NCBI GenBank assembly: GCA_027309085.1 | Contig: DAIDDL010000008.1 | Span: 1-64,000 of the forward strand | Origin: Sulfobacillus sp. | Lineage (GTDB): Bacteria > Bacillota > Sulfobacillia > Sulfobacillales > Sulfobacillaceae | Direction of reading: 5' to 3' | DNA: 64,000 bases | Shown: positions 1-64,000 of the stretch, one piece after another | How the letters are laid out: each line of letters starts with the position of its first letter | Numbering within the stretch: the stretch's first letter is position 1 | Position numbers and translations under genes: made by a program | The notes under the pieces: generated by a model | Seen by the model: the letters and a program-made list of their open reading frames with translations, nothing else | Database searches by the model: none | What the model was told of the DNA's origin: nothing

Positions 1-384
1 GCGGCCGTGCTGATGGCGCTGAGCGCCCTCATCGTCTGGCAGGCGGTGCGGGCCGGGCGGCAGCCGGGAGCCCGGGAACGGGTGGCGAGCCGGCTCAAAC
101 TGGCGGCAGGCTTGGGCCTCTTGGCGATGCTGGCCGTCATCTACCAGTGGGGGCTGCGCTACGCGTCCCCGCAGGGCCGGTTCGGGGAGATGTACTACAT
201 CATCTCGGGCGCGGACATTGTGTACGCGGTGATCGGGCTCATCATGCTGGGGATTGCGATCTTGCGCAATGCCCGCCAGGATATGGCGCCGGAGCGGTTC
301 TGGACGGCGGAGGCGAGCGCGTACTTCTGGGTGTACGTGGCGCTGGCCTGGATTGCCAGCTGGATTGTGGTGTTCCTGCTGTAA
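1..384 (+). CDS. Heme-copper (cytochrome c) oxidase subunit III-like membrane protein, 5' truncated by window edge
   Basis: Open frame runs from base 1; C-terminal multi-TM sequence '...YYIISGADIVYAVIGLIMLGIAILRNARQ...FWVYVALAWIASWIVVFLL' resembles subunit III C-terminus. Confidence 0.5.
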   Translation, partial: AAVLMALSALIVWQAVRAGRQPGARERVASRLKLAAGLGLLAMLAVIYQWGLRYASPQGRFGEMYYIISGADIVYAVIGLIMLGIAILRNARQDMAPERFWTAEASAYFWVYVALAWIASWIVVFLL

Positions 385-429
385 ACGTAAAAAGAGCCGA
401 GAGAGTCAGGAAGAAAGGGCGAGATCACG

Positions 430-660
430 ATGGGAAATGGATTTTGGCCAACGTTGCCACTGAAGATCCCCTACAGCGAGGGCGTGCCGCACTGGTGGGA
501 CCCTGCCTGGTGGATCTTCCAGATTGTGGTGATGACGATTCTGCTGCTGACATTGCGCCGGGTCGCCATGAGCATTGACCGGAGTGACACCGCGGCCAAA
601 GCGAAGTCGGGCCGGCGCCCGGGCGCCGGCGCCGACCAGCCGCCATCAATTCCGGGCTGA
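430..660 (+). CDS. Small single-TM protein downstream of oxidase subunit
   Basis: 76 aa ORF with TM helix, same strand, 45 bp after the previous stop, followed by a terminator. Confidence 0.55.
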   Translation: MGNGFWPTLPLKIPYSEGVPHWWDPAWWIFQIVVMTILLLTLRRVAMSIDRSDTAAKAKSGRRPGAGADQPPSIPG

Positions 661-675
661 TTACGAACCGAATGC

Positions 676-716
676 GACAGGACGGGACGAGAAATCGTGC
701 CCGTCCTGTCTTTTTT
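676..716 (+). terminator. Rho-independent terminator
   Basis: GACAGGACGGG-N13-CCCGTCCTGTC followed by TTTTTT. Confidence 0.9.
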
Positions 717-1093
717 GCGGGTACGGCAGCGAGAGCGACGTGGCAATAATTGCCAATCGAATTAGCCCGTGCCATAATGCCTGTGTGGAAATTTATGGAA
801 TTAACCAATCGGGGTGGGAACCGTCTGCGGCGAAATGGGAGGCAGCGCATCGCCCTAATATCCCCTGATGGCCGTACGGACTAGAAAAGCGAAATTTAAC
901 AAGCAAAAATCCAAAGGGGGAGGTTGCGAGGAAGCAGACACAGTTGGCAAGATGGCAGGCGGCAGCAGAGAGTCTTCAAGAGGGGACCGAGTGAAACCGA
1001 GACCAATGGCCGTGAGGGCGCCACGGCTCCTGCCGCTCCGCCGGATTTGGTTGTACCGATGTTCACAAGGCACCAGCAAGAGCTACAAAGGAT

Positions 1094-1110
1094 GAGACAA
1101 ATGTGAGACG
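1094..1110 (+). promoter_or_regulatory. TGAGAC-type direct-repeat operator candidate (11-bp spacing)
   Basis: TGAGACAAATGTGAGACG upstream of the STAND ATPase gene; matches sites at 3931, 12215, 19047, 20712 and 26128. Confidence 0.5.
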
Positions 1111-1176
1111 TTTGTTGATACACAATGAATTAAAGTAAAACTACAGAAATGATAGGGACTACTCACCGGGCTGGCT

Positions 1177-3147
1177 GTGAGAGATCTGGGAGGGATGTGG
1201 CCTTTCCGGATGGTGGGTGTGGAGGAGGAATCGTCGGTGATCAGAGAAGCGGAATCATATAGTGACAGCAAAAATCCCATGGAACTGCTGCTCGGACGGG
1301 AAACGGAATGGCAGACGTTGACGGAGGTGCCCCGGCAGTCTTTGGCCCAGCGCCAGATTCTTTACCTGTGGGGACCGCCGGGATCAGGGAAATCCTACTT
1401 GCTGCAAAGATTTTTTGACACATTGGCTGACTGGCCTGGCGAAGTGGTGTTTACCGAGGCCCAGGATGGAGATTTGAGCTATGGGGACCTGGCGGCCGGG
1501 CCCGCTCAAGTGCACCAGACGAAAGGCCCGGAATCCCGGGCCCAGAGATTCGTGCATGCGGTAGAGGCGGTGGAAGACAAGTCGCAGCTGGTCTGGATTA
1601 TCGACGATTATGACGCATGGCACACGCAGCAGGCGTGGCTGTGGCCCAAGGTTGCGACGATGCGCCGCGCAGGCGCCTGCGTTATCTTGGCGGGACGGGA
1701 ATCTCCCCGGAGGCTATGGCCGGGGGAGCAGGCGACCTCTATCGTTTCGAGGCGGCTGAACGACTTTGATGCGGAAACTGCGACCCAGCTGTGCCGGGAC
1801 CTAAACGTCGAGGACCCGCACGTGATTCGCGAAGCCATTGCAATTTCCCGGGGACGCCCGCGCCTGTTGTGCACGATGGTGGACGGCTTCAAACTGCTGA
1901 CCGAGGATTGGCCCGCTGAGAATGACACGGAGCTGGAGCGGATGCGGCCGGGGATGGCATCGTTTCTACTGGAGCAGGTGTGTCATCCCGGCTCCCGGCG
2001 GTTGGCGTGGCGGGCTGGGCAAGGCAGTGACCGGGATGTCGATGCGCTGGTGGCTGCGGCCGCTATGACCCCGATGTTCAACCGCCAGCTTCTGACCGAG
2101 GTGGTAGGGTCGCCCGCTGTCCTGTCCTCGTGGGACGCCTTAGTGTCCTTGCCGTTCCTGGACGCCTATCAAGGAGGATTTTTCAGCATGCCGGCGACGC
2201 TCCGCATCCGGATCCGCCAGGCCGCGCAGCAGGCCCGGCCCTGGATGTGGGAACAGTGGACCCGCAAGATGGCCGCCTATTATCTGCACGATGCTCTGCA
2301 TAAGCAGACGACGCACACCGATGTCTTCTGGGACCGCATCCTCCCCCTCATCCGCACCAAAATTGGCAACCCATTGTTCGCGGAGGACGAGTGGCTGGAT
2401 GGCAATTTCAGGCTGACATGGGGCAGACTCTCCGAACTGCCGGGACTCACGTATGACATGGCTGACCCCTTATACGCCCAGGCTGAGGTGCTGACGGCAT
2501 TTCACCACGACGGCACGGCGGCAGGCTACGCGGTGGTGGACCGGAGCCGGGAGACCATGCTGGTGATTCATGACGTGGTGGAGACGTTTGGCGAGCCATT
2601 TGTCGGACCGATGCTGTTTTCGGTGCTGATGCGGCAATTCCCCTCCCTGGGCAAGGTGCTGTGCGCGGCCAAAATGCAGTCCACCACGCGAATGGCGCCG
2701 ATTCTGGACCATGTGGGCTTCGGCCTGCCGATTTGCAAGGAGGATACGGCCCCTGTGCGCATGCTGGATCTGGAAACCCTAGGCTATCACGCCTGGCTGG
2801 CTCATATTTTGCGCGCTCCCCAGGCGACGGCGCCGGAGAAACCCGTGCCGGTGATTCAGGAAGCCTTGCAGGTGCTGTCCCAGGAATCCCAGTTGGAGGA
2901 AACGGCCCTGGCGGCGTATTGGCAGCAGGTGGGGGGTCAAGGCGGAGTGCAGGCATGGTTCCTGGATGCCCTGACGTCCGCGGACCTGGGTGCAGCCATC
3001 GGGGGCAAGACACTTCTGGCGTTGTACTATCTGGATAAGCAGGGGACGCATGAAGAGCTGGCGGAGCGGCTGCACCTGTCCCGGGCCACATACTTCCGCA
3101 ATCACCGGACCGCTCTGGACCGGATGGCGCAGGCGCTGTTTGGCTGA
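1177..3147 (+). CDS. STAND/AAA-type P-loop ATPase with central GNAT-like region and C-terminal HTH
   Basis: Walker A GPPGSGKS, Walker B VWIIDDYD, C-terminal EELAERLHLSRATYFRNHRTALDRM; paralogous to 37283..39331. Confidence 0.85.
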   Translation: MRDLGGMWPFRMVGVEEESSVIREAESYSDSKNPMELLLGRETEWQTLTEVPRQSLAQRQILYLWGPPGSGKSYLLQRFFDTLADWPGEVVFTEAQDGDLSYGDLAAGPAQVHQTKGPESRAQRFVHAVEAVEDKSQLVWIIDDYDAWHTQQAWLWPKVATMRRAGACVILAGRESPRRLWPGEQATSIVSRRLNDFDAETATQLCRDLNVEDPHVIREAIAISRGRPRLLCTMVDGFKLLTEDWPAENDTELERMRPGMASFLLEQVCHPGSRRLAWRAGQGSDRDVDALVAAAAMTPMFNRQLLTEVVGSPAVLSSWDALVSLPFLDAYQGGFFSMPATLRIRIRQAAQQARPWMWEQWTRKMAAYYLHDALHKQTTHTDVFWDRILPLIRTKIGNPLFAEDEWLDGNFRLTWGRLSELPGLTYDMADPLYAQAEVLTAFHHDGTAAGYAVVDRSRETMLVIHDVVETFGEPFVGPMLFSVLMRQFPSLGKVLCAAKMQSTTRMAPILDHVGFGLPICKEDTAPVRMLDLETLGYHAWLAHILRAPQATAPEKPVPVIQEALQVLSQESQLEETALAAYWQQVGGQGGVQAWFLDALTSADLGAAIGGKTLLALYYLDKQGTHEELAERLHLSRATYFRNHRTALDRMAQALFG

Positions 3148-3158
3148 GGGAATGGAAG

Positions 3159-3195
3159 AAGAGAACGCCGCCTACTGTCCGGGCGGCGTTCTCTT
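3159..3195. terminator. Bidirectional terminator between convergent genes
   Basis: AAGAGAACGCCGCC / GGCGGCGTTCTCTT inverted repeat. Confidence 0.85.
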
Positions 3196-3855
3196 GTGAG
3201 AGGCGGAATAGAAGACGACTTGCGCGTAGTCTTCAAGGGCCAGGCGCCGGGACTTCTGGATGGCCTCTCCGAAGTCCTCCCCTGGCCCCGACAAGGTGTA
3301 CCCGACGCCAAATGGCGATTGCCAGGAACGCTCACCGGCGATGCGCCGAGCGACAGCTTGGGCGTCCGCCGAGCGCGCCGCGGGGAGGAAAATGAGCCAT
3401 TCTTTCCGGTCCCAATCGATGATGGCGTCATAATCACGGACGTGCTGTGGAAGATGTGGAGCTATACCATGGGGTCCTGTCCCGTGATTGTCGGGAGAGT
3501 CCATCACCAACACATACACATACGCCCAGCAAGGGTCCAGACGGGTCTGGCTGCGTCTGATATAGGCGTGAATGCGTGCCTCACCGGCCTTGCGGGTCAG
3601 GATGCGACTAGGGGATTCGGCGGGAAACTGCGGTACATTCTGAATTGGCGAGGAATGCAGCGCTGCTGGCCATGCGGCTAGCAGCTTTCTCAATCCCCGG
3701 TGGACGTAGCGCGTGGCACTACTCGGAGATGTATGCATCATCTGGCCTATTGCAGCAGCCTTGTGTCCCTGAGCGGCAAGTTGAATGGCTTCGAGCTCCA
3801 TGGGTGTCAGCGCAGGGATGGCTGCCTCATCTTTTTCATATGCTTTCCGGGACAT
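3172..3855 (-). CDS. LuxR-type HTH protein with C-terminal degenerate GGDEF-like domain
   Basis: N-term 'LTPMELEAIQLAAQGHKAAAIGQMMHTSPSSATRYVHRGLRKLL' HTH; C-term GGDEF-like fold pattern but the signature position reads DRKEW. Confidence 0.75.
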   Translation of the reverse strand: MSRKAYEKDEAAIPALTPMELEAIQLAAQGHKAAAIGQMMHTSPSSATRYVHRGLRKLLAAWPAALHSSPIQNVPQFPAESPSRILTRKAGEARIHAYIRRSQTRLDPCWAYVYVLVMDSPDNHGTGPHGIAPHLPQHVRDYDAIIDWDRKEWLIFLPAARSADAQAVARRIAGERSWQSPFGVGYTLSGPGEDFGEAIQKSRRLALEDYAQVVFYSASHKRTPPGQ

Positions 3856-3930
3856 GCGGACTCGCCTTCTCTGCTCAGCTAATGCATTAAAACAACGTCT
3901 TGAGTGTAAAGGCTCGGGCGAGGTGAGACA

Positions 3931-3947
3931 GTCTCACGAAATGTCTC
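3931..3947 (-). promoter_or_regulatory. TGAGAC-N7-GAGAC operator candidate (12-bp spacing)
   Basis: Minus strand TGAGACATTTCGTGAGACT, ~76 bp upstream of the HTH/GGDEF-like start; adjacent palindrome GTGAGACAGTCTCAC. Confidence 0.5.
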
Positions 3948-4129
3948 ATTCTGATGTGCTGCGCCAAGGTTTAACTCGTACTCCATCGGAACCCAAGCAC
4001 GCAGGTCATGAGTGGGCCAACTGTCATGCGCGGAGGTGAACAAGAGGAAGGCAACATGGATCTCTGCGCATGTTGTGGGGACCGAGTGAAGGCTATGGTG
4101 AATGTACTACTCGGTCCCCGGGCAACAAG

Positions 4130-4336
4130 TCATACTTGTGCTGCATACTCTCTTGGATGATCCGCATTCAATTTTTGCAAGCACTTTGGACACAGCAACG
4201 CATCAAGTCGAAGTTCGTGGCCCGCAACTGCGGAAAGCCTGACGTTGTGCCACGAACGGATATCTGGCAATTGTCCCTGCCATGATTTTCTTCTGGCGGT
4301 TCCAACAACTTCCAATCCGCAAATATCGCATCCCAT
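4130..4336 (-). CDS. Small zinc-finger (CxxC...CxxC) protein
   Basis: 68 aa with CDICG ... CPKC pairs, AAGGAG-like RBS upstream. Confidence 0.5.
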   Translation of the reverse strand: MGCDICGLEVVGTARRKSWQGQLPDIRSWHNVRLSAVAGHELRLDALLCPKCLQKLNADHPREYAAQV

Positions 4337-4610
4337 TGTTTGTGCTCCTTGTTATAGTAATGTGTTGGTCAATGACAAGAAAAATATATCTTATGCCATC
4401 AGTATTTAAAGTCTCATGGCATATCCCAATCTCTATCTCGATCGGCCATGCTGCGTAAAAGATAAAACGCCTTCGCATCGGGGAGAGGGGAGAGCTCAGA
4501 ATCTAGTCCAGCTGCGTCCAACTTGGTAAGGCAATCGGGCTAGTCCAACGAAGGAACGGTTTGAACCGCCGGCGATACTGGAATTGCGACAGCCACTGGT
4601 ACTGTTATGT

Positions 4611-4652
4611 CCTCGACGCTTTGGTACCGTACCAGGTACGAAAGCGTCGAGG
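4611..4652 (+). other. Leader hairpin upstream of glycosyltransferase gene
   Basis: CCTCGACGCTTTGGTACC / GGTACGAAAGCGTCGAGG, 18-bp arms with one mismatch, directly before RBS and GTG start. Confidence 0.5.
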
Positions 4653-4664
4653 GGGGAGTAGGGA

Positions 4665-5489
4665 GTGAATGGTCGCCCGACGGCAAGATCACCCATGGTG
4701 GTGAACGGATCCATAGGTCCCGAGACGAATGTGATAGGCGTGGTCATTCCGACTTATAACGAAGTCGAGAATATTGATCCATTAGTGAATGGGCTATTGA
4801 GCAGGGAATCACTTCACGTCATTTTTATTGATGACGGATCTACCGATGGGACCCAGGAATGTATTAAAGAATGGGAAAATCGCGAACCTAGCCGCGTTTT
4901 TTTATTGGCACGAGATCATAAGCTTGGACTGGCAACGGCTTATCTTACAGGATTCCATTATCTTATGACAAACCCTTCTATCAGATGGATTGCTCAGATG
5001 GATGCTGATGGCTCTCACAATGTTGATGACCTTTTCAAGATGGTTGCCGTGGGTTCTACAGGGTATGACCTTGTTGTTGGGTCGCGTTATGTTGATGGTG
5101 GACAGACGGTAAACTGGGCACGGATGCGACGCTGGGTGTCAAGAGCAGGATCGTTATACAGTAGCTTCCTACTCCAGTGCTCAGTAAATGATATGACCGG
5201 AGGGTTTAAATTATGGGATCGGGACTTACTGCGAAATCTTCCGCTAGAGGCTGTTAGGTCTACTGGATATGGTTTTCAGATAGAAATGAATTATTTGGCA
5301 ATGTTGGCCGGTGCTTGCGTGACCGAAGTCCCTATAACCTTTCGAGAACGCATACACGGAAAATCAAAAATGTCCTGGAAAATAGCTCTTGAAGCATTAA
5401 TCATGGTTTGGCGACTACGAATGCACCGAATGAAGCTTCAAGGTCGGATTGACCAGAATGCTAGAGTGATTAACTTAAGGCGAACGTAA
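4665..5489 (+). CDS. GT2 family polyprenol-phosphate (dolichol-phosphate-like) mannosyltransferase
   Basis: VVIPTYNEVENIDPLV..., FIDDGSTDGT, QMDADGSH, MTGGFKLW typical of DPM1-like GT2. Confidence 0.9.
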   Translation: MNGRPTARSPMVVNGSIGPETNVIGVVIPTYNEVENIDPLVNGLLSRESLHVIFIDDGSTDGTQECIKEWENREPSRVFLLARDHKLGLATAYLTGFHYLMTNPSIRWIAQMDADGSHNVDDLFKMVAVGSTGYDLVVGSRYVDGGQTVNWARMRRWVSRAGSLYSSFLLQCSVNDMTGGFKLWDRDLLRNLPLEAVRSTGYGFQIEMNYLAMLAGACVTEVPITFRERIHGKSKMSWKIALEALIMVWRLRMHRMKLQGRIDQNARVINLRRT

Positions 5490-5561
5490 AACGCCTCTCT
5501 GTGTCACGTGACAATGTCAAAGTTGCACTACTGATCTGATTAAATTACACGGGAGAAAGAT

Positions 5562-7202
5562 ATGAGCGCTATGCCGAAATCGCTTCAAAGGAAAAATACT
5601 TCGTCGTCCCCTAGCCCAGAAAGCGAAGGCTCTGGCCTGAGGAAATCGCGGTTGAATGAACGGAGCATTATGGCAATCGGTACATTGCTATTGTACATTG
5701 GACTTGGTGCTTATTTGACATTTCACGTACACTATTATTCAGGAGATTCTGCATCCCGCGTTGCCAATGCCTATTACGTGATTTTCGGACGGAATGCGCA
5801 TTTAGGAGCTGTTGGCTTTGTGTGGAATCCTTTACCTAGTATATTCGAACTGCCTTTCGTATCCCTATATTCATTTTGGCCAGCACTAGTAAGTAAAGCA
5901 TTTGCTGGAGATATCGTTTCTGCGATTTTTGGAACGATAGGTGTCCTAGCGCTTATGAGAATATTGAATAATTTACGAGCCCCTAGGTTTGGAGTTATAC
6001 TGATCGCTGTCGTGTACGCGCTTAATCCATTAATCGCTCTCTATGCAGCTAATGGTATGTCTGACTTGATGTTCGTATCCTGCACGTTGGCCAGTTTTAG
6101 CGGTGTGTTAGATTATCTGACCACTAATTCTCTGAGTCGACTGAGCGCGGGCGCTTTTTGGATTGCCATAGGATTTGGAATGCGTTACGGGGCTGTGCCC
6201 TTTGGGGCGTTTATGATTATCGGGTTAATTATCGGATTGTTGGGCCGCGTAAAACCATCTCGCTGGATGGGGGCGGCCGTTATCCTGGGCGCCCCGGTCG
6301 TTTACGCAGGAGGTTTGTGGATGTATTTTAGTTGGATGATAATGAAAAATCCACTCTATTTCCTAGACTCATCCTACGGGAATTTGGCCCAAACCTCTAC
6401 GGGTACATACGTAACGCGGAGCACTACATTGGCCATGCATCATGTGCTGGGAACGCTCCTATACGTGGGCCACTTCACCTTTCTCTTTTGGCCTATTCTT
6501 CTCGGTATTCCTCTGACGGCGTTCTTTTTATTTGGAACCAAACGTGATCCGCGTGCTGCTATTTTATTAGCGGGAACTCTTGGGGCTGTGACCTTGGAGT
6601 TAATATTTGTCTACAAGGGAAGCCTTGCTCCATGGGATCGGTTTTATATAAGTTTCATTCCGAATGGGATTCTGTTGTGTGCTTTTGGTATATCCAAGGT
6701 CACAAAAAGTTACACAGACTTTACTAAATACCTGATTTGGTTTGTGGCCGTTTTGGTCTTTGCTGCGGGCGACGTGGGGACTGTGCTGTCTCTCCAGACG
6801 AAGGCTCTGGGGCATCCCGATGGGCGTGTCATTGATACCGCGTGGGCTGGAAAGATTTATCCGGTCGATCCATTCCACTCTTCCCATGCCATCATTCGCT
6901 ACCTTTCCGATCATCCTCACCTCACAGTTCTTGTTGACACGTTTCGAGGCTATTCGCTCGTGATGCGCGCTCCTCATCTGAACCAATTTGTTATTGACTC
7001 TGACTATGATTTTCAGGAGATTCTCCATAACCCCAGAGGACGTGTGGATGCCTTTCTGGTCCCGGAACCATCGGGTGTAGGAAAGCTTGATGCAATAAAT
7101 AGGGCGTGGCCGGGAATGTGGTCAGGGCACGTGCAGTGGGCTATTTTGATTAAGTCTTTTCCGAACTGGCGACTGTATGCCATAACGGAAAACGCTCCCT
7201 GA
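5562..7202 (+). CDS. Multi-TM GT39/PMT-like glycosyltransferase
   Basis: 546 aa, many TM helices, downstream of DPM1-like gene; 'YSGDSASRVANAYYVIFGRNAHLGAVGFVWNPLPS'. Confidence 0.65.
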   Translation: MSAMPKSLQRKNTSSSPSPESEGSGLRKSRLNERSIMAIGTLLLYIGLGAYLTFHVHYYSGDSASRVANAYYVIFGRNAHLGAVGFVWNPLPSIFELPFVSLYSFWPALVSKAFAGDIVSAIFGTIGVLALMRILNNLRAPRFGVILIAVVYALNPLIALYAANGMSDLMFVSCTLASFSGVLDYLTTNSLSRLSAGAFWIAIGFGMRYGAVPFGAFMIIGLIIGLLGRVKPSRWMGAAVILGAPVVYAGGLWMYFSWMIMKNPLYFLDSSYGNLAQTSTGTYVTRSTTLAMHHVLGTLLYVGHFTFLFWPILLGIPLTAFFLFGTKRDPRAAILLAGTLGAVTLELIFVYKGSLAPWDRFYISFIPNGILLCAFGISKVTKSYTDFTKYLIWFVAVLVFAAGDVGTVLSLQTKALGHPDGRVIDTAWAGKIYPVDPFHSSHAIIRYLSDHPHLTVLVDTFRGYSLVMRAPHLNQFVIDSDYDFQEILHNPRGRVDAFLVPEPSGVGKLDAINRAWPGMWSGHVQWAILIKSFPNWRLYAITENAP

Positions 7203-7227
7203 GGAACCGAGAAGAACAAAGCAAAAG

Positions 7228-7263
7228 CGACATATTCCGACGAGACACCCTCGCAATATGTCG
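7228..7263 (+). terminator. Hairpin terminator
   Basis: CGACATATT / AATATGTCG inverted repeat between convergent genes. Confidence 0.6.
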
Positions 7264-7318
7264 TGGCCTTTTGGGAATGATGGTGGGACATAGTGACTGT
7301 GACTAAATAACTCTTTAG

Positions 7319-9313
7319 CTATGAACCCGAACTTATTGTCACAGGAATAATATGTGACGCCAGCCCTTTATAATTGACTATTTGAATGGTCGCCGTGCCT
7401 GGTACCAGTGCTGGCCCAGACAATCCATCGGGAATAACAAGAGAGATGATATTGTTGTGCCACGAAATAATATGAACCTTATAGAAGTTCTGAGGAGCCC
7501 CGTAATTTATTCCGTTTTGACTGATAAGCACGTAGCCTTGTCCTTGGGCGGTGCCGAAATCAGAGCCAGTAACAGTAAGAGGAGAGCCCGGCCGCAGTGT
7601 GCCCGTCTCTATTGATGCATTTAGTTGAGGCGTTGGAACAATGGTGAACGGCTCCGTGTTGGAGACTATCCCGTCATCTGTTGCCAATTCTACAGTGGCT
7701 GAACCATTTTTCAAGCCGGGACCTGAAATGCCGTTGGGAATAGTGAACGTCACGGCTGTAGGATTCCACTCGGTAACGGCAATTCGATAAACATTGCCTG
7801 GCCCGCCATAGTTGACATTATTCTGAGATACTTGAATATAGGCGGGGGTTTTCATCGAGGTGCCGAAATGCAGCCCGTGAAGGACAACAGACTCCCCATC
7901 GTAGACTCTCCCGAGGCTCTCAATAATTGGTGCTTGGTGATAGGCAGTCGCGGAACTCACGGTCTGTGGAGCGGGATTTTGACTGGAAGAGAGCGAGACA
8001 CCTGGACCTGTCAGCGTAGTCGTTGAAAGGGATGCTCCAGCGGCATTGATAGTCTGGCCGTCGACGGTGATGGATTCTGGTGAAGGGCTTTGATTGATAA
8101 GGAATAGCGTATTGCCAGCGTTGCTGCTGACTTGCCCCACCACAAACGTGCCGGTACTCCATGTACGGAGAAGACCTCCATTGCCGATAGCGCTCATGTA
8201 CTGGGATAAGGCTTGCCCGGACGGATACAGTGTATTGGCCGCGAGTTGTGGCGCCAGACCGTCTCCTGAGAGTGCAAACAGGCCAAAGGGCTGGCTAGCG
8301 TCCGTGGCTACGGGCCATTGTGCGGTGGCCCCATGCGCTTGACCGTCGTAGCTCCAAATAAATAACTTATTGGCGCCATAAGATCTCCACAACATGGCGC
8401 TTTCGACCATGGCTGCTCCATAGATGGCACTGGTCGACTGAGATCCCGGTTGTCCATAGGGATTGTACTCTGTCACCCACGTCTGGATATTTTTGGCCAG
8501 CGGAGCCGGAACGTTAGCTGAAATCTCTGCATCAACATAGTTCATGGCGCTGGAAATATAATTGGGAATTTCGGAGAGCAATTCCGAATCCGAGACGGTT
8601 GAAGAAATCGGGTAGTCGTGCACGCTTAGGAAATTTATATAGGGCGCGTCGGTCCGCAACACAGTCTGGTTCCAACTGCGGCTGTATGATCCCGTTCCCA
8701 AAGAAAAGGATACCCCCACTTTCATCGATGGGTCAACGGTGTGTATGGCCTGAGCAATTTGGACAACGCTCTGGGCATAATAGGCAGCTGAATCTGAGGG
8801 ATTCAGGTTAGCCGAAAAATCCCATGGGCCGTACTCTTCGCTGCCAATGACGATGGCCGTAATAGGGAGGTGATGCTGCGTGATGTACTCTGTCAAGTTG
8901 GTAGCATCCTGAGCATCTCCGCCACCAGTAAACGTAGGATTTTCATCATAGTTAAAGATAAATAGGCCGGTGTTTCCGGTGGATTCCAATATCCGTCCCC
9001 AGTCGTTCAGAGATACGGCTCCTTGACCACCGGTGCGGAACGAATTGGTTACCCAACTCCACTGGTTGTCATTGGGGAATTGTTGCATGCCCATCCCGAG
9101 TGTCTCCAGGGTAGGGATAGTGGATGGCAAGTTAAGTTGACTGTCGTATGAAAAGACGTCAATTCCATAATCCCCCTTAGCCACAGTCGTTGTCAGGGAA
9201 GAGGGAGAGCTCAACATAGGTCCAGCTGCTAAAGAAACGGGACTACCCACGGAAAAATAGGATAGCGGGAGAAGCACAGCAACGGCCGCAGCCAATCGTG
9301 TCATCAGTGTCAT
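7319..9313 (-). CDS. Secreted glycoside hydrolase-like protein with two C-terminal IPT/TIG-type repeats
   Basis: Start at ATG 9313 with GGAAG RBS; signal peptide MTLMTRLAAAVAVLLPLSYFS; TIM-barrel GH-like region; repeats 'GTSMKTPAYIQVSQNNVNYGGPGNVYRIAVTEW' and 'GTAQGQGYVLISQNGINYGAPQNFYKVHIISW'. Confidence 0.75.
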   Translation of the reverse strand: MTLMTRLAAAVAVLLPLSYFSVGSPVSLAAGPMLSSPSSLTTTVAKGDYGIDVFSYDSQLNLPSTIPTLETLGMGMQQFPNDNQWSWVTNSFRTGGQGAVSLNDWGRILESTGNTGLFIFNYDENPTFTGGGDAQDATNLTEYITQHHLPITAIVIGSEEYGPWDFSANLNPSDSAAYYAQSVVQIAQAIHTVDPSMKVGVSFSLGTGSYSRSWNQTVLRTDAPYINFLSVHDYPISSTVSDSELLSEIPNYISSAMNYVDAEISANVPAPLAKNIQTWVTEYNPYGQPGSQSTSAIYGAAMVESAMLWRSYGANKLFIWSYDGQAHGATAQWPVATDASQPFGLFALSGDGLAPQLAANTLYPSGQALSQYMSAIGNGGLLRTWSTGTFVVGQVSSNAGNTLFLINQSPSPESITVDGQTINAAGASLSTTTLTGPGVSLSSSQNPAPQTVSSATAYHQAPIIESLGRVYDGESVVLHGLHFGTSMKTPAYIQVSQNNVNYGGPGNVYRIAVTEWNPTAVTFTIPNGISGPGLKNGSATVELATDDGIVSNTEPFTIVPTPQLNASIETGTLRPGSPLTVTGSDFGTAQGQGYVLISQNGINYGAPQNFYKVHIISWHNNIISLVIPDGLSGPALVPGTATIQIVNYKGLASHIIPVTISSGS

Positions 9314-9325
9314 TGGGTTTCTTCC

Positions 9326-9376
9326 TTTCATGTCCGACGACATGAAACGAGACCGTCCCTGAAGCGGGATGGTCTC
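9326..9376 (-). promoter_or_regulatory. Riboswitch expression platform: terminator-like hairpin plus RBS-adjacent hairpin
   Basis: Minus strand GAGACCATCCC-GCTTCA-GGGACGGTCTC then TTTCATGTC-GTCG-GACATGAAA abutting GGAAG RBS. Confidence 0.7.
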
Positions 9377-9387
9377 AAACCCAATGT

Positions 9388-9485
9388 CCCGTTTCGGCAA
9401 CTGGCTGGCATTTACCATCGTAGGTAAGAAGCCCCTCTAGTTTTGCGTCCCTGTCTTTCGACTAGGTTTGCCCTTTTCGTCCGTT
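9388..9485 (-). ncRNA. Cyclic-di-GMP-I (GEMM-I) riboswitch aptamer
   Basis: Minus strand GGGCAAACC-TAGTC-GAAA-GACAGGGACGCAAAACTAGAGGGGCTTCTTACC...GGTAAATGCCAGCCAGTTGCC; matches GEMM-I hallmarks (GGGCAAACC, GNRA tetraloop, GGGACGCAAA, AGCC...GTTGCC). Confidence 0.85.
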
Positions 9486-9788
9486 TTCATGTTTCACTTG
9501 GAACACTACTTCCAATAATTTCTAGTCATATATTAGTGCAATGCAAACTGTTTTGCTACATTTAGCAGGGTAATTTAGGAAAAAATTGTTGACGCCATCT
9601 ATCTACCATTTTTTCCCACATATTGCGATGAGCTCCGCCTTCGGCGATGCCGTAAAAACGTTTTAGAGAGCAAACATTACTGAGTTGGTAGCCAGAACTG
9701 CGGTACCTCTGCTTCGGTTCCTTCGACAGCGAAGACTGCCAAGCACTCGAGGGGACCAATCGAGGTACATCGTGCGGCAACAGGAAAG

Positions 9789-11979
9789 TTTTAACCTTCA
9801 TTTGGCGCCAAATTTTTCCAACCGTTGGCTCACAAGGGTTTCCGGACAGGGGCTCAAAATTAGTGACTACAACCAGGATTTCATGGCGGTGACAACGGAT
9901 TGCATGGGGCGGTCTTCCAAGACCGCGTCACACTGGAGCGCCGACACATAGGCGCGTTGACTGGGCGTGGGTTCGGTGATCGTGAGGCGGGTTTGGTCCG
10001 TGGATTTCACGCGCAGCCGATTGATCTGGCTGGACGCCAAGGCTTTCAGCACCGTGGAGGGCGATTCCGTATGCTTATGCTGACGGAGCCGGACTTCCAT
10101 GGTGTTGTAGAGGTCATATGCCAGTACACACGCCATTACGTGGGCGCGAATACGTTGGGCCCGCGTCACAAAGAGCGGGCGTAAGGCGAGGGGCGATTGG
10201 ATTTCATGGAAGGCTTCCTCGACGCGATTCTTGCGTCGATACCAGGCAATGATGTCCGACGTGGCTAAGGAGTCTGTCGGCGCATTCGTCTGAAAGCAGG
10301 TGACCCCAAACAGCCGCAGCGCCGCAGAATCGAGGGACCAGGCGATTTGCCAGGATTGAACAGTCGTACGCCCCCGGGGAATAGAGAGGCTCATGAGGTG
10401 ATACTGGACGATGTCGGTGATGTGTTTGTGACGCAGGAGATCCTGCACCGTCCGCTCGAGGGTCTCCCGCTGACGACTCCTTTTCGCTGCGGCCAGTTCG
10501 GTGTTCTTGGTGGCCATCCACGTCTCAATGTCTTGCACCGCCTTCGCTTGCAGGGTGTCTTCGAGATGATAGCGCTGAGCATCGAAAGCCACGACGTACC
10601 GGCGTGCGTCGACAGTCCATTCCCGGTACCAGAGCGTCGCATCCGGATCATAAGGGACCATGTGCCGGTCTTTCACGGTCTCCTGCCAATGATCGGGGTC
10701 CACGGCGGCGGGCCACGCCGTGGCCCAGAACGGCAAGCTCGCCAGGGCATCGCGGTCGACGGCGGAAAGGTAGACATGCTGTGCCGCGTCAATCGCCGCC
10801 AATTTGGCGGGCGGATACCATTCCCCGGTCAAAAACCAAAACACAGGCCCCGAGAGAGCCGCTGCTCCAAATCCTTGACGACCGTCTGCACGGTCGTGAC
10901 ATCCGGGGTATTTCCCGGCCACACCTGCCAGTAAATGGGGGACCCCGTGGCCGTGATCAGCAACCCGATCACGATCTGCGTGCGGTCCGGGCGATGATCC
11001 CGGGAGTATCCGGCCTTGGCTAACGGACTGGTCGTCCCCTCCACATAGGTCGAAGTGAGATCGTAGAAAAAGGTGGGAGCTGGGGCGTCACCCGACGGGG
11101 GCAGATGATGGGCGACCAAGGCTTGTTGCACGGCGGCTTCACGGGTCGCCATCCGGTCCAACACCCGGTACACCGCATAAGGATCCAGAGCGTCCGGGCT
11201 GATCGCATAATAGGCGGGCAACACGGTGGAGGCGGCCCACGAGTGGAGATGGATTTTCGCTTGCGGGTCCAGGAGGCGGTTCAGGACAAGAGCTTCCACC
11301 CAAAAAGCGTCGGGCCCCCAGAACGACCTCCACCCGCTTTCCTACCAGAGCGTATGCCCGACCGCCACATCCAAGTAGGCCGCATGTTGTGTGACCGCAA
11401 TGTCCGTAAACGGCACACTGACCCACTCCGTATCGTGGGTGACGGCGAGGACGGCACGAATTTGTTGGATTTGCTCCGCCGTCAAGTCTCCCAGCGACAA
11501 CAGCACGCGATGTTTCACTCGTCCGCCTTCCCGAAAGGACTCCACGAGTTTGTAATGCGTATAAGTTTTCCCGCGAATCGTGGTGGAAGTTTGGGTTAAG
11601 AACATCTGGTGTCTCTCGTGGCAATCCCGCCGCGGGCCCGCGGCGACCCCGCTCTCTGGTCCCCCATGCGTAGCACCCTGGTGGCCCCCCTCTGTTGACC
11701 ATTTAAGGGAAGCGTAGCGCAAAAGACGCTCCCTGTCCAGCATTTTTTCACCAGAGTAGACAGACCGGGGCAAAATCTTGTATTGTAAATCACATACGTG
11801 AGGGTCTTCGCTGTCACTCTTTCCGAAAGCCAGCCATTAGTATGCACAGTTACGCTGTTTTTCCGCATGGCACCGCCATTTCGGCGGACATCATTAGTGA
11901 CTACGTTTCCGCGACCGAGACCGGAAACCCGCATGGTTGAGCCATTTGGTAAAAAAAGGTGCCAAACATAGGTTTTAAG
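9789..11979 (-). mobile_element. Decayed IS1634-family-like insertion sequence with long imperfect inverted ends
   Basis: Transposase fragments plus end similarity: reverse complement of 9789-9850 (CCGGAAACCCTTGTGAGCCAACGGTTGGAAAAATTTGGCGCCAAATGAAGGTTAA) resembles 11921-11979 (CCGGAAACCCGCATGGTTGAGCCATTTGGTAAAAAAAGGTGCCAAACATAGGTTTTAA). Confidence 0.65.
9867..11605 (-). pseudogene. IS1634/IS4-type DDE transposase, inactivated
   Basis: N-term MFLTQTSTTIRGKTYTHYKLVESFREGGRVKHRVLLSLGDL; in-frame TAG at 11342; frame changes around 10800-10920 (DRGMVSARQ and LAAIDAAQ in different frames); C-term VEEAFHEIQSPLALRPLFVTRAQRIRAHVMACVLAY. Confidence 0.85.
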
Positions 11980-12214
11980 CTCGGAACAAAAGACAATCAT
12001 GGGCGTCTCCGGTGATTTCGTCGTGTATCGGTTGTCGTTGTTGACGCTGACCAGCACTTCACCACGTGTCGGCTTCGGGGCCCTTTTCTAGACATACATG
12101 CGGTTATTGTGGCCTAACGACGGTTTGAGCCTTATATCATGGCGGAGCAAATAAAAACTAACAAAGCCTTGTCACTGAAGCGTCCCAAACGAACCCTGCA
12201 AAAACACATACATT

Positions 12215-12231
12215 GAGACGTTCCCCGATAC
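12215..12231 (+). promoter_or_regulatory. TGAGAC-type operator candidate (one mismatch in second half-site)
   Basis: TTGAGACGTTCCCCGATACGGCAT, ~100 bp upstream of 12332. Confidence 0.35.
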
Positions 12232-12331
12232 GGCATCTTTTCTCGTTCTTCTTTACAATGATTTTACAGACACGGACAGTTTGTGCCAAATAAAAAAGCC
12301 TGCGCAAACCACGGGAAAAACGAGGTGACCT

Positions 12332-12556
12332 ATGAAAGCATTACGACGCGGCACAGTGATGGCCGGTGGGGTGGCAGTATTTTTGATCGCTATGCTCGTC
12401 ATGTTTTGGACCATTGACATTCTGCCCTTGGTGCTCTTTGGAGGAGTTATCGTCGTCTATGCATTCTTGTCTTCACGCCAAATGAGCCAGCGTAAAACAC
12501 GCGCCACTGGTATGGAACCTCACAGCAAGAAAAACGGAAAGGACGTTGTCTCATGA
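12332..12556 (+). CDS. Small membrane protein preceding GT2 synthase
   Basis: 74 aa, two TM helices, stop overlaps start of next gene (ATGA). Confidence 0.7.
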   Translation: MKALRRGTVMAGGVAVFLIAMLVMFWTIDILPLVLFGGVIVVYAFLSSRQMSQRKTRATGMEPHSKKNGKDVVS

Positions 12557-14796
12557 GCCTTGAACGGGTCTACTCGGAGGACATGGACAGCAGGATTGAT
12601 GCACCAGCCATCGAAGACGTTGATCTGTTTCCTGTCACTGGACCCGGGGGCCACGTCACCGACCCTGTCGACCCTAGTGCCGCATTCATTCTTGATTCCA
12701 CTGTAGCTCAGCAGGCTGGTGTCATTCCCTTCCGTTTTGAAAACGGCCATGTCTGTGTGGCGGCGGTCTTTCCCCTAAGTAAAGCGGCACAAGACGCTAT
12801 TAAGCGAATTGCCGCTCCAGTGAAAATTTATCGTTCCAGCGCTAGCGCCATTACGCACAGTCACCTGCGGGTCATGGGGGCTAAAGGGCATATGCGGGCC
12901 GCGACGCCATTCGGCGAGGTGGCCAAGAGTCTTGGCTTGACGACCGACGCGGACATTGATGACGCTTTAACTGAACAGGCGAAGAAGGGAGGGCGGCTTG
13001 GGCAGATTTTGGTCAATCACCAGGTGCTGACTTACTGGGATGTAGCAAGCGTGCTGTCGGCACAAACGGCGCTTCCCCTCGTTAATTTGCTCGCCCAGGA
13101 TGTTGCTCACATCGCGTTCACACCCAATACAGCGAAAGTATGGGAAGCATTTTCGGAAGATTTCTGGCGTCGCCACCGGATGGCGCCCATAGGGTGGGAA
13201 AGCCACGCAATTATTTTGGCGGTTGAGAATCCTACGCAGTGGCAAGGGATCGCTGAAGTCGCGCGTCAGTTGCAAAGTCCGGTGAACACTATGATTTCTG
13301 GTAAAAGGGACATTGAAGCAGTTCTCGACGAACGATATCGGCAAGAAGACATGACAACGAGCCGAGATAGCCTGCTCATCTTTCGCCCAGAGGACTCCGC
13401 CAAACAGACGGTCACACGCCGTCAGGGGATTGCCGCCGCAAGTATAGTGGTGATGGTGGCAGGGGCAATGATATGGAAACTGGACCTGACATTCGCTGTG
13501 CTCAGCAGTCTTCTCATTATTATGTACTCTGTGACCATTGGGTACCGATTGTGGATGATTCGTCAAGGCACGGACATTCCTGCTGAATCGCTCAGCACCT
13601 CAGATGAATTGGCTTCTCTGGACGACCGGGATTTGCCGGTGTACACGATTTTAGTTCCGGCTCGCGAAGAAGCGGCGGTTTTGCCAGCACTGACCAAGGC
13701 GCTTGATGAACTGGACTATCCCAAAGACCGCTTGGACGTCAAACTGTTGCTGGAAGAAGATGATGATGAGACCATTCATGCTGCACGCTCAGCGAACTTG
13801 CCTAGTTTCATTGACATCGTCATCGTGCCAGCGGATAATCCCCGGACAAAACCTAAGGCTTGCAACTACGGTTTGCTACGGGCGCGGGGAGAATATGTGA
13901 CCATTTTTGATGCTGAGGATATACCTGAACCGCTGCAACTCAAGAAAGCTATTCTGGCGTTTCGCAAACATGATGATAAACTGGCGTGTGTTCAAGCGAA
14001 ACTATCCTACTTCAACGCAAACCAAAATCTTTTGACCCGCTGGTTTACGGCCGAATATGCGTCCTGGTTTGATTTGTTTTTGCCATCGTTGTACGCAGCC
14101 AAGTTGCCCATCCCCTTGGGGGGCACGTCGAATCACTTTCGCACAGACCGATTACGCGAACTAGGTGGATGGGATCCTTATAATGTCACGGAAGATGCGG
14201 ACCTCGGCATACGTCTGTACAAGGCGGGTTATTATGCCTCGGTCATTGATTCCAATACCTATGAAGAAGCGAATTCAGAGTTTGTCAACTGGGTTCGCCA
14301 GCGTTCACGCTGGATTAAAGGATATATTCAGACATGGTTGGTGCATATGCGCCACCCTCTGAAGCTCTACCAGTCCATGGGGCCCCGCGGATTCTGGGGG
14401 TTTCAGATGTCGATTTTAGGGACTCCTCTCATGTTTCTTCTGAACCCTTTATACTGGTTTTTAACGAGTTTGTGGTTTATGACGAACTGGCATATAATTC
14501 CCTCTCTATTTCCACCGGGCATCTATTACTTGGGAATGATCAATTTGCTTGGAGGAAACTTTATTTTTACCTATATCAATGCACTAGGCGCGGCCAAACG
14601 TGGTAACTGGGAGCTGGTACCTTACACACTGCTGACGCCTATCTACTGGAGCATGATGTCTTTAGCCTCTTGGAAAGCCTTGCTGCAATTGATTACCAGA
14701 CCGTCGCATTGGGAAAAGACGATTCACGGGTTAAGTGCTCCTCATCAACTCCAGACAATTGCGAACGCGGCGCCATTACAGGAATCGACAATGTAA
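12553..14796 (+). CDS. Membrane GT2 (NfrB/cellulose-synthase-like) glycosyltransferase with N-terminal MshEN (GspE-N) c-di-GMP-binding domain
   Basis: N-term 'FGEVAKSLGLTTDADIDDALTEQAKKGGRLGQILVNHQVLTYWDVASVLSAQTALPLVNL' MshEN pattern; GT2 'TILVPAREEAAVLPALTKALDELDYPKDRLDVKLLLEEDDDET', 'TEDADLG', 'QRSRWIKG'. Confidence 0.88.
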   Translation: MSLERVYSEDMDSRIDAPAIEDVDLFPVTGPGGHVTDPVDPSAAFILDSTVAQQAGVIPFRFENGHVCVAAVFPLSKAAQDAIKRIAAPVKIYRSSASAITHSHLRVMGAKGHMRAATPFGEVAKSLGLTTDADIDDALTEQAKKGGRLGQILVNHQVLTYWDVASVLSAQTALPLVNLLAQDVAHIAFTPNTAKVWEAFSEDFWRRHRMAPIGWESHAIILAVENPTQWQGIAEVARQLQSPVNTMISGKRDIEAVLDERYRQEDMTTSRDSLLIFRPEDSAKQTVTRRQGIAAASIVVMVAGAMIWKLDLTFAVLSSLLIIMYSVTIGYRLWMIRQGTDIPAESLSTSDELASLDDRDLPVYTILVPAREEAAVLPALTKALDELDYPKDRLDVKLLLEEDDDETIHAARSANLPSFIDIVIVPADNPRTKPKACNYGLLRARGEYVTIFDAEDIPEPLQLKKAILAFRKHDDKLACVQAKLSYFNANQNLLTRWFTAEYASWFDLFLPSLYAAKLPIPLGGTSNHFRTDRLRELGGWDPYNVTEDADLGIRLYKAGYYASVIDSNTYEEANSEFVNWVRQRSRWIKGYIQTWLVHMRHPLKLYQSMGPRGFWGFQMSILGTPLMFLLNPLYWFLTSLWFMTNWHIIPSLFPPGIYYLGMINLLGGNFIFTYINALGAAKRGNWELVPYTLLTPIYWSMMSLASWKALLQLITRPSHWEKTIHGLSAPHQLQTIANAAPLQESTM

Positions 14797-14899
14797 TGTG
14801 GTGTCCAAGAGTAGGCCCCCCTTTTGTTCTGCCATTCATAGTCTCTTTAAGGGCAGCGAAAAGCATACCAAATCCGGCAGAAGATTCGCGAGGACTATA

Positions 14900-14931
14900 G
14901 AAAACCCTCTTGGTGTCCCAAGGGGGTTTTC
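14900..14931 (+). terminator. Rho-independent-like terminator after GT2 operon
   Basis: AAAACCCTCTTGG-TGTC-CCAAGGGGGTTTT. Confidence 0.75.
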
Positions 14932-15454
14932 GTAATTGGGGACCGACGTTACCCTACCCTGCCCGAGTCATGGGGCAATTGCCGGGATTTCCTGGTAAAC
15001 TGCGAAGGCAGCCAGCACAAGCAACGACAGTTCTGCAGCGTCGGGCACCTCCGGATGCTGTTCGCAACACTTCCACGTGGTCCCCTCTATCTTGGCGGAG
15101 TATGCAGGCGGTCACCAAACGGCCTTCACCCCATCCAAGTCATTCAGTGGTACGAGGCCACGGGAGAGGTCGCCGCTATCGGAGTAAGCTTAGTCTAGCC
15201 CTATTATTACTCGGCATGAAATTGGGCCGTTTTACTCAAAATACCTCTGAGTATTTCCCATCATCAACACCGCTCTGTGCACTAGAAGATTGCAATGCCA
15301 GCACAGTGGTAAAAAGTAAGAGCAAACCACTTTCCCGTATGACCTTCGTTCTGCCAATGGGAGACGGTCTTTGAAAAGCCAGACGTTTTGGCAAAGCGGG
15401 AGTTTTCGCATCCTGAACCATATCATTACAAGCCCCCCACCATATGTTACCAGT

Positions 15455-15476
15455 CTAGCAGACTCACGGCGTAAAA
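15455..15476 (-). repeat. 22-nt recurrent motif, copy 1
   Basis: ctagcagactcacggcgtaaaa; 20/22 identical to 25333-25354. Confidence 0.5.
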
Positions 15477-15636
15477 GGTGGACCGAACTAAGCGGTCCGG
15501 GGGAGGGAAAGGGCCTCCTAAGCAAGCCCTATAAAGGCCGACCTAGAGAAATGCCTGCGACAGCTGAGGTGGATACGGAATAAGGAGATAGTACACTTCT
15601 AATAAGTCCTCCTATGCCGTCAGCCAAGCCGTTGCA

Positions 15637-16710
15637 TTACGAGAGAGCGTTTTGAATCACCTTGGCACTAACATGACCGATTGGATCGAATGAAGGCCCA
15701 TGGCCGGACCGGGGCATCATGACGCCCCACCAATAAAGGCCAAGGGAATGTCCCTGCCATGCTGTCATAGTGGCGGTGTAATAGCGTGCTTGCACGGACC
15801 AATCCGTTGGCCCTGGGGGATTCCACACCCAAGGAGTTTCCCACGCCCCAGCTTTGGGCATGACTCCCACTTCTGTGATGACAAGGTTAGGGATTTTCGC
15901 CCTTTGCGCTACCCATGGTTGCCATGCCTTGACCAATGCAGGCACTGAGCCAGAAGAGGTCGAGAGGGGGTAATAGGCATCAAGGCCAATCCATGTTAGG
16001 CTATGTGTCCATGACGGCAAGGCTGCCAAGCTGGGGCTGTTCCAATTGAAGGAATACAGCATCGGTCCGTGAAAATAGTCGCGAATTTGCCCGATGGTGT
16101 TCTCCCACAACGTTCCGTCATCCTCGAGAGAAGTCAACTCTGTGCCGACATCAAAAGCGCCGACATGATCTTGTTGTGCCAAGATGGCGTATGGAATCAG
16201 TGCTCGGGTATAGCTGCTGAACCAAGCGGGCGCCGAAGTAGGGACAATGTCTCCACGCCAGTGGCCAGACGGCGTCAATGTTCGTTCATCCAGCATCGGA
16301 CGAAGCATGACCGATAGATGGTCCTGGTACGCTTGCTGAATGATGCGGTTTATCACCGCCGGAGGGGGTGTAAAGCTGACAGGCCCAATATTGGTGGACT
16401 GCCAATTGGTCTGTCCGAAAGGAATGACCAACGCTACAACACGTACGTGAAGTTGAGCGACTTTCTGGAGAACCGTATCAATGTCCACAGTGGATGGAGT
16501 GCCCCATACTTCCACGTTGATTCCTGATTGAAAGGCAGGTAAAGGGGGGGCGGTTGCCGGCTTCACCAGAGCTGCCGATTTTGCAGGCAGAGAGGACTTT
16601 ACAGGCCGTTCTGGATGGGTGCTGTGCGAAGAAACCGCAGACGCCGTGCCGCAGCCAGCCAACAAAAGTCCGAAAGTTGTCGCTAACAATATGTTGGTGT
16701 ACTTGTACAT
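15637..16710 (-). CDS. Secreted lipoprotein, GH113-like glycosidase (TIM barrel)
   Basis: Lipobox LLLAGCG; 'GHWRGDIVPTSAPAWFSSYTRALIPYAILAQQDHVGAFDVGTEL', 'WIGLDAYYPL', 'LVITEVGVMPKAGAWETPW', 'GLYWWGVM'. Confidence 0.75.
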   Translation of the reverse strand: MYKYTNILLATTFGLLLAGCGTASAVSSHSTHPERPVKSSLPAKSAALVKPATAPPLPAFQSGINVEVWGTPSTVDIDTVLQKVAQLHVRVVALVIPFGQTNWQSTNIGPVSFTPPPAVINRIIQQAYQDHLSVMLRPMLDERTLTPSGHWRGDIVPTSAPAWFSSYTRALIPYAILAQQDHVGAFDVGTELTSLEDDGTLWENTIGQIRDYFHGPMLYSFNWNSPSLAALPSWTHSLTWIGLDAYYPLSTSSGSVPALVKAWQPWVAQRAKIPNLVITEVGVMPKAGAWETPWVWNPPGPTDWSVQARYYTATMTAWQGHSLGLYWWGVMMPRSGHGPSFDPIGHVSAKVIQNALS

Positions 16711-16964
16711 GAGATACCCCCTAAATCGCTTGAGGCCCTGGGTTGCTCTGCCCAACTTCCAACAGGGAGAACGCTCGGTCTTCTTTACAATTCCCTCTTG
16801 GTCAATCACGGCACAGTGGGAGGAGAAATTGCCGCCAACACCAATGTATCGCAAAGAGATGTGTTGTGCCATGGGGCTCATCACGGCCAGCGTGGAATCC
16901 GGGCGAAGGGCGCAGACTCGAACCCCATTTACCTCCATATTCGCAATGCCCGTGTCACAAGAAA

Positions 16965-16991
16965 TTGAAGAAACCGTAACGGTTTCTTCAA
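16965..16991 (-). terminator. Palindromic terminator downstream of exosortase operon
   Basis: TTGAAGAAACCG-TTA-CGGTTTCTTCAA perfect 12-bp arms. Confidence 0.7.
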
Positions 16992-17029
16992 TGTGCGAGG
17001 TGATAACTCCGCAAGGCCATTTTTTCGCC

Positions 17030-18655
17030 TTAAGCTTGTGGCTTAAGACTTTGATGCAAAATTTGCTCCGCTAGCCCAATGAGTCCAGACTTGGTGGAGG
17101 CGATATTGCCGTGCCATGTGCCGCGGGTTTGAGGCGCCACCATGGCTTCTGCTACTGTCAAGGGTTCCAGTGATGCGGATGCTGCAGAAACGGCGGTCTG
17201 CGGAGCGCTTTGCGGGAATGCGGCCAGAGACCACCGCAGGTAGCGTACCCCATCCGGCTGCTTGACGGCATCCGTCCACTCCACGTCGACATAGGTGGAA
17301 CGCGGACCTCCCACATAGTTAGCGGGAAGTGTAACGGCGTACACGGTAGCCACCACTCCCGGCACGAGCTGGAAGGACTGCGCGGCTGCAATATTGTCGC
17401 CGTGATACAATAGACAGTTATGAAATCCGTAAGCGGCGAGCATGCTGGCACTGGCAGCGCTCCACACCTCAACCATGGCCTCACGCCCAGTGTTGGTACT
17501 GACATACATATCGGCCAGTGTGGCCGAATGAGGACCTAATATCGACGACTCGTTGGCGTGATAGACGGGCGTGTGTACGAATCCGTTTAAACCCGGAATC
17601 ATGGCTGCCAGCGCATTGTGGTGAATCGGCTGGGGCTTGCCAAAGCTGCCTTTTGTCAGCGAGAACAGGGGTGCTAGCAAGAAGAACACAATACCGGATA
17701 AAACAATGGCGGCTGTGAGCCGTCCCACGCCAGCGCGGGGTATACCAGTTTGGGCTTGGGTTCCCGGCATAAAGAGGCCAAAGGGTTTGATCAGAGCTAT
17801 CAGCAGGACCGTCAGTATGGCAAAGAGAACGAATCCCAGTACGGGATGAATGTAGGCGAAGGTGAAATGCGGGCCGATCACATGGACCGCCAGCACAATG
17901 GCCACCAGCCGGAACCAGTTCAGCACCAGCGCCCCGGTGAGGGCAATGACTGTCAGGTAGGCTTTTGACTGCCACCTTCCGTTCAACAGAAACCATATGA
18001 CGGGAATAACAATAGCCGAACCCAGCAAACTGTCTGCGCCGCTGCAGGCTTGCGCCACAATCACAGGAACTTCCAAACTGCGGTAGGCTATATCAAAGGT
18101 TCCAAAAGGCTGAATGGCATGAATCCAGCTGAACTGAGATGTCGAGACTTGCAGAATCCGGATTGCCCAGTTGACTAAGATTGTTTGTGTTTCGTTGGCA
18201 ATCGCTTCGAACACTGGAGGCCATACCAGGAGTAGATAGATCAAGGGGGCCATCACCTTGCGTGTGGCTCCGATCCCCCAAAATAGCCAGGTCATGGCAA
18301 GAATCCACAGGGGCCAGAGCAACAGGCCGGCGTGGTCAAACACAAATGCGGTGGGCCATCTCGCTGGGCCTACAACCAATGCCAACCCGGTAATGGCGGC
18401 GAGGCTCACGCCTAAAATAGCATCGAGCTCGCTGTCATCCATCCCTTCTGCGGGAAGCGCCAACAAGTTCCAAGATGCCCACCCTATGGCCAGAATCGGT
18501 ATCCAAATCAAATCGGCAATGGGGGTGTCCGCTAAAATGTTCTGCCATAGAGGCGAGGCATAGGCTAAAAGGGGAGCGGTGGAGAGCCCCACCCAGAGAA
18601 GCCAAAACAGGGTGAGACTCCGCCGCTGGATGTTCGAGACCGTACTCCGCATCAT
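17030..18655 (-). CDS. Exosortase with C-terminal EpsI-like extension
   Basis: Multi-TM; conserved Cys in 'VIVAQACSGADSLLGSAIVIP', Arg in 'VLNWFRLVAI', His in 'FAYIHPVLGF'; ~240 aa soluble C-terminal region. Confidence 0.88.
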   Translation of the reverse strand: MMRSTVSNIQRRSLTLFWLLWVGLSTAPLLAYASPLWQNILADTPIADLIWIPILAIGWASWNLLALPAEGMDDSELDAILGVSLAAITGLALVVGPARWPTAFVFDHAGLLLWPLWILAMTWLFWGIGATRKVMAPLIYLLLVWPPVFEAIANETQTILVNWAIRILQVSTSQFSWIHAIQPFGTFDIAYRSLEVPVIVAQACSGADSLLGSAIVIPVIWFLLNGRWQSKAYLTVIALTGALVLNWFRLVAIVLAVHVIGPHFTFAYIHPVLGFVLFAILTVLLIALIKPFGLFMPGTQAQTGIPRAGVGRLTAAIVLSGIVFFLLAPLFSLTKGSFGKPQPIHHNALAAMIPGLNGFVHTPVYHANESSILGPHSATLADMYVSTNTGREAMVEVWSAASASMLAAYGFHNCLLYHGDNIAAAQSFQLVPGVVATVYAVTLPANYVGGPRSTYVDVEWTDAVKQPDGVRYLRWSLAAFPQSAPQTAVSAASASLEPLTVAEAMVAPQTRGTWHGNIASTKSGLIGLAEQILHQSLKPQA

Positions 18656-18918
18656 GACCGTGCTTGCCGGCGCTGTTTGGCCGTATAGAAGCGCTGCTCT
18701 GCGCCCGTCAGTGTTTGGTGGGAAGTCATTTGATATTGGCGCTCGGAGTTTGATATAGAAAGTTCAATCGGCACAGGAATGCTTTTCGGGCCCAGTGTTT
18801 TGCCTGTTATATGAACGAGCGACGACTTATGGAATTCGGCAATTGTTCTGTCGCGCCATGCATAGAAGGGAATTTTTCCATGTGGCATACCGACGACTTC
18901 TGAGATTGGTGATTTCAT
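18652..18918 (-). CDS. Small protein translationally coupled to exosortase
   Basis: 88 aa; GGAAGGAT RBS; stop/start overlap (ATGA) with exosortase. Confidence 0.65.
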   Translation of the reverse strand: MKSPISEVVGMPHGKIPFYAWRDRTIAEFHKSSLVHITGKTLGPKSIPVPIELSISNSERQYQMTSHQTLTGAEQRFYTAKQRRQARS

Positions 18919-19046
18919 CGCGTTTATCCTTCCTTCGCTCTTTCTTTATAATTCGCGTGTTGTGTTTCAATTGCCCACAGGTTGAAAACAAACTATTTTA
19001 TAATTGGACTGACGGCATACCAGCGCGGGTAGCAGTGCCCGTGTGA

Positions 19047-19063
19047 GTCCCATCTGCCGTCTC
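19047..19063 (-). promoter_or_regulatory. TGAGAC-type operator candidate upstream of exosortase operon (one mismatch)
   Basis: Minus strand TGTGAGACGGCAGATGGGACTCAC, ~130 bp upstream of 18918. Confidence 0.45.
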
Positions 19064-19068
19064 ACAGG

Positions 19069-19809
19069 TTAAACGGAGGATTGGGAATCAGGCAAAGTCA
19101 GGGAGGCACTAGTGGGTGACTGGAGAACACGGCGCTCCCTGTCAATTCCGGGATGAAGCTGGTAAGGGGCCCGCTGCCGGGACTTGCGGGCGCGCTTTTC
19201 CTTATACATGGCTTGGTCGGCCCGGTCTACTAGAAGCTGGAGAGAGTCTCCCGGTTCCCACTGGGCAACTCCGGCGGAAAACTGCAATCCAGGCTCAGCT
19301 CGGCGCAAGCGGTAAAGTGTCTCGCAGGCCGTCTTCCGCAACGTATTGGGTAGGGCAAGAATGAACTCATCTCCCGCCCACCGGATAAGTTGGTCGGTGC
19401 GCCGGATGTTGCCGAGCACCATGTGGACCAGATGACACAGCAGGCGGTCACCTGCCTTGTGGCCATAGGCATCATTGGTCTGTTTCAGATTGTCGACGTC
19501 GATGAAAATGATCGAAAACGGATTCTCTTCACGCGACTGCTGCAGCATGTGCAGCAGCAAAATTTCACCTGTCCGCCGCGTGAGTGCCCCTGTTAAGGAG
19601 TCCCACTCTTCGAGGTGGGGCGCTGACTCGTCCGCCGCTGCAATGGTCCCGTAGCGGCGCAGAAAGTCGGTAAAGACCAAGCGCACCGTGTGGTAAATTT
19701 CTCCGCGTGTAATCTGCAAGGCGGCCACCATGTCATCGATGGAAGCCCCTTGCGCCATCAGCGCGACCGCCTGGTCGTAATGCGAATCAGTGTTCGAATG
19801 GGTGGGCAT
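19069..19809 (-). CDS. HTH-GGDEF protein (diguanylate cyclase, AGDEF variant)
   Basis: N-term HTH 'YDQAVALMAQGASIDDMVAALQITRGEIYHTVRLVF'; 'DSLTGALTRRTGE', 'FIDVDNLKQTNDAYGHKAGDRLL', 'WAGDEFILALP', 'ADQAMYKEKR'. Confidence 0.9.
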   Translation of the reverse strand: MPTHSNTDSHYDQAVALMAQGASIDDMVAALQITRGEIYHTVRLVFTDFLRRYGTIAAADESAPHLEEWDSLTGALTRRTGEILLLHMLQQSREENPFSIIFIDVDNLKQTNDAYGHKAGDRLLCHLVHMVLGNIRRTDQLIRWAGDEFILALPNTLRKTACETLYRLRRAEPGLQFSAGVAQWEPGDSLQLLVDRADQAMYKEKRARKSRQRAPYQLHPGIDRERRVLQSPTSASLTLPDSQSSV

Positions 19810-20070
19810 GAAATACGCCTCCTTGCTGATTCTGCGACTCTACAGGTCAGGTAGGTCAATCCTGAAATTGTCAGCAATTTTTTATGCCGTAATGAGTGGC
19901 GATATTGTAGGACAGTACGAAACCTTTGCCGAATGCCGCCAGAACAGCGAAACTATATCGTTTTATTGCAACCATAGCGGATTTGCGTCTGAGATGCAGT
20001 GCTAATTAGGGTCGCATATTCCGTATCATCTCTGCAGTCGAGCTATGACCCAGTTGTCACCGTGATTAAG

Positions 20071-20120
20071 TTGGCGTCTTCGCAAGCTCTGTTTCCTCTC
20101 GAGAGCTGCGAAGACGCCAA
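20071..20120 (-). terminator. Long hairpin terminator after LPEVP-1 gene
   Basis: TTGGCGTCTTCGCAaGCTCT / AGAGCTGCGAAGACGCCAA. Confidence 0.75.
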
Positions 20121-20134
20121 GTTTTGCCACCTGT

Positions 20135-20587
20135 TTAATTCTGAGCGCGATGGCGCCATGCGGAGAAAGCCCAGGGAAGCACCAGGACTAAAGGGATTCC
20201 TGCTGCCCATGGCACTTCAGGCAGCTCTCCCGTTGCAAAGTTTGCCTCTTGCATTTCAATTCCCGTATTGGACCATGTGTCGTTCAAAGGAAGGGTAATC
20301 GTGGATGTCGTGTACTGTCCTGATTTCGTCACATCGCCATCGTATGTCGGAAGCGGTGTTATATCTGACGGACTACTTTTGGAAAAAGCGTAGACACTGA
20401 CATATTCCCCAACATCAAGACTTCCCCATGTCCAGGTAGCTGTTCCGGTCGTGGGACTTGTTTCCGTAATGGCTATCGTGCCTTCTTGAGTTGAGGTCGA
20501 TCCGGCCATTGCCAAACTTCCCAGTGCCAGTACGGCTGCAGCGGCAATTCCCACAACACCGGAGAGGCGCCATAGTGGTGACGTCAT
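20135..20587 (-). CDS. Secreted protein with putative exosortase sorting tail (LPEVP-1)
   Basis: N-term signal peptide; C-term GELPEVPWAAGIPLVLVLPWAFSAWRHRAQN (motif-TM-basic). Confidence 0.8.
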   Translation of the reverse strand: MTSPLWRLSGVVGIAAAAVLALGSLAMAGSTSTQEGTIAITETSPTTGTATWTWGSLDVGEYVSVYAFSKSSPSDITPLPTYDGDVTKSGQYTTSTITLPLNDTWSNTGIEMQEANFATGELPEVPWAAGIPLVLVLPWAFSAWRHRAQN

Positions 20588-20711
20588 GAATTCATCGTTC
20601 CTTTCTCTAAAGACAGCTTGCCGCTAAGTCACCATAGCCTCAAATTATAGGAAAGGCATGATGACGTTTCTAAGATAGTTCACACGAAGGATAAGGGCAG
20701 TAGCGAATGCC

Positions 20712-20728
20712 GTCTCAATAACGGTCTC
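20712..20728 (-). promoter_or_regulatory. GAGAC-N7-GAGAC operator candidate
   Basis: Minus strand GGGAGACCGTTATTGAGACGGCAT, 125 bp upstream of 20587. Confidence 0.5.
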
Positions 20729-20885
20729 CCTTTTTTGCAATTTACGGTCGGGATAATTCGTTGGAGTCAGTAGCGAAACTCGCTTTGTCACCGAGCTTTC
20801 TGCGAGAGGGACGCTCCACGTTTCCTTGACGGCCCGTATGCTCCCCTCGAGACGTTCAAAAAAGTGCCAGAATAATAAAGGTATA

Positions 20886-20910
20886 TGTCGAACCGTGTCG
20901 AATAATGTCG
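20886..20910 (+). repeat. Three TGTCG half-sites at exact 10-bp spacing
   Basis: TGTCGAACCGTGTCGAATAATGTCGTATGG upstream of large Ig-like protein gene. Confidence 0.5.
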
Positions 20911-21004
20911 TATGGAAAGTTAGGGAAGAGACAGTACTAATTTTCCATACACTATTCGAACGGAGGTTTTTTCACTGTCCACCACCAAACAACTCTGGTC
21001 CAGC

Positions 21005-24000
21005 ATGATTCTGGCTGGATCCTTGGCAACCACTCTCGTCTCCCCTCTGGCTTACGCAGCCTCTCTGCCCGCAGCCCTTACGAATTTGTCCCTGACCGCG
21101 AGCGGTCAGGCGGCTGCCGGTCAGACAGTGACGTTCACAGCAACCTCTCAGGGGTCTCCAGCGGAGTACCAGTTTTGGACTGAGACGGCGCAAGGCTGGA
21201 AAATGATTCAAGACTATTCGCCCACAAGACAGGTCAGTCTGCCTCTTGAGGCAGGAAGCTACATTGTCGCCGTCTATGCGCTGAGCGCGGCAGCGGTTCA
21301 ATCTGGTTCGTTTAGCCAGGCGCTGGTCCGCACGCTGATTGTCAATGTGAATAGCGCGGTTCACCTTACGGCTCCGGCGACCGGCACTCAAAACCAAGAG
21401 ATGAATATTGAAGCGTCCGCCACCAATCTGATAACGCCCGTCTATCAATTCTGGGTGGAAAATCCGCAAGGACAGTGGACGTCCAGTGGGGGGTACCAGC
21501 CGGGGAGCGGGTACGTTTATACGCCGCCCGAAGCAGGGACGTACCGGACCATTGTGTACGCCAAGGATCCTGATGCTCCCAACAATGCCCAGGATGCGGT
21601 CTGGAGCCAGGCGCAGACATTTACCGTGGCTCCCGCAGGGAGTGCCGCGGGACCTTTGACGGCGGCACTTATCAATCCTCTGCCGGCTCTCGACAATCCG
21701 GAGGCCTTGCTGCTTGGACAAATCGCCGAAGTCCGGACAGTGGTGACCGGAGCCAACGGCAATCCCATAGCTGATGTGCCCGTGGTCTTTACCGCCACCA
21801 ACGATTCCAATCCTGCAGACCACGTGACGTTTCCCCAAGGGCTGAACGGCAATGCCGTGACCAATGCCGAGGGCATTGCCACCACTACTATCACCGTGAC
21901 TAATCCTGACGACAGCACGCCTCAGGCCCTGGCCGCCGACCCTTCTGCGGTCACTGCCGTGAGCTACCAGGTATCCGTGCCCTCTGCCTTCGGGACCTCT
22001 GTGGGCCAGGGACAGGTCCTGTTTGCCGCTGTCAATGAGAGCGGCACGGTGGTTAGCGGGTCAACAGGTCCCGTAGTGACGAGCCAGCGGGTGGGAACGG
22101 TGGCGCGTTCGCAACAGTATGCTTCTTTCCAGGCGGTCAGCAGCCCCGGGCAAGTGCCCATGCGGGCGAGTCTGGCGGCACAGTTTATTGTGCCGCAAGG
22201 ATCTGCTTCCTCCAACATTACGGACATCAGCCAGTCTTCGGGGGCCTACGGCCCCGGCAGCAACTGGCAGTCCACACCCGTCAGCATCGCATCTGGATTC
22301 GCAGCCGCCACCGTGCAGGTGGCATCATTGGGACTCTCGTCCGGAACCACCCTGACGATGACCTACACGCCGTCAGACGGCTCTGAGCCTTATACCCGCG
22401 TCCTGACCGGCCCACTCAGCGCATCCAATTTTGGTCTGCAAATCCCGGCGCAAAGTGCGGGAGGGGTCCTGACGTTTGCCTTGGTGGCCCCATCGGAGGT
22501 CGATGCCCAAAATGCGACCGGTGTCGCTTTGCAGTCGCTGACCATACGCAGCGGGGGTGCCGCAGCCGTGCAGGATGTGGCCGTACCTCCAGCCGATGTG
22601 GCGTGGACCGCTTCTCCCGTGGAGCTTACGGCATTCAGCCCCCTGACCGCGACCCAAGCGCAAGAGGACCTGGGCAGCCAGTACAGTGCGGCGTTGCAGT
22701 ATCAGGCGGCTGTGCCGGTATATCCGGAAGTCGGGGATGGCGTGGTAGAGTCACTCAGCGGGACCACAGTCGCCGGAGCATACTGGCTGCCTTCCCATAA
22801 TAATGGCTTCGGTCAAAATGTGCTGGTGGGAGGCCAGAAGGCGGTAGCAGTGCCCCCTTCCGAAGCCTTAACCACTCCAGCTGTGAGCCTTGGGTCAGGG
22901 GGGACGGTCAGTGCGGGACAGGCCGGCAGCGTGGAGCTTCAGGCCACATTGCAGATACCGGGGGTGAGTTTTGCTTTGCCTGGGCTCTACTCTTATGCAG
23001 CATTTGTTCCCGCATCTTCAGATGCGGCCGACGCGCCCGGCTACGCCCTGTCCGGGCAAACGGTCATGCTGACAGCACAGGTGAGAGACGGGAATGGCAA
23101 TCTGGTGCCCGCTGGCACCCCTGTGACATGGCAGGTAAGCGGGCCTGGGGTGCAGGTCATTGAACAGCAGAACCAGACGGGGCCCGAGGGCACCGCATCT
23201 CTTGTCGTGGAAGGCGGTGGCAGCGTGCAGGCGCTGATCTCGGCATTCAGCCAGGGCTATGACACGAGTGTCAGCGATGCGGGCGGCCGGGGATCCGAAA
23301 TTGGCCTGCAGTGGCTACCGGTCAGCCTGAGTTACACCCCGCCGGGAGCGTCCCTAATCACGGTGGCAAACGGCTTTGCCACCGCTCCGCCTTTGAGCCT
23401 CACAGCCGGCCGGCTCTACCAGTTCAGTGTGCAGGCCCTGGCCGGAACCCTCCCTATAAGCAATCTGCCTTTCACTGTCAGTGGAACCGGAAATGGGACC
23501 GTCAGCGCATCTAGCGCCACCTCCAATAACCAAGGACTAATCACGTTTAGCGGCACAGCGGACACTCCCGGAAGTCAAAGTGTCGCACTGGCTTTGAATT
23601 CTGACTTGCCGGGCACCGTGCTGATTGGCGGTCTGCCCGATGTAGGCCAAGGACCCACATCGGACTTTGCCCACCTGACCTTTCCCCTGCTCTGGCAGTC
23701 AGCGGGCGGGACGGAGTCGGTCCAGTGGTCGCCGGTTCCGCTGGCATTGGCGGCCACAGGGCAAACCGCTTGGCTGACCGTCAGTGTGGACAGCCCGGAC
23801 GGGAACCCAGAGCCCGGGGTTCCCGTAGCGTTCTCATTGTCTGGACAGCAAACCGCCGTGCTGAGCGCCTCAGCTGTGACCACTAACGCTGCCGGCCTGG
23901 CGCAGGTCGGGGTGTCGGCGGGAACACTGGGGGAGAGTGATACGGTCGTTGCCCAGACGCCGGGAACTGCCCAGCCGATTACAGCAAACTTGACATGGGT

Positions 24001-24625
24001 GTCGCCTCCCGGTCCCAGTACTTTGGCTCCGGTGTCCGTGGAGCTGAACGCCGGGACCAGTCCCGGCCAACTGACCGTGAATTTTTCACGGAACCTGAAT
24101 CCCGCCTCCGTCCTTCCAGATGGCGCTCAGTTTTCCGTTACAGACATGACAACTCATGACGCTTACCAAATTGAGTCGGCCGAGTGCCAAGGATCCCAAG
24201 TCATTCTAACCCTGTCACCGCAAAATCCCCGCTTGCCTGCAGGAGACCCAGTGGCGGTGGCTGTGGCGGCTGTGACACAAGACGGCGTCACGACGCCGAT
24301 TACGGACAACTATCAGCGGCCATCCCAGGCGGGGCCTGTTACCCTCTTTGCTCCATCCTCCCCTACCATATCCACCGAACTGTCAGGCGGCAATCTGGTC
24401 CTGACGCTCGGTAACGGGTCATCGGGGATTGCTGCCGGCCAGTCAGTGGTGGTCGTGCCGTCGAATACAGCGGGAAGCGTGGGCGGACTAGCGGCTGGCG
24501 ACGTGTATAGCATGGTCACGCAGGCCGCCACGGGGACGGAAACTCTAAGCATTCCCTACACTGCAGAGGGCTCTGTGACTTTTTCCGTTTACTTTAACGG
24601 AATCGAGGCCACAGTAGCGGGATAG
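21005..24625 (+). CDS. Large secreted Ig-like/Big-domain cell-surface protein (start may be CTG at 20975)
   Basis: 1206 aa, signal-peptide-like N-term, repeated 'YQFWvEnpqGqW..gY.P....Y.PpEAGtYr.iVYA' and Big-like modules. Confidence 0.8.
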   Translation: MILAGSLATTLVSPLAYAASLPAALTNLSLTASGQAAAGQTVTFTATSQGSPAEYQFWTETAQGWKMIQDYSPTRQVSLPLEAGSYIVAVYALSAAAVQSGSFSQALVRTLIVNVNSAVHLTAPATGTQNQEMNIEASATNLITPVYQFWVENPQGQWTSSGGYQPGSGYVYTPPEAGTYRTIVYAKDPDAPNNAQDAVWSQAQTFTVAPAGSAAGPLTAALINPLPALDNPEALLLGQIAEVRTVVTGANGNPIADVPVVFTATNDSNPADHVTFPQGLNGNAVTNAEGIATTTITVTNPDDSTPQALAADPSAVTAVSYQVSVPSAFGTSVGQGQVLFAAVNESGTVVSGSTGPVVTSQRVGTVARSQQYASFQAVSSPGQVPMRASLAAQFIVPQGSASSNITDISQSSGAYGPGSNWQSTPVSIASGFAAATVQVASLGLSSGTTLTMTYTPSDGSEPYTRVLTGPLSASNFGLQIPAQSAGGVLTFALVAPSEVDAQNATGVALQSLTIRSGGAAAVQDVAVPPADVAWTASPVELTAFSPLTATQAQEDLGSQYSAALQYQAAVPVYPEVGDGVVESLSGTTVAGAYWLPSHNNGFGQNVLVGGQKAVAVPPSEALTTPAVSLGSGGTVSAGQAGSVELQATLQIPGVSFALPGLYSYAAFVPASSDAADAPGYALSGQTVMLTAQVRDGNGNLVPAGTPVTWQVSGPGVQVIEQQNQTGPEGTASLVVEGGGSVQALISAFSQGYDTSVSDAGGRGSEIGLQWLPVSLSYTPPGASLITVANGFATAPPLSLTAGRLYQFSVQALAGTLPISNLPFTVSGTGNGTVSASSATSNNQGLITFSGTADTPGSQSVALALNSDLPGTVLIGGLPDVGQGPTSDFAHLTFPLLWQSAGGTESVQWSPVPLALAATGQTAWLTVSVDSPDGNPEPGVPVAFSLSGQQTAVLSASAVTTNAAGLAQVGVSAGTLGESDTVVAQTPGTAQPITANLTWVSPPGPSTLAPVSVELNAGTSPGQLTVNFSRNLNPASVLPDGAQFSVTDMTTHDAYQIESAECQGSQVILTLSPQNPRLPAGDPVAVAVAAVTQDGVTTPITDNYQRPSQAGPVTLFAPSSPTISTELSGGNLVLTLGNGSSGIAAGQSVVVVPSNTAGSVGGLAAGDVYSMVTQAATGTETLSIPYTAEGSVTFSVYFNGIEATVAG

Positions 24626-24690
24626 GCTTTTCAATGGCGGGAAGCACGGGAATAAAACAGCAAGTCACCCACTGAATATGGAGTGGTTCA

Positions 24691-24718
24691 GCAGGGCAGT
24701 CCTAAGGGGCTGCCCTGC
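24691..24718 (+). terminator. Hairpin terminator
   Basis: GCAGGGCAG-N10-CTGCCCTGC followed by TCT. Confidence 0.6.
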
Positions 24719-24859
24719 TCTGGTGCGCCCGGCGTCAGTGTGCTCTAGGATGACAGTCCTGAGAACCGTTCCAAGTGGTTAAGGGAAGGAAGTCCGGCGT
24801 AAGCCGGACTATACAAAGAAGCAACTGTTCCGTACCCTCAGAGAATGGTTTAGAGTCAT

Positions 24860-25080
24860 GGTAACATTCCGGCCCGGAGCATATTGATGGGATGGCCACC
24901 GTCCTTGCCCGTCAACCTTGCATGGGTCCTGGAGAGCATTGCGTGAGAGGTTGCCACTGACTGAGCAAGACGGCGAACATCGTTGGTATTGCTGGTGGTG
25001 GCGGGATTGACGAGCACCACTGCCATCCCCTGACCAGACAGCCATTCCGCTAAATTTCACAAATAAAGGCCGAGCAATTC
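24860..25080 (-). pseudogene. Possible IS110-type transposase remnant
   Basis: Minus frame 'NLAEWLSGQGMAVVLVNPATTSNTNDVRRLAQ...' resembles the IS110 'LAeWL..qG..VVLVNP' block, preceded by an in-frame stop. Confidence 0.35.
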
Positions 25081-25332
25081 CCTGCCGACAGTCAAATTCG
25101 ACAGCGGGTGAGCGGCCTTCCAGTGGTGAACGGTCTGCCGTCGTGCGCAAAGCCTTCGGCATGGGGACACCCGCGCAGGATGCCGGGAGAGCCGCACGCC
25201 TCCTCAGGTGCGGCCTGCTCCCCAAGCAATCTGTGGGCCAGATTGGCCTCCCGCTGATTTAAGCCAGTTGCGGGTTTTCCTTCATACAAAGCGCATCCGA
25301 AGATAGGTACTCAGGATAAAAGCATGGCCCCC

Positions 25333-25354
25333 CTAGCAGACTTGCGGCGTAAAA
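25333..25354 (-). repeat. 22-nt recurrent motif, copy 2
   Basis: ctagcagacttgcggcgtaaaa; pairs with 15455-15476. Confidence 0.5.
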
Positions 25355-25379
25355 TTCGCCCTCACAGGAATGTCCACAA

Positions 25380-26027
25380 CTATTGCGCTGCCGATCGGTG
25401 ATGCGCATTTCGCCGCAACATCCACAAAGCACCGACTGTCCCCAAAGCCACCAATGGCAACCCAGCTGCCAGTGGCACCTCGGGTAACTGTCCCACCACA
25501 CTTATTGGCGGGGTTTCGTCGTACACGGGAGCGGTGTCGTTTGTCGATGTTGTTAGATACATGTGAAATACCCCAGAATGATGAGGGACCAATTCGATAC
25601 TATATTGATCTCCCAAAGGTCCCAGTTGCGACGTTGGCGATATTGTAAAGGCGTATACAGCTGTAGCACTTTGCGACGGGCCTAGATGGGGATCCGGTGA
25701 GGATACCAAACTCGACGCTGTCACCGTAACAGATTTGTTTGTCGATTTGTTTGTCGAGTTATTGGTGATCTTAATGGTCGGAAGCGCATTGGGGTTACCC
25801 CCAGTTATTGACGGATAGGGAAATTCCCAAGTACCCCCCTTGTTGCCCGTGTCAAGAACAGTAATGGCCACATCCACGGTTGTGTTGGATTTCACCGTCT
25901 GAACCGAATTTATGGACAAACCGGTTACGACAAACTTCGGCGCAGGAGCAGCCAATGCCGTGCCTCCGAGCATGACCATACTGACGGCCATTCCCAATCC
26001 TAACAGCGATCCATACCGCTGTATCAT
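25380..26027 (-). CDS. Secreted protein with putative exosortase sorting tail (LPEVP-2)
   Basis: N-term signal peptide (GTALAAPAP); C-term GQLPEVPLAAGLPLVALGTVGALWMLRRNAHHRSAAQ. Confidence 0.82.
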   Translation of the reverse strand: MIQRYGSLLGLGMAVSMVMLGGTALAAPAPKFVVTGLSINSVQTVKSNTTVDVAITVLDTGNKGGTWEFPYPSITGGNPNALPTIKITNNSTNKSTNKSVTVTASSLVSSPDPHLGPSQSATAVYAFTISPTSQLGPLGDQYSIELVPHHSGVFHMYLTTSTNDTAPVYDETPPISVVGQLPEVPLAAGLPLVALGTVGALWMLRRNAHHRSAAQ

Positions 26028-26127
26028 TTATGCTATCCCCCTATCGTTCTCTGGCAATTTCCATGAATCACAAAGATCGTATCGTAATCGCATTTCCATA
26101 GCAGTCCCGGCTTCGCTATCTAACGGC

Positions 26128-26144
26128 GTCTCGAATATGGTCTC
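26128..26144 (-). promoter_or_regulatory. TGAGAC-N6-CGAGACG operator candidate
   Basis: Minus strand GTGAGACCATATTCGAGACGCCG, 101 bp upstream of 26027. Confidence 0.5.
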
Positions 26145-26660
26145 ACTTTGAAGGGGTCGTAGTGATTCTCATACCAGGTCAGCGCGGCTCCCTCCCGGTG
26201 AAGCGCTGATCGTTCATGAGCTGGCGCACACGCAGGTTTTCTCCGCTTTTTTCCGCAGGGAAAAAATGCCAGAGCCTTCTCAAGGCGACAGGGCATGCGG
26301 AGAATGGCCGCAGGAACAGAAAAGCGCATACCGCCCGGGAGAGGCAGTATCCGTATCCCGGGATCTGATATCACACGCGCCTCCTCCACGAAGCTCAGGT
26401 GATGCTCGCTCCCATGTCTCTACGGGTCTTCGCCCTGTCATTCCTTCGTCCTAACTGTCCATGGCATGGAAGCCGCTCTGGTTTCGGGTCTCATGCCCTG
26501 TGCCTTAAATCTTTCGGGACTCCGCGTGTGTTTGTGGGGGAATTCTAAGAAATATGGCGCACTATGGCACAGCTCTATGAATCCGCCGAATTCTGGGATC
26601 GCCAGCGCCCCCGGCTTGTTGGCGTTTCAAACGGGAGAAATTTTCCGTTTGCCTTTCCCG

Positions 26661-27437
26661 TCACGGGTTGGAAGGCATGGGGCGCATGGCCGCGGCTAGA
26701 GACACCGCAGCGCTGACGTATCCATCATGACTCTCATTGACCCAGTAGGTATCGGGACCTTGCTGCCAAGATAGGTCAATGGAGTCTTGGCCATTGCCGC
26801 CCGCAGCCCAGTTCAGCACACCGAAGGTGGTAGGGGGGAGGAGTTCCCGGTGCAAGATTTCAGCAATTTGTATGGCTGGAGCTCGCAGCACCGAGGCCGG
26901 AATGCCTGGACTTGCGGACACTTCAATACTCCAGTGGTGCTCTGTCCATGATATGAGCGGCATATTAGCGAAACTGCCGGCGGTAATGCCGTAGCCTAAT
27001 GGGGTGGGGGAACCGGGACCAGGAGTGACGATGACGAGCTGCAACATCTGGCCTGCAGCCTCAACGGCGGATGCATAGTGCTGGCCGCCAAAAGACACGG
27101 CTAGACCGTCTTTGAGCGCTATATCAATGTTATAGCCGCTGCTTCCGGTTTGCGACACCTGCAGCACTCTTTGCACTGGGGAGCCGGTCGGAGCCAGAAT
27201 AGGAAGGGAAGCCAGCGTGAGCTGGTGCATTGCACTGCTTATTGCGGAAGAAAAAACAGCTTGAGATCCCCCGTTGTGGGGATTTGACGGAGAACGGGTC
27301 GCGCTGGGTACTGGCAACCGGGGCGATGACTGGGCCAAGCTCGCTTTGCGGTGATGCTGGCTCGGGGATTGGGCTGCGGTTCCGCAAGCGGTGAGAAGCA
27401 CCGGGAAAACGAGCGCACACCATACGAATTTTTTCAC
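26661..27437 (-). CDS. Lipoprotein of unknown function
   Basis: MKKFVWCALVFPVLLTACGTAAQS lipobox signal peptide. Confidence 0.75.
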   Translation of the reverse strand: MKKFVWCALVFPVLLTACGTAAQSPSQHHRKASLAQSSPRLPVPSATRSPSNPHNGGSQAVFSSAISSAMHQLTLASLPILAPTGSPVQRVLQVSQTGSSGYNIDIALKDGLAVSFGGQHYASAVEAAGQMLQLVIVTPGPGSPTPLGYGITAGSFANMPLISWTEHHWSIEVSASPGIPASVLRAPAIQIAEILHRELLPPTTFGVLNWAAGGNGQDSIDLSWQQGPDTYWVNESHDGYVSAAVSLAAAMRPMPSNP

Positions 27438-27752
27438 TGTTTACATCTCCCTTTAGAGAAGCGATTCACCGATATTTGAGGGTAATCATATCACGGGACC
27501 TGAGGGAAAAGGAGACGAATTATGCCGGACAATTTCGGCAGCAGTCTTCTGGTTTCGGGAAGGCCTCTACGCGTTAGCGCTAGCCATAGGGTATCCGCAA
27601 TGCTCCCGCAGCGGATTTTCGAATAGCTTGCACCCAAGTGACTAGGGTTTCAGTGGATGTCGGCGCCATGGGCGGGCATATGTTTTGTAGCAGGATGCTG
27701 TGGAGGCATGATGCTTCGTGCACGGCGCTTGTCGAGACCCCCATCCCGGTTA

Positions 27753-28520
27753 TTACGGTCCTTTGGGGGTGAATGCGGGCAGCCTGACGGCGAATGTGGT
27801 ATTGCTGACGAGCACGGGGGCCGCGTCCACTGTGCCGTGAATTCGCAAGTCGATAGGCATGGACTGCTTGACCGTCACGGTTTGTCCCGTGCCCTTTTTC
27901 GCTTGCGCATAAAACAGTTCTATGGCGTGGAAAGTGGGGAAATGGGCGAACTTATTATTGATCAAGGGGTCCTCCACAATCCATTCGGCGCTTTTGGCCT
28001 CGAGGTGGTACTGCACATGAAAGACTTGGCGGTAGTTTCCCGCCTGCAAATTAATGGCCCAGTCCGAGCCCTTGACGTGTGCAATGGCGATATGCACTGG
28101 GGCGCCTACCGGCAAATTCCGGGCAATGGGCTTCAGGGGCTGGGGAAGCCCTTCGATCCACAGGATCGTCTTGGTTCCGTAGGCGGTCTTTTTTGTCAGC
28201 GTGCCCGCTTGCAGCAGGCTGCGCTGGGGGGCTCCCCCCACTCCCACCCAGACGGCCAATGAGCCGTCCGACACGAGGGTGGGAACGCGCCATGTCGCCT
28301 GTACCGATTCATAGGTTCCCTCCGAATTGACATAACCTGCCCAATTCCGGCTCATTTCGAACGGGCCCCCCGTGGGGGTATTCTGGAGCGTGAAAGGCTG
28401 GGGATCGGGGATAGACACGGGATAGGACTGCGGGCTCAGCCCGGGCCAGTTGATCACCGGATCGGCATTAATGGTTAGAAGACCGAATCCCAGAGCTACA
28501 ATCCAGTACATCGCCCGCAT
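27753..28520 (-). CDS. Secreted G1/A4-family glutamic peptidase (eqolisin-like)
   Basis: SRNWAGYV, QATWRVP, AVWVGVGG, LWIEGLP, EWIVEDP blocks; RBS AAAGGAGG. Confidence 0.8.
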   Translation of the reverse strand: MRAMYWIVALGFGLLTINADPVINWPGLSPQSYPVSIPDPQPFTLQNTPTGGPFEMSRNWAGYVNSEGTYESVQATWRVPTLVSDGSLAVWVGVGGAPQRSLLQAGTLTKKTAYGTKTILWIEGLPQPLKPIARNLPVGAPVHIAIAHVKGSDWAINLQAGNYRQVFHVQYHLEAKSAEWIVEDPLINNKFAHFPTFHAIELFYAQAKKGTGQTVTVKQSMPIDLRIHGTVDAAPVLVSNTTFAVRLPAFTPKGP

Positions 28521-28700
28521 AATGCCCTCCTTTCTCCGACCCGCCACCGCAACCGCGCTATCTTCTTAATTAAAGTTTACCCTTGTTTTCACCTAGCGTA
28601 AAACACTGGCCAGACAGTGTTAGAGAATTTGTATGAAAGGAAAGCCGGGCCCTATGACAAGGACCCGGGAAAGTAGACAAAGAGGATGGAAAGGCTGCCG

Positions 28701-29768
28701 TTACAGCACAAAGTGGCCGATGAGGCCGGTGGCCAGACCGAAGAGCGCGACGGTCACAGCCAGTTTGGCCAGCAAGCTTTTAGGCAGCGCGGTGCTCACC
28801 ATCGCCATGGAGGGCAGGCTGATGGCCGGGAGAGTCATCATCAAAACGGATGCGGGGCCTATGCCCAGACCGTACTGCATCAGCACCTTGACAATTGGCA
28901 CCTCCCCGGCGGTTGGGATCACCATCAGGGTGCCGGCTACAGCGTAGAGGATCCACAGCCACCACATATGCCCGGTGTTGGCGGCGATGGCGGGGAAGAG
29001 CCAGGCGCGGGCCGCGCCCAGAGCCATGACGAGAATAATGTATTCCGGCAGCAGCCGGGTGACGAGTCGCCATAAGGTCTGGAAAAAACGCGTCACAATG
29101 CCGCCGGCGGACGGGTCGGCGGGGGTTTGGGGCAGAGACAATTCTTTGTCGTCCAGTCCCGCAGGCTGCCAGACATCACCCAGTTTGGAGACCAAGAGGA
29201 CGAGAGCCGCTCCCAGCACGATGCGCAGGACCGCCCAGTCCCACCCTAGCACAAATCCCATGAATACGATGGTGGCGGGATTCAATATGGGATTGCCGAC
29301 CCAGTAGGCCAGTACGGCACCGGTCGAGACCTTCTGCCGTTTCAAGTTGACCACAATGGGGGCGGAGCAGCAGGTGCACATCATCGAAGGAATGGCTGCG
29401 AGCCCAGCGATGGTCCGGCTCTTCCACCCGACCCGTCCTAAAACCCGCGCCAGCCAGTCCGGTGGCAACAGGGATTCAATGCCCGACCCGATCACCAGAC
29501 CGGCGATAAGGGCAATCCAGATGTCTTTGAAATAGGACCAGGTATACTCCCATGCCGCCTGCCAGGACGGAGCCGGGGCGTGGGACTGCGATCCGGTGAT
29601 GACGGAGGCGCCGAGAGTATGGTGTGCCGCCACCACAAACACTTTATGGTAGTACGGGTCCCATTTGGCCACATAGACCAGGCCCAGGGCCAGCACGAGA
29701 AACAGCAGCACGGCCCACCGGGGCCAATGGATATGAGGCTGGGACAGTGTGCCAGTTTGCACGGACAT
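28701..29768 (-). CDS. COG0701/DUF318 permease
   Basis: 'PSMMCTCCSAPIVVNLKRQKVSTGAVLAYWVGNPILNPATIVFMGFVLGW' typical of the family. Confidence 0.85.
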   Translation of the reverse strand: MSVQTGTLSQPHIHWPRWAVLLFLVLALGLVYVAKWDPYYHKVFVVAAHHTLGASVITGSQSHAPAPSWQAAWEYTWSYFKDIWIALIAGLVIGSGIESLLPPDWLARVLGRVGWKSRTIAGLAAIPSMMCTCCSAPIVVNLKRQKVSTGAVLAYWVGNPILNPATIVFMGFVLGWDWAVLRIVLGAALVLLVSKLGDVWQPAGLDDKELSLPQTPADPSAGGIVTRFFQTLWRLVTRLLPEYIILVMALGAARAWLFPAIAANTGHMWWLWILYAVAGTLMVIPTAGEVPIVKVLMQYGLGIGPASVLMMTLPAISLPSMAMVSTALPKSLLAKLAVTVALFGLATGLIGHFVL

Positions 29769-30002
29769 CAGCAATCCTCCTGTTCGCAGCGTAGTGTCTA
29801 AACGTCAAAATGTCAGGAACTGCCATCCATCATACAGTCAGCGGGCGCGGGGCGTGAAAATAAATCCGCACAATAATTGACTGGCAATATAGGCAACTCG
29901 ATGCGGGAGTGGCCCAGAAACTCTGCGGGCAGATGACGGCAGAACCAGAAGCCGTTAAGGCTTCTGGCAGCCATGCGGTGCATTGTCAAAAGGTCGTCAG
30001 TC

Positions 30003-30170
30003 TCAGGACTTTTTTTCTGCAGACACCACAGTCACTTTCATCTCACCAGCATGCTGGATGCGGTCAGATCCGCAGCGGGGACAGACGGTGGCCCGGCTGC
30101 CTTGCGGAAGCAGAAATACCTGGTCGCAGTCAAAGCACTTGTATTCCATTAACGTGATGACATCTCCCAT
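30003..30170 (-). CDS. Small zinc-ribbon protein
   Basis: MGDVITLMEYKCFDCDQVFLLPQGSRATVCPRCGS with CxxC pairs. Confidence 0.7.
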   Translation of the reverse strand: MGDVITLMEYKCFDCDQVFLLPQGSRATVCPRCGSDRIQHAGEMKVTVVSAEKKS

Positions 30171-30734
30171 AAACTTTTCCTCCTCACATGAATGACCTTC
30201 GTGATACCGCAAACATAACAGACAATTTGTGGATAATGGAAGAGATTTTGGGAAATTTTTTTCTGAGTTTTAGATCCTTGCTTTGTTTGTTAATTATTTC
30301 ACGCGATCTTCTGCCCATGAGCCGCTGGCAGGATGTCGGTTGGCACATGCATATCATAGCTTAGAGGCGGGCAATCGGCCATGGCAAGGCTAAAGTTTTT
30401 TTGCGGCCAGCAAGCTGGTCTTGCGAGTCGCCGTATATCTCCCGGTCATGCATCTGACTGGTAAGCCCCTTTGGCCAAAGAACCGTTCTGCCGCATCTGT
30501 AGTGGGACTTCGGAGTGAAAAATATTGCAGACAGCGAGGGGGAGTGTCCGGTACGGATTTTTAAGAGGCTGCGCCTTCGCCCTTTGCGCCACATAGATTA
30601 TAATGGTGTAAAATAACTAGTTACAATAGTCTATGAAATTCATTTTATTCTTGCTGTGGGGAATGGTAGCGGGCAAGACTGCTGCGGGACAGATGTGAGC
30701 GGGGTACCGCGGTCACAGTCAGGGAGGCATCCAC

Positions 30735-31631
30735 GTGAACGAACAGATCTGGACCACATTCAAGATGGTGGCGGAGGTGGGGTCTATTTCCCAGGCGGCA
30801 CGCGCCCTGAATTTATCCCAATCGGCCGTTAGCCAGCAGATCCAGGTGCTCGAGCAGTCCTACGGCGCTCACCTGTTCGTGCGGACCAGCCAGGGTGTGC
30901 ACCTCACCGAGATGGGGGAAGTGCTGTACCGCTATGTGACTTCCTTGCTGCAATTGATTCACGAATCCCAAAATGCGGTGCAAGAAGTGGCGGACAGCCG
31001 CCCGCAAGTGCTGGCCATCGGTGCGAGTCTGACCATTGCGGAATATCTGCTGCCGGGAATTCTGGCCGAATACTGCCGGGACATGCTGAATGCGCGGTGG
31101 TCGGTGACGATGGCGAATTCGCGGACAGTCTTTGAGCAGGTGCTCAACCACACCTTGGATATTGGATTGATTGAAGCGCCGATGGCGGACCCGCAGGTGG
31201 TGGTGCGGCCATTTTTTGATGACCACCCGGTGGTGATGGTGGCGCGCACGCACCCTTGGGCCCAGCGTGGGGAGGTATCCCTGCGGGAATTCATGGAGGA
31301 GCCGCTGATTTTGCGGGAGCCGGGATCGGGAACCCGCATGGCTTTCGAAGGGGCGTTGGGCCATGCGGGGATCGACCTCAAGCAACTGAACATCCGCTTG
31401 GTGCTGGGCACGACTCACGCGATTAAGCAGATGATGCTGAAGGGTCTTGGCATCAGTGTCCTCTCGCCTCTGACGATCGAGACGCGGGAGGCCGACTTGT
31501 TCTGTGCGGTGCAGGTCGCTGGGTTAAGCCTGTACCGGACGTTTTCCTTGGTCTACCACTCTGGCACCGTGCCGCGCATCGGCGAGCGGTTTGTGCAAAC
31601 TGTCATGAAAGTTTCCGCAGCCACCGCGTAA
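30735..31631 (+). CDS. LysR-family transcriptional regulator
   Basis: N-term HTH 'MVAEVGSISQAARALNLSQSAVSQQIQVLEQSYGAHLFVR'. Confidence 0.92.
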   Translation: MNEQIWTTFKMVAEVGSISQAARALNLSQSAVSQQIQVLEQSYGAHLFVRTSQGVHLTEMGEVLYRYVTSLLQLIHESQNAVQEVADSRPQVLAIGASLTIAEYLLPGILAEYCRDMLNARWSVTMANSRTVFEQVLNHTLDIGLIEAPMADPQVVVRPFFDDHPVVMVARTHPWAQRGEVSLREFMEEPLILREPGSGTRMAFEGALGHAGIDLKQLNIRLVLGTTHAIKQMMLKGLGISVLSPLTIETREADLFCAVQVAGLSLYRTFSLVYHSGTVPRIGERFVQTVMKVSAATA

Positions 31632-31662
31632 AATCCCTGAAAACATCCCCCGCGGAGTTCCT

Positions 31663-32331
31663 TTGTCCAGTACAATAGCCAGTATGGACAAAGCATCCGG
31701 GGGTGGCATTTTGCGAGGTTGGGTCAAGGGGGCTCTCACCATAGGGGGAGGGCTGGCGGGAGCGCTTCTGCTTTATGGCGGCGTGTCTCTGATTTTGCCG
31801 CCAGTGGTGGCGGCGCCTGGACAGGCGGATACAATCTCGACTGTGCGGTCCCGCGGCTCCCACAGGTTGCGCCGTGATAACAGTCCTAAAAGCGTGTCCG
31901 CGATTGCCCCGGTGGGCGCAGACGGGCTGGTGAAAATGGCATACGCGGGCAGCGTCTGGCAAAATGCTCTGGCGCGGGCCAAGGCACTTGGCATACACAT
32001 GCTGCTGCCCAACTCGGCTTACCCGCACACGGTATTGGAAGAAAGTTATATTGAAGGGTCCGTGCTGGATTTGGAATTCAGCGACATGCTGGCCGTGGAA
32101 TCCAATACCCCCATCTCCCCCACATATAAACCGGCCGCCTCCGTGAACGTCAGCCTGGCCGATGGGGTGCCAGCCCAGTGGCTGCTGATTTACGGACTCG
32201 GGGGACCGGCTTACCGGCTAGACTTTCAACAAGACGGCACGTACGTGCGCCTACAGCTGTTTCACAGTTATATTCCTGCGTCTGCTGCTGCCAATGAGAC
32301 CATTGCCAGCGAGTTTTCCCCTGTTTCTTGA
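31663..32331 (+). CDS. Membrane-anchored secreted protein of unknown function
   Basis: N-terminal TM followed by extracytoplasmic domain; TTG start with GGAG RBS. Confidence 0.6.
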   Translation: MSSTIASMDKASGGGILRGWVKGALTIGGGLAGALLLYGGVSLILPPVVAAPGQADTISTVRSRGSHRLRRDNSPKSVSAIAPVGADGLVKMAYAGSVWQNALARAKALGIHMLLPNSAYPHTVLEESYIEGSVLDLEFSDMLAVESNTPISPTYKPAASVNVSLADGVPAQWLLIYGLGGPAYRLDFQQDGTYVRLQLFHSYIPASAAANETIASEFSPVS

Positions 32332-32406
32332 CAAATCTTGCATACAGCTATCCGGGAGATGTACACTACAAATTGTAGTTTAATTAAACCTTAGGAGGCT
32401 TGCTGC

Positions 32407-33270
32407 ATGTCTAAGAGAAATGTCATCTTGGTAGCCGCGGGCCTGACAGTGGCGCTGGCTGGCTGCGGGACATCGCAGGCGGCAAAGCCTGCGGCCTCGC
32501 CGTCTCAGACGATGGCCAAGACCGCGTCCACGACCACCAAGACGGTGCAGGTGGCGGAATTGCAAACGAATAAGACAGCGCAAATGGTGGAAGCAGGACA
32601 GCAGGCCACATTTGTCGTGACGGCTGCCGGGTCTGGGGGCCAACCGGCTGCGGGCCAGCCGGTGACCGTCTACATCGGGCCGATGGTGCCTCTGGGAGCC
32701 GGCGTCAGCCAATGGTACACCACTGGTGCCGCTGGCGCATCCCGTTATGTCTCCAGCTACTCCAAGAAGACGAATAGCATGGGGCAGGCCACTATCGTCC
32801 TGGCGGGCCAGCCGGTGAAGACCATGGAAATGGTGGGGATTAAGGTCGGGTCGTTCAGCACATTCAGTCCCTCGGCAATGAAGGGGGCCGGCCTGATGGA
32901 TGCCTGGTGGACAACCCCGTCGACCAGCCCCACGGCGCCCGTGGGTGACTATGTGGTCGTCAAGCCATTCGCCAAGGATGTCCCGGCCGGCACAGCGCAG
33001 CCGCTTCTGGTCTCGGTCATGAGCCCATCCGGTCCAGTCTCCGGGGCGAGTGTCAGTGTGACGCCGAAGACGGAAGGATCGTCGTCGATGGGGTCCTCGT
33101 CTTCGATGAGTTCAGCGGGAGGAACCACGATGACCACCAACAGCCAGGGGCAAGTGTCCTACACGGCCAAGGCTGGATCCGCGATGAGCGCTTTGCCGGT
33201 GCGCATTGTGGTGTCAAAAGGCATGGGCAGAATTGCCGGCGGCATGAACGCTGACGTAGTCTCCGAGTAG
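32407..33270 (+). CDS. Lipoprotein with Ig-like domains
   Basis: VALAGCGTSQAA lipobox; Big/Ig-like repeats. Confidence 0.75.
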   Translation: MSKRNVILVAAGLTVALAGCGTSQAAKPAASPSQTMAKTASTTTKTVQVAELQTNKTAQMVEAGQQATFVVTAAGSGGQPAAGQPVTVYIGPMVPLGAGVSQWYTTGAAGASRYVSSYSKKTNSMGQATIVLAGQPVKTMEMVGIKVGSFSTFSPSAMKGAGLMDAWWTTPSTSPTAPVGDYVVVKPFAKDVPAGTAQPLLVSVMSPSGPVSGASVSVTPKTEGSSSMGSSSSMSSAGGTTMTTNSQGQVSYTAKAGSAMSALPVRIVVSKGMGRIAGGMNADVVSE

Positions 33271-33280
33271 CATGGAGCAG

Positions 33281-33312
33281 GGCAGCGCCTCAACAGGAGC
33301 GCTGCCTTTTTT
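33281..33312 (+). terminator. Rho-independent terminator
   Basis: GGCAGCGC-N10-GCGCTGCC-TTTTTT. Confidence 0.9.
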
Positions 33313-33315
33313 GCG

Positions 33316-34188
33316 TCAGTGGCAGGCAATGGTGATGCAGGCGGCCAAAAACAAGGCGGACCCGGCTGTGGGAAGAGCGATGAAAGGCCACAGCACGCCC
33401 ATTTTGGGGTGGGGGGCAAAGGAGTCTGGCGATGCCAAAGCCTCGATGCGCGCCTGCCAGCCGCTGGTCCATGCCGGCTCTCCCGGCGACGGGGCGGCCT
33501 TATGCTGTTTGAGCGCCCGAATGGTCGCGATCATGGCTTGAATGAGATAGTCGGGGGTCTGTTGCCAGGCGGTCGCATACTGGTCCGCTTTAATCTCGCG
33601 GATAGTGAGGTACTGCGCGTACAGCCGGTTCAGCCCGAACCAGGGCAGGGCCTTGGTCAGCAGGAGAAACAGCTGCTGGGTAGCGTAATCCTGAGCGCGC
33701 ACGTGGTATAGCTCATGGGCTATAATCGCGGACAGGGCTTGAGGGTCCAGCAGCTGCTGCATGGACTGGGAGATGACGATCACAGGACGGCGGGCTCCGT
33801 AGGTAAAGGCATGAGGAGCGCTGTCCCGGAGGGTCATAAACGTCACCCCGCCAATTTGGCCGAGGCCTGGGGGGACGTCGCGCGCGGGCATCGGGCAGAG
33901 ATGGGGCTCCAAGGCTGTTGCCATGCGGCGCCGGTCCTGCAGCAGGAGGCGCGCTGCCCGGACCACACGGTAGAGATACCAGCCAAGCGCTGTGGTGAGC
34001 AGGGCCAACAGGGCCAACAGCCACCAGGGGAACGCGCCAGCCATAGCTGGGTGCATGGAGGCTTTCATGATGGCCCATGCCAGGTGGTGCCAGGCTACAG
34101 CGTCCAGCACGCCTAAGAGCACTGCAGGCAGGGCTGCCAGCGACGAGAGGCCCGCCAGCCAGATCCACGAGGCGGGGGTACTATTCAT
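33316..34188 (-). CDS. M56-family (BlaR1/MecR1-like) membrane metallopeptidase
   Basis: 'SAIIAHELYHVRAQDY' HExxH motif, multi-TM, coupled to BlaI. Confidence 0.88.
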   Translation of the reverse strand: MNSTPASWIWLAGLSSLAALPAVLLGVLDAVAWHHLAWAIMKASMHPAMAGAFPWWLLALLALLTTALGWYLYRVVRAARLLLQDRRRMATALEPHLCPMPARDVPPGLGQIGGVTFMTLRDSAPHAFTYGARRPVIVISQSMQQLLDPQALSAIIAHELYHVRAQDYATQQLFLLLTKALPWFGLNRLYAQYLTIREIKADQYATAWQQTPDYLIQAMIATIRALKQHKAAPSPGEPAWTSGWQARIEALASPDSFAPHPKMGVLWPFIALPTAGSALFLAACITIACH

Positions 34189-34564
34189 GGGAACGCTCCC
34201 TTCTCGACCGGACTATTTCTTCAAGTTTTTCGAGGGCGCCGGGTTCGACCTCGCCGATGGCATCGACAAAATGGACTAGACCGGCATCGCCGAATTCGGA
34301 GAAGAGATTTTCTACGGATTGCAGGGCGCGCGCCCTGGCCACGGCATCTTCCGGGGTGACGCGGTACACATAGTGGCGGACACCGCCTTGGCGGACGAGA
34401 ATATTTTGGGCCACCAGCCGGTTCATCACGGTGGCTACCGTGTTGATGGAGACCGGACGGGAAGCCGAGATCTCTTCATGCACCGCTTTGACCGTGGCTT
34501 GGCCCCGCGCCCGGATGATTTGCAGCACGTGATTGCGCAGGTGGTTCCTCACCGCTATTGTCAT
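34181..34564 (-). CDS. BlaI/MecI/CopY-family repressor
   Basis: 'ATVKAVHEEISASRPVSINTVATVMNRLVAQNILVRQG' winged helix; overlaps M56 gene. Confidence 0.88.
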   Translation of the reverse strand: MTIAVRNHLRNHVLQIIRARGQATVKAVHEEISASRPVSINTVATVMNRLVAQNILVRQGGVRHYVYRVTPEDAVARARALQSVENLFSEFGDAGLVHFVDAIGEVEPGALEKLEEIVRSRRERSHE

Positions 34565-34626
34565 TAGAATTCACCCATTCTTTTTGTTTGCCGACCATTT
34601 ATTTATTTTAGCATAGGAGGCGGGTC

Positions 34627-35058
34627 GTGGCAGAACGTGCAAGGTGCTGGGGGACTACAGGGGGAGCGGTCTTGATCTATGCGGCGGCAGTGGCGCTCGG
34701 GATCTCCCACCGCCCGGATATTGGCAGGGATGGCGTGATTTTCAACCACGGGGTGGCATTCGGGCTGTTCGCCGCGAGCCCGCCGTGGCTGTTGGCGGGG
34801 GCGTCAGCCCTGGGGGTGGCCGCTTTGGCTCTGGCCATGTGGAACTTTGCGGCATTCCGGATACCTCTGGCCGTCATTTTCGCAGGAGCATTGGCCAACT
34901 GGACCGAGAGGCTGTGGTGGGGCGGGATCGTCGATTTCTGGCATATCCCAGGCTATCCGTATACCTTCAACCTGGCGGACATCGCCATACGCGCTGGCAT
35001 GCTCGCTGTCCTCATTCAGTATGTGCTGGCCCGTTCCGGCACGAGGCGCTCGACCTGA
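34627..35058 (+). CDS. lspA: Lipoprotein signal peptidase II-like protein
   Basis: 'NHGVAFGLF', 'GALANWTERLWWGGIVDFW', 'FNLADIAIRAG' match the LspA N..AFG / N..DR..G.V.D / FN.AD blocks. Confidence 0.75.
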   Translation: MAERARCWGTTGGAVLIYAAAVALGISHRPDIGRDGVIFNHGVAFGLFAASPPWLLAGASALGVAALALAMWNFAAFRIPLAVIFAGALANWTERLWWGGIVDFWHIPGYPYTFNLADIAIRAGMLAVLIQYVLARSGTRRST

Positions 35059-35252
35059 CGCGTGGCGGCGGCGTCCAAGACGCGGTGGCCCTGGTCTGAC
35101 AGACGCTGGTAACGGACAATCCAGCGGTCGCACTGCTGGCTGTAGATAAGCCGCAGCTGGTCATTCTCGACCCGCACCATCCGCCAGCGCCAATATTCCA
35201 AGGGAACACGGACCACCGCGCAGCGGACCGCATAAACAACATGCTTAACCAT
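35016..35252 (-). CDS. Hypothetical protein
   Basis: MVKHVVYAVRCAVVRVPLEYWRWRM... preceded by GGAG RBS. Confidence 0.45.
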   Translation of the reverse strand: MVKHVVYAVRCAVVRVPLEYWRWRMVRVENDQLRLIYSQQCDRWIVRYQRLSDQGHRVLDAAATRQVERLVPERASTY

Positions 35253-35692
35253 TATTTCGCTCCAATCACCATTTTTATCGCATTTCTCATCGTCTAATTG
35301 AGGAAAAGGAGTGGCTATTTTGAGGAGTTCAAGCCCCCCCAAAAAACCACGGTTCATTATTACTCTCATTTTTGCTGTCGTCTAGGCACTTTGCTACCAA
35401 ATTGTGGATGATTGCATCGCAAAGTTCCTCATAATATGACGGTATACGGGAATATTCCACAAGTTCTTTTCCTAAATTTGCCGGATTATTGGGGGCTGGG
35501 GAAAATATTGGGGCAATTTTTGGGGGTGCGGGACGGTCTCGCTTGAAACTCGCAGTGAGACTGTAGTGCTGCGGGGAGCGGCGGACGCCAGGCAGGGGAC
35601 CCTGGGCTTGCCCCGCGCAATTCGTCTAGGCGCCGCTGCTGCGGGAGAGAGTTTCAGAAAAGAAAAAATAAACCTGATGGCTCCTGTTCTTT

Positions 35693-35753
35693 GCCTGTGG
35701 CAGTCTCCCCTGTGCCCTGCAGGTTAGGGCAACCTGTCGGGGCTGCCGCAGGC
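35693..35753. other. Compound nested hairpin in intergenic region
   Basis: GCCTGTGGCAG/CTGCCGCAGGC outer stem with inner CCCC/GGGG and CAGGTT/AACCTG stems. Confidence 0.6.
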
Positions 35754-35754
35754 T

Positions 35755-36324
35755 TCAGGTGCCGTCCGGAGGTTCCGGTGCCGAGAGCAGCACCAGCGAT
35801 AGAGGCGCACGCAGGTCTTTAGGGATGACGGCCACCTTGCATTTGCGGCCCGCGACCGTAGTGTGGCCGACAAAGATCAGGCCGCGCATCCGCAATTGGC
35901 CTATGATGGAAGTGGGGGGCGACTTCTCCCAAAAGTATGAATCTGGTCCTTCATCCCCGACGAGTTGTGAGATCTTGCCATACCGGGTCCACCCCTGTGC
36001 CTCTATAACCGTGGTGAGCGCATCGCGGTGCAAGTCAGACAAGGAATGGACAATGTTGGCGAGATGGCGGGGGTCTGTCAGGTACAGGACGAGGCTGTCC
36101 ACCCTCTCCTGTTTCAGGGTGCCGGCAATCTGATACAGGGCGCAGGTAGCATCGAGCCAGACGGCGGGATTGCGGCTGAGTGCGGTCTTCAAAGATGTCT
36201 GGCGGTTGAGCGGGGACTGGTCGACCTTTTCGTACATATCCCATTCCATGCGCTCCATGAGGGGCTTGGAGTCAATAATCAGGCCGTCGGCGAAGCCTTC
36301 CCCAGCAGAGGGTTTGCGTGGCAC
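35755..36324 (-). CDS. Hypothetical protein
   Basis: GTG start with GGGAGG RBS; coherent 189 aa ORF. Confidence 0.6.
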   Translation of the reverse strand: MPRKPSAGEGFADGLIIDSKPLMERMEWDMYEKVDQSPLNRQTSLKTALSRNPAVWLDATCALYQIAGTLKQERVDSLVLYLTDPRHLANIVHSLSDLHRDALTTVIEAQGWTRYGKISQLVGDEGPDSYFWEKSPPTSIIGQLRMRGLIFVGHTTVAGRKCKVAVIPKDLRAPLSLVLLSAPEPPDGT

Positions 36325-36520
36325 TTGGATGACCTCCCAATCAATGAGTAATAGGCTGTTCCTACTGATTCGAACGCAAAGTCGGTGGCTTGTCAAATGG
36401 AAAGGAAACCGGGCGGGAGGAAATGGACGGCCCGTACACTGGTTCAGAAAAAAGGCATGGAGGGATGTGCTCTCCATGCCTGGACTGCGCGTTGACTCAA
36501 GAGCGCAGCCGACTTATGTG

Positions 36521-36859
36521 TCAGACGCCAACGATTTGATAGCCCTCTTCAGTGAGGCGCACCAGCGCCTCGCCCGCGGGTTCCATCTTAATGCCCTGAC
36601 CCGTGACGCTGGCGCTCACACCATACTGTTCGGCGTTATACGGGCAGGCTCCCATCGGGACCTCGCCGGAAGAGAGGGACTGCAATGTTTCGGCCATAAA
36701 GCCTTCCGCTTGCCCAGCCAATTTTACTCCCGGTCCAAAAAAGTAGACTTCAATGTCCTGGTTGCGGTTGGCCTTGAGCCGTCCCGCCAAAACGAGATTG
36801 GCCAGAACCTTTTCTTCCAATCCCGGACCAGCGGTGATCCAAAACGCGATTTTCGCCAC
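36521..36859 (-). CDS. DsrE-family (sulfur-trafficking-like) protein
   Basis: 'AKIAFWITAGPGLEEKVLANLVLAGRLKANRNQDIEVYFFGPGVKLA' DsrE-like. Confidence 0.75.
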   Translation of the reverse strand: MAKIAFWITAGPGLEEKVLANLVLAGRLKANRNQDIEVYFFGPGVKLAGQAEGFMAETLQSLSSGEVPMGACPYNAEQYGVSASVTGQGIKMEPAGEALVRLTEEGYQIVGV

Positions 36860-37282
36860 ACAATAACCCCCTTGCAAATTTTCCGTGCGTGCCGTGCATC
36901 AGCCAGTTCCAAAGAAAACACTTCCAGCACATGTAATACTATATAATGACAAGTGGCAGGTGGCAAGAGAAAACGACGGTCCGTCATATTTCATTGCCGC
37001 CAGCAAGTTTTTGGAGCGCCCAGAGCGGTCAGATGCCCGGGAAAAGACGGTGGGAGACTGCAGTGTTGGTGACCGGAACCGGATACCTAAAATGGTCTCC
37101 CGCCTCTGTGTTCACGCGGCGCGATAAGGGAAGCCCACGCACCGATTTGGCGCAGCATATTGGCAAACATGCTCCATTGCGACTGGCGCAAAAATTTTCA
37201 GCAGTTTTACTAGAAAAGTTGTGGTATGAGGCAGGATATTCCTGCTAAATGACGAATGGTAGTAGGATTAGGAGGATACTGC

Positions 37283-39331
37283 ATGAACTGGCTAGCGGAT
37301 ACCGTCTATCAGGAGCGGTCTGACCGCTTTGTCGGCCGGCAGGCTGAACTGCAGGCCTTTCGAGAATGGGTTGCAGATGAAAAGCCTGCCACTCAAGTCT
37401 GGGACGTGAGTGGCATTGCGGGAATGGGCAAGTCCTCACTGCTGTGGGAATGGATGGCCATGGCCCGTGAGCAGGGGATCCCGCTAGCATGGATGGACGG
37501 GCGCTCGTGCCCCAAACAGCCGACACTGTTCCTGAATTACCTGCATGATACAGTGGAATCGGTGATGGCCGCACCGGCCGGCAATATGGGGGCATGGCCA
37601 GAACGGTTCATCTGGATCATCGACAACTTCAGCGACATGGAGACCATCGAGAGCTGGCTGCGCGAGGATCTGATTAGCCGTGTCCCCGCGCACGGCGGAC
37701 TTTTGGTGTTTTCTTCCCGGCGCGGGCTGGACCGCCTGTGGTATGTGCATCCCGTGTGGTCGCAGCGGGTCAAATCCTTTCCCTTAAACTCCCTGTCCTG
37801 TCAGGATGTGCAGTCCTACTTTATGCGTATGGGAGTGGGCGACAGCCATGAATTGACCGAGATCATCCACAAGCTGCACGGGTATCCCTTGGGCATTGCT
37901 GTGATTGGCGACTATTTTTCGACGCGGGGCAAGGTCAAAGAAGCCTGGGATATGTCGCTGTTGGAGGCGGTGACGGCAGAGCTTCTCCGGGAGGTGACGG
38001 ACCCCTCCCTGCATCCCTTGCTGGATATTCTGACAGTCATTCCCGTGGCCGACCAGGAGACCCTGCAGGCGCTGACCGATCCGGTGAAGGTGACCCCCAG
38101 CCAGTATTTGAGTCTGAGCCGCCTGTCATTTGTGCGTACGGTGCAAGGCGGCATTGCGCTGCACGATGTGGTGCGGTCCCAGCTATTTAATTATATGCAA
38201 GAGTATAATCCGACCGGTCTCAAGAGACTGCGGATCAAAGCGGTGGACTATCTCGGGCGGTTGTACCGGCAGGCGGATTCATTCCGGGAGCGCAGCCACT
38301 ATGCTTTTCAACTGATGGAGATCAGCGCGGCGGCGATGCCGCGGGAGAGTCGCTACGCCGATGTGGGAGCGCTCAGCGCTATAGTCCGGGACCGCCATGT
38401 CGAGCCTTCGGATGTGGAGGCGATGCACCGGATGATTGAATCGTGGGGACGCCAGAGTCTGGAGTTGGCGAGCCCGGCGCTGGCGCATCTCTTGCTGGAC
38501 GCTGTCGTGGCCCAGTACCCGGGGACCATCCGCATGCTCAGAGCGGCTGACGGCGCACCTGTGGGGTTCTTTGCGTCCCTGCCCCTCCACCGCAGGACGG
38601 TGGATTTGCTGGAGTCGTACGCTCCCGAAACCATGGCCCGCTACTTTCCCGGTGAGCAGTTTCCCGAAGACAGCGAGAAAGCGGATACCTATTTTGGAGC
38701 GCTGGTAGGGGTGGACCAGGGGCACCCGCAGTACCATGCGCGCGACTTGCTGGGAATCATCATCCGTGACGGCCTGTCATTTCTGGGCAGCGGGCTGCGC
38801 GGGGTGGTGGGGATAGGGGACCCGGCTCTGAAAGAGCTGCTCCTCTTACTGGGATTCGAGTCGCATCCTCTGGGAATGGACACGGCCGTGGAGGCATTCG
38901 TGCTGGACATGCGGCACCGGGACTTTCTGATTTGGGTGGGGTCGGTGGTGCGGACATTCAACCGCCCGCAGCCCCGGAGCCGGTATGCCCTCGATGAGGA
39001 CATCCTGCGGCGGGCCCTGAAGGATTTTCACAACCGCACGGGTTTTGAGCAGACTCAGCTGCCACAAATTCTGGGATGCACGGTTCAAGAGGCGCAGCGC
39101 ATCTTGTCCGTGCTGCTGACCGAAGACGCGGTGCCGCCGCTGAGCATGCAGGAGCAGCGCGTTCTGCGGATGACCTACATGGAGCGGGCCGGCAATGCTG
39201 ACCGCTTGGCGATGGCGCTGCACTTGAGCCGTCCCACCTATTACCGCATGCTGCGCCAAAGCGTGTCCAATCTCTGCAAGGTTCTGCAGTCGGGAGACTT
39301 TCTCTCCGTGCTGATTGACATGGGGGAGTGA
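37283..39331 (+). CDS. STAND ATPase with C-terminal HTH (paralogue of 1177..3147)
   Basis: MNWLADTVYQERSDRFVGRQAEL, Walker A GIAGMGKSS, Walker B IWIIDNFSD, C-term 'DRLAMALHLSRPTYYRMLRQSVSNL'. Confidence 0.85.
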   Translation: MNWLADTVYQERSDRFVGRQAELQAFREWVADEKPATQVWDVSGIAGMGKSSLLWEWMAMAREQGIPLAWMDGRSCPKQPTLFLNYLHDTVESVMAAPAGNMGAWPERFIWIIDNFSDMETIESWLREDLISRVPAHGGLLVFSSRRGLDRLWYVHPVWSQRVKSFPLNSLSCQDVQSYFMRMGVGDSHELTEIIHKLHGYPLGIAVIGDYFSTRGKVKEAWDMSLLEAVTAELLREVTDPSLHPLLDILTVIPVADQETLQALTDPVKVTPSQYLSLSRLSFVRTVQGGIALHDVVRSQLFNYMQEYNPTGLKRLRIKAVDYLGRLYRQADSFRERSHYAFQLMEISAAAMPRESRYADVGALSAIVRDRHVEPSDVEAMHRMIESWGRQSLELASPALAHLLLDAVVAQYPGTIRMLRAADGAPVGFFASLPLHRRTVDLLESYAPETMARYFPGEQFPEDSEKADTYFGALVGVDQGHPQYHARDLLGIIIRDGLSFLGSGLRGVVGIGDPALKELLLLLGFESHPLGMDTAVEAFVLDMRHRDFLIWVGSVVRTFNRPQPRSRYALDEDILRRALKDFHNRTGFEQTQLPQILGCTVQEAQRILSVLLTEDAVPPLSMQEQRVLRMTYMERAGNADRLAMALHLSRPTYYRMLRQSVSNLCKVLQSGDFLSVLIDMGE

Positions 39332-39420
39332 GTGATCCCGCGTTTGCCCGCCTTTATCAAATGCGCCGTAAAACCCCTTGCTTTAGCGAGGATATAAGGC
39401 GCGGGCCGAAGGCCCCTTTC

Positions 39421-39585
39421 CTAATCTTTTTGGTGATGGTGCAATAACAATTCCACCGCTTCATCGAGGAGTTTTGACTTGGGGATGCGAGAAGATTGTT
39501 GCAGGGCTTCTAATGCTTCCCATAGAGGAGTCGCGAGAGTGCTGGAATAGGCGGTGCGGTTTTTTAAATTGGCACGATTGGACAC
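39421..39585 (-). CDS. Ribbon-helix-helix protein encoded within TnpB element
   Basis: 'NRTAYSSTLATPLWEALEALQQSSRIPKSKLLDEAVELLL' RHH pattern; GGAGGTG RBS before GTG. Confidence 0.7.
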   Translation of the reverse strand: MSNRANLKNRTAYSSTLATPLWEALEALQQSSRIPKSKLLDEAVELLLHHHQKD

Positions 39586-39673
39586 GGGTCTCACCTCCAT
39601 CCTAGAATAATCGTGCTGGAAGAATAGTGCAAGTTCTGTAATATTACAGTATAATAAAGGAGAGGAGGGGCTC

Positions 39674-40756
39674 ATCACGCGAAAGACATTCAAGTACCGA
39701 ATCTATCCGAATAAAGCGCAGGCACGAATCATCCTTGAAACGCTCGAACATTGCCGATTGCTGTACAACCGTCTGTTAGGCGAGCGAAAAGACGCCTATG
39801 CGAAATTTCAGCATACCCTCTCCGCCTATACACAAATTAACTCGTTCCCTGTGCGCAAAGAGGCGATACCCGAATTAAAGACGGTGCATTCACAAGTCTT
39901 GCAGGACGTGGCGAAACGGCTAGACAAAGCGTTTCAAGCCTTCTTTCAGCGCGTCAAAAGCGGAGAGAAACCCGGCTATCCCCGGTTTCAGCCCGTTCCC
40001 CGGTATCATTCGTTCACCTATCCTCAAACAGGCTGGAAACTCTCGGACCGGACGGTCACCCTCTCCAAAATTGGAGAGGTGCGGATGAAACGGCACCGAC
40101 CGATTGAAGGGGTCATCAAAACCGCGACGGTGATAGCGAAAAACGGGAAATACTACGTGGCATTTTCCGGTGAGATTGCTATGAATATCATTCCCGTTAG
40201 CGTTCTCCCGGCTGTCGGGATTGACTTAGGACTAAAGCATCTGGCCACCACGTCAGACGGGGAATTTTTCGAGACGCCGAAACACCTGCGAAAGTCCGAG
40301 CGCAAGCTCAAGCGTCTCCAAAGACAAGTCTCACGGCGCAAGAAAGGGAGCAAGCGCCGTAAGAAGGCGGTCCGGCAATTAGCTCGATGCCATGAGCATA
40401 TCGCGAATCAACGTATGGACAACGCGCATAAAGTCTCACGGGATCTTGTCACGCAGTATAGTCTCATTGCCTTTGAGAATTTGAGAATCCTGAACATGAC
40501 ACAGAACCATCATTTAGCAAAAAGCATTGCGGACGCGGGATGGAACACGCTCGTGCAATTCACGGCATACAAGGCTGAAAGCGCCGGATGTCGGGTTGTG
40601 CTCGTAAATCCCTACAACACCACGCAAGAGTGCTCCCATTGCCACGCGCTGGTACACAAGGAACTCCAGGACCGAATCCATGAGTGTCCGCATTGCGGGT
40701 ATGTGCAGGACCGGGATATCAATGCGGCCGAGAACATTCTCGCCAGAGCGGTCTAA
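39674..40756 (+). CDS. tnpB: TnpB RNA-guided nuclease-like protein
   Basis: 'TFKYRIYPNKAQA', 'GIDLGLKHLATTSDG', 'IAFENLRI', 'CSHCHALVHKELQDRIHECPHCGYVQDRDINAAENIL'; no ATG/GTG/TTG at the expected start. Confidence 0.88.
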   Translation: MTRKTFKYRIYPNKAQARIILETLEHCRLLYNRLLGERKDAYAKFQHTLSAYTQINSFPVRKEAIPELKTVHSQVLQDVAKRLDKAFQAFFQRVKSGEKPGYPRFQPVPRYHSFTYPQTGWKLSDRTVTLSKIGEVRMKRHRPIEGVIKTATVIAKNGKYYVAFSGEIAMNIIPVSVLPAVGIDLGLKHLATTSDGEFFETPKHLRKSERKLKRLQRQVSRRKKGSKRRKKAVRQLARCHEHIANQRMDNAHKVSRDLVTQYSLIAFENLRILNMTQNHHLAKSIADAGWNTLVQFTAYKAESAGCRVVLVNPYNTTQECSHCHALVHKELQDRIHECPHCGYVQDRDINAAENILARAV

Positions 40757-40856
40757 CGGAAGACAAACGGCTCGGATGGAGCCTTCGGGGATCGGATGGA
40801 GAAGACGCCACCGAAATGAACCGAGAAGCCCCTGCCTTTAGGCATGGGGAGTCGTC
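40757..40856 (+). ncRNA. Putative omega (reRNA) RNA / right end of TnpB element
   Basis: tnpB 3' flank ending in the CCCCTGCC-TTTA-GGCATGGGG right-end hairpin; position by analogy to IS605/IS1341 elements. Confidence 0.5.
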
Positions 40857-41448
40857 ACGGAAGGGATTCCAGATAGGCTCTGAGCATCTGGAACTCCCGG
40901 GTGTCGGTCTGTACAAACCGCACAGCCATAGTCGCCATGTCTTGCGCCTCTTGTGCCGCGCACCGGAGCACTTGGCCGCGGATCCGCACGGAGGCGCCTC
41001 TTAGGCTAATCGTCATATCGACCGGGGACCCTTCCGCAAAAGGCTTGGGGACTTGGCAGCGGAGTCCCTCCACTGATACGTCTTCCGTTTCCGTCAGCAC
41101 TTTTTTGAGTCCCAGGCGCCCCGTGGTGAAGACGAGGGGAAGAGCCACTTGATAGCGGCGGGTCCGCCGGTTCTCCTCGGCCTGCGGCTCCCCTTGCAGC
41201 ACGACCGACAAAAGGGGCGCTTCCGACAGATCCACCCGCTCCACCACGGCCTCTTGCTGCCACAAGGTCTGCGCCCACTGCCACCGCAGGCTGATGCGGG
41301 TCTCGGGGGACGGCAGGCGCACACCGGCCAAGGGGCTGAGAATTTCCAGATAGCACTGGTCGCGCAAGCGGAGCTTCACGACGGTGCTGACGGCCGTGCC
41401 GCCGTATGTGAATTCCGTATGGGTATTGGCTGATAGGAATACTGCCAT
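40855..41448 (-). CDS. PilZ/YcgR-like c-di-GMP effector
   Basis: RRTRRYQVALPL (RxxxR) plus TEDVSVEGLRCQVP (DxSxxG) motifs with YcgR-like N-domain. Confidence 0.85.
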   Translation of the reverse strand: MAVFLSANTHTEFTYGGTAVSTVVKLRLRDQCYLEILSPLAGVRLPSPETRISLRWQWAQTLWQQEAVVERVDLSEAPLLSVVLQGEPQAEENRRTRRYQVALPLVFTTGRLGLKKVLTETEDVSVEGLRCQVPKPFAEGSPVDMTISLRGASVRIRGQVLRCAAQEAQDMATMAVRFVQTDTREFQMLRAYLESLP

Positions 41449-41542
41449 GGCTCTCGGTTCCCCATTTCTTGATGATGACCCTCTTATTGTACAAGATAGG
41501 AGCGGGCCTGGGAGAATTCTTTAGGCCCTCTTCGGTGGATCG

Positions 41543-43258
41543 TCAGGAATACTGCTGCCATGATACGGCGAGCTGTGCAGTAATGAGGGGATTGGACGCC
41601 GAGGGCACATCATCCGCCACCTCCATCAGCAGCGCCCCCTGAGCCCAGTCGAGGCGGGACTGCACCCCTTCGGTAGGGGTGATGGCCACTACGAACAGCC
41701 CGGAATAGCCGGGCAGAAAGTGCGTGTGCAGATAACGGATGAGGGGGGTGGCTGCCGCCTGTTCGGCACTGCTGCTGCCGCCTTTGACTTCCAGAGTCCA
41801 CTCGCCCTCGTGCCAGAGGAGAACAGGTCCGTGGGACAGGGCATGGCTGGCAAAGAGGGTGCTCGACGGGTACTGGAGACCCGGAAGTCCGGTGGCCAAA
41901 GACACGGGGTGAGGGTGTCCGGCAGGCTGGCGCCAGTACAGATTGCCGGATTGCAGCAAGGAGGCGGTGGGGGCCTGGGCGCTGACCTCCGTAACATGCC
42001 ACGACGCGATGGGGGCGGGCTCGCTCAGATCTTGGGCGATTTCGGGGCTGTTGACGGGGTAGCACTGCTGTGTCTGCCAGATGCTCACACTATACTGGTT
42101 TAAGCTGCCGTGGACTGTCGCGGTGGCTGACAGCCCGGCAAGGGGGCTGTGGGGAATTTTGGCCGGACCGAACAGGGGCAGCGCAATTTTCCCGGCGTCA
42201 GTGTGCAGAGCCTCCTGGATGAGGACATGGGAAGACGCCAGGGCCGCAATGTTTTCAATTTGCGCGAAATGCCAGGTGTTGCCGCCATTCTCGGTATCAT
42301 ACACGGCATCGAGGTGTGCTTGGGACAGCGGGGCAAAAATCTGGCCATCGGCTGGCGATGAAAAATGGATGACGGGGGCGGCATCGCCAGGCCAGAATGA
42401 TGAGGGCAGATGGGCCGATGTCTGTGTCCAGAGCTTTCCCCCGTCCCCAGTGCGGTAAACCAGCAAGGTGGGCTGCATGGCGCTGAGCTCGGCGACATAG
42501 CCCGTGGACGGGCCTACAAAGTCCATGGCGGCATTGCCGGCGGTGCGGGGGAATGCTGGGGAATCAGCGGACCAGTGCGAGGCATTCTGCAGCGCCCACT
42601 GCTTCCCGTGATCAGAAGAATGAAATAGATAGAAGCTCTCCTGAGACGCGGCGGCGTTGCCGGAGGCAAGAAACCATCCTTGCTCCCCTGCGTACGATGC
42701 AGTGCCCGCGTGATCACCCGCAAGGCGGTGGACGGCCTCGGTGGGAGTAGCCAGCGCGGGGTGCCGCCATGTCCGCAGAATAGCTGCTGCGGTTTTGCTG
42801 TCAGCGGGGGGCACGTGGACACTCAGCACGATAAGCTGCCCCGCCTGCGTCAAGATGGTCTCAGAGATGCTGCCAGAGCTGGCCGACCCGGTGTTCAGGA
42901 GAAAAGGGTGCGCCCGACTATTGGTATTGAGGGGCAGCCACAGGCCTCCCTTTGTGAGGCTGGCCGTGAGTTCGGTGACGGAGGCAGATCCTGACGGCCC
43001 CCCTAGAGTCACACTGCGGGACGTTTGCTTGCTGACGGGCCAGGAATCCGGGACGTCCACCTGTGTGGAAAAAATATTCACCGATTTGAATCCGGCGGGA
43101 ACCAATGGCGAACGCTGGGTGAAGCGCACGAATTCCTCATGCGCTGAAGCCGGGGCATGATGGGCCCGGGAGGCGGCGCCCGATGTCAAATTGCCGCATC
43201 CTGCGGCGGATAGGGAGAGAACGACTCCCGCCAGTATCAACCCCAGTCTCAAATGCAT
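41543..43258 (-). CDS. Lipoprotein with BNR/YCF48-like beta-propeller repeats
   Basis: LSAAGCGNLT lipobox; 'SSDHGKQWALQNASHW', 'TGDGGKLWTQTSAHL', 'TENGGNTWHFAQI' repeats. Confidence 0.75.
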   Translation of the reverse strand: MHLRLGLILAGVVLSLSAAGCGNLTSGAASRAHHAPASAHEEFVRFTQRSPLVPAGFKSVNIFSTQVDVPDSWPVSKQTSRSVTLGGPSGSASVTELTASLTKGGLWLPLNTNSRAHPFLLNTGSASSGSISETILTQAGQLIVLSVHVPPADSKTAAAILRTWRHPALATPTEAVHRLAGDHAGTASYAGEQGWFLASGNAAASQESFYLFHSSDHGKQWALQNASHWSADSPAFPRTAGNAAMDFVGPSTGYVAELSAMQPTLLVYRTGDGGKLWTQTSAHLPSSFWPGDAAPVIHFSSPADGQIFAPLSQAHLDAVYDTENGGNTWHFAQIENIAALASSHVLIQEALHTDAGKIALPLFGPAKIPHSPLAGLSATATVHGSLNQYSVSIWQTQQCYPVNSPEIAQDLSEPAPIASWHVTEVSAQAPTASLLQSGNLYWRQPAGHPHPVSLATGLPGLQYPSSTLFASHALSHGPVLLWHEGEWTLEVKGGSSSAEQAAATPLIRYLHTHFLPGYSGLFVVAITPTEGVQSRLDWAQGALLMEVADDVPSASNPLITAQLAVSWQQYS

Positions 43259-43451
43259 GCCGTCAGGTCCCTCCAGGCTAAGTGCAACTTCATTTTATGG
43301 TTAAAACGCCGCTGGTTGCAAAAGGTTTCATCTAGAGGCATAAATTTAGAAAAAAATGGGGCAAATCTTCGGGATTTGGGATGTGAGAGCGGACCGCCGG
43401 GATATGGGCTACTATAAGGGGCAGAAGAGCAGAGCCAAGGGAGTGGAGAGC

Positions 43452-44765
43452 ATGGCCAAAAGCGAGGGCCAGATTTTGGCCAGAAATACCGTGGGGAGAC
43501 TGCTGGCTTTTCACCGGGACCCTTTGGGGACATTGGGCCAGATTGCCAGGGACCAGGGCCCGGTCGCCCGGTTCCGCATGGGAGCTTGGGCTTTTGCGCT
43601 GGTCAGCGGTGGGGCCGAGGTGCAGGAGTTGCTGAATAAGAATGGCAAAGACTTGCAAAAGGGACCGGGCATGGACAGCAAAAACCCGCTGATCGGGCGG
43701 GGGCTGCTAGTGGCCGGGGGTGAGCTGTGGAAGGCGGAGAGACTGGCGGTGCAGCCGCTCTTTGACCATCAGCGCCTCAAAACTTACGGGGCGCAGATTA
43801 CCCATGCGGCTGTTGAGTACCGTGAGCGGTTTTCCCAAAACGCGGTGCCTGTGTCCGTTGATGGGGACATGCTGGCGCTGACGCTGAAGGTCGTGCTGAA
43901 CACGCTGTTTTCCGCCGATGATACCTCTGAAGCATTCCAGGATATTTCCCAAGCTGTGCAGACAGTGATGACCTATTTTTACAAGCGGTCGCGCAGTGTT
44001 GTGCGGTTCCCCTACTCCTGGCGGGTGCCGGGCACTCTGGGGTACCACAGGGCCGCGGACAGCGTGACGCAGTGGATGGAAGGCATTCTCAGAGAGTCCC
44101 CGCCGAGCTTTCTGGCCGGACGGCTGCAAGGGGCTCTGCCGCAAGACCAAGACGCCGTCTTGCAGTCGGCGCTCACTCTGATCATGGCGGGCCATGAGAC
44201 GACGGGCCACGCCCTCAGCTGGACTCTGGCTGTGCTGGCGCAGCACCCCGGGGTCCAGCGCCGCCTCCATGCGGAGGTTGACGCCGCACTGGGAGGACAA
44301 CTCCCCCAGGCGTCAGATGTGGATGTCATGCCCTATCTGCGGGCCGTAATTTTAGAGTCCTTGCGGCTGTACCCGCCGGTGTGGATCATCAGCCGCTCTA
44401 ACCCGGGGCCAGTGGCTGTTGGGGCCGAAGAATTCGCTCCGCACACATTCTTTCTGGTCAGCCCTTATGTCAGCCAGCACTTGCCGTCTGAGTTCCCCCG
44501 CCCAGAGGTTTTTGACCCCGGCCGCTGGACCGGAGATAGCCTTCCCCACGGGGCCTACCTGCCTTTCGGCCAGGGCCCGCGCAGCTGCGTGGGACGAGAT
44601 TTCGCCTTGCTGGAGATGCAGCTCATCTTAGCCACGCTGGCGCAAACTCTGGAGTTTCACGCGGATTTGGCACAGATCTGGCGTCCCGTGCCCCGGCTCA
44701 GCCTGGTGCCCCCGAAAGACATGGTGCTGACGGTTGGTCCGAGGGAATCTGGCGGGCGGCCCTGA
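43452..44765 (+). CDS. Cytochrome P450
   Basis: 'AGHETTGHALSW', 'ESLRLYPP', heme loop 'FGQGPRSCVGRDFA'. Confidence 0.95.
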   Translation: MAKSEGQILARNTVGRLLAFHRDPLGTLGQIARDQGPVARFRMGAWAFALVSGGAEVQELLNKNGKDLQKGPGMDSKNPLIGRGLLVAGGELWKAERLAVQPLFDHQRLKTYGAQITHAAVEYRERFSQNAVPVSVDGDMLALTLKVVLNTLFSADDTSEAFQDISQAVQTVMTYFYKRSRSVVRFPYSWRVPGTLGYHRAADSVTQWMEGILRESPPSFLAGRLQGALPQDQDAVLQSALTLIMAGHETTGHALSWTLAVLAQHPGVQRRLHAEVDAALGGQLPQASDVDVMPYLRAVILESLRLYPPVWIISRSNPGPVAVGAEEFAPHTFFLVSPYVSQHLPSEFPRPEVFDPGRWTGDSLPHGAYLPFGQGPRSCVGRDFALLEMQLILATLAQTLEFHADLAQIWRPVPRLSLVPPKDMVLTVGPRESGGRP

Positions 44766-44811
44766 TCGGAAATCATGGCCGCTTGACTTCTCGGGTAGCA
44801 CCCCGTATTAT

Positions 44812-44827
44812 ATCGATAAACGTCGAT
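44812..44827 (+). promoter_or_regulatory. ArsR-type operator candidate
   Basis: ATCGATAAACGTCGAT immediately upstream of arsR start. Confidence 0.55.
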
Positions 44828-45191
44828 GAATGGGAGGCAATCCATGGATCCTGTCATGATTTTCAGGGCTCTGGGACAACCGCAGCGCTATGCCCTGTTC
44901 GAGGACCTGCTGCAAGCGCGCGGAGTCTCCTGCTGCTCCGGCATTGCCGCTGAGGAATCCGCGTGCTGTGTGGTGGATTTGACCGCTCGGCACGGACTGG
45001 CGCAGTCGACGATTTCACACCATTTGCAGGTGCTCGCAGAGGCGGGGCTGATAAGCGTGGAACGCCGCGGGACGTACCGGGTCTACCAAGTGAATACCGC
45101 GATCTGGGAGGATTTCCGGCAGCATCTCGCGGGCATGGTCGTGTGTGAAGGGGACGGCCGCATCCCTATGGGGCAGGTGGCCGCCGAGTAA
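44826..45191 (+). CDS. arsR: ArsR-family regulator
   Basis: 'VDLTARHGLAQSTISHHLQVLAEAGLISVERRGTYRVYQVN' winged helix; upstream of arsM; Cys-rich 'VSCCSGIAAEESACCVVD'. Confidence 0.85.
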   Translation: MNGRQSMDPVMIFRALGQPQRYALFEDLLQARGVSCCSGIAAEESACCVVDLTARHGLAQSTISHHLQVLAEAGLISVERRGTYRVYQVNTAIWEDFRQHLAGMVVCEGDGRIPMGQVAAE

Positions 45192-45206
45192 TTTTTTTGC
45201 GCAGAG

Positions 45207-45226
45207 GCATCGATATTTATCGATGC
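45207..45226 (+). promoter_or_regulatory. Second ArsR-type operator (perfect palindrome)
   Basis: GCATCGATATTTATCGATGC between arsR and arsM. Confidence 0.6.
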
Positions 45227-45246
45227 ATATAAAGGGGACGCTAAAG

Positions 45247-46074
45247 ATGTCAGAGACCAGGGACGCACCTTCAATAAGACAGGAACATGCAAGAACCGTT
45301 CCGGATGCGGAAACCATCTATGAATCCGTCCGCGAGCGGTATGCAGAGATTGCCCTGAGCTCAGGCTGCGGGTGCGGCCCGAGCTGCTGTGACGGCGCGA
45401 GCGCTGCGGGCACCTCACTGGAGCTGGGATACGGGCTGGATGATGTCACTGCAGTTCCGGAAGGAGCCAATATGGGGCTGGGATGCGGCAATCCGCAAGC
45501 GATTGCCGCGCTCCAAGCAAGAGAGACCATGCTGGATTTAGGCAGCGGCGGGGGATTTGACTGTTTTCTCGCCGCGCGCCAAGTAGGTGAAGCGGGCGCC
45601 GTGATAGGGGTGGATATGACGCCGGCCATGGTCGCCAAAGCACGCAGGAATGCGGAGCTCGGATCTTATGAAAATGTCGATTTCCGCCTGGGCGAGATCG
45701 AGAATTTGCCAGTCAGGGACCAGAGCATCGACTGCGTTATCTCCAACTGTGTGATCAACCTTTCGCCCCATAAAGAACGCGTCTTCCAGGAGGCTTTCCG
45801 GGTGCTGAAATCTGGAGGCCGGCTAGCCATTTCCGATATCGTGGCCACGGCGGCATTTCCTGATGACTTGCGCCAGGACATGAATTTGCTGACGGGCTGC
45901 ATGGCGGGCGCATCTCTGACCTGGGATCTCGAATCCGCTCTCAAAGCGGCGGGATTTCAGCAGATCAAGATCCTTCCTAAATCGGCCAGCCAGTCCTTTA
46001 TCAAAACCTGGGCGCCAGGCTCCAATGTCAGCGACTACCTAGTGTCAGCGACCATTGAGGCCGTCAAGCCCTGA
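45247..46074 (+). CDS. arsM: Arsenite S-adenosylmethionine methyltransferase
   Basis: 'SSGCGCGPSCCDG', 'MGLGCGNPQAIAALQARETMLDLGSGGGFDCFLAARQVG', 'ISNCVINLSPHKERVFQEAFRVLKSGGRLAISDIV'. Confidence 0.93.
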   Translation: MSETRDAPSIRQEHARTVPDAETIYESVRERYAEIALSSGCGCGPSCCDGASAAGTSLELGYGLDDVTAVPEGANMGLGCGNPQAIAALQARETMLDLGSGGGFDCFLAARQVGEAGAVIGVDMTPAMVAKARRNAELGSYENVDFRLGEIENLPVRDQSIDCVISNCVINLSPHKERVFQEAFRVLKSGGRLAISDIVATAAFPDDLRQDMNLLTGCMAGASLTWDLESALKAAGFQQIKILPKSASQSFIKTWAPGSNVSDYLVSATIEAVKP

Positions 46075-46386
46075 ACTGTTAAAGCCCGCTGCCCAAACTT
46101 TGTGAAATTCGCAGGGATCTGCGGCTGTGACGGGGCAGGCGGCGTCCCTGCAGGCTAGCGGGGCGCCCCGGCCGTCGACAGATGTCCCGCCCATCCATAA
46201 AATGGAAAGATGGCGTAGTGTATGGGAGTCAGGGAAGATCGGAACACTTGCCTGGCGGGCGGATAGTGGTTGCCACCTGCAGATCAGGAAAAATTCGGGT
46301 ATGTTGCGGCAGGCAGGCTCCTGGTGCTATAATCACCAAGTTATAAACGGCGCACGAATCCATAACATCGCATAGGGGGTGATTGC

Positions 46387-47259
46387 ATGTGGGAAGATTA
46401 CTTGGAGCAGGCGACAGCGACGATCATGAACAAGTACCACAAGCGGCGGGCCCAGGCGAAAATCCGGCAGCAATTGCTTTCGGTCTGGGCGGAACAGGTC
46501 GGGGACGGTGGCGACACCTTTCAGGCTATGCAGACCGCGATGGCAGCACTGGGTGATCCCCGGGACATGGCGGTGAAGCTGGCTGAGCCCCTGCGCCAGC
46601 AAAGGGGATGGCTCTGGCTGGTTTCGGTGGCGCAGCTGCTGGCTGGCTTGGGACTTTTGGCCGCCTCTTTCCGGACGGACTCCCTGGCTGACATGGCGCT
46701 GGGCCGGGTCTTGACGGCCTGGGGTTTTTTCTCAACCAGTCTCAACAGTTTTCATCACAGCGGCCTCAAACAGAACATCCGGCTGGCAATGCGCAACTGG
46801 CGTTTCAGCCTGAGCCATATGGCCTGGGCCCAGGGCATTGTGGTTATGGCAACGGCGGCGGTCTCCGGGATACTGGCGGCGGTTCTGTGCTCTCTGCCCT
46901 GGGCAGTGGTGCCTAATACGGTCTTCCACCCGGTGGCGGTATCGGATTCTCTCGGGCTGGTATTGTTTGGCACCGCAGCGTGGGCCCCGTGGTGGCTCTT
47001 CCGCAAGCGCTTGCTGACCACTTTTCGGGAAATCACCTGGCAAATCTGGGCCGCATTGACAGCGACTGCCGTGTATACGGTGCTGTTGGTCTGGAACGGC
47101 AGTTTTGTTCCGCCGCCTCTGTTCAACTGGCAGCCTGAACTGTTCGTGTTGGGAAGTTTTGTTTCGTTTTTTGCATCACTGCGGATATTTGCGTTTTTTC
47201 TCAGCATCAAAGAACGCATTGAACCATGGAGCGATGACGAGATCCGCTCGGCTATCTAA
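46387..47259 (+). CDS. Multi-TM protein with permease-prefix-like N-terminus
   Basis: N-term helical region 'IRQQLLSVWAEQVGDGGDTFQAMQTAMAALGDPRDMAVKLAE' followed by TM helices. Confidence 0.7.
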   Translation: MWEDYLEQATATIMNKYHKRRAQAKIRQQLLSVWAEQVGDGGDTFQAMQTAMAALGDPRDMAVKLAEPLRQQRGWLWLVSVAQLLAGLGLLAASFRTDSLADMALGRVLTAWGFFSTSLNSFHHSGLKQNIRLAMRNWRFSLSHMAWAQGIVVMATAAVSGILAAVLCSLPWAVVPNTVFHPVAVSDSLGLVLFGTAAWAPWWLFRKRLLTTFREITWQIWAALTATAVYTVLLVWNGSFVPPPLFNWQPELFVLGSFVSFFASLRIFAFFLSIKERIEPWSDDEIRSAI

Positions 47260-47389
47260 GAGAGCTCAGAGCGGGTGGGTTGCTGCCGGAGCGCATTGCG
47301 GCCGGTGAGTGGGAGGCGGTCCTTGCAGTGCCGGAGGGCGCCTTTTTTTTAAGCCAATTCAGCCCGCATGGGCGGGAAGGGGGCCAGCA

Positions 47390-48265
47390 ATGGATCCGGT
47401 GGCAGTAGTGGGGGGAGGCCCTGCGGGCATCTCTTGCGCCATTTGGCTCAAGCGTCTGGGACTCGAGCCGGTCATATTTGACCGGGGGCGCCTGGGAGGG
47501 CAGCTTCACGATATTACCCTGCCGCTGCAAGACGTGCCGGGATTGGGGACGATTGCGGCGGGAGCGCTCGCAGCCAGGCTGGAAGAGCAGCTGCGGTCTT
47601 TGCACATACCCGTTAAGGAGGGCAAGGAGGCCGTGTCCTTCGACTCTGGCAGCAGCACTTTGGGCTGCAAGGACGGCACGTCCTATCCGGTGAGTGCGGT
47701 CGCCTATGCACCGGGACTCAGAACCCGGCAGCTGGCCGTACCTGGCCGGGAGGAGATCACGCGGCTGTCCACCTCGGACTTGATAAGGGAGCGGATAGAT
47801 GGGCTGATTGTGGTGGTGGGCGGCGGGGACCGGGCGTTTGAGGCCGCAATCCGCCTGACCGACGCAGGCCAGTCTGTGATCCTCGTCCACCGGCGGGCGC
47901 ATTTTAGGGCCCGCCCGGATTTTCAGACCCAGGCCGAGAGGCGCCGGTTTCCGGTTTATGTGAATGCCACCGTACGCTCGGTGAGAGCGGGAGCCCAGGG
48001 GATTGAAGTGACCATCGAGCGCGGGGGGCGGCAGCAACGGGTGGCGGCTCGGTGCGTGCTGGCCCGCATCGGCATGGAGCCCGATATCCAGCCGGGTCTG
48101 TGTCCCGAAGCCCTGTCGGACGTCGTCCCTCTGTGGACGCCTGTGGGCATTCGGGTCTTGGGCGATGCGGTCTCCCCGGTTCCCTTCCGGTCCATTGCCA
48201 CGGCGTTTGGGTCCGGCATGGTCGCAGCCAAGGAACTTGTCATGACTTTGTCCCGCACACCGTAG
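47390..48265 (+). CDS. FAD-dependent oxidoreductase, thioredoxin-reductase-like without CxxC
   Basis: 'VAVVGGGPAGISCAIWLKRLG', 'VVVGGGDRAFEAAIRL', 'VLGDAV'; no CxxC found. Confidence 0.85.
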   Translation: MDPVAVVGGGPAGISCAIWLKRLGLEPVIFDRGRLGGQLHDITLPLQDVPGLGTIAAGALAARLEEQLRSLHIPVKEGKEAVSFDSGSSTLGCKDGTSYPVSAVAYAPGLRTRQLAVPGREEITRLSTSDLIRERIDGLIVVVGGGDRAFEAAIRLTDAGQSVILVHRRAHFRARPDFQTQAERRRFPVYVNATVRSVRAGAQGIEVTIERGGRQQRVAARCVLARIGMEPDIQPGLCPEALSDVVPLWTPVGIRVLGDAVSPVPFRSIATAFGSGMVAAKELVMTLSRTP

Positions 48266-48295
48266 AATAGAAAGTAAGAAAGGGAGGGGCAGGAC

Positions 48296-48844
48296 ATGGT
48301 GGACGACATTATTGCCCAAGGGCTGGACGTGCTGTTTGTCGGCTATAATCCTGGGATATACTCGGACCGGGCCCGCCACCACTTCGCCGGGCCCGGCAAT
48401 CTGTTTTGGGCTCTGCTGGCGGACAGCGGCCTCACGCCCTGGCGCTTGGCCCCAGATGAGGACCGGACGCTTCTGGTGTTTGGTCTCGGCATTACCAACA
48501 TCGTCAGCCGCGTCACACCGGGGTCGGCGGACTTAACTCCCCAGGACCTCGCTGAGGGCGCCAAATGCCTGCAGCTGAAAATCCAGCGCCATGCGCCCCG
48601 CCTGGTCTGCTTTCTCGGCAAAGACATCTACCGCAGCGCCCAGGGACTCAAGCCGGCGGCCAAGGTGTCCTGGGGATACCAGGGACCGGGCCAGTTTGTC
48701 GCCCCGAACCCTTCCAGACGGTCCACCCTGGCTTACGGCATGCGGCTCCAGTACTTCCGGGCTCTGGCCAACCTTATACGGTACGGGCCGGATCCTCATG
48801 CGTTTCATACAGGACCGCAAAGTGCTGGTGCTCAGCAGGGCTGA
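48296..48844 (+). CDS. mug: Mismatch-specific uracil/thymine-DNA glycosylase
   Basis: 'VLFVGYNPGIYSDRARHHFAGPGNLFWALLADSGL', 'GLGITNIVSR', 'PNPS' motifs. Confidence 0.88.
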   Translation: MVDDIIAQGLDVLFVGYNPGIYSDRARHHFAGPGNLFWALLADSGLTPWRLAPDEDRTLLVFGLGITNIVSRVTPGSADLTPQDLAEGAKCLQLKIQRHAPRLVCFLGKDIYRSAQGLKPAAKVSWGYQGPGQFVAPNPSRRSTLAYGMRLQYFRALANLIRYGPDPHAFHTGPQSAGAQQG

Positions 48845-50255
48845 TGCGCTTGCTGGTAGCCAGGCTGACAATCATGAATACGGCGCCGTTGAGAATCAGG
48901 GCGGCGAATCCGGCGTTCATGCCTCCCACCACCCCGTGCCCGGTCAGGAGCAGGGCCGCGTCGGCCGCCCAACCGGCAACCATGCCCCAGAAGGCGCCAT
49001 ACTTGGTGGCTCCCCGCCAGAAGAGTCCGCCGATGACAATGGCGGGAAAGAGCTGGGCAATGAAATCATAGGCCACCAGCAAAATCGCCACAAGCAGAGA
49101 TGGGGCCCCGAGCGCCAGAAACAGGGCCAGGAATGTTAACGGAAACACCAGCAGCTTAGTGGCCCGGTAGATGCGCGCGTCGCTCTGGGGGCGGTGCTCC
49201 GCCCAGACGTTTTTGGCGAGGAGAGACGCCGAGGTCATGATGATGGGACCTGCCGGCACCAGGGCTGCAAAGATGGCGGCCACCACGAAGAATGCGAAGA
49301 ACGGGGTGGAAAAGAGGCGGCGGGCTAAGATGACGATGACGTCGTTGCCGTTTTGATGGGTGCCGAGTACGAGCAGCGCGCCGAATCCGACAATAATCAC
49401 CGCGACCTTGACCAGCTGGTACACAGGCATGAATACGGCCTGGATCTTCAGCGAGCGCGGGCTGCGCGCGGTATACGCCACCCCAAACCATTGCGGCCAC
49501 ATCCACTGTCCCATTCCCGTCATGAGCACGGTGGTCACCAGCCAGAGCAGCCCGAAGTTTTTGGTTTTTCCGGGAAGGGTCATCACTGGCCCCAGATCCT
49601 TGCCAAAGGCGCGGAACATCGGGCCAAACCCGTGAAATTCATGATACGGAAACACAAGGAACAGGGCTCCGAGCGCCACGATCATGAACACGTCTTTCAC
49701 TACAGACTGCCAGGCATTGCCCCGGATGCCGCCCACGTAAACAGCCGTCGCCAGCACAAAAAATCCTAGGATGTCCGACCACATCACTGACAGGCGGCTG
49801 TGGCTGATCACGTGGAAAATGGCTCCCAGCCCGGTGATGTTCAGGTCAATATAGGCGATCATGATGATGGCCGTCGTGAGGGCCACAAACATTCCCAAGG
49901 CCCGGGACTGATAGCGCCCGGCCACGAAGTCGGCCTGGGTGACGTAGCGGAAACGCTTGCCGAGGATCCAGATCAGGGGCAATATCATGAACCCCAGGGA
50001 ATATGCCACGTCATTGAGGGCGACGTTGTAGAATACCGGCCCGCCTTTGGCGTAGGCATATCCCGCCAGACCCTGGAAGGTGAATGCGGTGTAGATTTCT
50101 GTGCCAAGCAGGAACCACACGAGCCACGGGCCCATGTTGCGGCGGTTGACGAGCCACCCGGCCAGTGAGGAGCGTGATTCCCGGGCCCCTGACGCCATGC
50201 CGAGCACAGTGAGCAGGGCGACCCCAATGACGGCCGCGGCAATGACAATACCCAC
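48774..50255 (-). CDS. Sodium:solute symporter (SSS family)
   Basis: ~13 TM; 'YTAFTFQGLAGYAYAKGGPVFYN', 'GGIRGNAWQSVVKDVFM'. Confidence 0.88.
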   Translation of the reverse strand: MGIVIAAAVIGVALLTVLGMASGARESRSSLAGWLVNRRNMGPWLVWFLLGTEIYTAFTFQGLAGYAYAKGGPVFYNVALNDVAYSLGFMILPLIWILGKRFRYVTQADFVAGRYQSRALGMFVALTTAIIMIAYIDLNITGLGAIFHVISHSRLSVMWSDILGFFVLATAVYVGGIRGNAWQSVVKDVFMIVALGALFLVFPYHEFHGFGPMFRAFGKDLGPVMTLPGKTKNFGLLWLVTTVLMTGMGQWMWPQWFGVAYTARSPRSLKIQAVFMPVYQLVKVAVIIVGFGALLVLGTHQNGNDVIVILARRLFSTPFFAFFVVAAIFAALVPAGPIIMTSASLLAKNVWAEHRPQSDARIYRATKLLVFPLTFLALFLALGAPSLLVAILLVAYDFIAQLFPAIVIGGLFWRGATKYGAFWGMVAGWAADAALLLTGHGVVGGMNAGFAALILNGAVFMIVSLATSKRISPAEHQHFAVLYETHEDPARTV

Positions 50256-50258
50256 GCG

Positions 50259-50474
50259 TTATTCATCTCCCTTGGGATTTTGGGCTCGATCGGTCAGATA
50301 CAGAGTCCCCAGGATAACCGGGGTCAGCACGGGCACCAAGGCATACCAGAAGATGATGGCGGGCATACCCAAGATAAAGGGATAGACCCGGTTGAAGTAA
50401 ATGACTGGGCCCAACAGGTAGAGCCCCGCCACCAGACCTACGCCTACCAGCCAGTTTCTCATGGCTGTGCGCAC
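50259..50474 (-). CDS. DUF3311-type small membrane protein, symporter partner
   Basis: 'YPFILGMPAIIFWYALVPVLTPVILGTLYLTDR'; GTG start with GGGAGG RBS; coupled to symporter. Confidence 0.75.
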   Translation of the reverse strand: MRTAMRNWLVGVGLVAGLYLLGPVIYFNRVYPFILGMPAIIFWYALVPVLTPVILGTLYLTDRAQNPKGDE

Positions 50475-50524
50475 AGTAATCACCTCCCCGCCTCTATGGT
50501 TATGTGGCGGGGGCATGGCCCGTG

Positions 50525-51532
50525 TCAGGGGGTTATGGCAGACAGGCGGATAAATCCCTGGGAGGTTTGGAAAATGATGCCGGAGGGGCTTTGGCTGAAG
50601 AGGCCGGAGGACTGGGGCAGCGGGTGAAGGTGGCGGGTGCCCCACACCACCAGCTGGCCGGAAGGAGCGAGATTATTGATCACCAGGTGCTGGTCAGACA
50701 GGCCAATTTGCGGTTTGAGTCCCGTTTGCCACCGGTACCAGGAAATGCCGCGGGGGTTTTTAACGATCACCAGGTAGGCGGGCAAGGCCGTAGGCCGTCT
50801 CATCATGACGGCCAAGGTCTGCCCATAGGAGAGAGCATCCACCATCTGCGGCCAGCGGCTGGGACGGACCGTGGCGACAGGGCTGGGGATTCCGGTCTGG
50901 AGGTTTTCCATGGTGATGCGTCCCCCATCATCGTAGACAAAGTCCTGACCGCCGAAAACAAATGGGTGGTGGCCGGCATTGGCGGCTCCTGACAGCCTTC
51001 TGATGGGGTAGGGACTGTGCACCAGTATGGCAGAGCCAAAGACGGTGGTGTAGTCAAAATGGCTGTCTGGGGTGAAATAGGGAAGACTGGCGCCGGCCAT
51101 GAGGGTGCGGTGAAATTCCGGGGCGCTGAGCATCTCGATGGCGCCGCCGTCCTGCCAGGCCAGGCGCTGCCCGTTCGGGGAATAGATGAGGAAACCCACC
51201 GGGTTGGTGGGAGCGCCCGCCAGGTTGTCCTCTGACGCGCCGGCCAGCCAGCGGGCCTGCCCGTCATGGAGCACGTACGTGACGGCGCTGGTGCGCGTTA
51301 TGGGGAGGTACCAGTCCGTGCCCGCCAGGTGTCCTGCCGGAAGCTGCAGGGCTTGGGTGCGGTCTTGGGCGGCAGAGCCCACGGTCAATTCCTGGCTCTG
51401 TTTAGGAGCAAGGATGGGATCGGCTGTCGCCCATTGTGCCACCGGGGTGATGCGGTTTTTGTGAATGGCGGCGGCGGCAATGGCCACCGCCACGACCAGC
51501 ACGCCCAAAGCTGCCCACCATCTGCGTTTCAC
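50525..51532 (-). CDS. Membrane-anchored extracytoplasmic protein, beta-propeller-like
   Basis: GTG start with GAGGAGG RBS; N-terminal TM KRRWWAALGVLVVAVAIAAAAI. Confidence 0.65.
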   Translation of the reverse strand: MKRRWWAALGVLVVAVAIAAAAIHKNRITPVAQWATADPILAPKQSQELTVGSAAQDRTQALQLPAGHLAGTDWYLPITRTSAVTYVLHDGQARWLAGASEDNLAGAPTNPVGFLIYSPNGQRLAWQDGGAIEMLSAPEFHRTLMAGASLPYFTPDSHFDYTTVFGSAILVHSPYPIRRLSGAANAGHHPFVFGGQDFVYDDGGRITMENLQTGIPSPVATVRPSRWPQMVDALSYGQTLAVMMRRPTALPAYLVIVKNPRGISWYRWQTGLKPQIGLSDQHLVINNLAPSGQLVVWGTRHLHPLPQSSGLFSQSPSGIIFQTSQGFIRLSAITP

Positions 51533-51687
51533 AACATCCTCCTCGGTACCTTTGATTAGTGATAGAGTACCACATCCCGGCGGACTTGACTGCTTCCCTG
51601 GCTTCACCAAAGCAGGCGGACGCCCCTCATGACCACGGTCATAAGGGTGTCCTTTGGCGGGGGACCGGCCCGCGTGGTGTGGCGCCG

Positions 51688-52959
51688 CTAGAGGTAAGGA
51701 TCTTGGGGCAGCACAACCGATATCAGGTGGGCCATGCCGCGCATAATCTGGAGCCGGCTCTCGCTCCAGCTGTACGGGCCCATATAGTCCGCCCCTATCA
51801 CGGCCCACACGGGGTTGCCCACAGGGAAAATGGCTATGGACTCCGGGGAGCTCAGAGATTTCATGACAGGGCCCTGCAATTCCCAGGGGGAGTCGCTGGT
51901 TTTCTGCAAGATGACAGCCGCTTTCTCCTGAAATGCGTTTACGGCAAAGGTTGGCGGGTCCCAAGGAATGCTATCCTGATAGGAGTGGCCGAGACTGAAC
52001 ACGGGAGCCAGGCCGCCGTCTGTGGCCCTCAGAAAAGTCATGGCGGTGGGCTGCAGAATTTTAAAGGCCGTCGCCATGACTGTCATGAGCTGTTCATGGG
52101 GGGATGCATTGCTCGTCGCCATATTTTCAATCATTAAGGACCAGTGCAGGCGGAAAGGATCCAAAGCATCCAAGGCCTGCGAGGACGATTCCAGGAGTTC
52201 ACTTTGCCGGGTCTGTATCTCCTCAATGACGTGTCCGGGTGCTGAAACCATCCGGTTCCAGGCGCTGGGCCGGGCGAAATAGTAGCCCTGGCCAATTTCC
52301 ACCCCCAGGTCAATGCATGTCAGCAACTCCTCCCGGGTTTCAATGCCTTCCGCAATGAGTTGAAAGCCCAGGAACTTGGCCATGTGGCTCACCGAGGCAA
52401 TGAGGTTGCGCTTGACCGGATACATGTGGCATTCGGCGATAATGGACCGGTCCAGCTTTACGAAATTGGGACGCACCGCCACCAGTTTTTCGAGGCCCGA
52501 GTATCCCGTGCCAAAGTCATCCAGGGCGATGGTGCCGCCCTGATTCCGAAACCCCTGGACCACGGGCTCAATCACGCTCCCGAGCCAGTTTCCGCGTTCG
52601 GTGATTTCAATCACCACGGATCCGGGACGGGTGGCCCGCACCGTATCCTGGATGTCGGCATTGGTCAGCGAATCGGGGTGCAGGTTGATGAACAGGGGGA
52701 AGGAAGGGGCATAGTCACGCAGGAAGCGGGCAATATGCTTGATGATGAGCCGGTCTACGCGGACCGCATGGCCCTGGACGCTGGCCTGGTGGAAAAATGA
52801 TTCCACGGCCAAAGGATGCTGATTCCGGTCGACGGGCCGCGTCAACACTTCGAACCCTACAGGATGGCCGCTGGATAGGGCTAGCAGAGGCTGAAATGCC
52901 AGGTGAAAATGCGGATCGGTGTTGAGCCACTCTGAAATATCCAGAACGTGTATGGACAT
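51688..52959 (-). CDS. EAL-domain c-di-GMP phosphodiesterase with C-terminal GAF-like domain
   Basis: 'GFEVLTR' (ExL), 'LFINLHPDSL', 'VIEITERG', 'IALDDFGTGYSGL', 'VKLDRSII', 'IAEGIETREEL', 'GQGYYFARP'. Confidence 0.92.
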   Translation of the reverse strand: MSIHVLDISEWLNTDPHFHLAFQPLLALSSGHPVGFEVLTRPVDRNQHPLAVESFFHQASVQGHAVRVDRLIIKHIARFLRDYAPSFPLFINLHPDSLTNADIQDTVRATRPGSVVIEITERGNWLGSVIEPVVQGFRNQGGTIALDDFGTGYSGLEKLVAVRPNFVKLDRSIIAECHMYPVKRNLIASVSHMAKFLGFQLIAEGIETREELLTCIDLGVEIGQGYYFARPSAWNRMVSAPGHVIEEIQTRQSELLESSSQALDALDPFRLHWSLMIENMATSNASPHEQLMTVMATAFKILQPTAMTFLRATDGGLAPVFSLGHSYQDSIPWDPPTFAVNAFQEKAAVILQKTSDSPWELQGPVMKSLSSPESIAIFPVGNPVWAVIGADYMGPYSWSESRLQIMRGMAHLISVVLPQDPYL

Positions 52960-53120
52960 AGGTTGGTGTTCGTGGAAGACTCCACTCTCTCCTTGCTTCA
53001 GAATACAACATGCTTATTGTGCCAGGACTATTGCGGGTTTGTCCATTTTTTGTCGATATTTGTCCGGAGAATTGGAAGAAGTCGTGGCGAACGGTGTCCC
53101 GGTGCTGCGCCAGGGGGCAT

Positions 53121-53657
53121 TTAGGAGAGCCGGGCTAAAATCACCGGGATTATGTCATACAGGCTCTGCTTATCCCGCGATCCAGTTTTGAGAGCATGCA
53201 AGGTGGGCACGGCAATCGCGCCGAAAAGCGCGTAGGCCAGCCATTCTTTGTTGGCAGCGGGCTCGCGCCCGTGGATGTAGGTGGCGACCGGTTCCAGTAG
53301 CCGGCTCAGGAACTGCCCCACCAGTTGTTCCCGGGAGCGGTCCCGCCAGGCTTCGCTCAGGAACAGTCCGAGAAATTCCTGCTCGTCCCAGAAGAAGTCG
53401 ATCCACTGCCGGAGCAGGGTGTCGAGGGAGGCGCCTTGGCCCAGCACATCCGCCGTCAGAACTTGCAGATGGCCCGCCCGGGACTCTACTAGGGCAGTCC
53501 ATATCGCCTCTTTGGATGCAAAGTGGTAATACACCGATCCTTTGGCGACGTGTGAGCGCTGGGCAATGCTGTCCACGGTTGCCCTGTCGTATCCTTGCTC
53601 CGAAAACTCCTGCAGCGCCGCATGCAATATGGCATCACGCGCATTGGATCTGGCCAT
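53121..53657 (-). CDS. TetR-family regulator
   Basis: 'RDAILHAALQEFSEQGYDRATVDSIAQRSHVAKGSVYYHFASKEAIW'. Confidence 0.93.
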   Translation of the reverse strand: MARSNARDAILHAALQEFSEQGYDRATVDSIAQRSHVAKGSVYYHFASKEAIWTALVESRAGHLQVLTADVLGQGASLDTLLRQWIDFFWDEQEFLGLFLSEAWRDRSREQLVGQFLSRLLEPVATYIHGREPAANKEWLAYALFGAIAVPTLHALKTGSRDKQSLYDIIPVILARLS

Positions 53658-53852
53658 CCGCTTTTGAGCTCCTCTTGGGTGCTTTGCTGCCTATAACATA
53701 GACCTCTGGAGGCTGTTGGGCAAGTCTAGCCCAACAGGTCTGGCACTTTACAAAAGAGTTGCAGAGAAAGGCGTGGCCCGCTTGTTCTTTTGCCGTGTGT
53801 CAGGATAGGATAGACGGATGCAAGAGAAATGGGGAAGAGCGGAGGCGCTTTA

Positions 53853-56024
53853 ATGAAGACTTTGATTATGGCGGAAAAACCTTCGGTCGCCCGGGATTTG
53901 GCCCATGTGCTGCGGCCGCAGGCCAAAAAGGGGCCGGACAGCCTGGAATCATCCGATATGGTATTCACTTGGGCTCTGGGCCACCTGCTCTCTTTGCAGG
54001 ATGCCGACGGGTATGATCCCCGCTATAAAGTATGGCGTCTCGACGACCTGCCGATTATTCCCCCCGAGTTGAAATTCCGGACGCTGGCCAAAACCCAGGC
54101 GCATCTGAAGACCGTCGCGGCGCTGCTGAACCGGCCCGATATTGACCGCGTGGTCAATGCGTGTGACGCCGGGCGGGAGGGAGAGCTGATATTCCGGGAG
54201 ATCAGCCGCTACGCCAGTCTCAGCAAGCCGGTCATGCGGCTGTGGCTGTCGGAGACGACTCCTGACGCGGTGAGAAAGGCCTATGCCGGTATGGAGCCGC
54301 AAGCGGCGTATGACCACCTGGCCGAGGCGGCCTTTCTCCGCCAGGAGGCAGACTGGCTGGTCGGCATCAATGCCTCCCGGGTCTTTTCTGTCCGCCACCG
54401 CCAGCGGTTGAGCGTGGGCCGCGTGCAGACCCCGACTCTGGCGCTGCTCGTGTCTCGCGAGCGGGACATTGAGCAATTTGCTCCCCAGACATTCTACCAG
54501 CTGCAGGCCACCTTTGAGACGGTGGGGAAGGAACGGTACCGGGGTCTGTGGGTAATCATGGGAGAGGGCCGCACGGTGGAGCAGGACCGGTTCGGGACCA
54601 GGGAGGAGGCACAGGAGCACATTCACCCGCTGCCGCGCCAGGCGGTGGTGGCGGACGCCACGGAATCGGCGGAGCGGGTGCTGCCCCCCCTATTTCCCAA
54701 CCTCTCCGATGTGCAGCGCGAGGCCAACCGGATGTTTGGCCTGACCGCGACGAAGACCCTGGGAGTCTTGCAGGAACTCTATGAGAAGGGTTATGTCAGC
54801 TATCCGCGAACGGACAGCCGCCACTTGACAGAAAGCCTGGCGCAAGGGGTGGAGGCGCGTCTCGGCGCCCTGCAGTCGCAAGAGGCTTTTGGGCCGGCTG
54901 CGGGTCAGGCGCTGGCCCATCTCGGCCAATTTCACCGCTACGGCAAGCGTTACGTGGACAACACCAAAGTGAGCGACCACCATGCCATCATCGTGACCGC
55001 CAAGTCGCCTCCGGCGTCGCTGGCGGGTCCCGGCGAGCAGATTTACCGCCTCATCGCCCGCCGCTTTCTGGCCGCCTTCTTCCCCCCGGCCGTATTTGCG
55101 GTGCGGGAGGTGATATCCAAAGATCAACAGTTCCAGGACCTTTTCCGGTCGACTCACAAGACGAGGATCGAAGAAGGCTTCCAGGTGCTGTTCCCCCCCT
55201 CCAAGGAATCCTCAGAGGCGGGCGGCAGCGAGGATTTCCTGCCGGCTCTGCGCCGGGGCGATGTGGTGGACGTGGCCGGCTACACCGTGCACGAAGGGGT
55301 GACCAAGGCTCCCGCCAGGTATACGGAGGCAGCGCTGCTAGGCGCAATGGAAACCGCGGGCAGGAAACTCGATGACCCGGCTCTGAAAGATGTGATGAAA
55401 ACTGCCGGCTTGGGTACGCCGGCTACCCGGGCAGCCATTATTGAGCGCCTGATTACGGTGGGCTATGTCCAGAGACAGAAAAAGCTGCTGCTGCCCACGG
55501 ACAAAGGCAAGGCGCTGGTCGCCCTGGTGCCGGACCTGCTGACACAGGTGATGCTCACGGCCCAGTGGGAGGACAAGCTGAAGGCCGTGGAAGAAGGGAG
55601 GGCTCCCGGAGGCGATTTCCGGCAGGCGATCCACGGCTTTACCCGGGACATTGTGGACCAGGCGCGCACTGCGCCTGCCGCTGACTTTCCGGCCGCGGAG
55701 ATCCAGTCAGCGGGCGGCGGCTGTCCCTTGTGCGGGTCGCCGCTGAGGAGTTTCCCAAAGGGATACCGCTGCTCGAAACAAAAAGATCCCGCCTGCGCGT
55801 TTGTTTTGTGGACAACGATTGCCGGGAAGACGCTGACGCCCCTGCAAGTCGAGACCTTGCTGCAGAAGGGGCGGACCCGTGTGATGAGAGGGTTTAAGTC
55901 GAAGGCGGGCAAGCCGTTTCAAGCGGCCCTGGTACTGGAACAGGGAGCAGTCCGGTTTGATTTTGACGCAGCTTCTAAACCCGCCCCTAAAGCCACAAAG
56001 CCTCGGTCCAGGACCAGAAAATAG
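53853..56024 (+). CDS. topB: DNA topoisomerase III
   Basis: 'MKTLIMAEKPSVARDLAHVL', 'NACDAGREGELIFR', 'VGRVQTPTLALLVSRE', 'GYVSYPRTDSRHL'; C-terminal Zn-finger. Confidence 0.95.
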   Translation: MKTLIMAEKPSVARDLAHVLRPQAKKGPDSLESSDMVFTWALGHLLSLQDADGYDPRYKVWRLDDLPIIPPELKFRTLAKTQAHLKTVAALLNRPDIDRVVNACDAGREGELIFREISRYASLSKPVMRLWLSETTPDAVRKAYAGMEPQAAYDHLAEAAFLRQEADWLVGINASRVFSVRHRQRLSVGRVQTPTLALLVSRERDIEQFAPQTFYQLQATFETVGKERYRGLWVIMGEGRTVEQDRFGTREEAQEHIHPLPRQAVVADATESAERVLPPLFPNLSDVQREANRMFGLTATKTLGVLQELYEKGYVSYPRTDSRHLTESLAQGVEARLGALQSQEAFGPAAGQALAHLGQFHRYGKRYVDNTKVSDHHAIIVTAKSPPASLAGPGEQIYRLIARRFLAAFFPPAVFAVREVISKDQQFQDLFRSTHKTRIEEGFQVLFPPSKESSEAGGSEDFLPALRRGDVVDVAGYTVHEGVTKAPARYTEAALLGAMETAGRKLDDPALKDVMKTAGLGTPATRAAIIERLITVGYVQRQKKLLLPTDKGKALVALVPDLLTQVMLTAQWEDKLKAVEEGRAPGGDFRQAIHGFTRDIVDQARTAPAADFPAAEIQSAGGGCPLCGSPLRSFPKGYRCSKQKDPACAFVLWTTIAGKTLTPLQVETLLQKGRTRVMRGFKSKAGKPFQAALVLEQGAVRFDFDAASKPAPKATKPRSRTRK

Positions 56025-56154
56025 GGGGAGGGCCCTGGACAACGGTTCTAATGCCCTGTGCGCGGTCCCTTTTATGCGGCACCGTCTTCTAGGCCCGTTC
56101 AAGAGTGTGATACCATGAAAAGAGAACGGAAGGTATAGGGTAGACAGAAGGAGG

Positions 56155-57252
56155 ATGGGTATGCAGCGATTGGCCAGGGCCCGCGAGCGGGTCGGTTCAG
56201 AGCGGGCCGTGATGTTTTTGGCGCCGGGCGATGATTTCCGCTATCTGGTGTCATGGTCCCCGCTGGCGGATGAGCGGGTGACGTTCTTAGGGGTGTCCCA
56301 TGACCGTGTGGTGCTGGTGATAGCCTCGGTCAACGCCCAGGAAGCCCGCGAGCATCTGCACGGCACCGTGGAAATCTTGTCATTTTCGGACCAGGACGGG
56401 CCAGACGCGCTGATGCGTGAGGTCTTTGGCCCGATGGCGCAGGGCAGCTCGGCGCTGTACGTCTCGGATGATGCCCGTTTCGACCATGTGGAGCGCTTGA
56501 AGAGTGCTTGTCATTCGCCTGTGCCCATGGCTGCCGCCTCCACGCTGATGGCGCCCTGGCGCATGGCGAAAGACCCGGATGAAGTCGAGAAGCTGATGGC
56601 ATGCCAGGCGATTAATGACCGGGGAATGGCAAAGGGTCTCGAAAGCATCCGTGTAGGGATGACGGAGATGGAACTGCAGGACATTATCCGGCGGGCCTTT
56701 ATGGCTAACGGGGCAGACCGGGAGGCGTTTATCATTGTCGCCGCCGGATCGCACAGCGCCATGCCGCACCACACCTCAGACCAAACGGTGATAGCGGAGG
56801 GGCCGGTGCTGTTGGATATCGGCTGCTACAAAGATGGCTACGCATCGGATATGACCCGGGTGGCTTATGTGGGCACCCCGCCAGACGAGTTCACGCATGT
56901 GCACCACATCGTCAACCGCGCCGTCGAGGCTGCCCAGGCCCAGGCACGGGCGGGGCAGGAAGCTCAGGTCATCGACCATGCGGCCCGCCGCGTGATTGAG
57001 GAAGCTGGCTACGGAACATACTTTGTGCACCGGACCGGGCACGGCATCGGCTTGTCCGTGCATGAACCCCCGTCTATCATGGAAGGCAACCCCGCCACCA
57101 TTCCGCTGCGCGCTGCCTTTTCGATTGAACCGGGGATTTACCTCCCCAAGCGTTTCGGAGTCCGGCTGGAAGAGGTTGTGATTGCGGGGGCTGGCGGGGC
57201 CGAAATTCTTTCCAAGATCCCGCGGGATATCTACCGGGTGCCCCTCGATTAA
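56155..57252 (+). CDS. M24-family Xaa-Pro aminopeptidase-like peptidase
   Basis: 'LLDIGCYKDGYASDMTRVAYVG', 'HRTGHGIGLSVHEPPSI', 'FSIEPGIYLP'. Confidence 0.92.
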   Translation: MGMQRLARARERVGSERAVMFLAPGDDFRYLVSWSPLADERVTFLGVSHDRVVLVIASVNAQEAREHLHGTVEILSFSDQDGPDALMREVFGPMAQGSSALYVSDDARFDHVERLKSACHSPVPMAAASTLMAPWRMAKDPDEVEKLMACQAINDRGMAKGLESIRVGMTEMELQDIIRRAFMANGADREAFIIVAAGSHSAMPHHTSDQTVIAEGPVLLDIGCYKDGYASDMTRVAYVGTPPDEFTHVHHIVNRAVEAAQAQARAGQEAQVIDHAARRVIEEAGYGTYFVHRTGHGIGLSVHEPPSIMEGNPATIPLRAAFSIEPGIYLPKRFGVRLEEVVIAGAGGAEILSKIPRDIYRVPLD

Positions 57253-57287
57253 GGACGGCTGAGACTAGTGAAGGAGTGGATGTCTAA

Positions 57288-57785
57288 ATGACTGTGAAAA
57301 CGGAGACGTGGACCCAAGACAGCATGGTAGGACAGCCGGCCCCGGATTTTACGCGGGAAGGGACAAACGGGACCGTTCACTTGTCAGATTTGCTGGGGCA
57401 GGTGGTGGTGCTGTATTTTTATCCCCGCGACAATACGGCCGGCTGCACTACCGAGGCGTGCGACTTCCGCGATGCGATTCAGGACTTCGCCACGGTTCAC
57501 GGTGCAGTGCTGGGGGTCAGCACCGACTCGCTGGCCAGCCATGAGAAGTTTACGGCCAAATACCAGCTGCCCTTCAACCTGCTCTCGGATCCCGAGGCGG
57601 AAACTGCTAAAGAATACGGCGTGTACAAACAGAAGAATCTGTACGGCAAGGTTTCCTACGGGATTGAGCGGTCCACCTTTATTATTGATGCGCAGGGCAT
57701 CATCCGGTACGTGTTCCGAAAGGTCAAGGTGGCAGGACATGTGGCCCAGGTCAAAGACCTGGTTGGGCGGCTGTCCGGTGAATAA
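57288..57785 (+). CDS. bcp: Peroxiredoxin (BCP/PrxQ)
   Basis: 'VVLYFYPRDNTAGCTTEACDFRD'. Confidence 0.93.
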   Translation: MTVKTETWTQDSMVGQPAPDFTREGTNGTVHLSDLLGQVVVLYFYPRDNTAGCTTEACDFRDAIQDFATVHGAVLGVSTDSLASHEKFTAKYQLPFNLLSDPEAETAKEYGVYKQKNLYGKVSYGIERSTFIIDAQGIIRYVFRKVKVAGHVAQVKDLVGRLSGE

Positions 57786-58431
57786 AGCCGGGGTGCCAGA
57801 AATTTTGGGGCTGCTGGAAGCGCTGTATCCCCATCCGGTCACCGAATTGGCGCATGATGGACCCTGGCAGCTGCTGGTCGCGACCATTTTGTCCGCGCAG
57901 TGCACCGACCGCCGCGTCAATATGATTACCCCCCGCATCTTTTCCCGCTGTAGGGGGCCCCGGGAGCTGGCAGCGCTGCCGGTGGAGGAGATTGAGGACC
58001 TTATCAAAGATTGCGGACTGTACCACACCAAGGCCCGCAATCTGAAGGCGGCCGCAGAAATTATCCACACCCAGTTTGGGGGGGCGGTGCCCGCGGACCG
58101 GGACGCCTTGATGCTGTTGCCAGGCGTTGGCCGCAAAACGGCGAATGTGGTGCTGTCCAACTGTTTCGGCTTCGATGCGATTGCGGTCGACACCCATGTG
58201 TTCCGGCTGGCCCACCGCATTGGCTGGTCCGAGGCCAAAGATGTGCGGGGCACGGAGGACGACCTGATGCGGGTGTTGCCCCAGGCTAGTTGGAGCCGGG
58301 CTCACCACTGGCTGATTCTGCATGGGCGCCAGGTCTGCACCGCCCGCAGCCCGCAGTGCGGCCGGTGTGCGATCGCCCCCTACTGCAAACAGCGGGGGGT
58401 GGGCGCGAGCTCTCCTGAGGAGGTGTCATGA
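57778..58431 (+). CDS. nth: Endonuclease III
   Basis: 'LVATILSAQCTDRRVN', 'LPGVGRKTANVVLSNCFG', 'VDTHVFRLAHRIG', C-term Fe-S Cys cluster; GTG start overlapping bcp stop. Confidence 0.93.
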   Translation: MNKAGVPEILGLLEALYPHPVTELAHDGPWQLLVATILSAQCTDRRVNMITPRIFSRCRGPRELAALPVEEIEDLIKDCGLYHTKARNLKAAAEIIHTQFGGAVPADRDALMLLPGVGRKTANVVLSNCFGFDAIAVDTHVFRLAHRIGWSEAKDVRGTEDDLMRVLPQASWSRAHHWLILHGRQVCTARSPQCGRCAIAPYCKQRGVGASSPEEVS

Positions 58432-58432
58432 C

Positions 58433-58777
58433 GTGATCTATGCCTTGGTCTCTGACTTATTTTTTGCCGATACGGTCATGCGGGTGGCCCGCAGTGTGAA
58501 CGAGCCGGTGGTGACATTCACCGATGTCCAGGCACTGTGCCGCGCTCTTTACCAGGGACCGGTTCCCGATATGGCTTTGGTGGAACTGCCGCTGTGGGAT
58601 CCGGCCCTCGGGGAGTGCCTGCAAGGAGTGTCCCATGTGGCTGGATATGGACCCCATGTCGCCCAAGAACAGTTTCAGGCAGCCAGGACGCAAGGAATCA
58701 GCCCGTTATGGGCTAATTCGGCTCTGGTGCAAAAGCTGGGGCCGTGGATTGAGTCCTGCCGCCCGGCCCAGCCCTGA
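58433..58777 (+). CDS. Small receiver-fold-like hypothetical protein
   Basis: VIYALVSDLFFADTVMRVARSVNEPVVTFTD..., GTG start with GAGGAGG RBS. Confidence 0.6.
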   Translation: MIYALVSDLFFADTVMRVARSVNEPVVTFTDVQALCRALYQGPVPDMALVELPLWDPALGECLQGVSHVAGYGPHVAQEQFQAARTQGISPLWANSALVQKLGPWIESCRPAQP

Positions 58778-58856
58778 CGCCAATCTAAATTTCCATGCGG
58801 CGCAGGCGCTGTTCCGGGGTCCAGACTGTAGCGAGTCACAAGAAGGAGGCATGGCC

Positions 58857-59714
58857 ATGCGGGCGCTGGTTCTGGGCGGCGGAGGGATTTTGGGCGTGGC
58901 CGCGATCGGCATTCTGGAAGCGCTGGAAGAGATGAATATGGCGCCGGATATCGTGGTGGGGACTTCGTCAGGCGCATTGATTGGAGCTCTGTACGCTCTG
59001 GGGCTCTCGCCCCGGGACCTGCGGGATATCGGGCTGTCGGTCAGGCGCCGGGATATGGTCTGGAACTGGCGCCGGATGGGCCGGGACCTTCTGACCCGCC
59101 ACACTCTGGCCGAGTCGATTTTGGATCCCGAACCGTTCTGGAGCAAACTTTTCACACATTTTGGCCACCAGACATTCGCGGATACACGCCTTCCCCTGTT
59201 TGTGGTGACCACTTCTCTGACGCACCGGATGAGTGTGGTGTTTGGGTCCCAGATTCCTCCGTCTTTTTACCGCTTGCCCCATGTGTTGTGGGTGGACGGG
59301 ACACACCAGGAGATTTTCCCCGCGGCGCGGGCTTCGTCCGCCATTCCCGGATTTTTTCCTCCAGAGCGCGTGGCGAATATGATTTTGGTGGACGGCGGGA
59401 TGACCGATGACTTTCCCTTGGACGTGGCTCAGGCCGCCGGGGCTACGAGCGCCATGGGGCTGTGGATTGACGAGCCGGCCAGGTGGCAGGTTCCCAGCCC
59501 CCGGCCCCACTTGCTGCAGGTGCTCACCGAGAGTCTGGCGGTGACCATTCACCACATGACCGTGCTGAAGAAAAATACCGTGACAATTCCTTACGTGATG
59601 GTACGGCTGGAGATGGACCACCGCGCGGATATGGCCCGCATACCCCAGATTATCCGCCGGGGATATGAACAGACGATGGCGATGAAAGACATGCTGGCCA
59701 GAGATTACTGGTAA
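58857..59714 (+). CDS. Patatin-like phospholipase (RssA-like)
   Basis: 'RALVLGGGGILGVAAIGIL', 'VVGTSSGALIGALYALG' (GxSxG), 'LVDGGMTDDFPLD'. Confidence 0.9.
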   Translation: MRALVLGGGGILGVAAIGILEALEEMNMAPDIVVGTSSGALIGALYALGLSPRDLRDIGLSVRRRDMVWNWRRMGRDLLTRHTLAESILDPEPFWSKLFTHFGHQTFADTRLPLFVVTTSLTHRMSVVFGSQIPPSFYRLPHVLWVDGTHQEIFPAARASSAIPGFFPPERVANMILVDGGMTDDFPLDVAQAAGATSAMGLWIDEPARWQVPSPRPHLLQVLTESLAVTIHHMTVLKKNTVTIPYVMVRLEMDHRADMARIPQIIRRGYEQTMAMKDMLARDYW

Positions 59715-59719
59715 AGGGG

Positions 59720-60709
59720 ATGAGCCGGGTGGGCGATGCGCCCTCATCTTCATCATTAATGGTTCTGATCCAAGAGTCCCGGCACTGGGCTTCGGTGAAC
59801 CGGGGCTTGGAACTGTTTATCCGGGCCCGCCATGTCCTCCAGAATTCTTTTGGGGTGGACAGCGGGTATTTCGTGTATCAGAAGACGGGGCTGTGGCAGG
59901 GAGTGGCTGATGAACACTTTCGCATCTATACCCCGTGGGGCGTAATGGCCGGCCAGGAAGAGGTCTTGCAGGAACAGGCCGACGTCCAGCTGGCCAGCAG
60001 CCCAGGGCCGCTCCAGCATGTCAGCGGGCGCTGGGTCGGCCTCGGTGAGGCGCCCCCTGCGGTGCGCCAGAACTGGGAATTGTGGGGAGTCAAATCCGGA
60101 GGGTCGTGGCTTTTGACGCTGGGCCCCAAACCGGTGGGTATGATGGTCCTGCGCAGAACGGAGGCCGCCGACGGTGATGACGGCGAGCTCATGGGAATGG
60201 TGGCGGGACAGGTGTCTCTGGTCATGGAGCTCCTGCGCTTCCGGCGTGCGGCGGAGGAGGCGGGCTGGCGGGACGGGCTGACTGGGATTTACAACCGCCG
60301 GGGAGTGGACCGCCAGCTGCAGCTGATGGTCCAGGGCAATCCCGGCCCTAGCGGCACCGCCTGGGTTTTTGGCATCTTTGATGTCAACCGGTTTAAATTC
60401 ATCAATGACGAGCATGGGCATCCTGAAGGCGACCGGGCTTTGGCGCAAGTGGCCAAAGCCCTGAGTGCAGGGCTGAGACCGCACGACATCTGCGGGCGGT
60501 GGGGCGGGGACGAGTTTGTGGTGATGGTGAATGCCTCGAAGAGCCAGGCGCCAGCCGTCATTGCCAGGCTGCAGAACCTTGTCAGTGCCCAAGTGCCCCA
60601 AGTGAGTGTCAGTGCGGGGTGGGCCGTGTGGGGCGTCGACGGAGAAGACCTGGAAGGGTTGTATGCTGTTGCGGACCGGCGGCTGTATGAAGACAAGAAG
60701 CGGCATTAA
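59720..60709 (+). CDS. GAF-like plus GGDEF diguanylate cyclase
   Basis: 'DGLTGIYNRRGVD', 'IFDVNRFKFINDEHGHPEGDRAL', 'RWGGDEFVVMV'. Confidence 0.92.
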   Translation: MSRVGDAPSSSSLMVLIQESRHWASVNRGLELFIRARHVLQNSFGVDSGYFVYQKTGLWQGVADEHFRIYTPWGVMAGQEEVLQEQADVQLASSPGPLQHVSGRWVGLGEAPPAVRQNWELWGVKSGGSWLLTLGPKPVGMMVLRRTEAADGDDGELMGMVAGQVSLVMELLRFRRAAEEAGWRDGLTGIYNRRGVDRQLQLMVQGNPGPSGTAWVFGIFDVNRFKFINDEHGHPEGDRALAQVAKALSAGLRPHDICGRWGGDEFVVMVNASKSQAPAVIARLQNLVSAQVPQVSVSAGWAVWGVDGEDLEGLYAVADRRLYEDKKRH

Positions 60710-60744
60710 GGCAGCGTGAACTTGAGAGAGGACGGGAAAGCGCA

Positions 60745-61527
60745 ATGGACACGACGCCTCATGCGGTGATAGTGGGACTGGGACAGATCGGGAGGACTCT
60801 GGGGGAAGGTCTGCTGATGGCCGGCTATACAGTGACGCCGGTGCTGCACGGACGCCCCTTTCCGGCCGGGAAAGGCCAGGCGCCGGTGATCGTCGCCACC
60901 GGCGAGGACGACTTAGCGGGAGCTCTGGCAGGGCTTCCTGGCGAATGGAAGGACTCTTCCTCGGTTGTGCTGCTGCAAAATGAGCTGCTGCCCAGCCAGT
61001 GGGAACCGCTGGGCATTCGCAATCCCACCATTTTTGTGGTGTGGTTCGAACGCAAGCCGGGCCAGCTGATTGTTTCCCTGCGGCCTTCGGTGGTGTACGG
61101 CCCGCAGCAGGAAGCGGTGAAGGCGGCGATGGACTGTCTGGCGCTACCCTGTGAAGTGGCGCCAGACGGCCATGAGGCTATGACCCAGCTGATTATCAAA
61201 AATGTTTATATCTGGGCGACAAACATTGCCAGCCTGCGCACCGGAGGCACCACCGGCGAGCTGGCCAAGAACCACTTTGCGCTGGTCCGGGCCCTGGCTC
61301 TGGAAGCATTGCAGGTCCAAGAGTCGGTCATGGGCCAGCTGTTCGATACAGATGCGGTCATGGACCAGGTGGTGGAAGCGCTGAAGGCGGATCCGTCCCA
61401 CCGGGCGGGAGGACGCAGTGCGCAACGGAGGCTGGAAAGGTTTCTGGCGCACGCCCGCCAGACCGGAGTGGCTGTGCCCGCGGCTGAGGAAATCGCGGGG
61501 GATAAAGGGGTGGCAGCACGTCCTTAA
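60745..61527 (+). CDS. Ketopantoate reductase-like oxidoreductase
   Basis: N-term 'VIVGLGQIGRTLGEGLLMAGYTVTPV'; 'LLQNELLPSQW', C-terminal helical domain. Confidence 0.7.
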   Translation: MDTTPHAVIVGLGQIGRTLGEGLLMAGYTVTPVLHGRPFPAGKGQAPVIVATGEDDLAGALAGLPGEWKDSSSVVLLQNELLPSQWEPLGIRNPTIFVVWFERKPGQLIVSLRPSVVYGPQQEAVKAAMDCLALPCEVAPDGHEAMTQLIIKNVYIWATNIASLRTGGTTGELAKNHFALVRALALEALQVQESVMGQLFDTDAVMDQVVEALKADPSHRAGGRSAQRRLERFLAHARQTGVAVPAAEEIAGDKGVAARP

Positions 61528-61539
61528 AGCCGCAAAACA

Positions 61540-61580
61540 GACAAGGGACCGCACGGTCCAGTCGGGGGCGGTCCCTTGTC
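61540..61580. terminator. Bidirectional terminator between convergent genes
   Basis: GACAAGGGACCGC / GCGGTCCCTTGTC. Confidence 0.85.
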
Positions 61581-61598
61581 ACGAGGGGGAAAAAGACA

Positions 61599-61772
61599 TC
61601 AGTGTATCCCCCGGCTGAACCCGATGGCCACTAGCACCACCATGATCAGAATGTACAGGCGCAGCCCCCAGAAGGCTATTTGAATCCATCCCTTGGGCAC
61701 GACCTTTGTCAGCTTGACCGGTGCGTTGTCGTCTGGGGGGAGCACCTGCAGGTTTTTTTGTGTCGACTTCAT
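61599..61772 (-). CDS. 57-aa single-TM protein downstream of NRAMP transporter (absent from supplied ORF track)
   Basis: MKSTQKNLQVLPPDDNAPVKLTKVVPKGWIQIAFWGLRLYILIMVVLVAIGFSRGIH; ATG preceded by AAAGGAGGTAGGTCCTC. Confidence 0.75.
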   Translation of the reverse strand: MKSTQKNLQVLPPDDNAPVKLTKVVPKGWIQIAFWGLRLYILIMVVLVAIGFSRGIH

Positions 61773-61796
61773 GAGGACCTACCTCCTTTTGCTGGA

Positions 61797-63134
61797 TTAA
61801 AACCACTTGGGAAAGACCACCGATAACCCGTAAATTCCATTGAGCACCACCAGCAAGCCGACAATGGTGAAGGCAGAGATGTTCTGCCACCGGTGATTGA
61901 CGTGCTCTCCCATAATCCCCGGGTCATTTAACAGCAACAGCAGGAAGAGCATGGCCGCCGGCATGAAAATGGAGGCGATGACCTGGACCGTCAGATTGAG
62001 AAACCCTAGTGGCGCATTGGGAATCAACACGACGCCAGCGGCCAGAAAAGCGCTCAGCAGCCCAGGAATGTAGAAACGCCAAGCCTGCTGGAAGGGAAGG
62101 TTGATGCTCTTGGGCCAGTGGAAGGCCTCCCCCATAGCCCAAGATGTACTCGCCGTCAGCGCTATCGTTGCAATAGTTCCTGCCTCGACCAGGCCGAGGG
62201 CAAAAAGGCTCTGTCCCGTAGGCCCGAGACGCTGCCCGATGACCTGGATGATTTGCTGGATATCGTAGCCTGCGGCGCCAGGGCGTCCAAAAGCGACGGT
62301 GCCGGTCAGAATCACAATGGCCAGTGCCACCACAACCATGGCCAGCGTCCCCAGCGCGGTATCAATCTGTCCGTGCCGCACATCCTTGACGGTCAGCCCC
62401 TTGTCGACCACGGAGGACTGCTGGAAGAACAGCATCCAGGGGGCAATTGTGGTGCCGAAGTTGGCCAAGACGACAAACAGGAAAGCGGCGGTGAATCCTC
62501 CGGGAATCTGCCAGTGCTGGAACGCCCCGACCACCGCTCCCCAATGGGGGTGGGAGATGAGGGCCAACGGCACAAAGATGAGGTTTCCCGCGGCAATCCA
62601 CAAGGATACGCGCTCCCAAGTGCGGTAGCGCAGGACCAAGAGGATAATGGCGTCGACAATAATGCCGCCCAGCGCACTCCAGACAGGGGGGACACCGAAC
62701 ACCGACATGCCTACGGTAATCCCGATAAATTCCGTCACCAGCGTCAGAACATTGGCGACGACCAGGTCAATAAGGGAGAACCAGCCCCAGAAGGCGCCAT
62801 AATGCCCCCAGATCATCTCGGCATGGCCGCGGTGGGTGACGGCTCCCAGCCGGACAGTCATTTCCTGCACCACGTATGCAATAAAACCGCCAATCACGAG
62901 AGCTGGAATGAAAAAGCCAATGCCATAAGTCGCACCTGTCTGGGCATAGGTGATGACACCGCCTGCGTCGTTGTCCGCAATCATCACCAGAATGCCGGGG
63001 CCGATTAATGTCATTAAAAGCATCAGACGCTTGGTCCAGCCGCGGGATTCGCGCAGGGCCGCGACACGCGCCTGGTCCTCGGCCCGAATCTGGTTGTCGT
63101 CCAATGGGGTTGCTGCAGAAATTGTCTTTTTCAC
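61797..63134 (-). CDS. NRAMP-family divalent metal ion transporter
   Basis: 'GPGILVMIADNDAGGVITYAQTGATYGIGFFIPALVI', 'NFGTTIAPWMLFFQQSSVVDKG'. Confidence 0.9.
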   Translation of the reverse strand: MKKTISAATPLDDNQIRAEDQARVAALRESRGWTKRLMLLMTLIGPGILVMIADNDAGGVITYAQTGATYGIGFFIPALVIGGFIAYVVQEMTVRLGAVTHRGHAEMIWGHYGAFWGWFSLIDLVVANVLTLVTEFIGITVGMSVFGVPPVWSALGGIIVDAIILLVLRYRTWERVSLWIAAGNLIFVPLALISHPHWGAVVGAFQHWQIPGGFTAAFLFVVLANFGTTIAPWMLFFQQSSVVDKGLTVKDVRHGQIDTALGTLAMVVVALAIVILTGTVAFGRPGAAGYDIQQIIQVIGQRLGPTGQSLFALGLVEAGTIATIALTASTSWAMGEAFHWPKSINLPFQQAWRFYIPGLLSAFLAAGVVLIPNAPLGFLNLTVQVIASIFMPAAMLFLLLLLNDPGIMGEHVNHRWQNISAFTIVGLLVVLNGIYGLSVVFPKWF

Positions 63135-64000
63135 GGTATATCCCTCCCTCGGCTGTCCCGGGGCAGGTCACGCACGCAATAAATTACGTAGGAGACGAGA
63201 GCACTCGGGAGAGCACAGCGCGTTCACTGAATCGATTGTAATGGTCTGACTTCTATGGCCTCCAGGGTCTGTATTCACCCGCGTTCCCTCCTTATAATGG
63301 AACTTCTCCATAAAAATATCCTCTTTGCCTGAACAAGAGGATGGCGCGCGAAAAAATTACGCAATCCCCCTGGTGGAGCTTCGGCACTGCATCACGTGAG
63401 AACTCGGTAGAGTTCAGCCACTTTGGAAGAAGCCTTAATCCGGCAACTTCTGGTCTACTCCTTAGCGTCTTTAGACGGTTCGGAGCAGTGGCCTGTGTTG
63501 ATGCAGACGCCTCGCCTAACGAGGATATCAATTAACTTCTTTCTTACCTCACTATATGCTCCTAAGCGGCCGTGTGTCAATGGCCAAGTATGCTATCGCG
63601 AGAAAAAAACGGATAATAGGTTAAAATGCTTCATAAACGGGCTGCTGTTGTCCAAAACGATGAATTTTGACCTTTTTTATGGAGTGACAGGGGACTCTTT
63701 CGGGTCCTATGTTCTTTAATTTTCAGGTGGGTGAATTCTAGGATCAAGAGCAAAGATGTTGGACACACCACATTGAGCAGTCCGCCGCCATGCGGCAATG
63801 GGGGGTCTATTGTCCTTCCGGGAACAAGCGGCCATGATGAAGTGGGAACTGCTTTGAACACAATGGCCGCGCATTCCATCTCACAGACAGGCCTGGCAGA
63901 GTCCGTCTGTGAGATCGGCTGATTCCTGCAGGCACAAGCAGCAAAGGCCGATTCTGCTTCAAGTATTTCCCCCGGGTTGAACATAACGCCTGCGCATTCC

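Follow-up and report, generated by a model that had tools for sequence, protein, structure and literature searches.

Do the exosortase, exopolysaccharide (EPS) and signalling genes gathered in one stretch of Sulfobacillus DNA share a promoter element, and which protein would act on it? Sulfobacillus is an acid-loving, mineral-leaching bacterium. The window is the whole stretch of 64,000 nt that was analysed. An initial annotation had reported six copies of a tandem two-box half-site in it and proposed a regulon on this basis.

Genes of the cluster

The first gene (1177..3147, + strand) encodes a STAND (NB-ARC/ORC-like) ATPase with a C-terminal HTH at about residues 610–655, the proposed activator. 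Next to it, on the − strand (3172..3855), lies the gene of a protein with a LuxR/GerE-type HTH and a degenerate GGDEF domain, the proposed c-di-GMP receptor and either a partner or a rival regulator. A GT2 glycosyltransferase (4665–5489) and a PMT-like membrane glycosyltransferase (5562–7202) follow on the + strand (4665..7202) and are kept together with the exosortase (Xrt) in relatives. The GT2 polysaccharide synthase (12553..14796, +) has an N-terminal c-di-GMP-binding MshEN domain. The exosortase (17030..18655, −) belongs to the Exosortase_EpsH/exo_archaeo family and has a C-terminal extension; it scored 61.8 for PF09721 (cut-off 25.7) and 47.3 for TIGR04178 (cut-off 23), and stayed under the cut-off of every named subtype. 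An HTH + GGDEF diguanylate cyclase (19069..19809, −; AGDEF, I-site RRTD) and two putative exosortase substrates, LPEVP-CTERM proteins 1 (20135..20587, −) and 2 (25380..26027, −), complete the set. No Pfam or NCBIfam model matched the LPEVP proteins, and no curated family was found for their C-terminal tail. No PrsK-PrsR two-component pair was present among the cluster genes scanned.

Architecture of the promoter element

All six reported words were present: an exact GAGAC-N6-GAGAC at 1094–1109 (+), exact GAGAC-N7-GAGAC at 3931–3947 (−), 20712–20728 (−) and 26128–26144 (−), and copies with one mismatch at 12215–12231 (+) and 19047–19063 (−). The unit to which they belong is not a two-box word. 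It comprises three tandem boxes at 12-bp steps and a fixed −10, with the consensus GAGAC-N5-TTGAGAC-N6-T-GRGACTG, N20 and TANNNT. Some of the reported pairs are boxes 1 and 2 (20728, 26144), others boxes 2 and 3 (3947, 12215). The TANNNT, a housekeeping-type −10, lies exactly 27 bp downstream of the start of the last box, whose ACTG is almost invariant. The upstream boxes are as conserved as the last one and exactly phased. The three half-sites are arranged head-to-tail, with predicted centres near −37, −49 and −61, and would replace the normal −35 element. The 12-bp step had been taken as one helical turn; it is about 1.14 turns instead. No conserved GG/GC of a −24/−12 promoter was found in the alignment columns ahead of the start region, where the TANNNT is fixed.

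The LPEVP-1 site (20672..20728, −) reads GAGAC/GAGAC/GCTACTG with −10 TATCTT. Four boxes precede LPEVP-2 (26076..26144, −): GAGAC at 26144, GAGAC at 26132, GATAG at 26120 and GGGACTG at 26108, with −10 TACGAT at 26081–26076. The MshEN-GT2 operon site (12203..12259, +) reads AACAC/GAGAC/GATAC with −10 TACAAT at 12254–12259, and its counterpart in genome G004 is a stronger version. The promoter of the degenerate HTH-GGDEF gene (3903..3947, −) has boxes 2 and 3 only (GAGAC 3947–3943, GAGACTG 3935–3929; −10 TACACT 3908–3903), and the orthologous promoters share this two-box form. Upstream of the exosortase (19007..19063, −), the boxes GAGAC/GGGAC/GGCACTG are present, but the sequence at the expected −10 place is poor (TCAGTC); an orthologous copy was found in G004, and sites were also located upstream of Xrt in G005, G006, G009, G014, G022, G025, G032 and G033.

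The six sites were not the full set, as two targets had been missed. The GT2/PMT-gene site (4574..4630, +; GATAC/GCGAC/GGTACTG, −10 TACCGT) has 0 mismatches to the consensus pattern, and the HTH-GGDEF gene site (19971..20027, −; GATAC/GCGAC/AGCACTG, −10 TATGGT) is kept in G004, G002 and G003. A weaker candidate (22 bits; 4388..4439, −) stands before a small 68-aa ORF and is present in the near-identical G007 too.

The STAND-gene promoter (1094..1136, +) had been listed as a copy of the same operator. The site is real but forms a different, also conserved class: GAGAC at 1094–1098 and 1105–1109 (11-bp step), a third box GATAC at 1117–1121, and −10 TAAAGT at 1131–1136, 26 bp after the second box. 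Of 20 STAND promoters read from motif-positive genomes, 17 had the 11-bp pair with TANNNT at 26/27. The ACTG is missing from STAND promoters.

The pair had been considered rare by chance. It is concentrated locally: four of the 19 exact GAGAC-N6/7-GAGAC copies in the whole 4.49-Mb genome lie inside these 25 kb, against ~0.2 expected per 64 kb at the outside density. Across the genome there is no enrichment, as the reversed control gave 23 copies. The bare word was therefore dropped as evidence; the other 15 copies of the own genome occur without the rest of the element.

Conservation of the element

The spacing was also seen without any model. Same-strand GAGAC pairs in nine relatives peaked at 11 bp (12 pairs) and 12 bp (16 pairs), with ≤5 at other spacings, and 11 of the 16 held-out sites with two boxes had TANNNT at 27. 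A position weight matrix (PWM) was trained on two genomes and tested on eight held-out genomes. It gave 25 matches above the threshold of 18 bits, compared with a mean of 0.10 (maximum 2) for 200 column-permuted PWMs. By crude gene calls, 21 of the 25 were intergenic, though 82% of the sequence was coding. The whole-genome pattern had 57 matches in 22 genomes, all in the same order, vs one control match; in 19 class-level genomes outside the order it had none, and a search across the whole order added zero genomes to the first set. The two-box form gave 32 matches vs one in the control. In the own genome, the region beyond the scanned stretches was covered by the pattern search only, which does not extend to weak sites.

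Among ~53 assessable LPEVP-CTERM genes, 33 had a site above 17 bits. Of these, 22 were outside the PWM training set, and several were far from the cluster. By comparison, such sites occurred in 2.4% of 600-nt windows drawn at random from the same rich regions; among 20,000 reversed windows there were 0. About 20 LPEVP-CTERM genes had no recognisable site at the 17-bit threshold, which counts against the regulon account.

The targets of the element were the exosortase, dozens of LPEVP-CTERM substrates, many of them unlinked, the MshEN-GT2 EPS synthase, the PMT/GT2 genes, the HTH-GGDEF cyclase, the HTH-degenerate-GGDEF protein and the STAND ATPase. The regulon proposed at the outset withstood the refuting conditions named with it: orthologous promoters in other species keep the element, sites lie almost only upstream of genes, and further surface-protein genes are predicted elsewhere. 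Gene content also supports the connection it made of c-di-GMP signalling with protein sorting and EPS. We are nearly certain that the element marks an undescribed cell-surface regulon.

Candidate regulators

The STAND gene had been treated as a mere target. Its promoter does carry boxes, but the protein appears to fit better as the DNA-binding one. The NTPase was above the cut-off for AAA_22/AAA_16, and the predicted fold matched ORC/Cdc6, NLR NTPases and Avs3. The C-terminal HTH (AlphaFold helices 610–655) is not LuxR-type and gave weak Sigma70_r4/DUF1492 matches. Its region had a mean identity of 74%, vs 10–46% for the blocks before residue 600, and contains a near-invariant SRATYFRNHR. Homologues were found in almost all motif-positive genomes. 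In family f2, searched with the full STAND profile, the distant G037 contributed only 26 aa of the C-terminus, located at a contig end, and G036 gave no clear match. Boxes were present in all 20 STAND promoters read from motif-positive genomes and missing from the STAND genes of six motif-negative genomes.

Several observations count against the STAND protein as binder. Four genomes (G013, G021, G016, G056) have the protein without the motif. Conversely, G017, G030 and G036 (draft genomes with one match each) have the motif with no STAND homologue detected. A second STAND paralogue of G023 has no boxes at its promoter, and the promoters of paralogous STAND genes did not support own tandem repeats of other sequence. 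No sensor repeat family was found in the protein; the AlphaFold model has a domain of mixed alpha/beta structure at ~410–535. Autoregulation would equally fit a STAND gene that is a mere target. On balance, we moderately favour the STAND protein as an activator that binds the boxes.

The main rival is that the LuxR-type HTH/degenerate-GGDEF protein itself binds the boxes on c-di-GMP, with the STAND protein only a target or acting elsewhere. This protein tracks the motif: nearly every motif-positive genome has it and no motif-negative one does, and the fact that it is never found without the motif speaks against STAND as binder. Its HTH is genuinely GerE-type, boxes stand in its own promoter, and the GGDEF fold has lost the active site (WDRKEW) but retained, five residues before it, the I-site RxxD, with R140 and D143 unchanged across 16 members. 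The recognition helix, however, diverges strongly among genomes sharing the same boxes, and the complete genome G011 keeps the motif and the STAND gene with no clear orthologue of this protein. Dimeric LuxR-type proteins would be expected to bind a dyad, not two to four head-to-tail boxes. We regard this rival as unlikely. The initial annotation had named either HTH-GGDEF protein as the possible regulator, which is less well supported for both: the active one (19069–19809) is a target of the element, near the cluster in some genomes but not in all. The degenerate GGDEF probably supplies c-di-GMP control.

It is distinctly improbable that a regulator encoded elsewhere binds the boxes and that the STAND and HTH-GGDEF genes are both mere targets. 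The candidates considered were cluster neighbours only, and autoregulation is no proof of binder identity; against this, the pair co-occurs with the motif, and its own sites have a conserved and distinct geometry. An alternative (ECF-like) sigma factor using the last box as its −35, with the upstream boxes secondary, was rejected as very improbable: GRGACTG ~20 bp ahead of the −10 resembles ECF −35 positions and its ACTG is almost invariant, but the upstream boxes are equally conserved and phased, the −10 is TANNNT and the STAND promoters lack ACTG. Chance or a selection of look-alike words, with which the unenriched bare two-box word would agree, is practically negligible, being refuted at any reasonable threshold by all out-of-sample tests (held-out PWM, whole-genome pattern, LPEVP sites, two-box form, model-free spacing).

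Proposed mechanism

Taken as a whole, an activator-dependent surface-regulon promoter with STAND as binder and the degenerate HTH-GGDEF protein gating or assisting is the account we consider rather probable. From the observed element, its conservation, targets and co-occurrence, we infer binding, activation, the binder and the role of c-di-GMP. A switched-on STAND ATPase would form a head-to-tail oligomer, whose C-terminal HTHs would occupy the boxes and bring in RNA polymerase in a MalT-like manner. It would control its own gene via the variant site with the 11-bp step and the −10 at 26. The LuxR-type HTH/degenerate-GGDEF protein may use its invariant I-site to bind c-di-GMP, and may gate STAND or assist it. 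Coat protein sorting and EPS would be turned on jointly, with a positive c-di-GMP loop, because the predicted output includes exosortase, LPEVP-CTERM substrates, a diguanylate cyclase and the EPS synthase that c-di-GMP activates. More tentatively, this could be a new type of two-protein switch, in which the receptor passes the c-di-GMP signal to STAND assembling head-to-tail on 12-bp arrays.

Comparison with known systems

The closest parallel is the PEP-CTERM box/sigma-54/PrsK-PrsR regulon of Proteobacteria (Haft 2006, PMC1569441; RpoN dependence tested in PMC9850573). There too, a common cis element found by the same logic precedes most exosortase-substrate genes and is linked with EPS genes and with a regulator that co-occurs. 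That system relies on a two-component regulator and on a sigma-54 −24/−12 promoter with an enhancer motif, whereas the Sulfobacillus element, in Bacillota, has tandem 12-bp boxes and a TANNNT −10, no −24/−12, a STAND ATPase and c-di-GMP proteins. MalT-type STAND activators (PMC10427625) share the ATPase with a C-terminal DNA-binding domain, several binding sites per promoter and the oligomerisation model; they differ from the present case, in which the HTH is more like sigma-70 region 4 than LuxR, the boxes form a regular 12-bp array and a sensor repeat was looked for without a match. SARP/AfsR activators (PMC10936776) also use direct repeats at about one-turn spacing near the −10 in place of the −35, and AfsR also has a STAND NOD. 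A SARP reading was rejected: in that family 8 bp separate the repeats from the −10 and the OmpR-type DNA-binding domain is N-terminal, while the last Sulfobacillus box begins 27 bp upstream of the −10 and the STAND HTH is at the C-terminus. The degenerate HTH-GGDEF protein shares the LuxR-type HTH with the c-di-GMP-responsive VpsT, which has a receiver domain instead of GGDEF, and the degenerate GGDEF with retained I-site with the receptor PelD. No described LuxR-HTH/degenerate-GGDEF regulator was found in the literature searched. The open-access literature searched yielded no description of this regulon, nor of exosortase-sorting regulation beyond sigma-54/PrsR of Proteobacteria.

For a Gram-positive exosortase system, there are now putative substrates, a promoter element resolved to single bases and two concrete candidates for the regulator. 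The element allows substrates to be predicted from DNA alone, and joint control of surface attachment by c-di-GMP and a STAND ATPase in bioleaching bacteria is now testable.

Structure of the promoter element

The initial annotation had described six tandem GAGAC sites upstream of surface and signalling genes. All six words were found in the window and the sites are real, but two target sites had been overlooked, at 4574–4630 (+) and 19971–20027 (−), both kept in the relative G004. The exact two-box word occurred 19 times genome-wide (four of these within the 25-kb cluster stretch) vs 23 times for the reversed control. As the bare word is no commoner than its control, using it for the genome scan proposed as a refutation test would be ambiguous.

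Orthologous 40-kb regions from ten relatives were compared. The orthologous promoters carried the same sites, and the boxes extended beyond the pair. Thirteen sites of G000 (the genome of the window) and G004, aligned on the last box, share one layout: GAGAC at 0 (box 1), TTGAGAC with its GAGAC at 12 (box 2), GRGACTG at 24 (box 3) and a −10 element TANNNT at 51, starting 27 bp after the start of box 3. A PWM built from these 13 sites was tested on eight other genomes and gave 25 matches >18 bits, 21 of which were intergenic by crude gene calls (coding share of the sequence: 82%). PWMs with permuted columns matched 0.10 times on average, and never more than twice. In an alignment of 41 sites, each base of the box 3 ACTG, and each fixed base of the −10 TANNNT (T, A and T), was 90–100% conserved; the 20 bp separating them showed no conservation.

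In a model-free count in nine relatives, same-strand GAGAC pairs peaked at 11 bp (12 pairs) and 12 bp (16 pairs), with ≤5 at other spacings; of 16 held-out two-box sites, 11 had TANNNT at 27. The pattern GANAC-N5-TTGNGAC-N6-TGNNACTG-N20-TANNNT (≤2 mismatches) was searched in 61 genomes and matched 57 times in 22 of them, with one match for the reversed control. Every match belonged to the same order, and none occurred among 19 class-level genomes. The two-box form gave 32 matches vs 1 in the control.

The number of boxes varies. The promoter of LPEVP-2 (25380–26027, −), a putative exosortase substrate, has four, and in most genomes promoters of the degenerate HTH-GGDEF gene (3172–3855, −) lack box 1 and show just boxes 2 and 3. 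A palindrome, GTGAGACAGTCTCAC, overlaps box 3 of the latter promoter in the window (3926–3940) and is absent from the G004 promoter. Promoters of the STAND ATPase gene (1177–3147, +) form a second class: in motif-positive genomes, 17 of 20 have an 11-bp pair with TANNNT at 26 or 27, and the remaining three a 12-bp pair. No box pair was found at the STAND promoters of six genes from motif-negative genomes and one G023 paralogue.

Target genes

Genes downstream of the element encode the exosortase, LPEVP-CTERM proteins, the MshEN-GT2 synthase, a PMT-like protein, a GT2 of ~400 aa, both HTH-GGDEF types, the STAND ATPase and other apparently secreted proteins. LPEVP-CTERM genes were located by searching all genomes for DNA encoding GQ/ELPEVP, and the upstream DNA was then scored. 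A site >17 bits was present upstream of 33 of ~53 assessable genes, 22 of them not in the PWM training set. Several of the 33 are separated from the cluster by hundreds of kilobases (e.g. G002:C1:2530289, G003:C1:1473298 and G011:C1:97431). This score was reached by 2.4% of random 600-nt windows in regulon-rich regions and by 0 of 20,000 reversed windows. Outside the window, one G000 LPEVP gene (C138) has a two-box site (18.5 bits); no site lies upstream of two others (C86, C95). In the whole genome set, no site could be recognised upstream of about 20 LPEVP genes, which means that some substrates fall outside the regulon.

Two further genes of the region are kept in G004: a Peptidase A4 (acid protease) gene adjoining the cluster (27753–28547, −), with no site upstream, and, inside the cluster, a gene for a 1206-aa secreted protein with Big_1 domains (21005–24625, +), with no recognisable site.

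Exosortase system and known analogues

The exosortase (17030–18655, −) matches general families and no named NCBIfam subtype; it is 80% identical to that of S. thermotolerans Kr1 (CP019454), the closest named relative of G000. No curated model matched the LPEVP tail, which is present in most Sulfobacillales genomes having this exosortase. Together with the putative substrates LPEVP-1 (20135–20587, −) and LPEVP-2, the exosortase makes up a Gram-positive system without a subtype name. PEP-CTERM was reported to be absent from Firmicutes (Haft 2006, PMC1569441), and a bioleaching comparison found an exosortase system in Leptospirillum only (PMC5418355). G041 (C26 and C23/C40), from another family of the order (f2), has an exosortase (36% identical) and LPEVP proteins. 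It has no motif, STAND protein or HTH-GGDEF protein, and is a natural control.

The closest known parallel is the PEP-CTERM box of Proteobacteria. It precedes 99 of 167 PEP-CTERM genes and has been linked to sigma-54 and PrsR (PMC1569441); RpoN dependence was later demonstrated for one gene (PMC9850573). The Sulfobacillus element differs in its DNA, −10 type and regulator candidates, and is an independent analogue.

Candidate binder

The initial annotation had suggested that either HTH-GGDEF protein could be the regulator. Two proteins encoded side by side are considered as candidates here, the degenerate HTH-GGDEF protein and the STAND protein. The degenerate protein (3172–3855) has a LuxR-type HTH and a GGDEF fold with a lost active site; an invariant RxxD (R140, D143) sits exactly at the c-di-GMP I-site position. 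It occurs in almost all motif-positive and in no motif-negative genomes. As four motif-negative genomes have STAND homologues, the phylogenetic profile alone would slightly favour this protein as the binder. However, its recognition helix is highly variable among genomes, and no clear orthologue was found in G011, a complete genome that has the motif.

The STAND protein fits better. It has an NB-ARC/ORC-like NTPase and a C-terminal HTH with weak likeness to sigma-70 region 4. Conservation among motif-positive genomes is far higher in this HTH region than elsewhere in the protein: residues 601–640 are 74% identical to those of the window protein, vs 10–46% for blocks before residue 600. SRATYFRNHR within this region is near-invariant, and G037, from a different family of the order, has a STAND fragment with HVSRATYFRSHR at a contig end. 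A constant HTH would suit boxes of constant sequence, and an oligomeric STAND activator would suit their head-to-tail order; for these reasons we favour the STAND protein as the probable binder and regard the degenerate GGDEF protein as a putative c-di-GMP sensor. AfsR/SARP and MalT offer mechanistic parallels to the proposed activator; the Sulfobacillus system is not a member of either.

Between NTPase and HTH, residues ~410–535 (2404–2781) form a mixed alpha/beta domain in the AlphaFold prediction, with no Pfam recognition; this domain could act as a sensor. A second STAND-type ATPase (37256–39331, +), kept in G004, has a similar C-terminal HTH (HLSRPTYYRMLRQSV), and its promoter has no GAGAC array and no other exact 10–12-bp repeats. 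In G031 (C380, locus L168), the STAND gene is cut down to a C-terminal 118-aa open frame; the adjoining HTH-GGDEF gene is intact, its boxes are kept, and no LPEVP genes were detected. The locus possibly reflects regulon decay.

Proposed mechanism

With the −10 hexamer taken as −12 to −7, the box centres lie near −37, −49 and −61. The boxes would thus occupy the class II activator position, in place of a −35 element. Among the regulon members are a diguanylate cyclase (19069–19809, −; AGDEF and I-site present), a putative receptor for c-di-GMP and an EPS synthase carrying a c-di-GMP-binding MshEN domain. This combination makes a positive loop likely, which would link c-di-GMP, EPS and surface-protein sorting.
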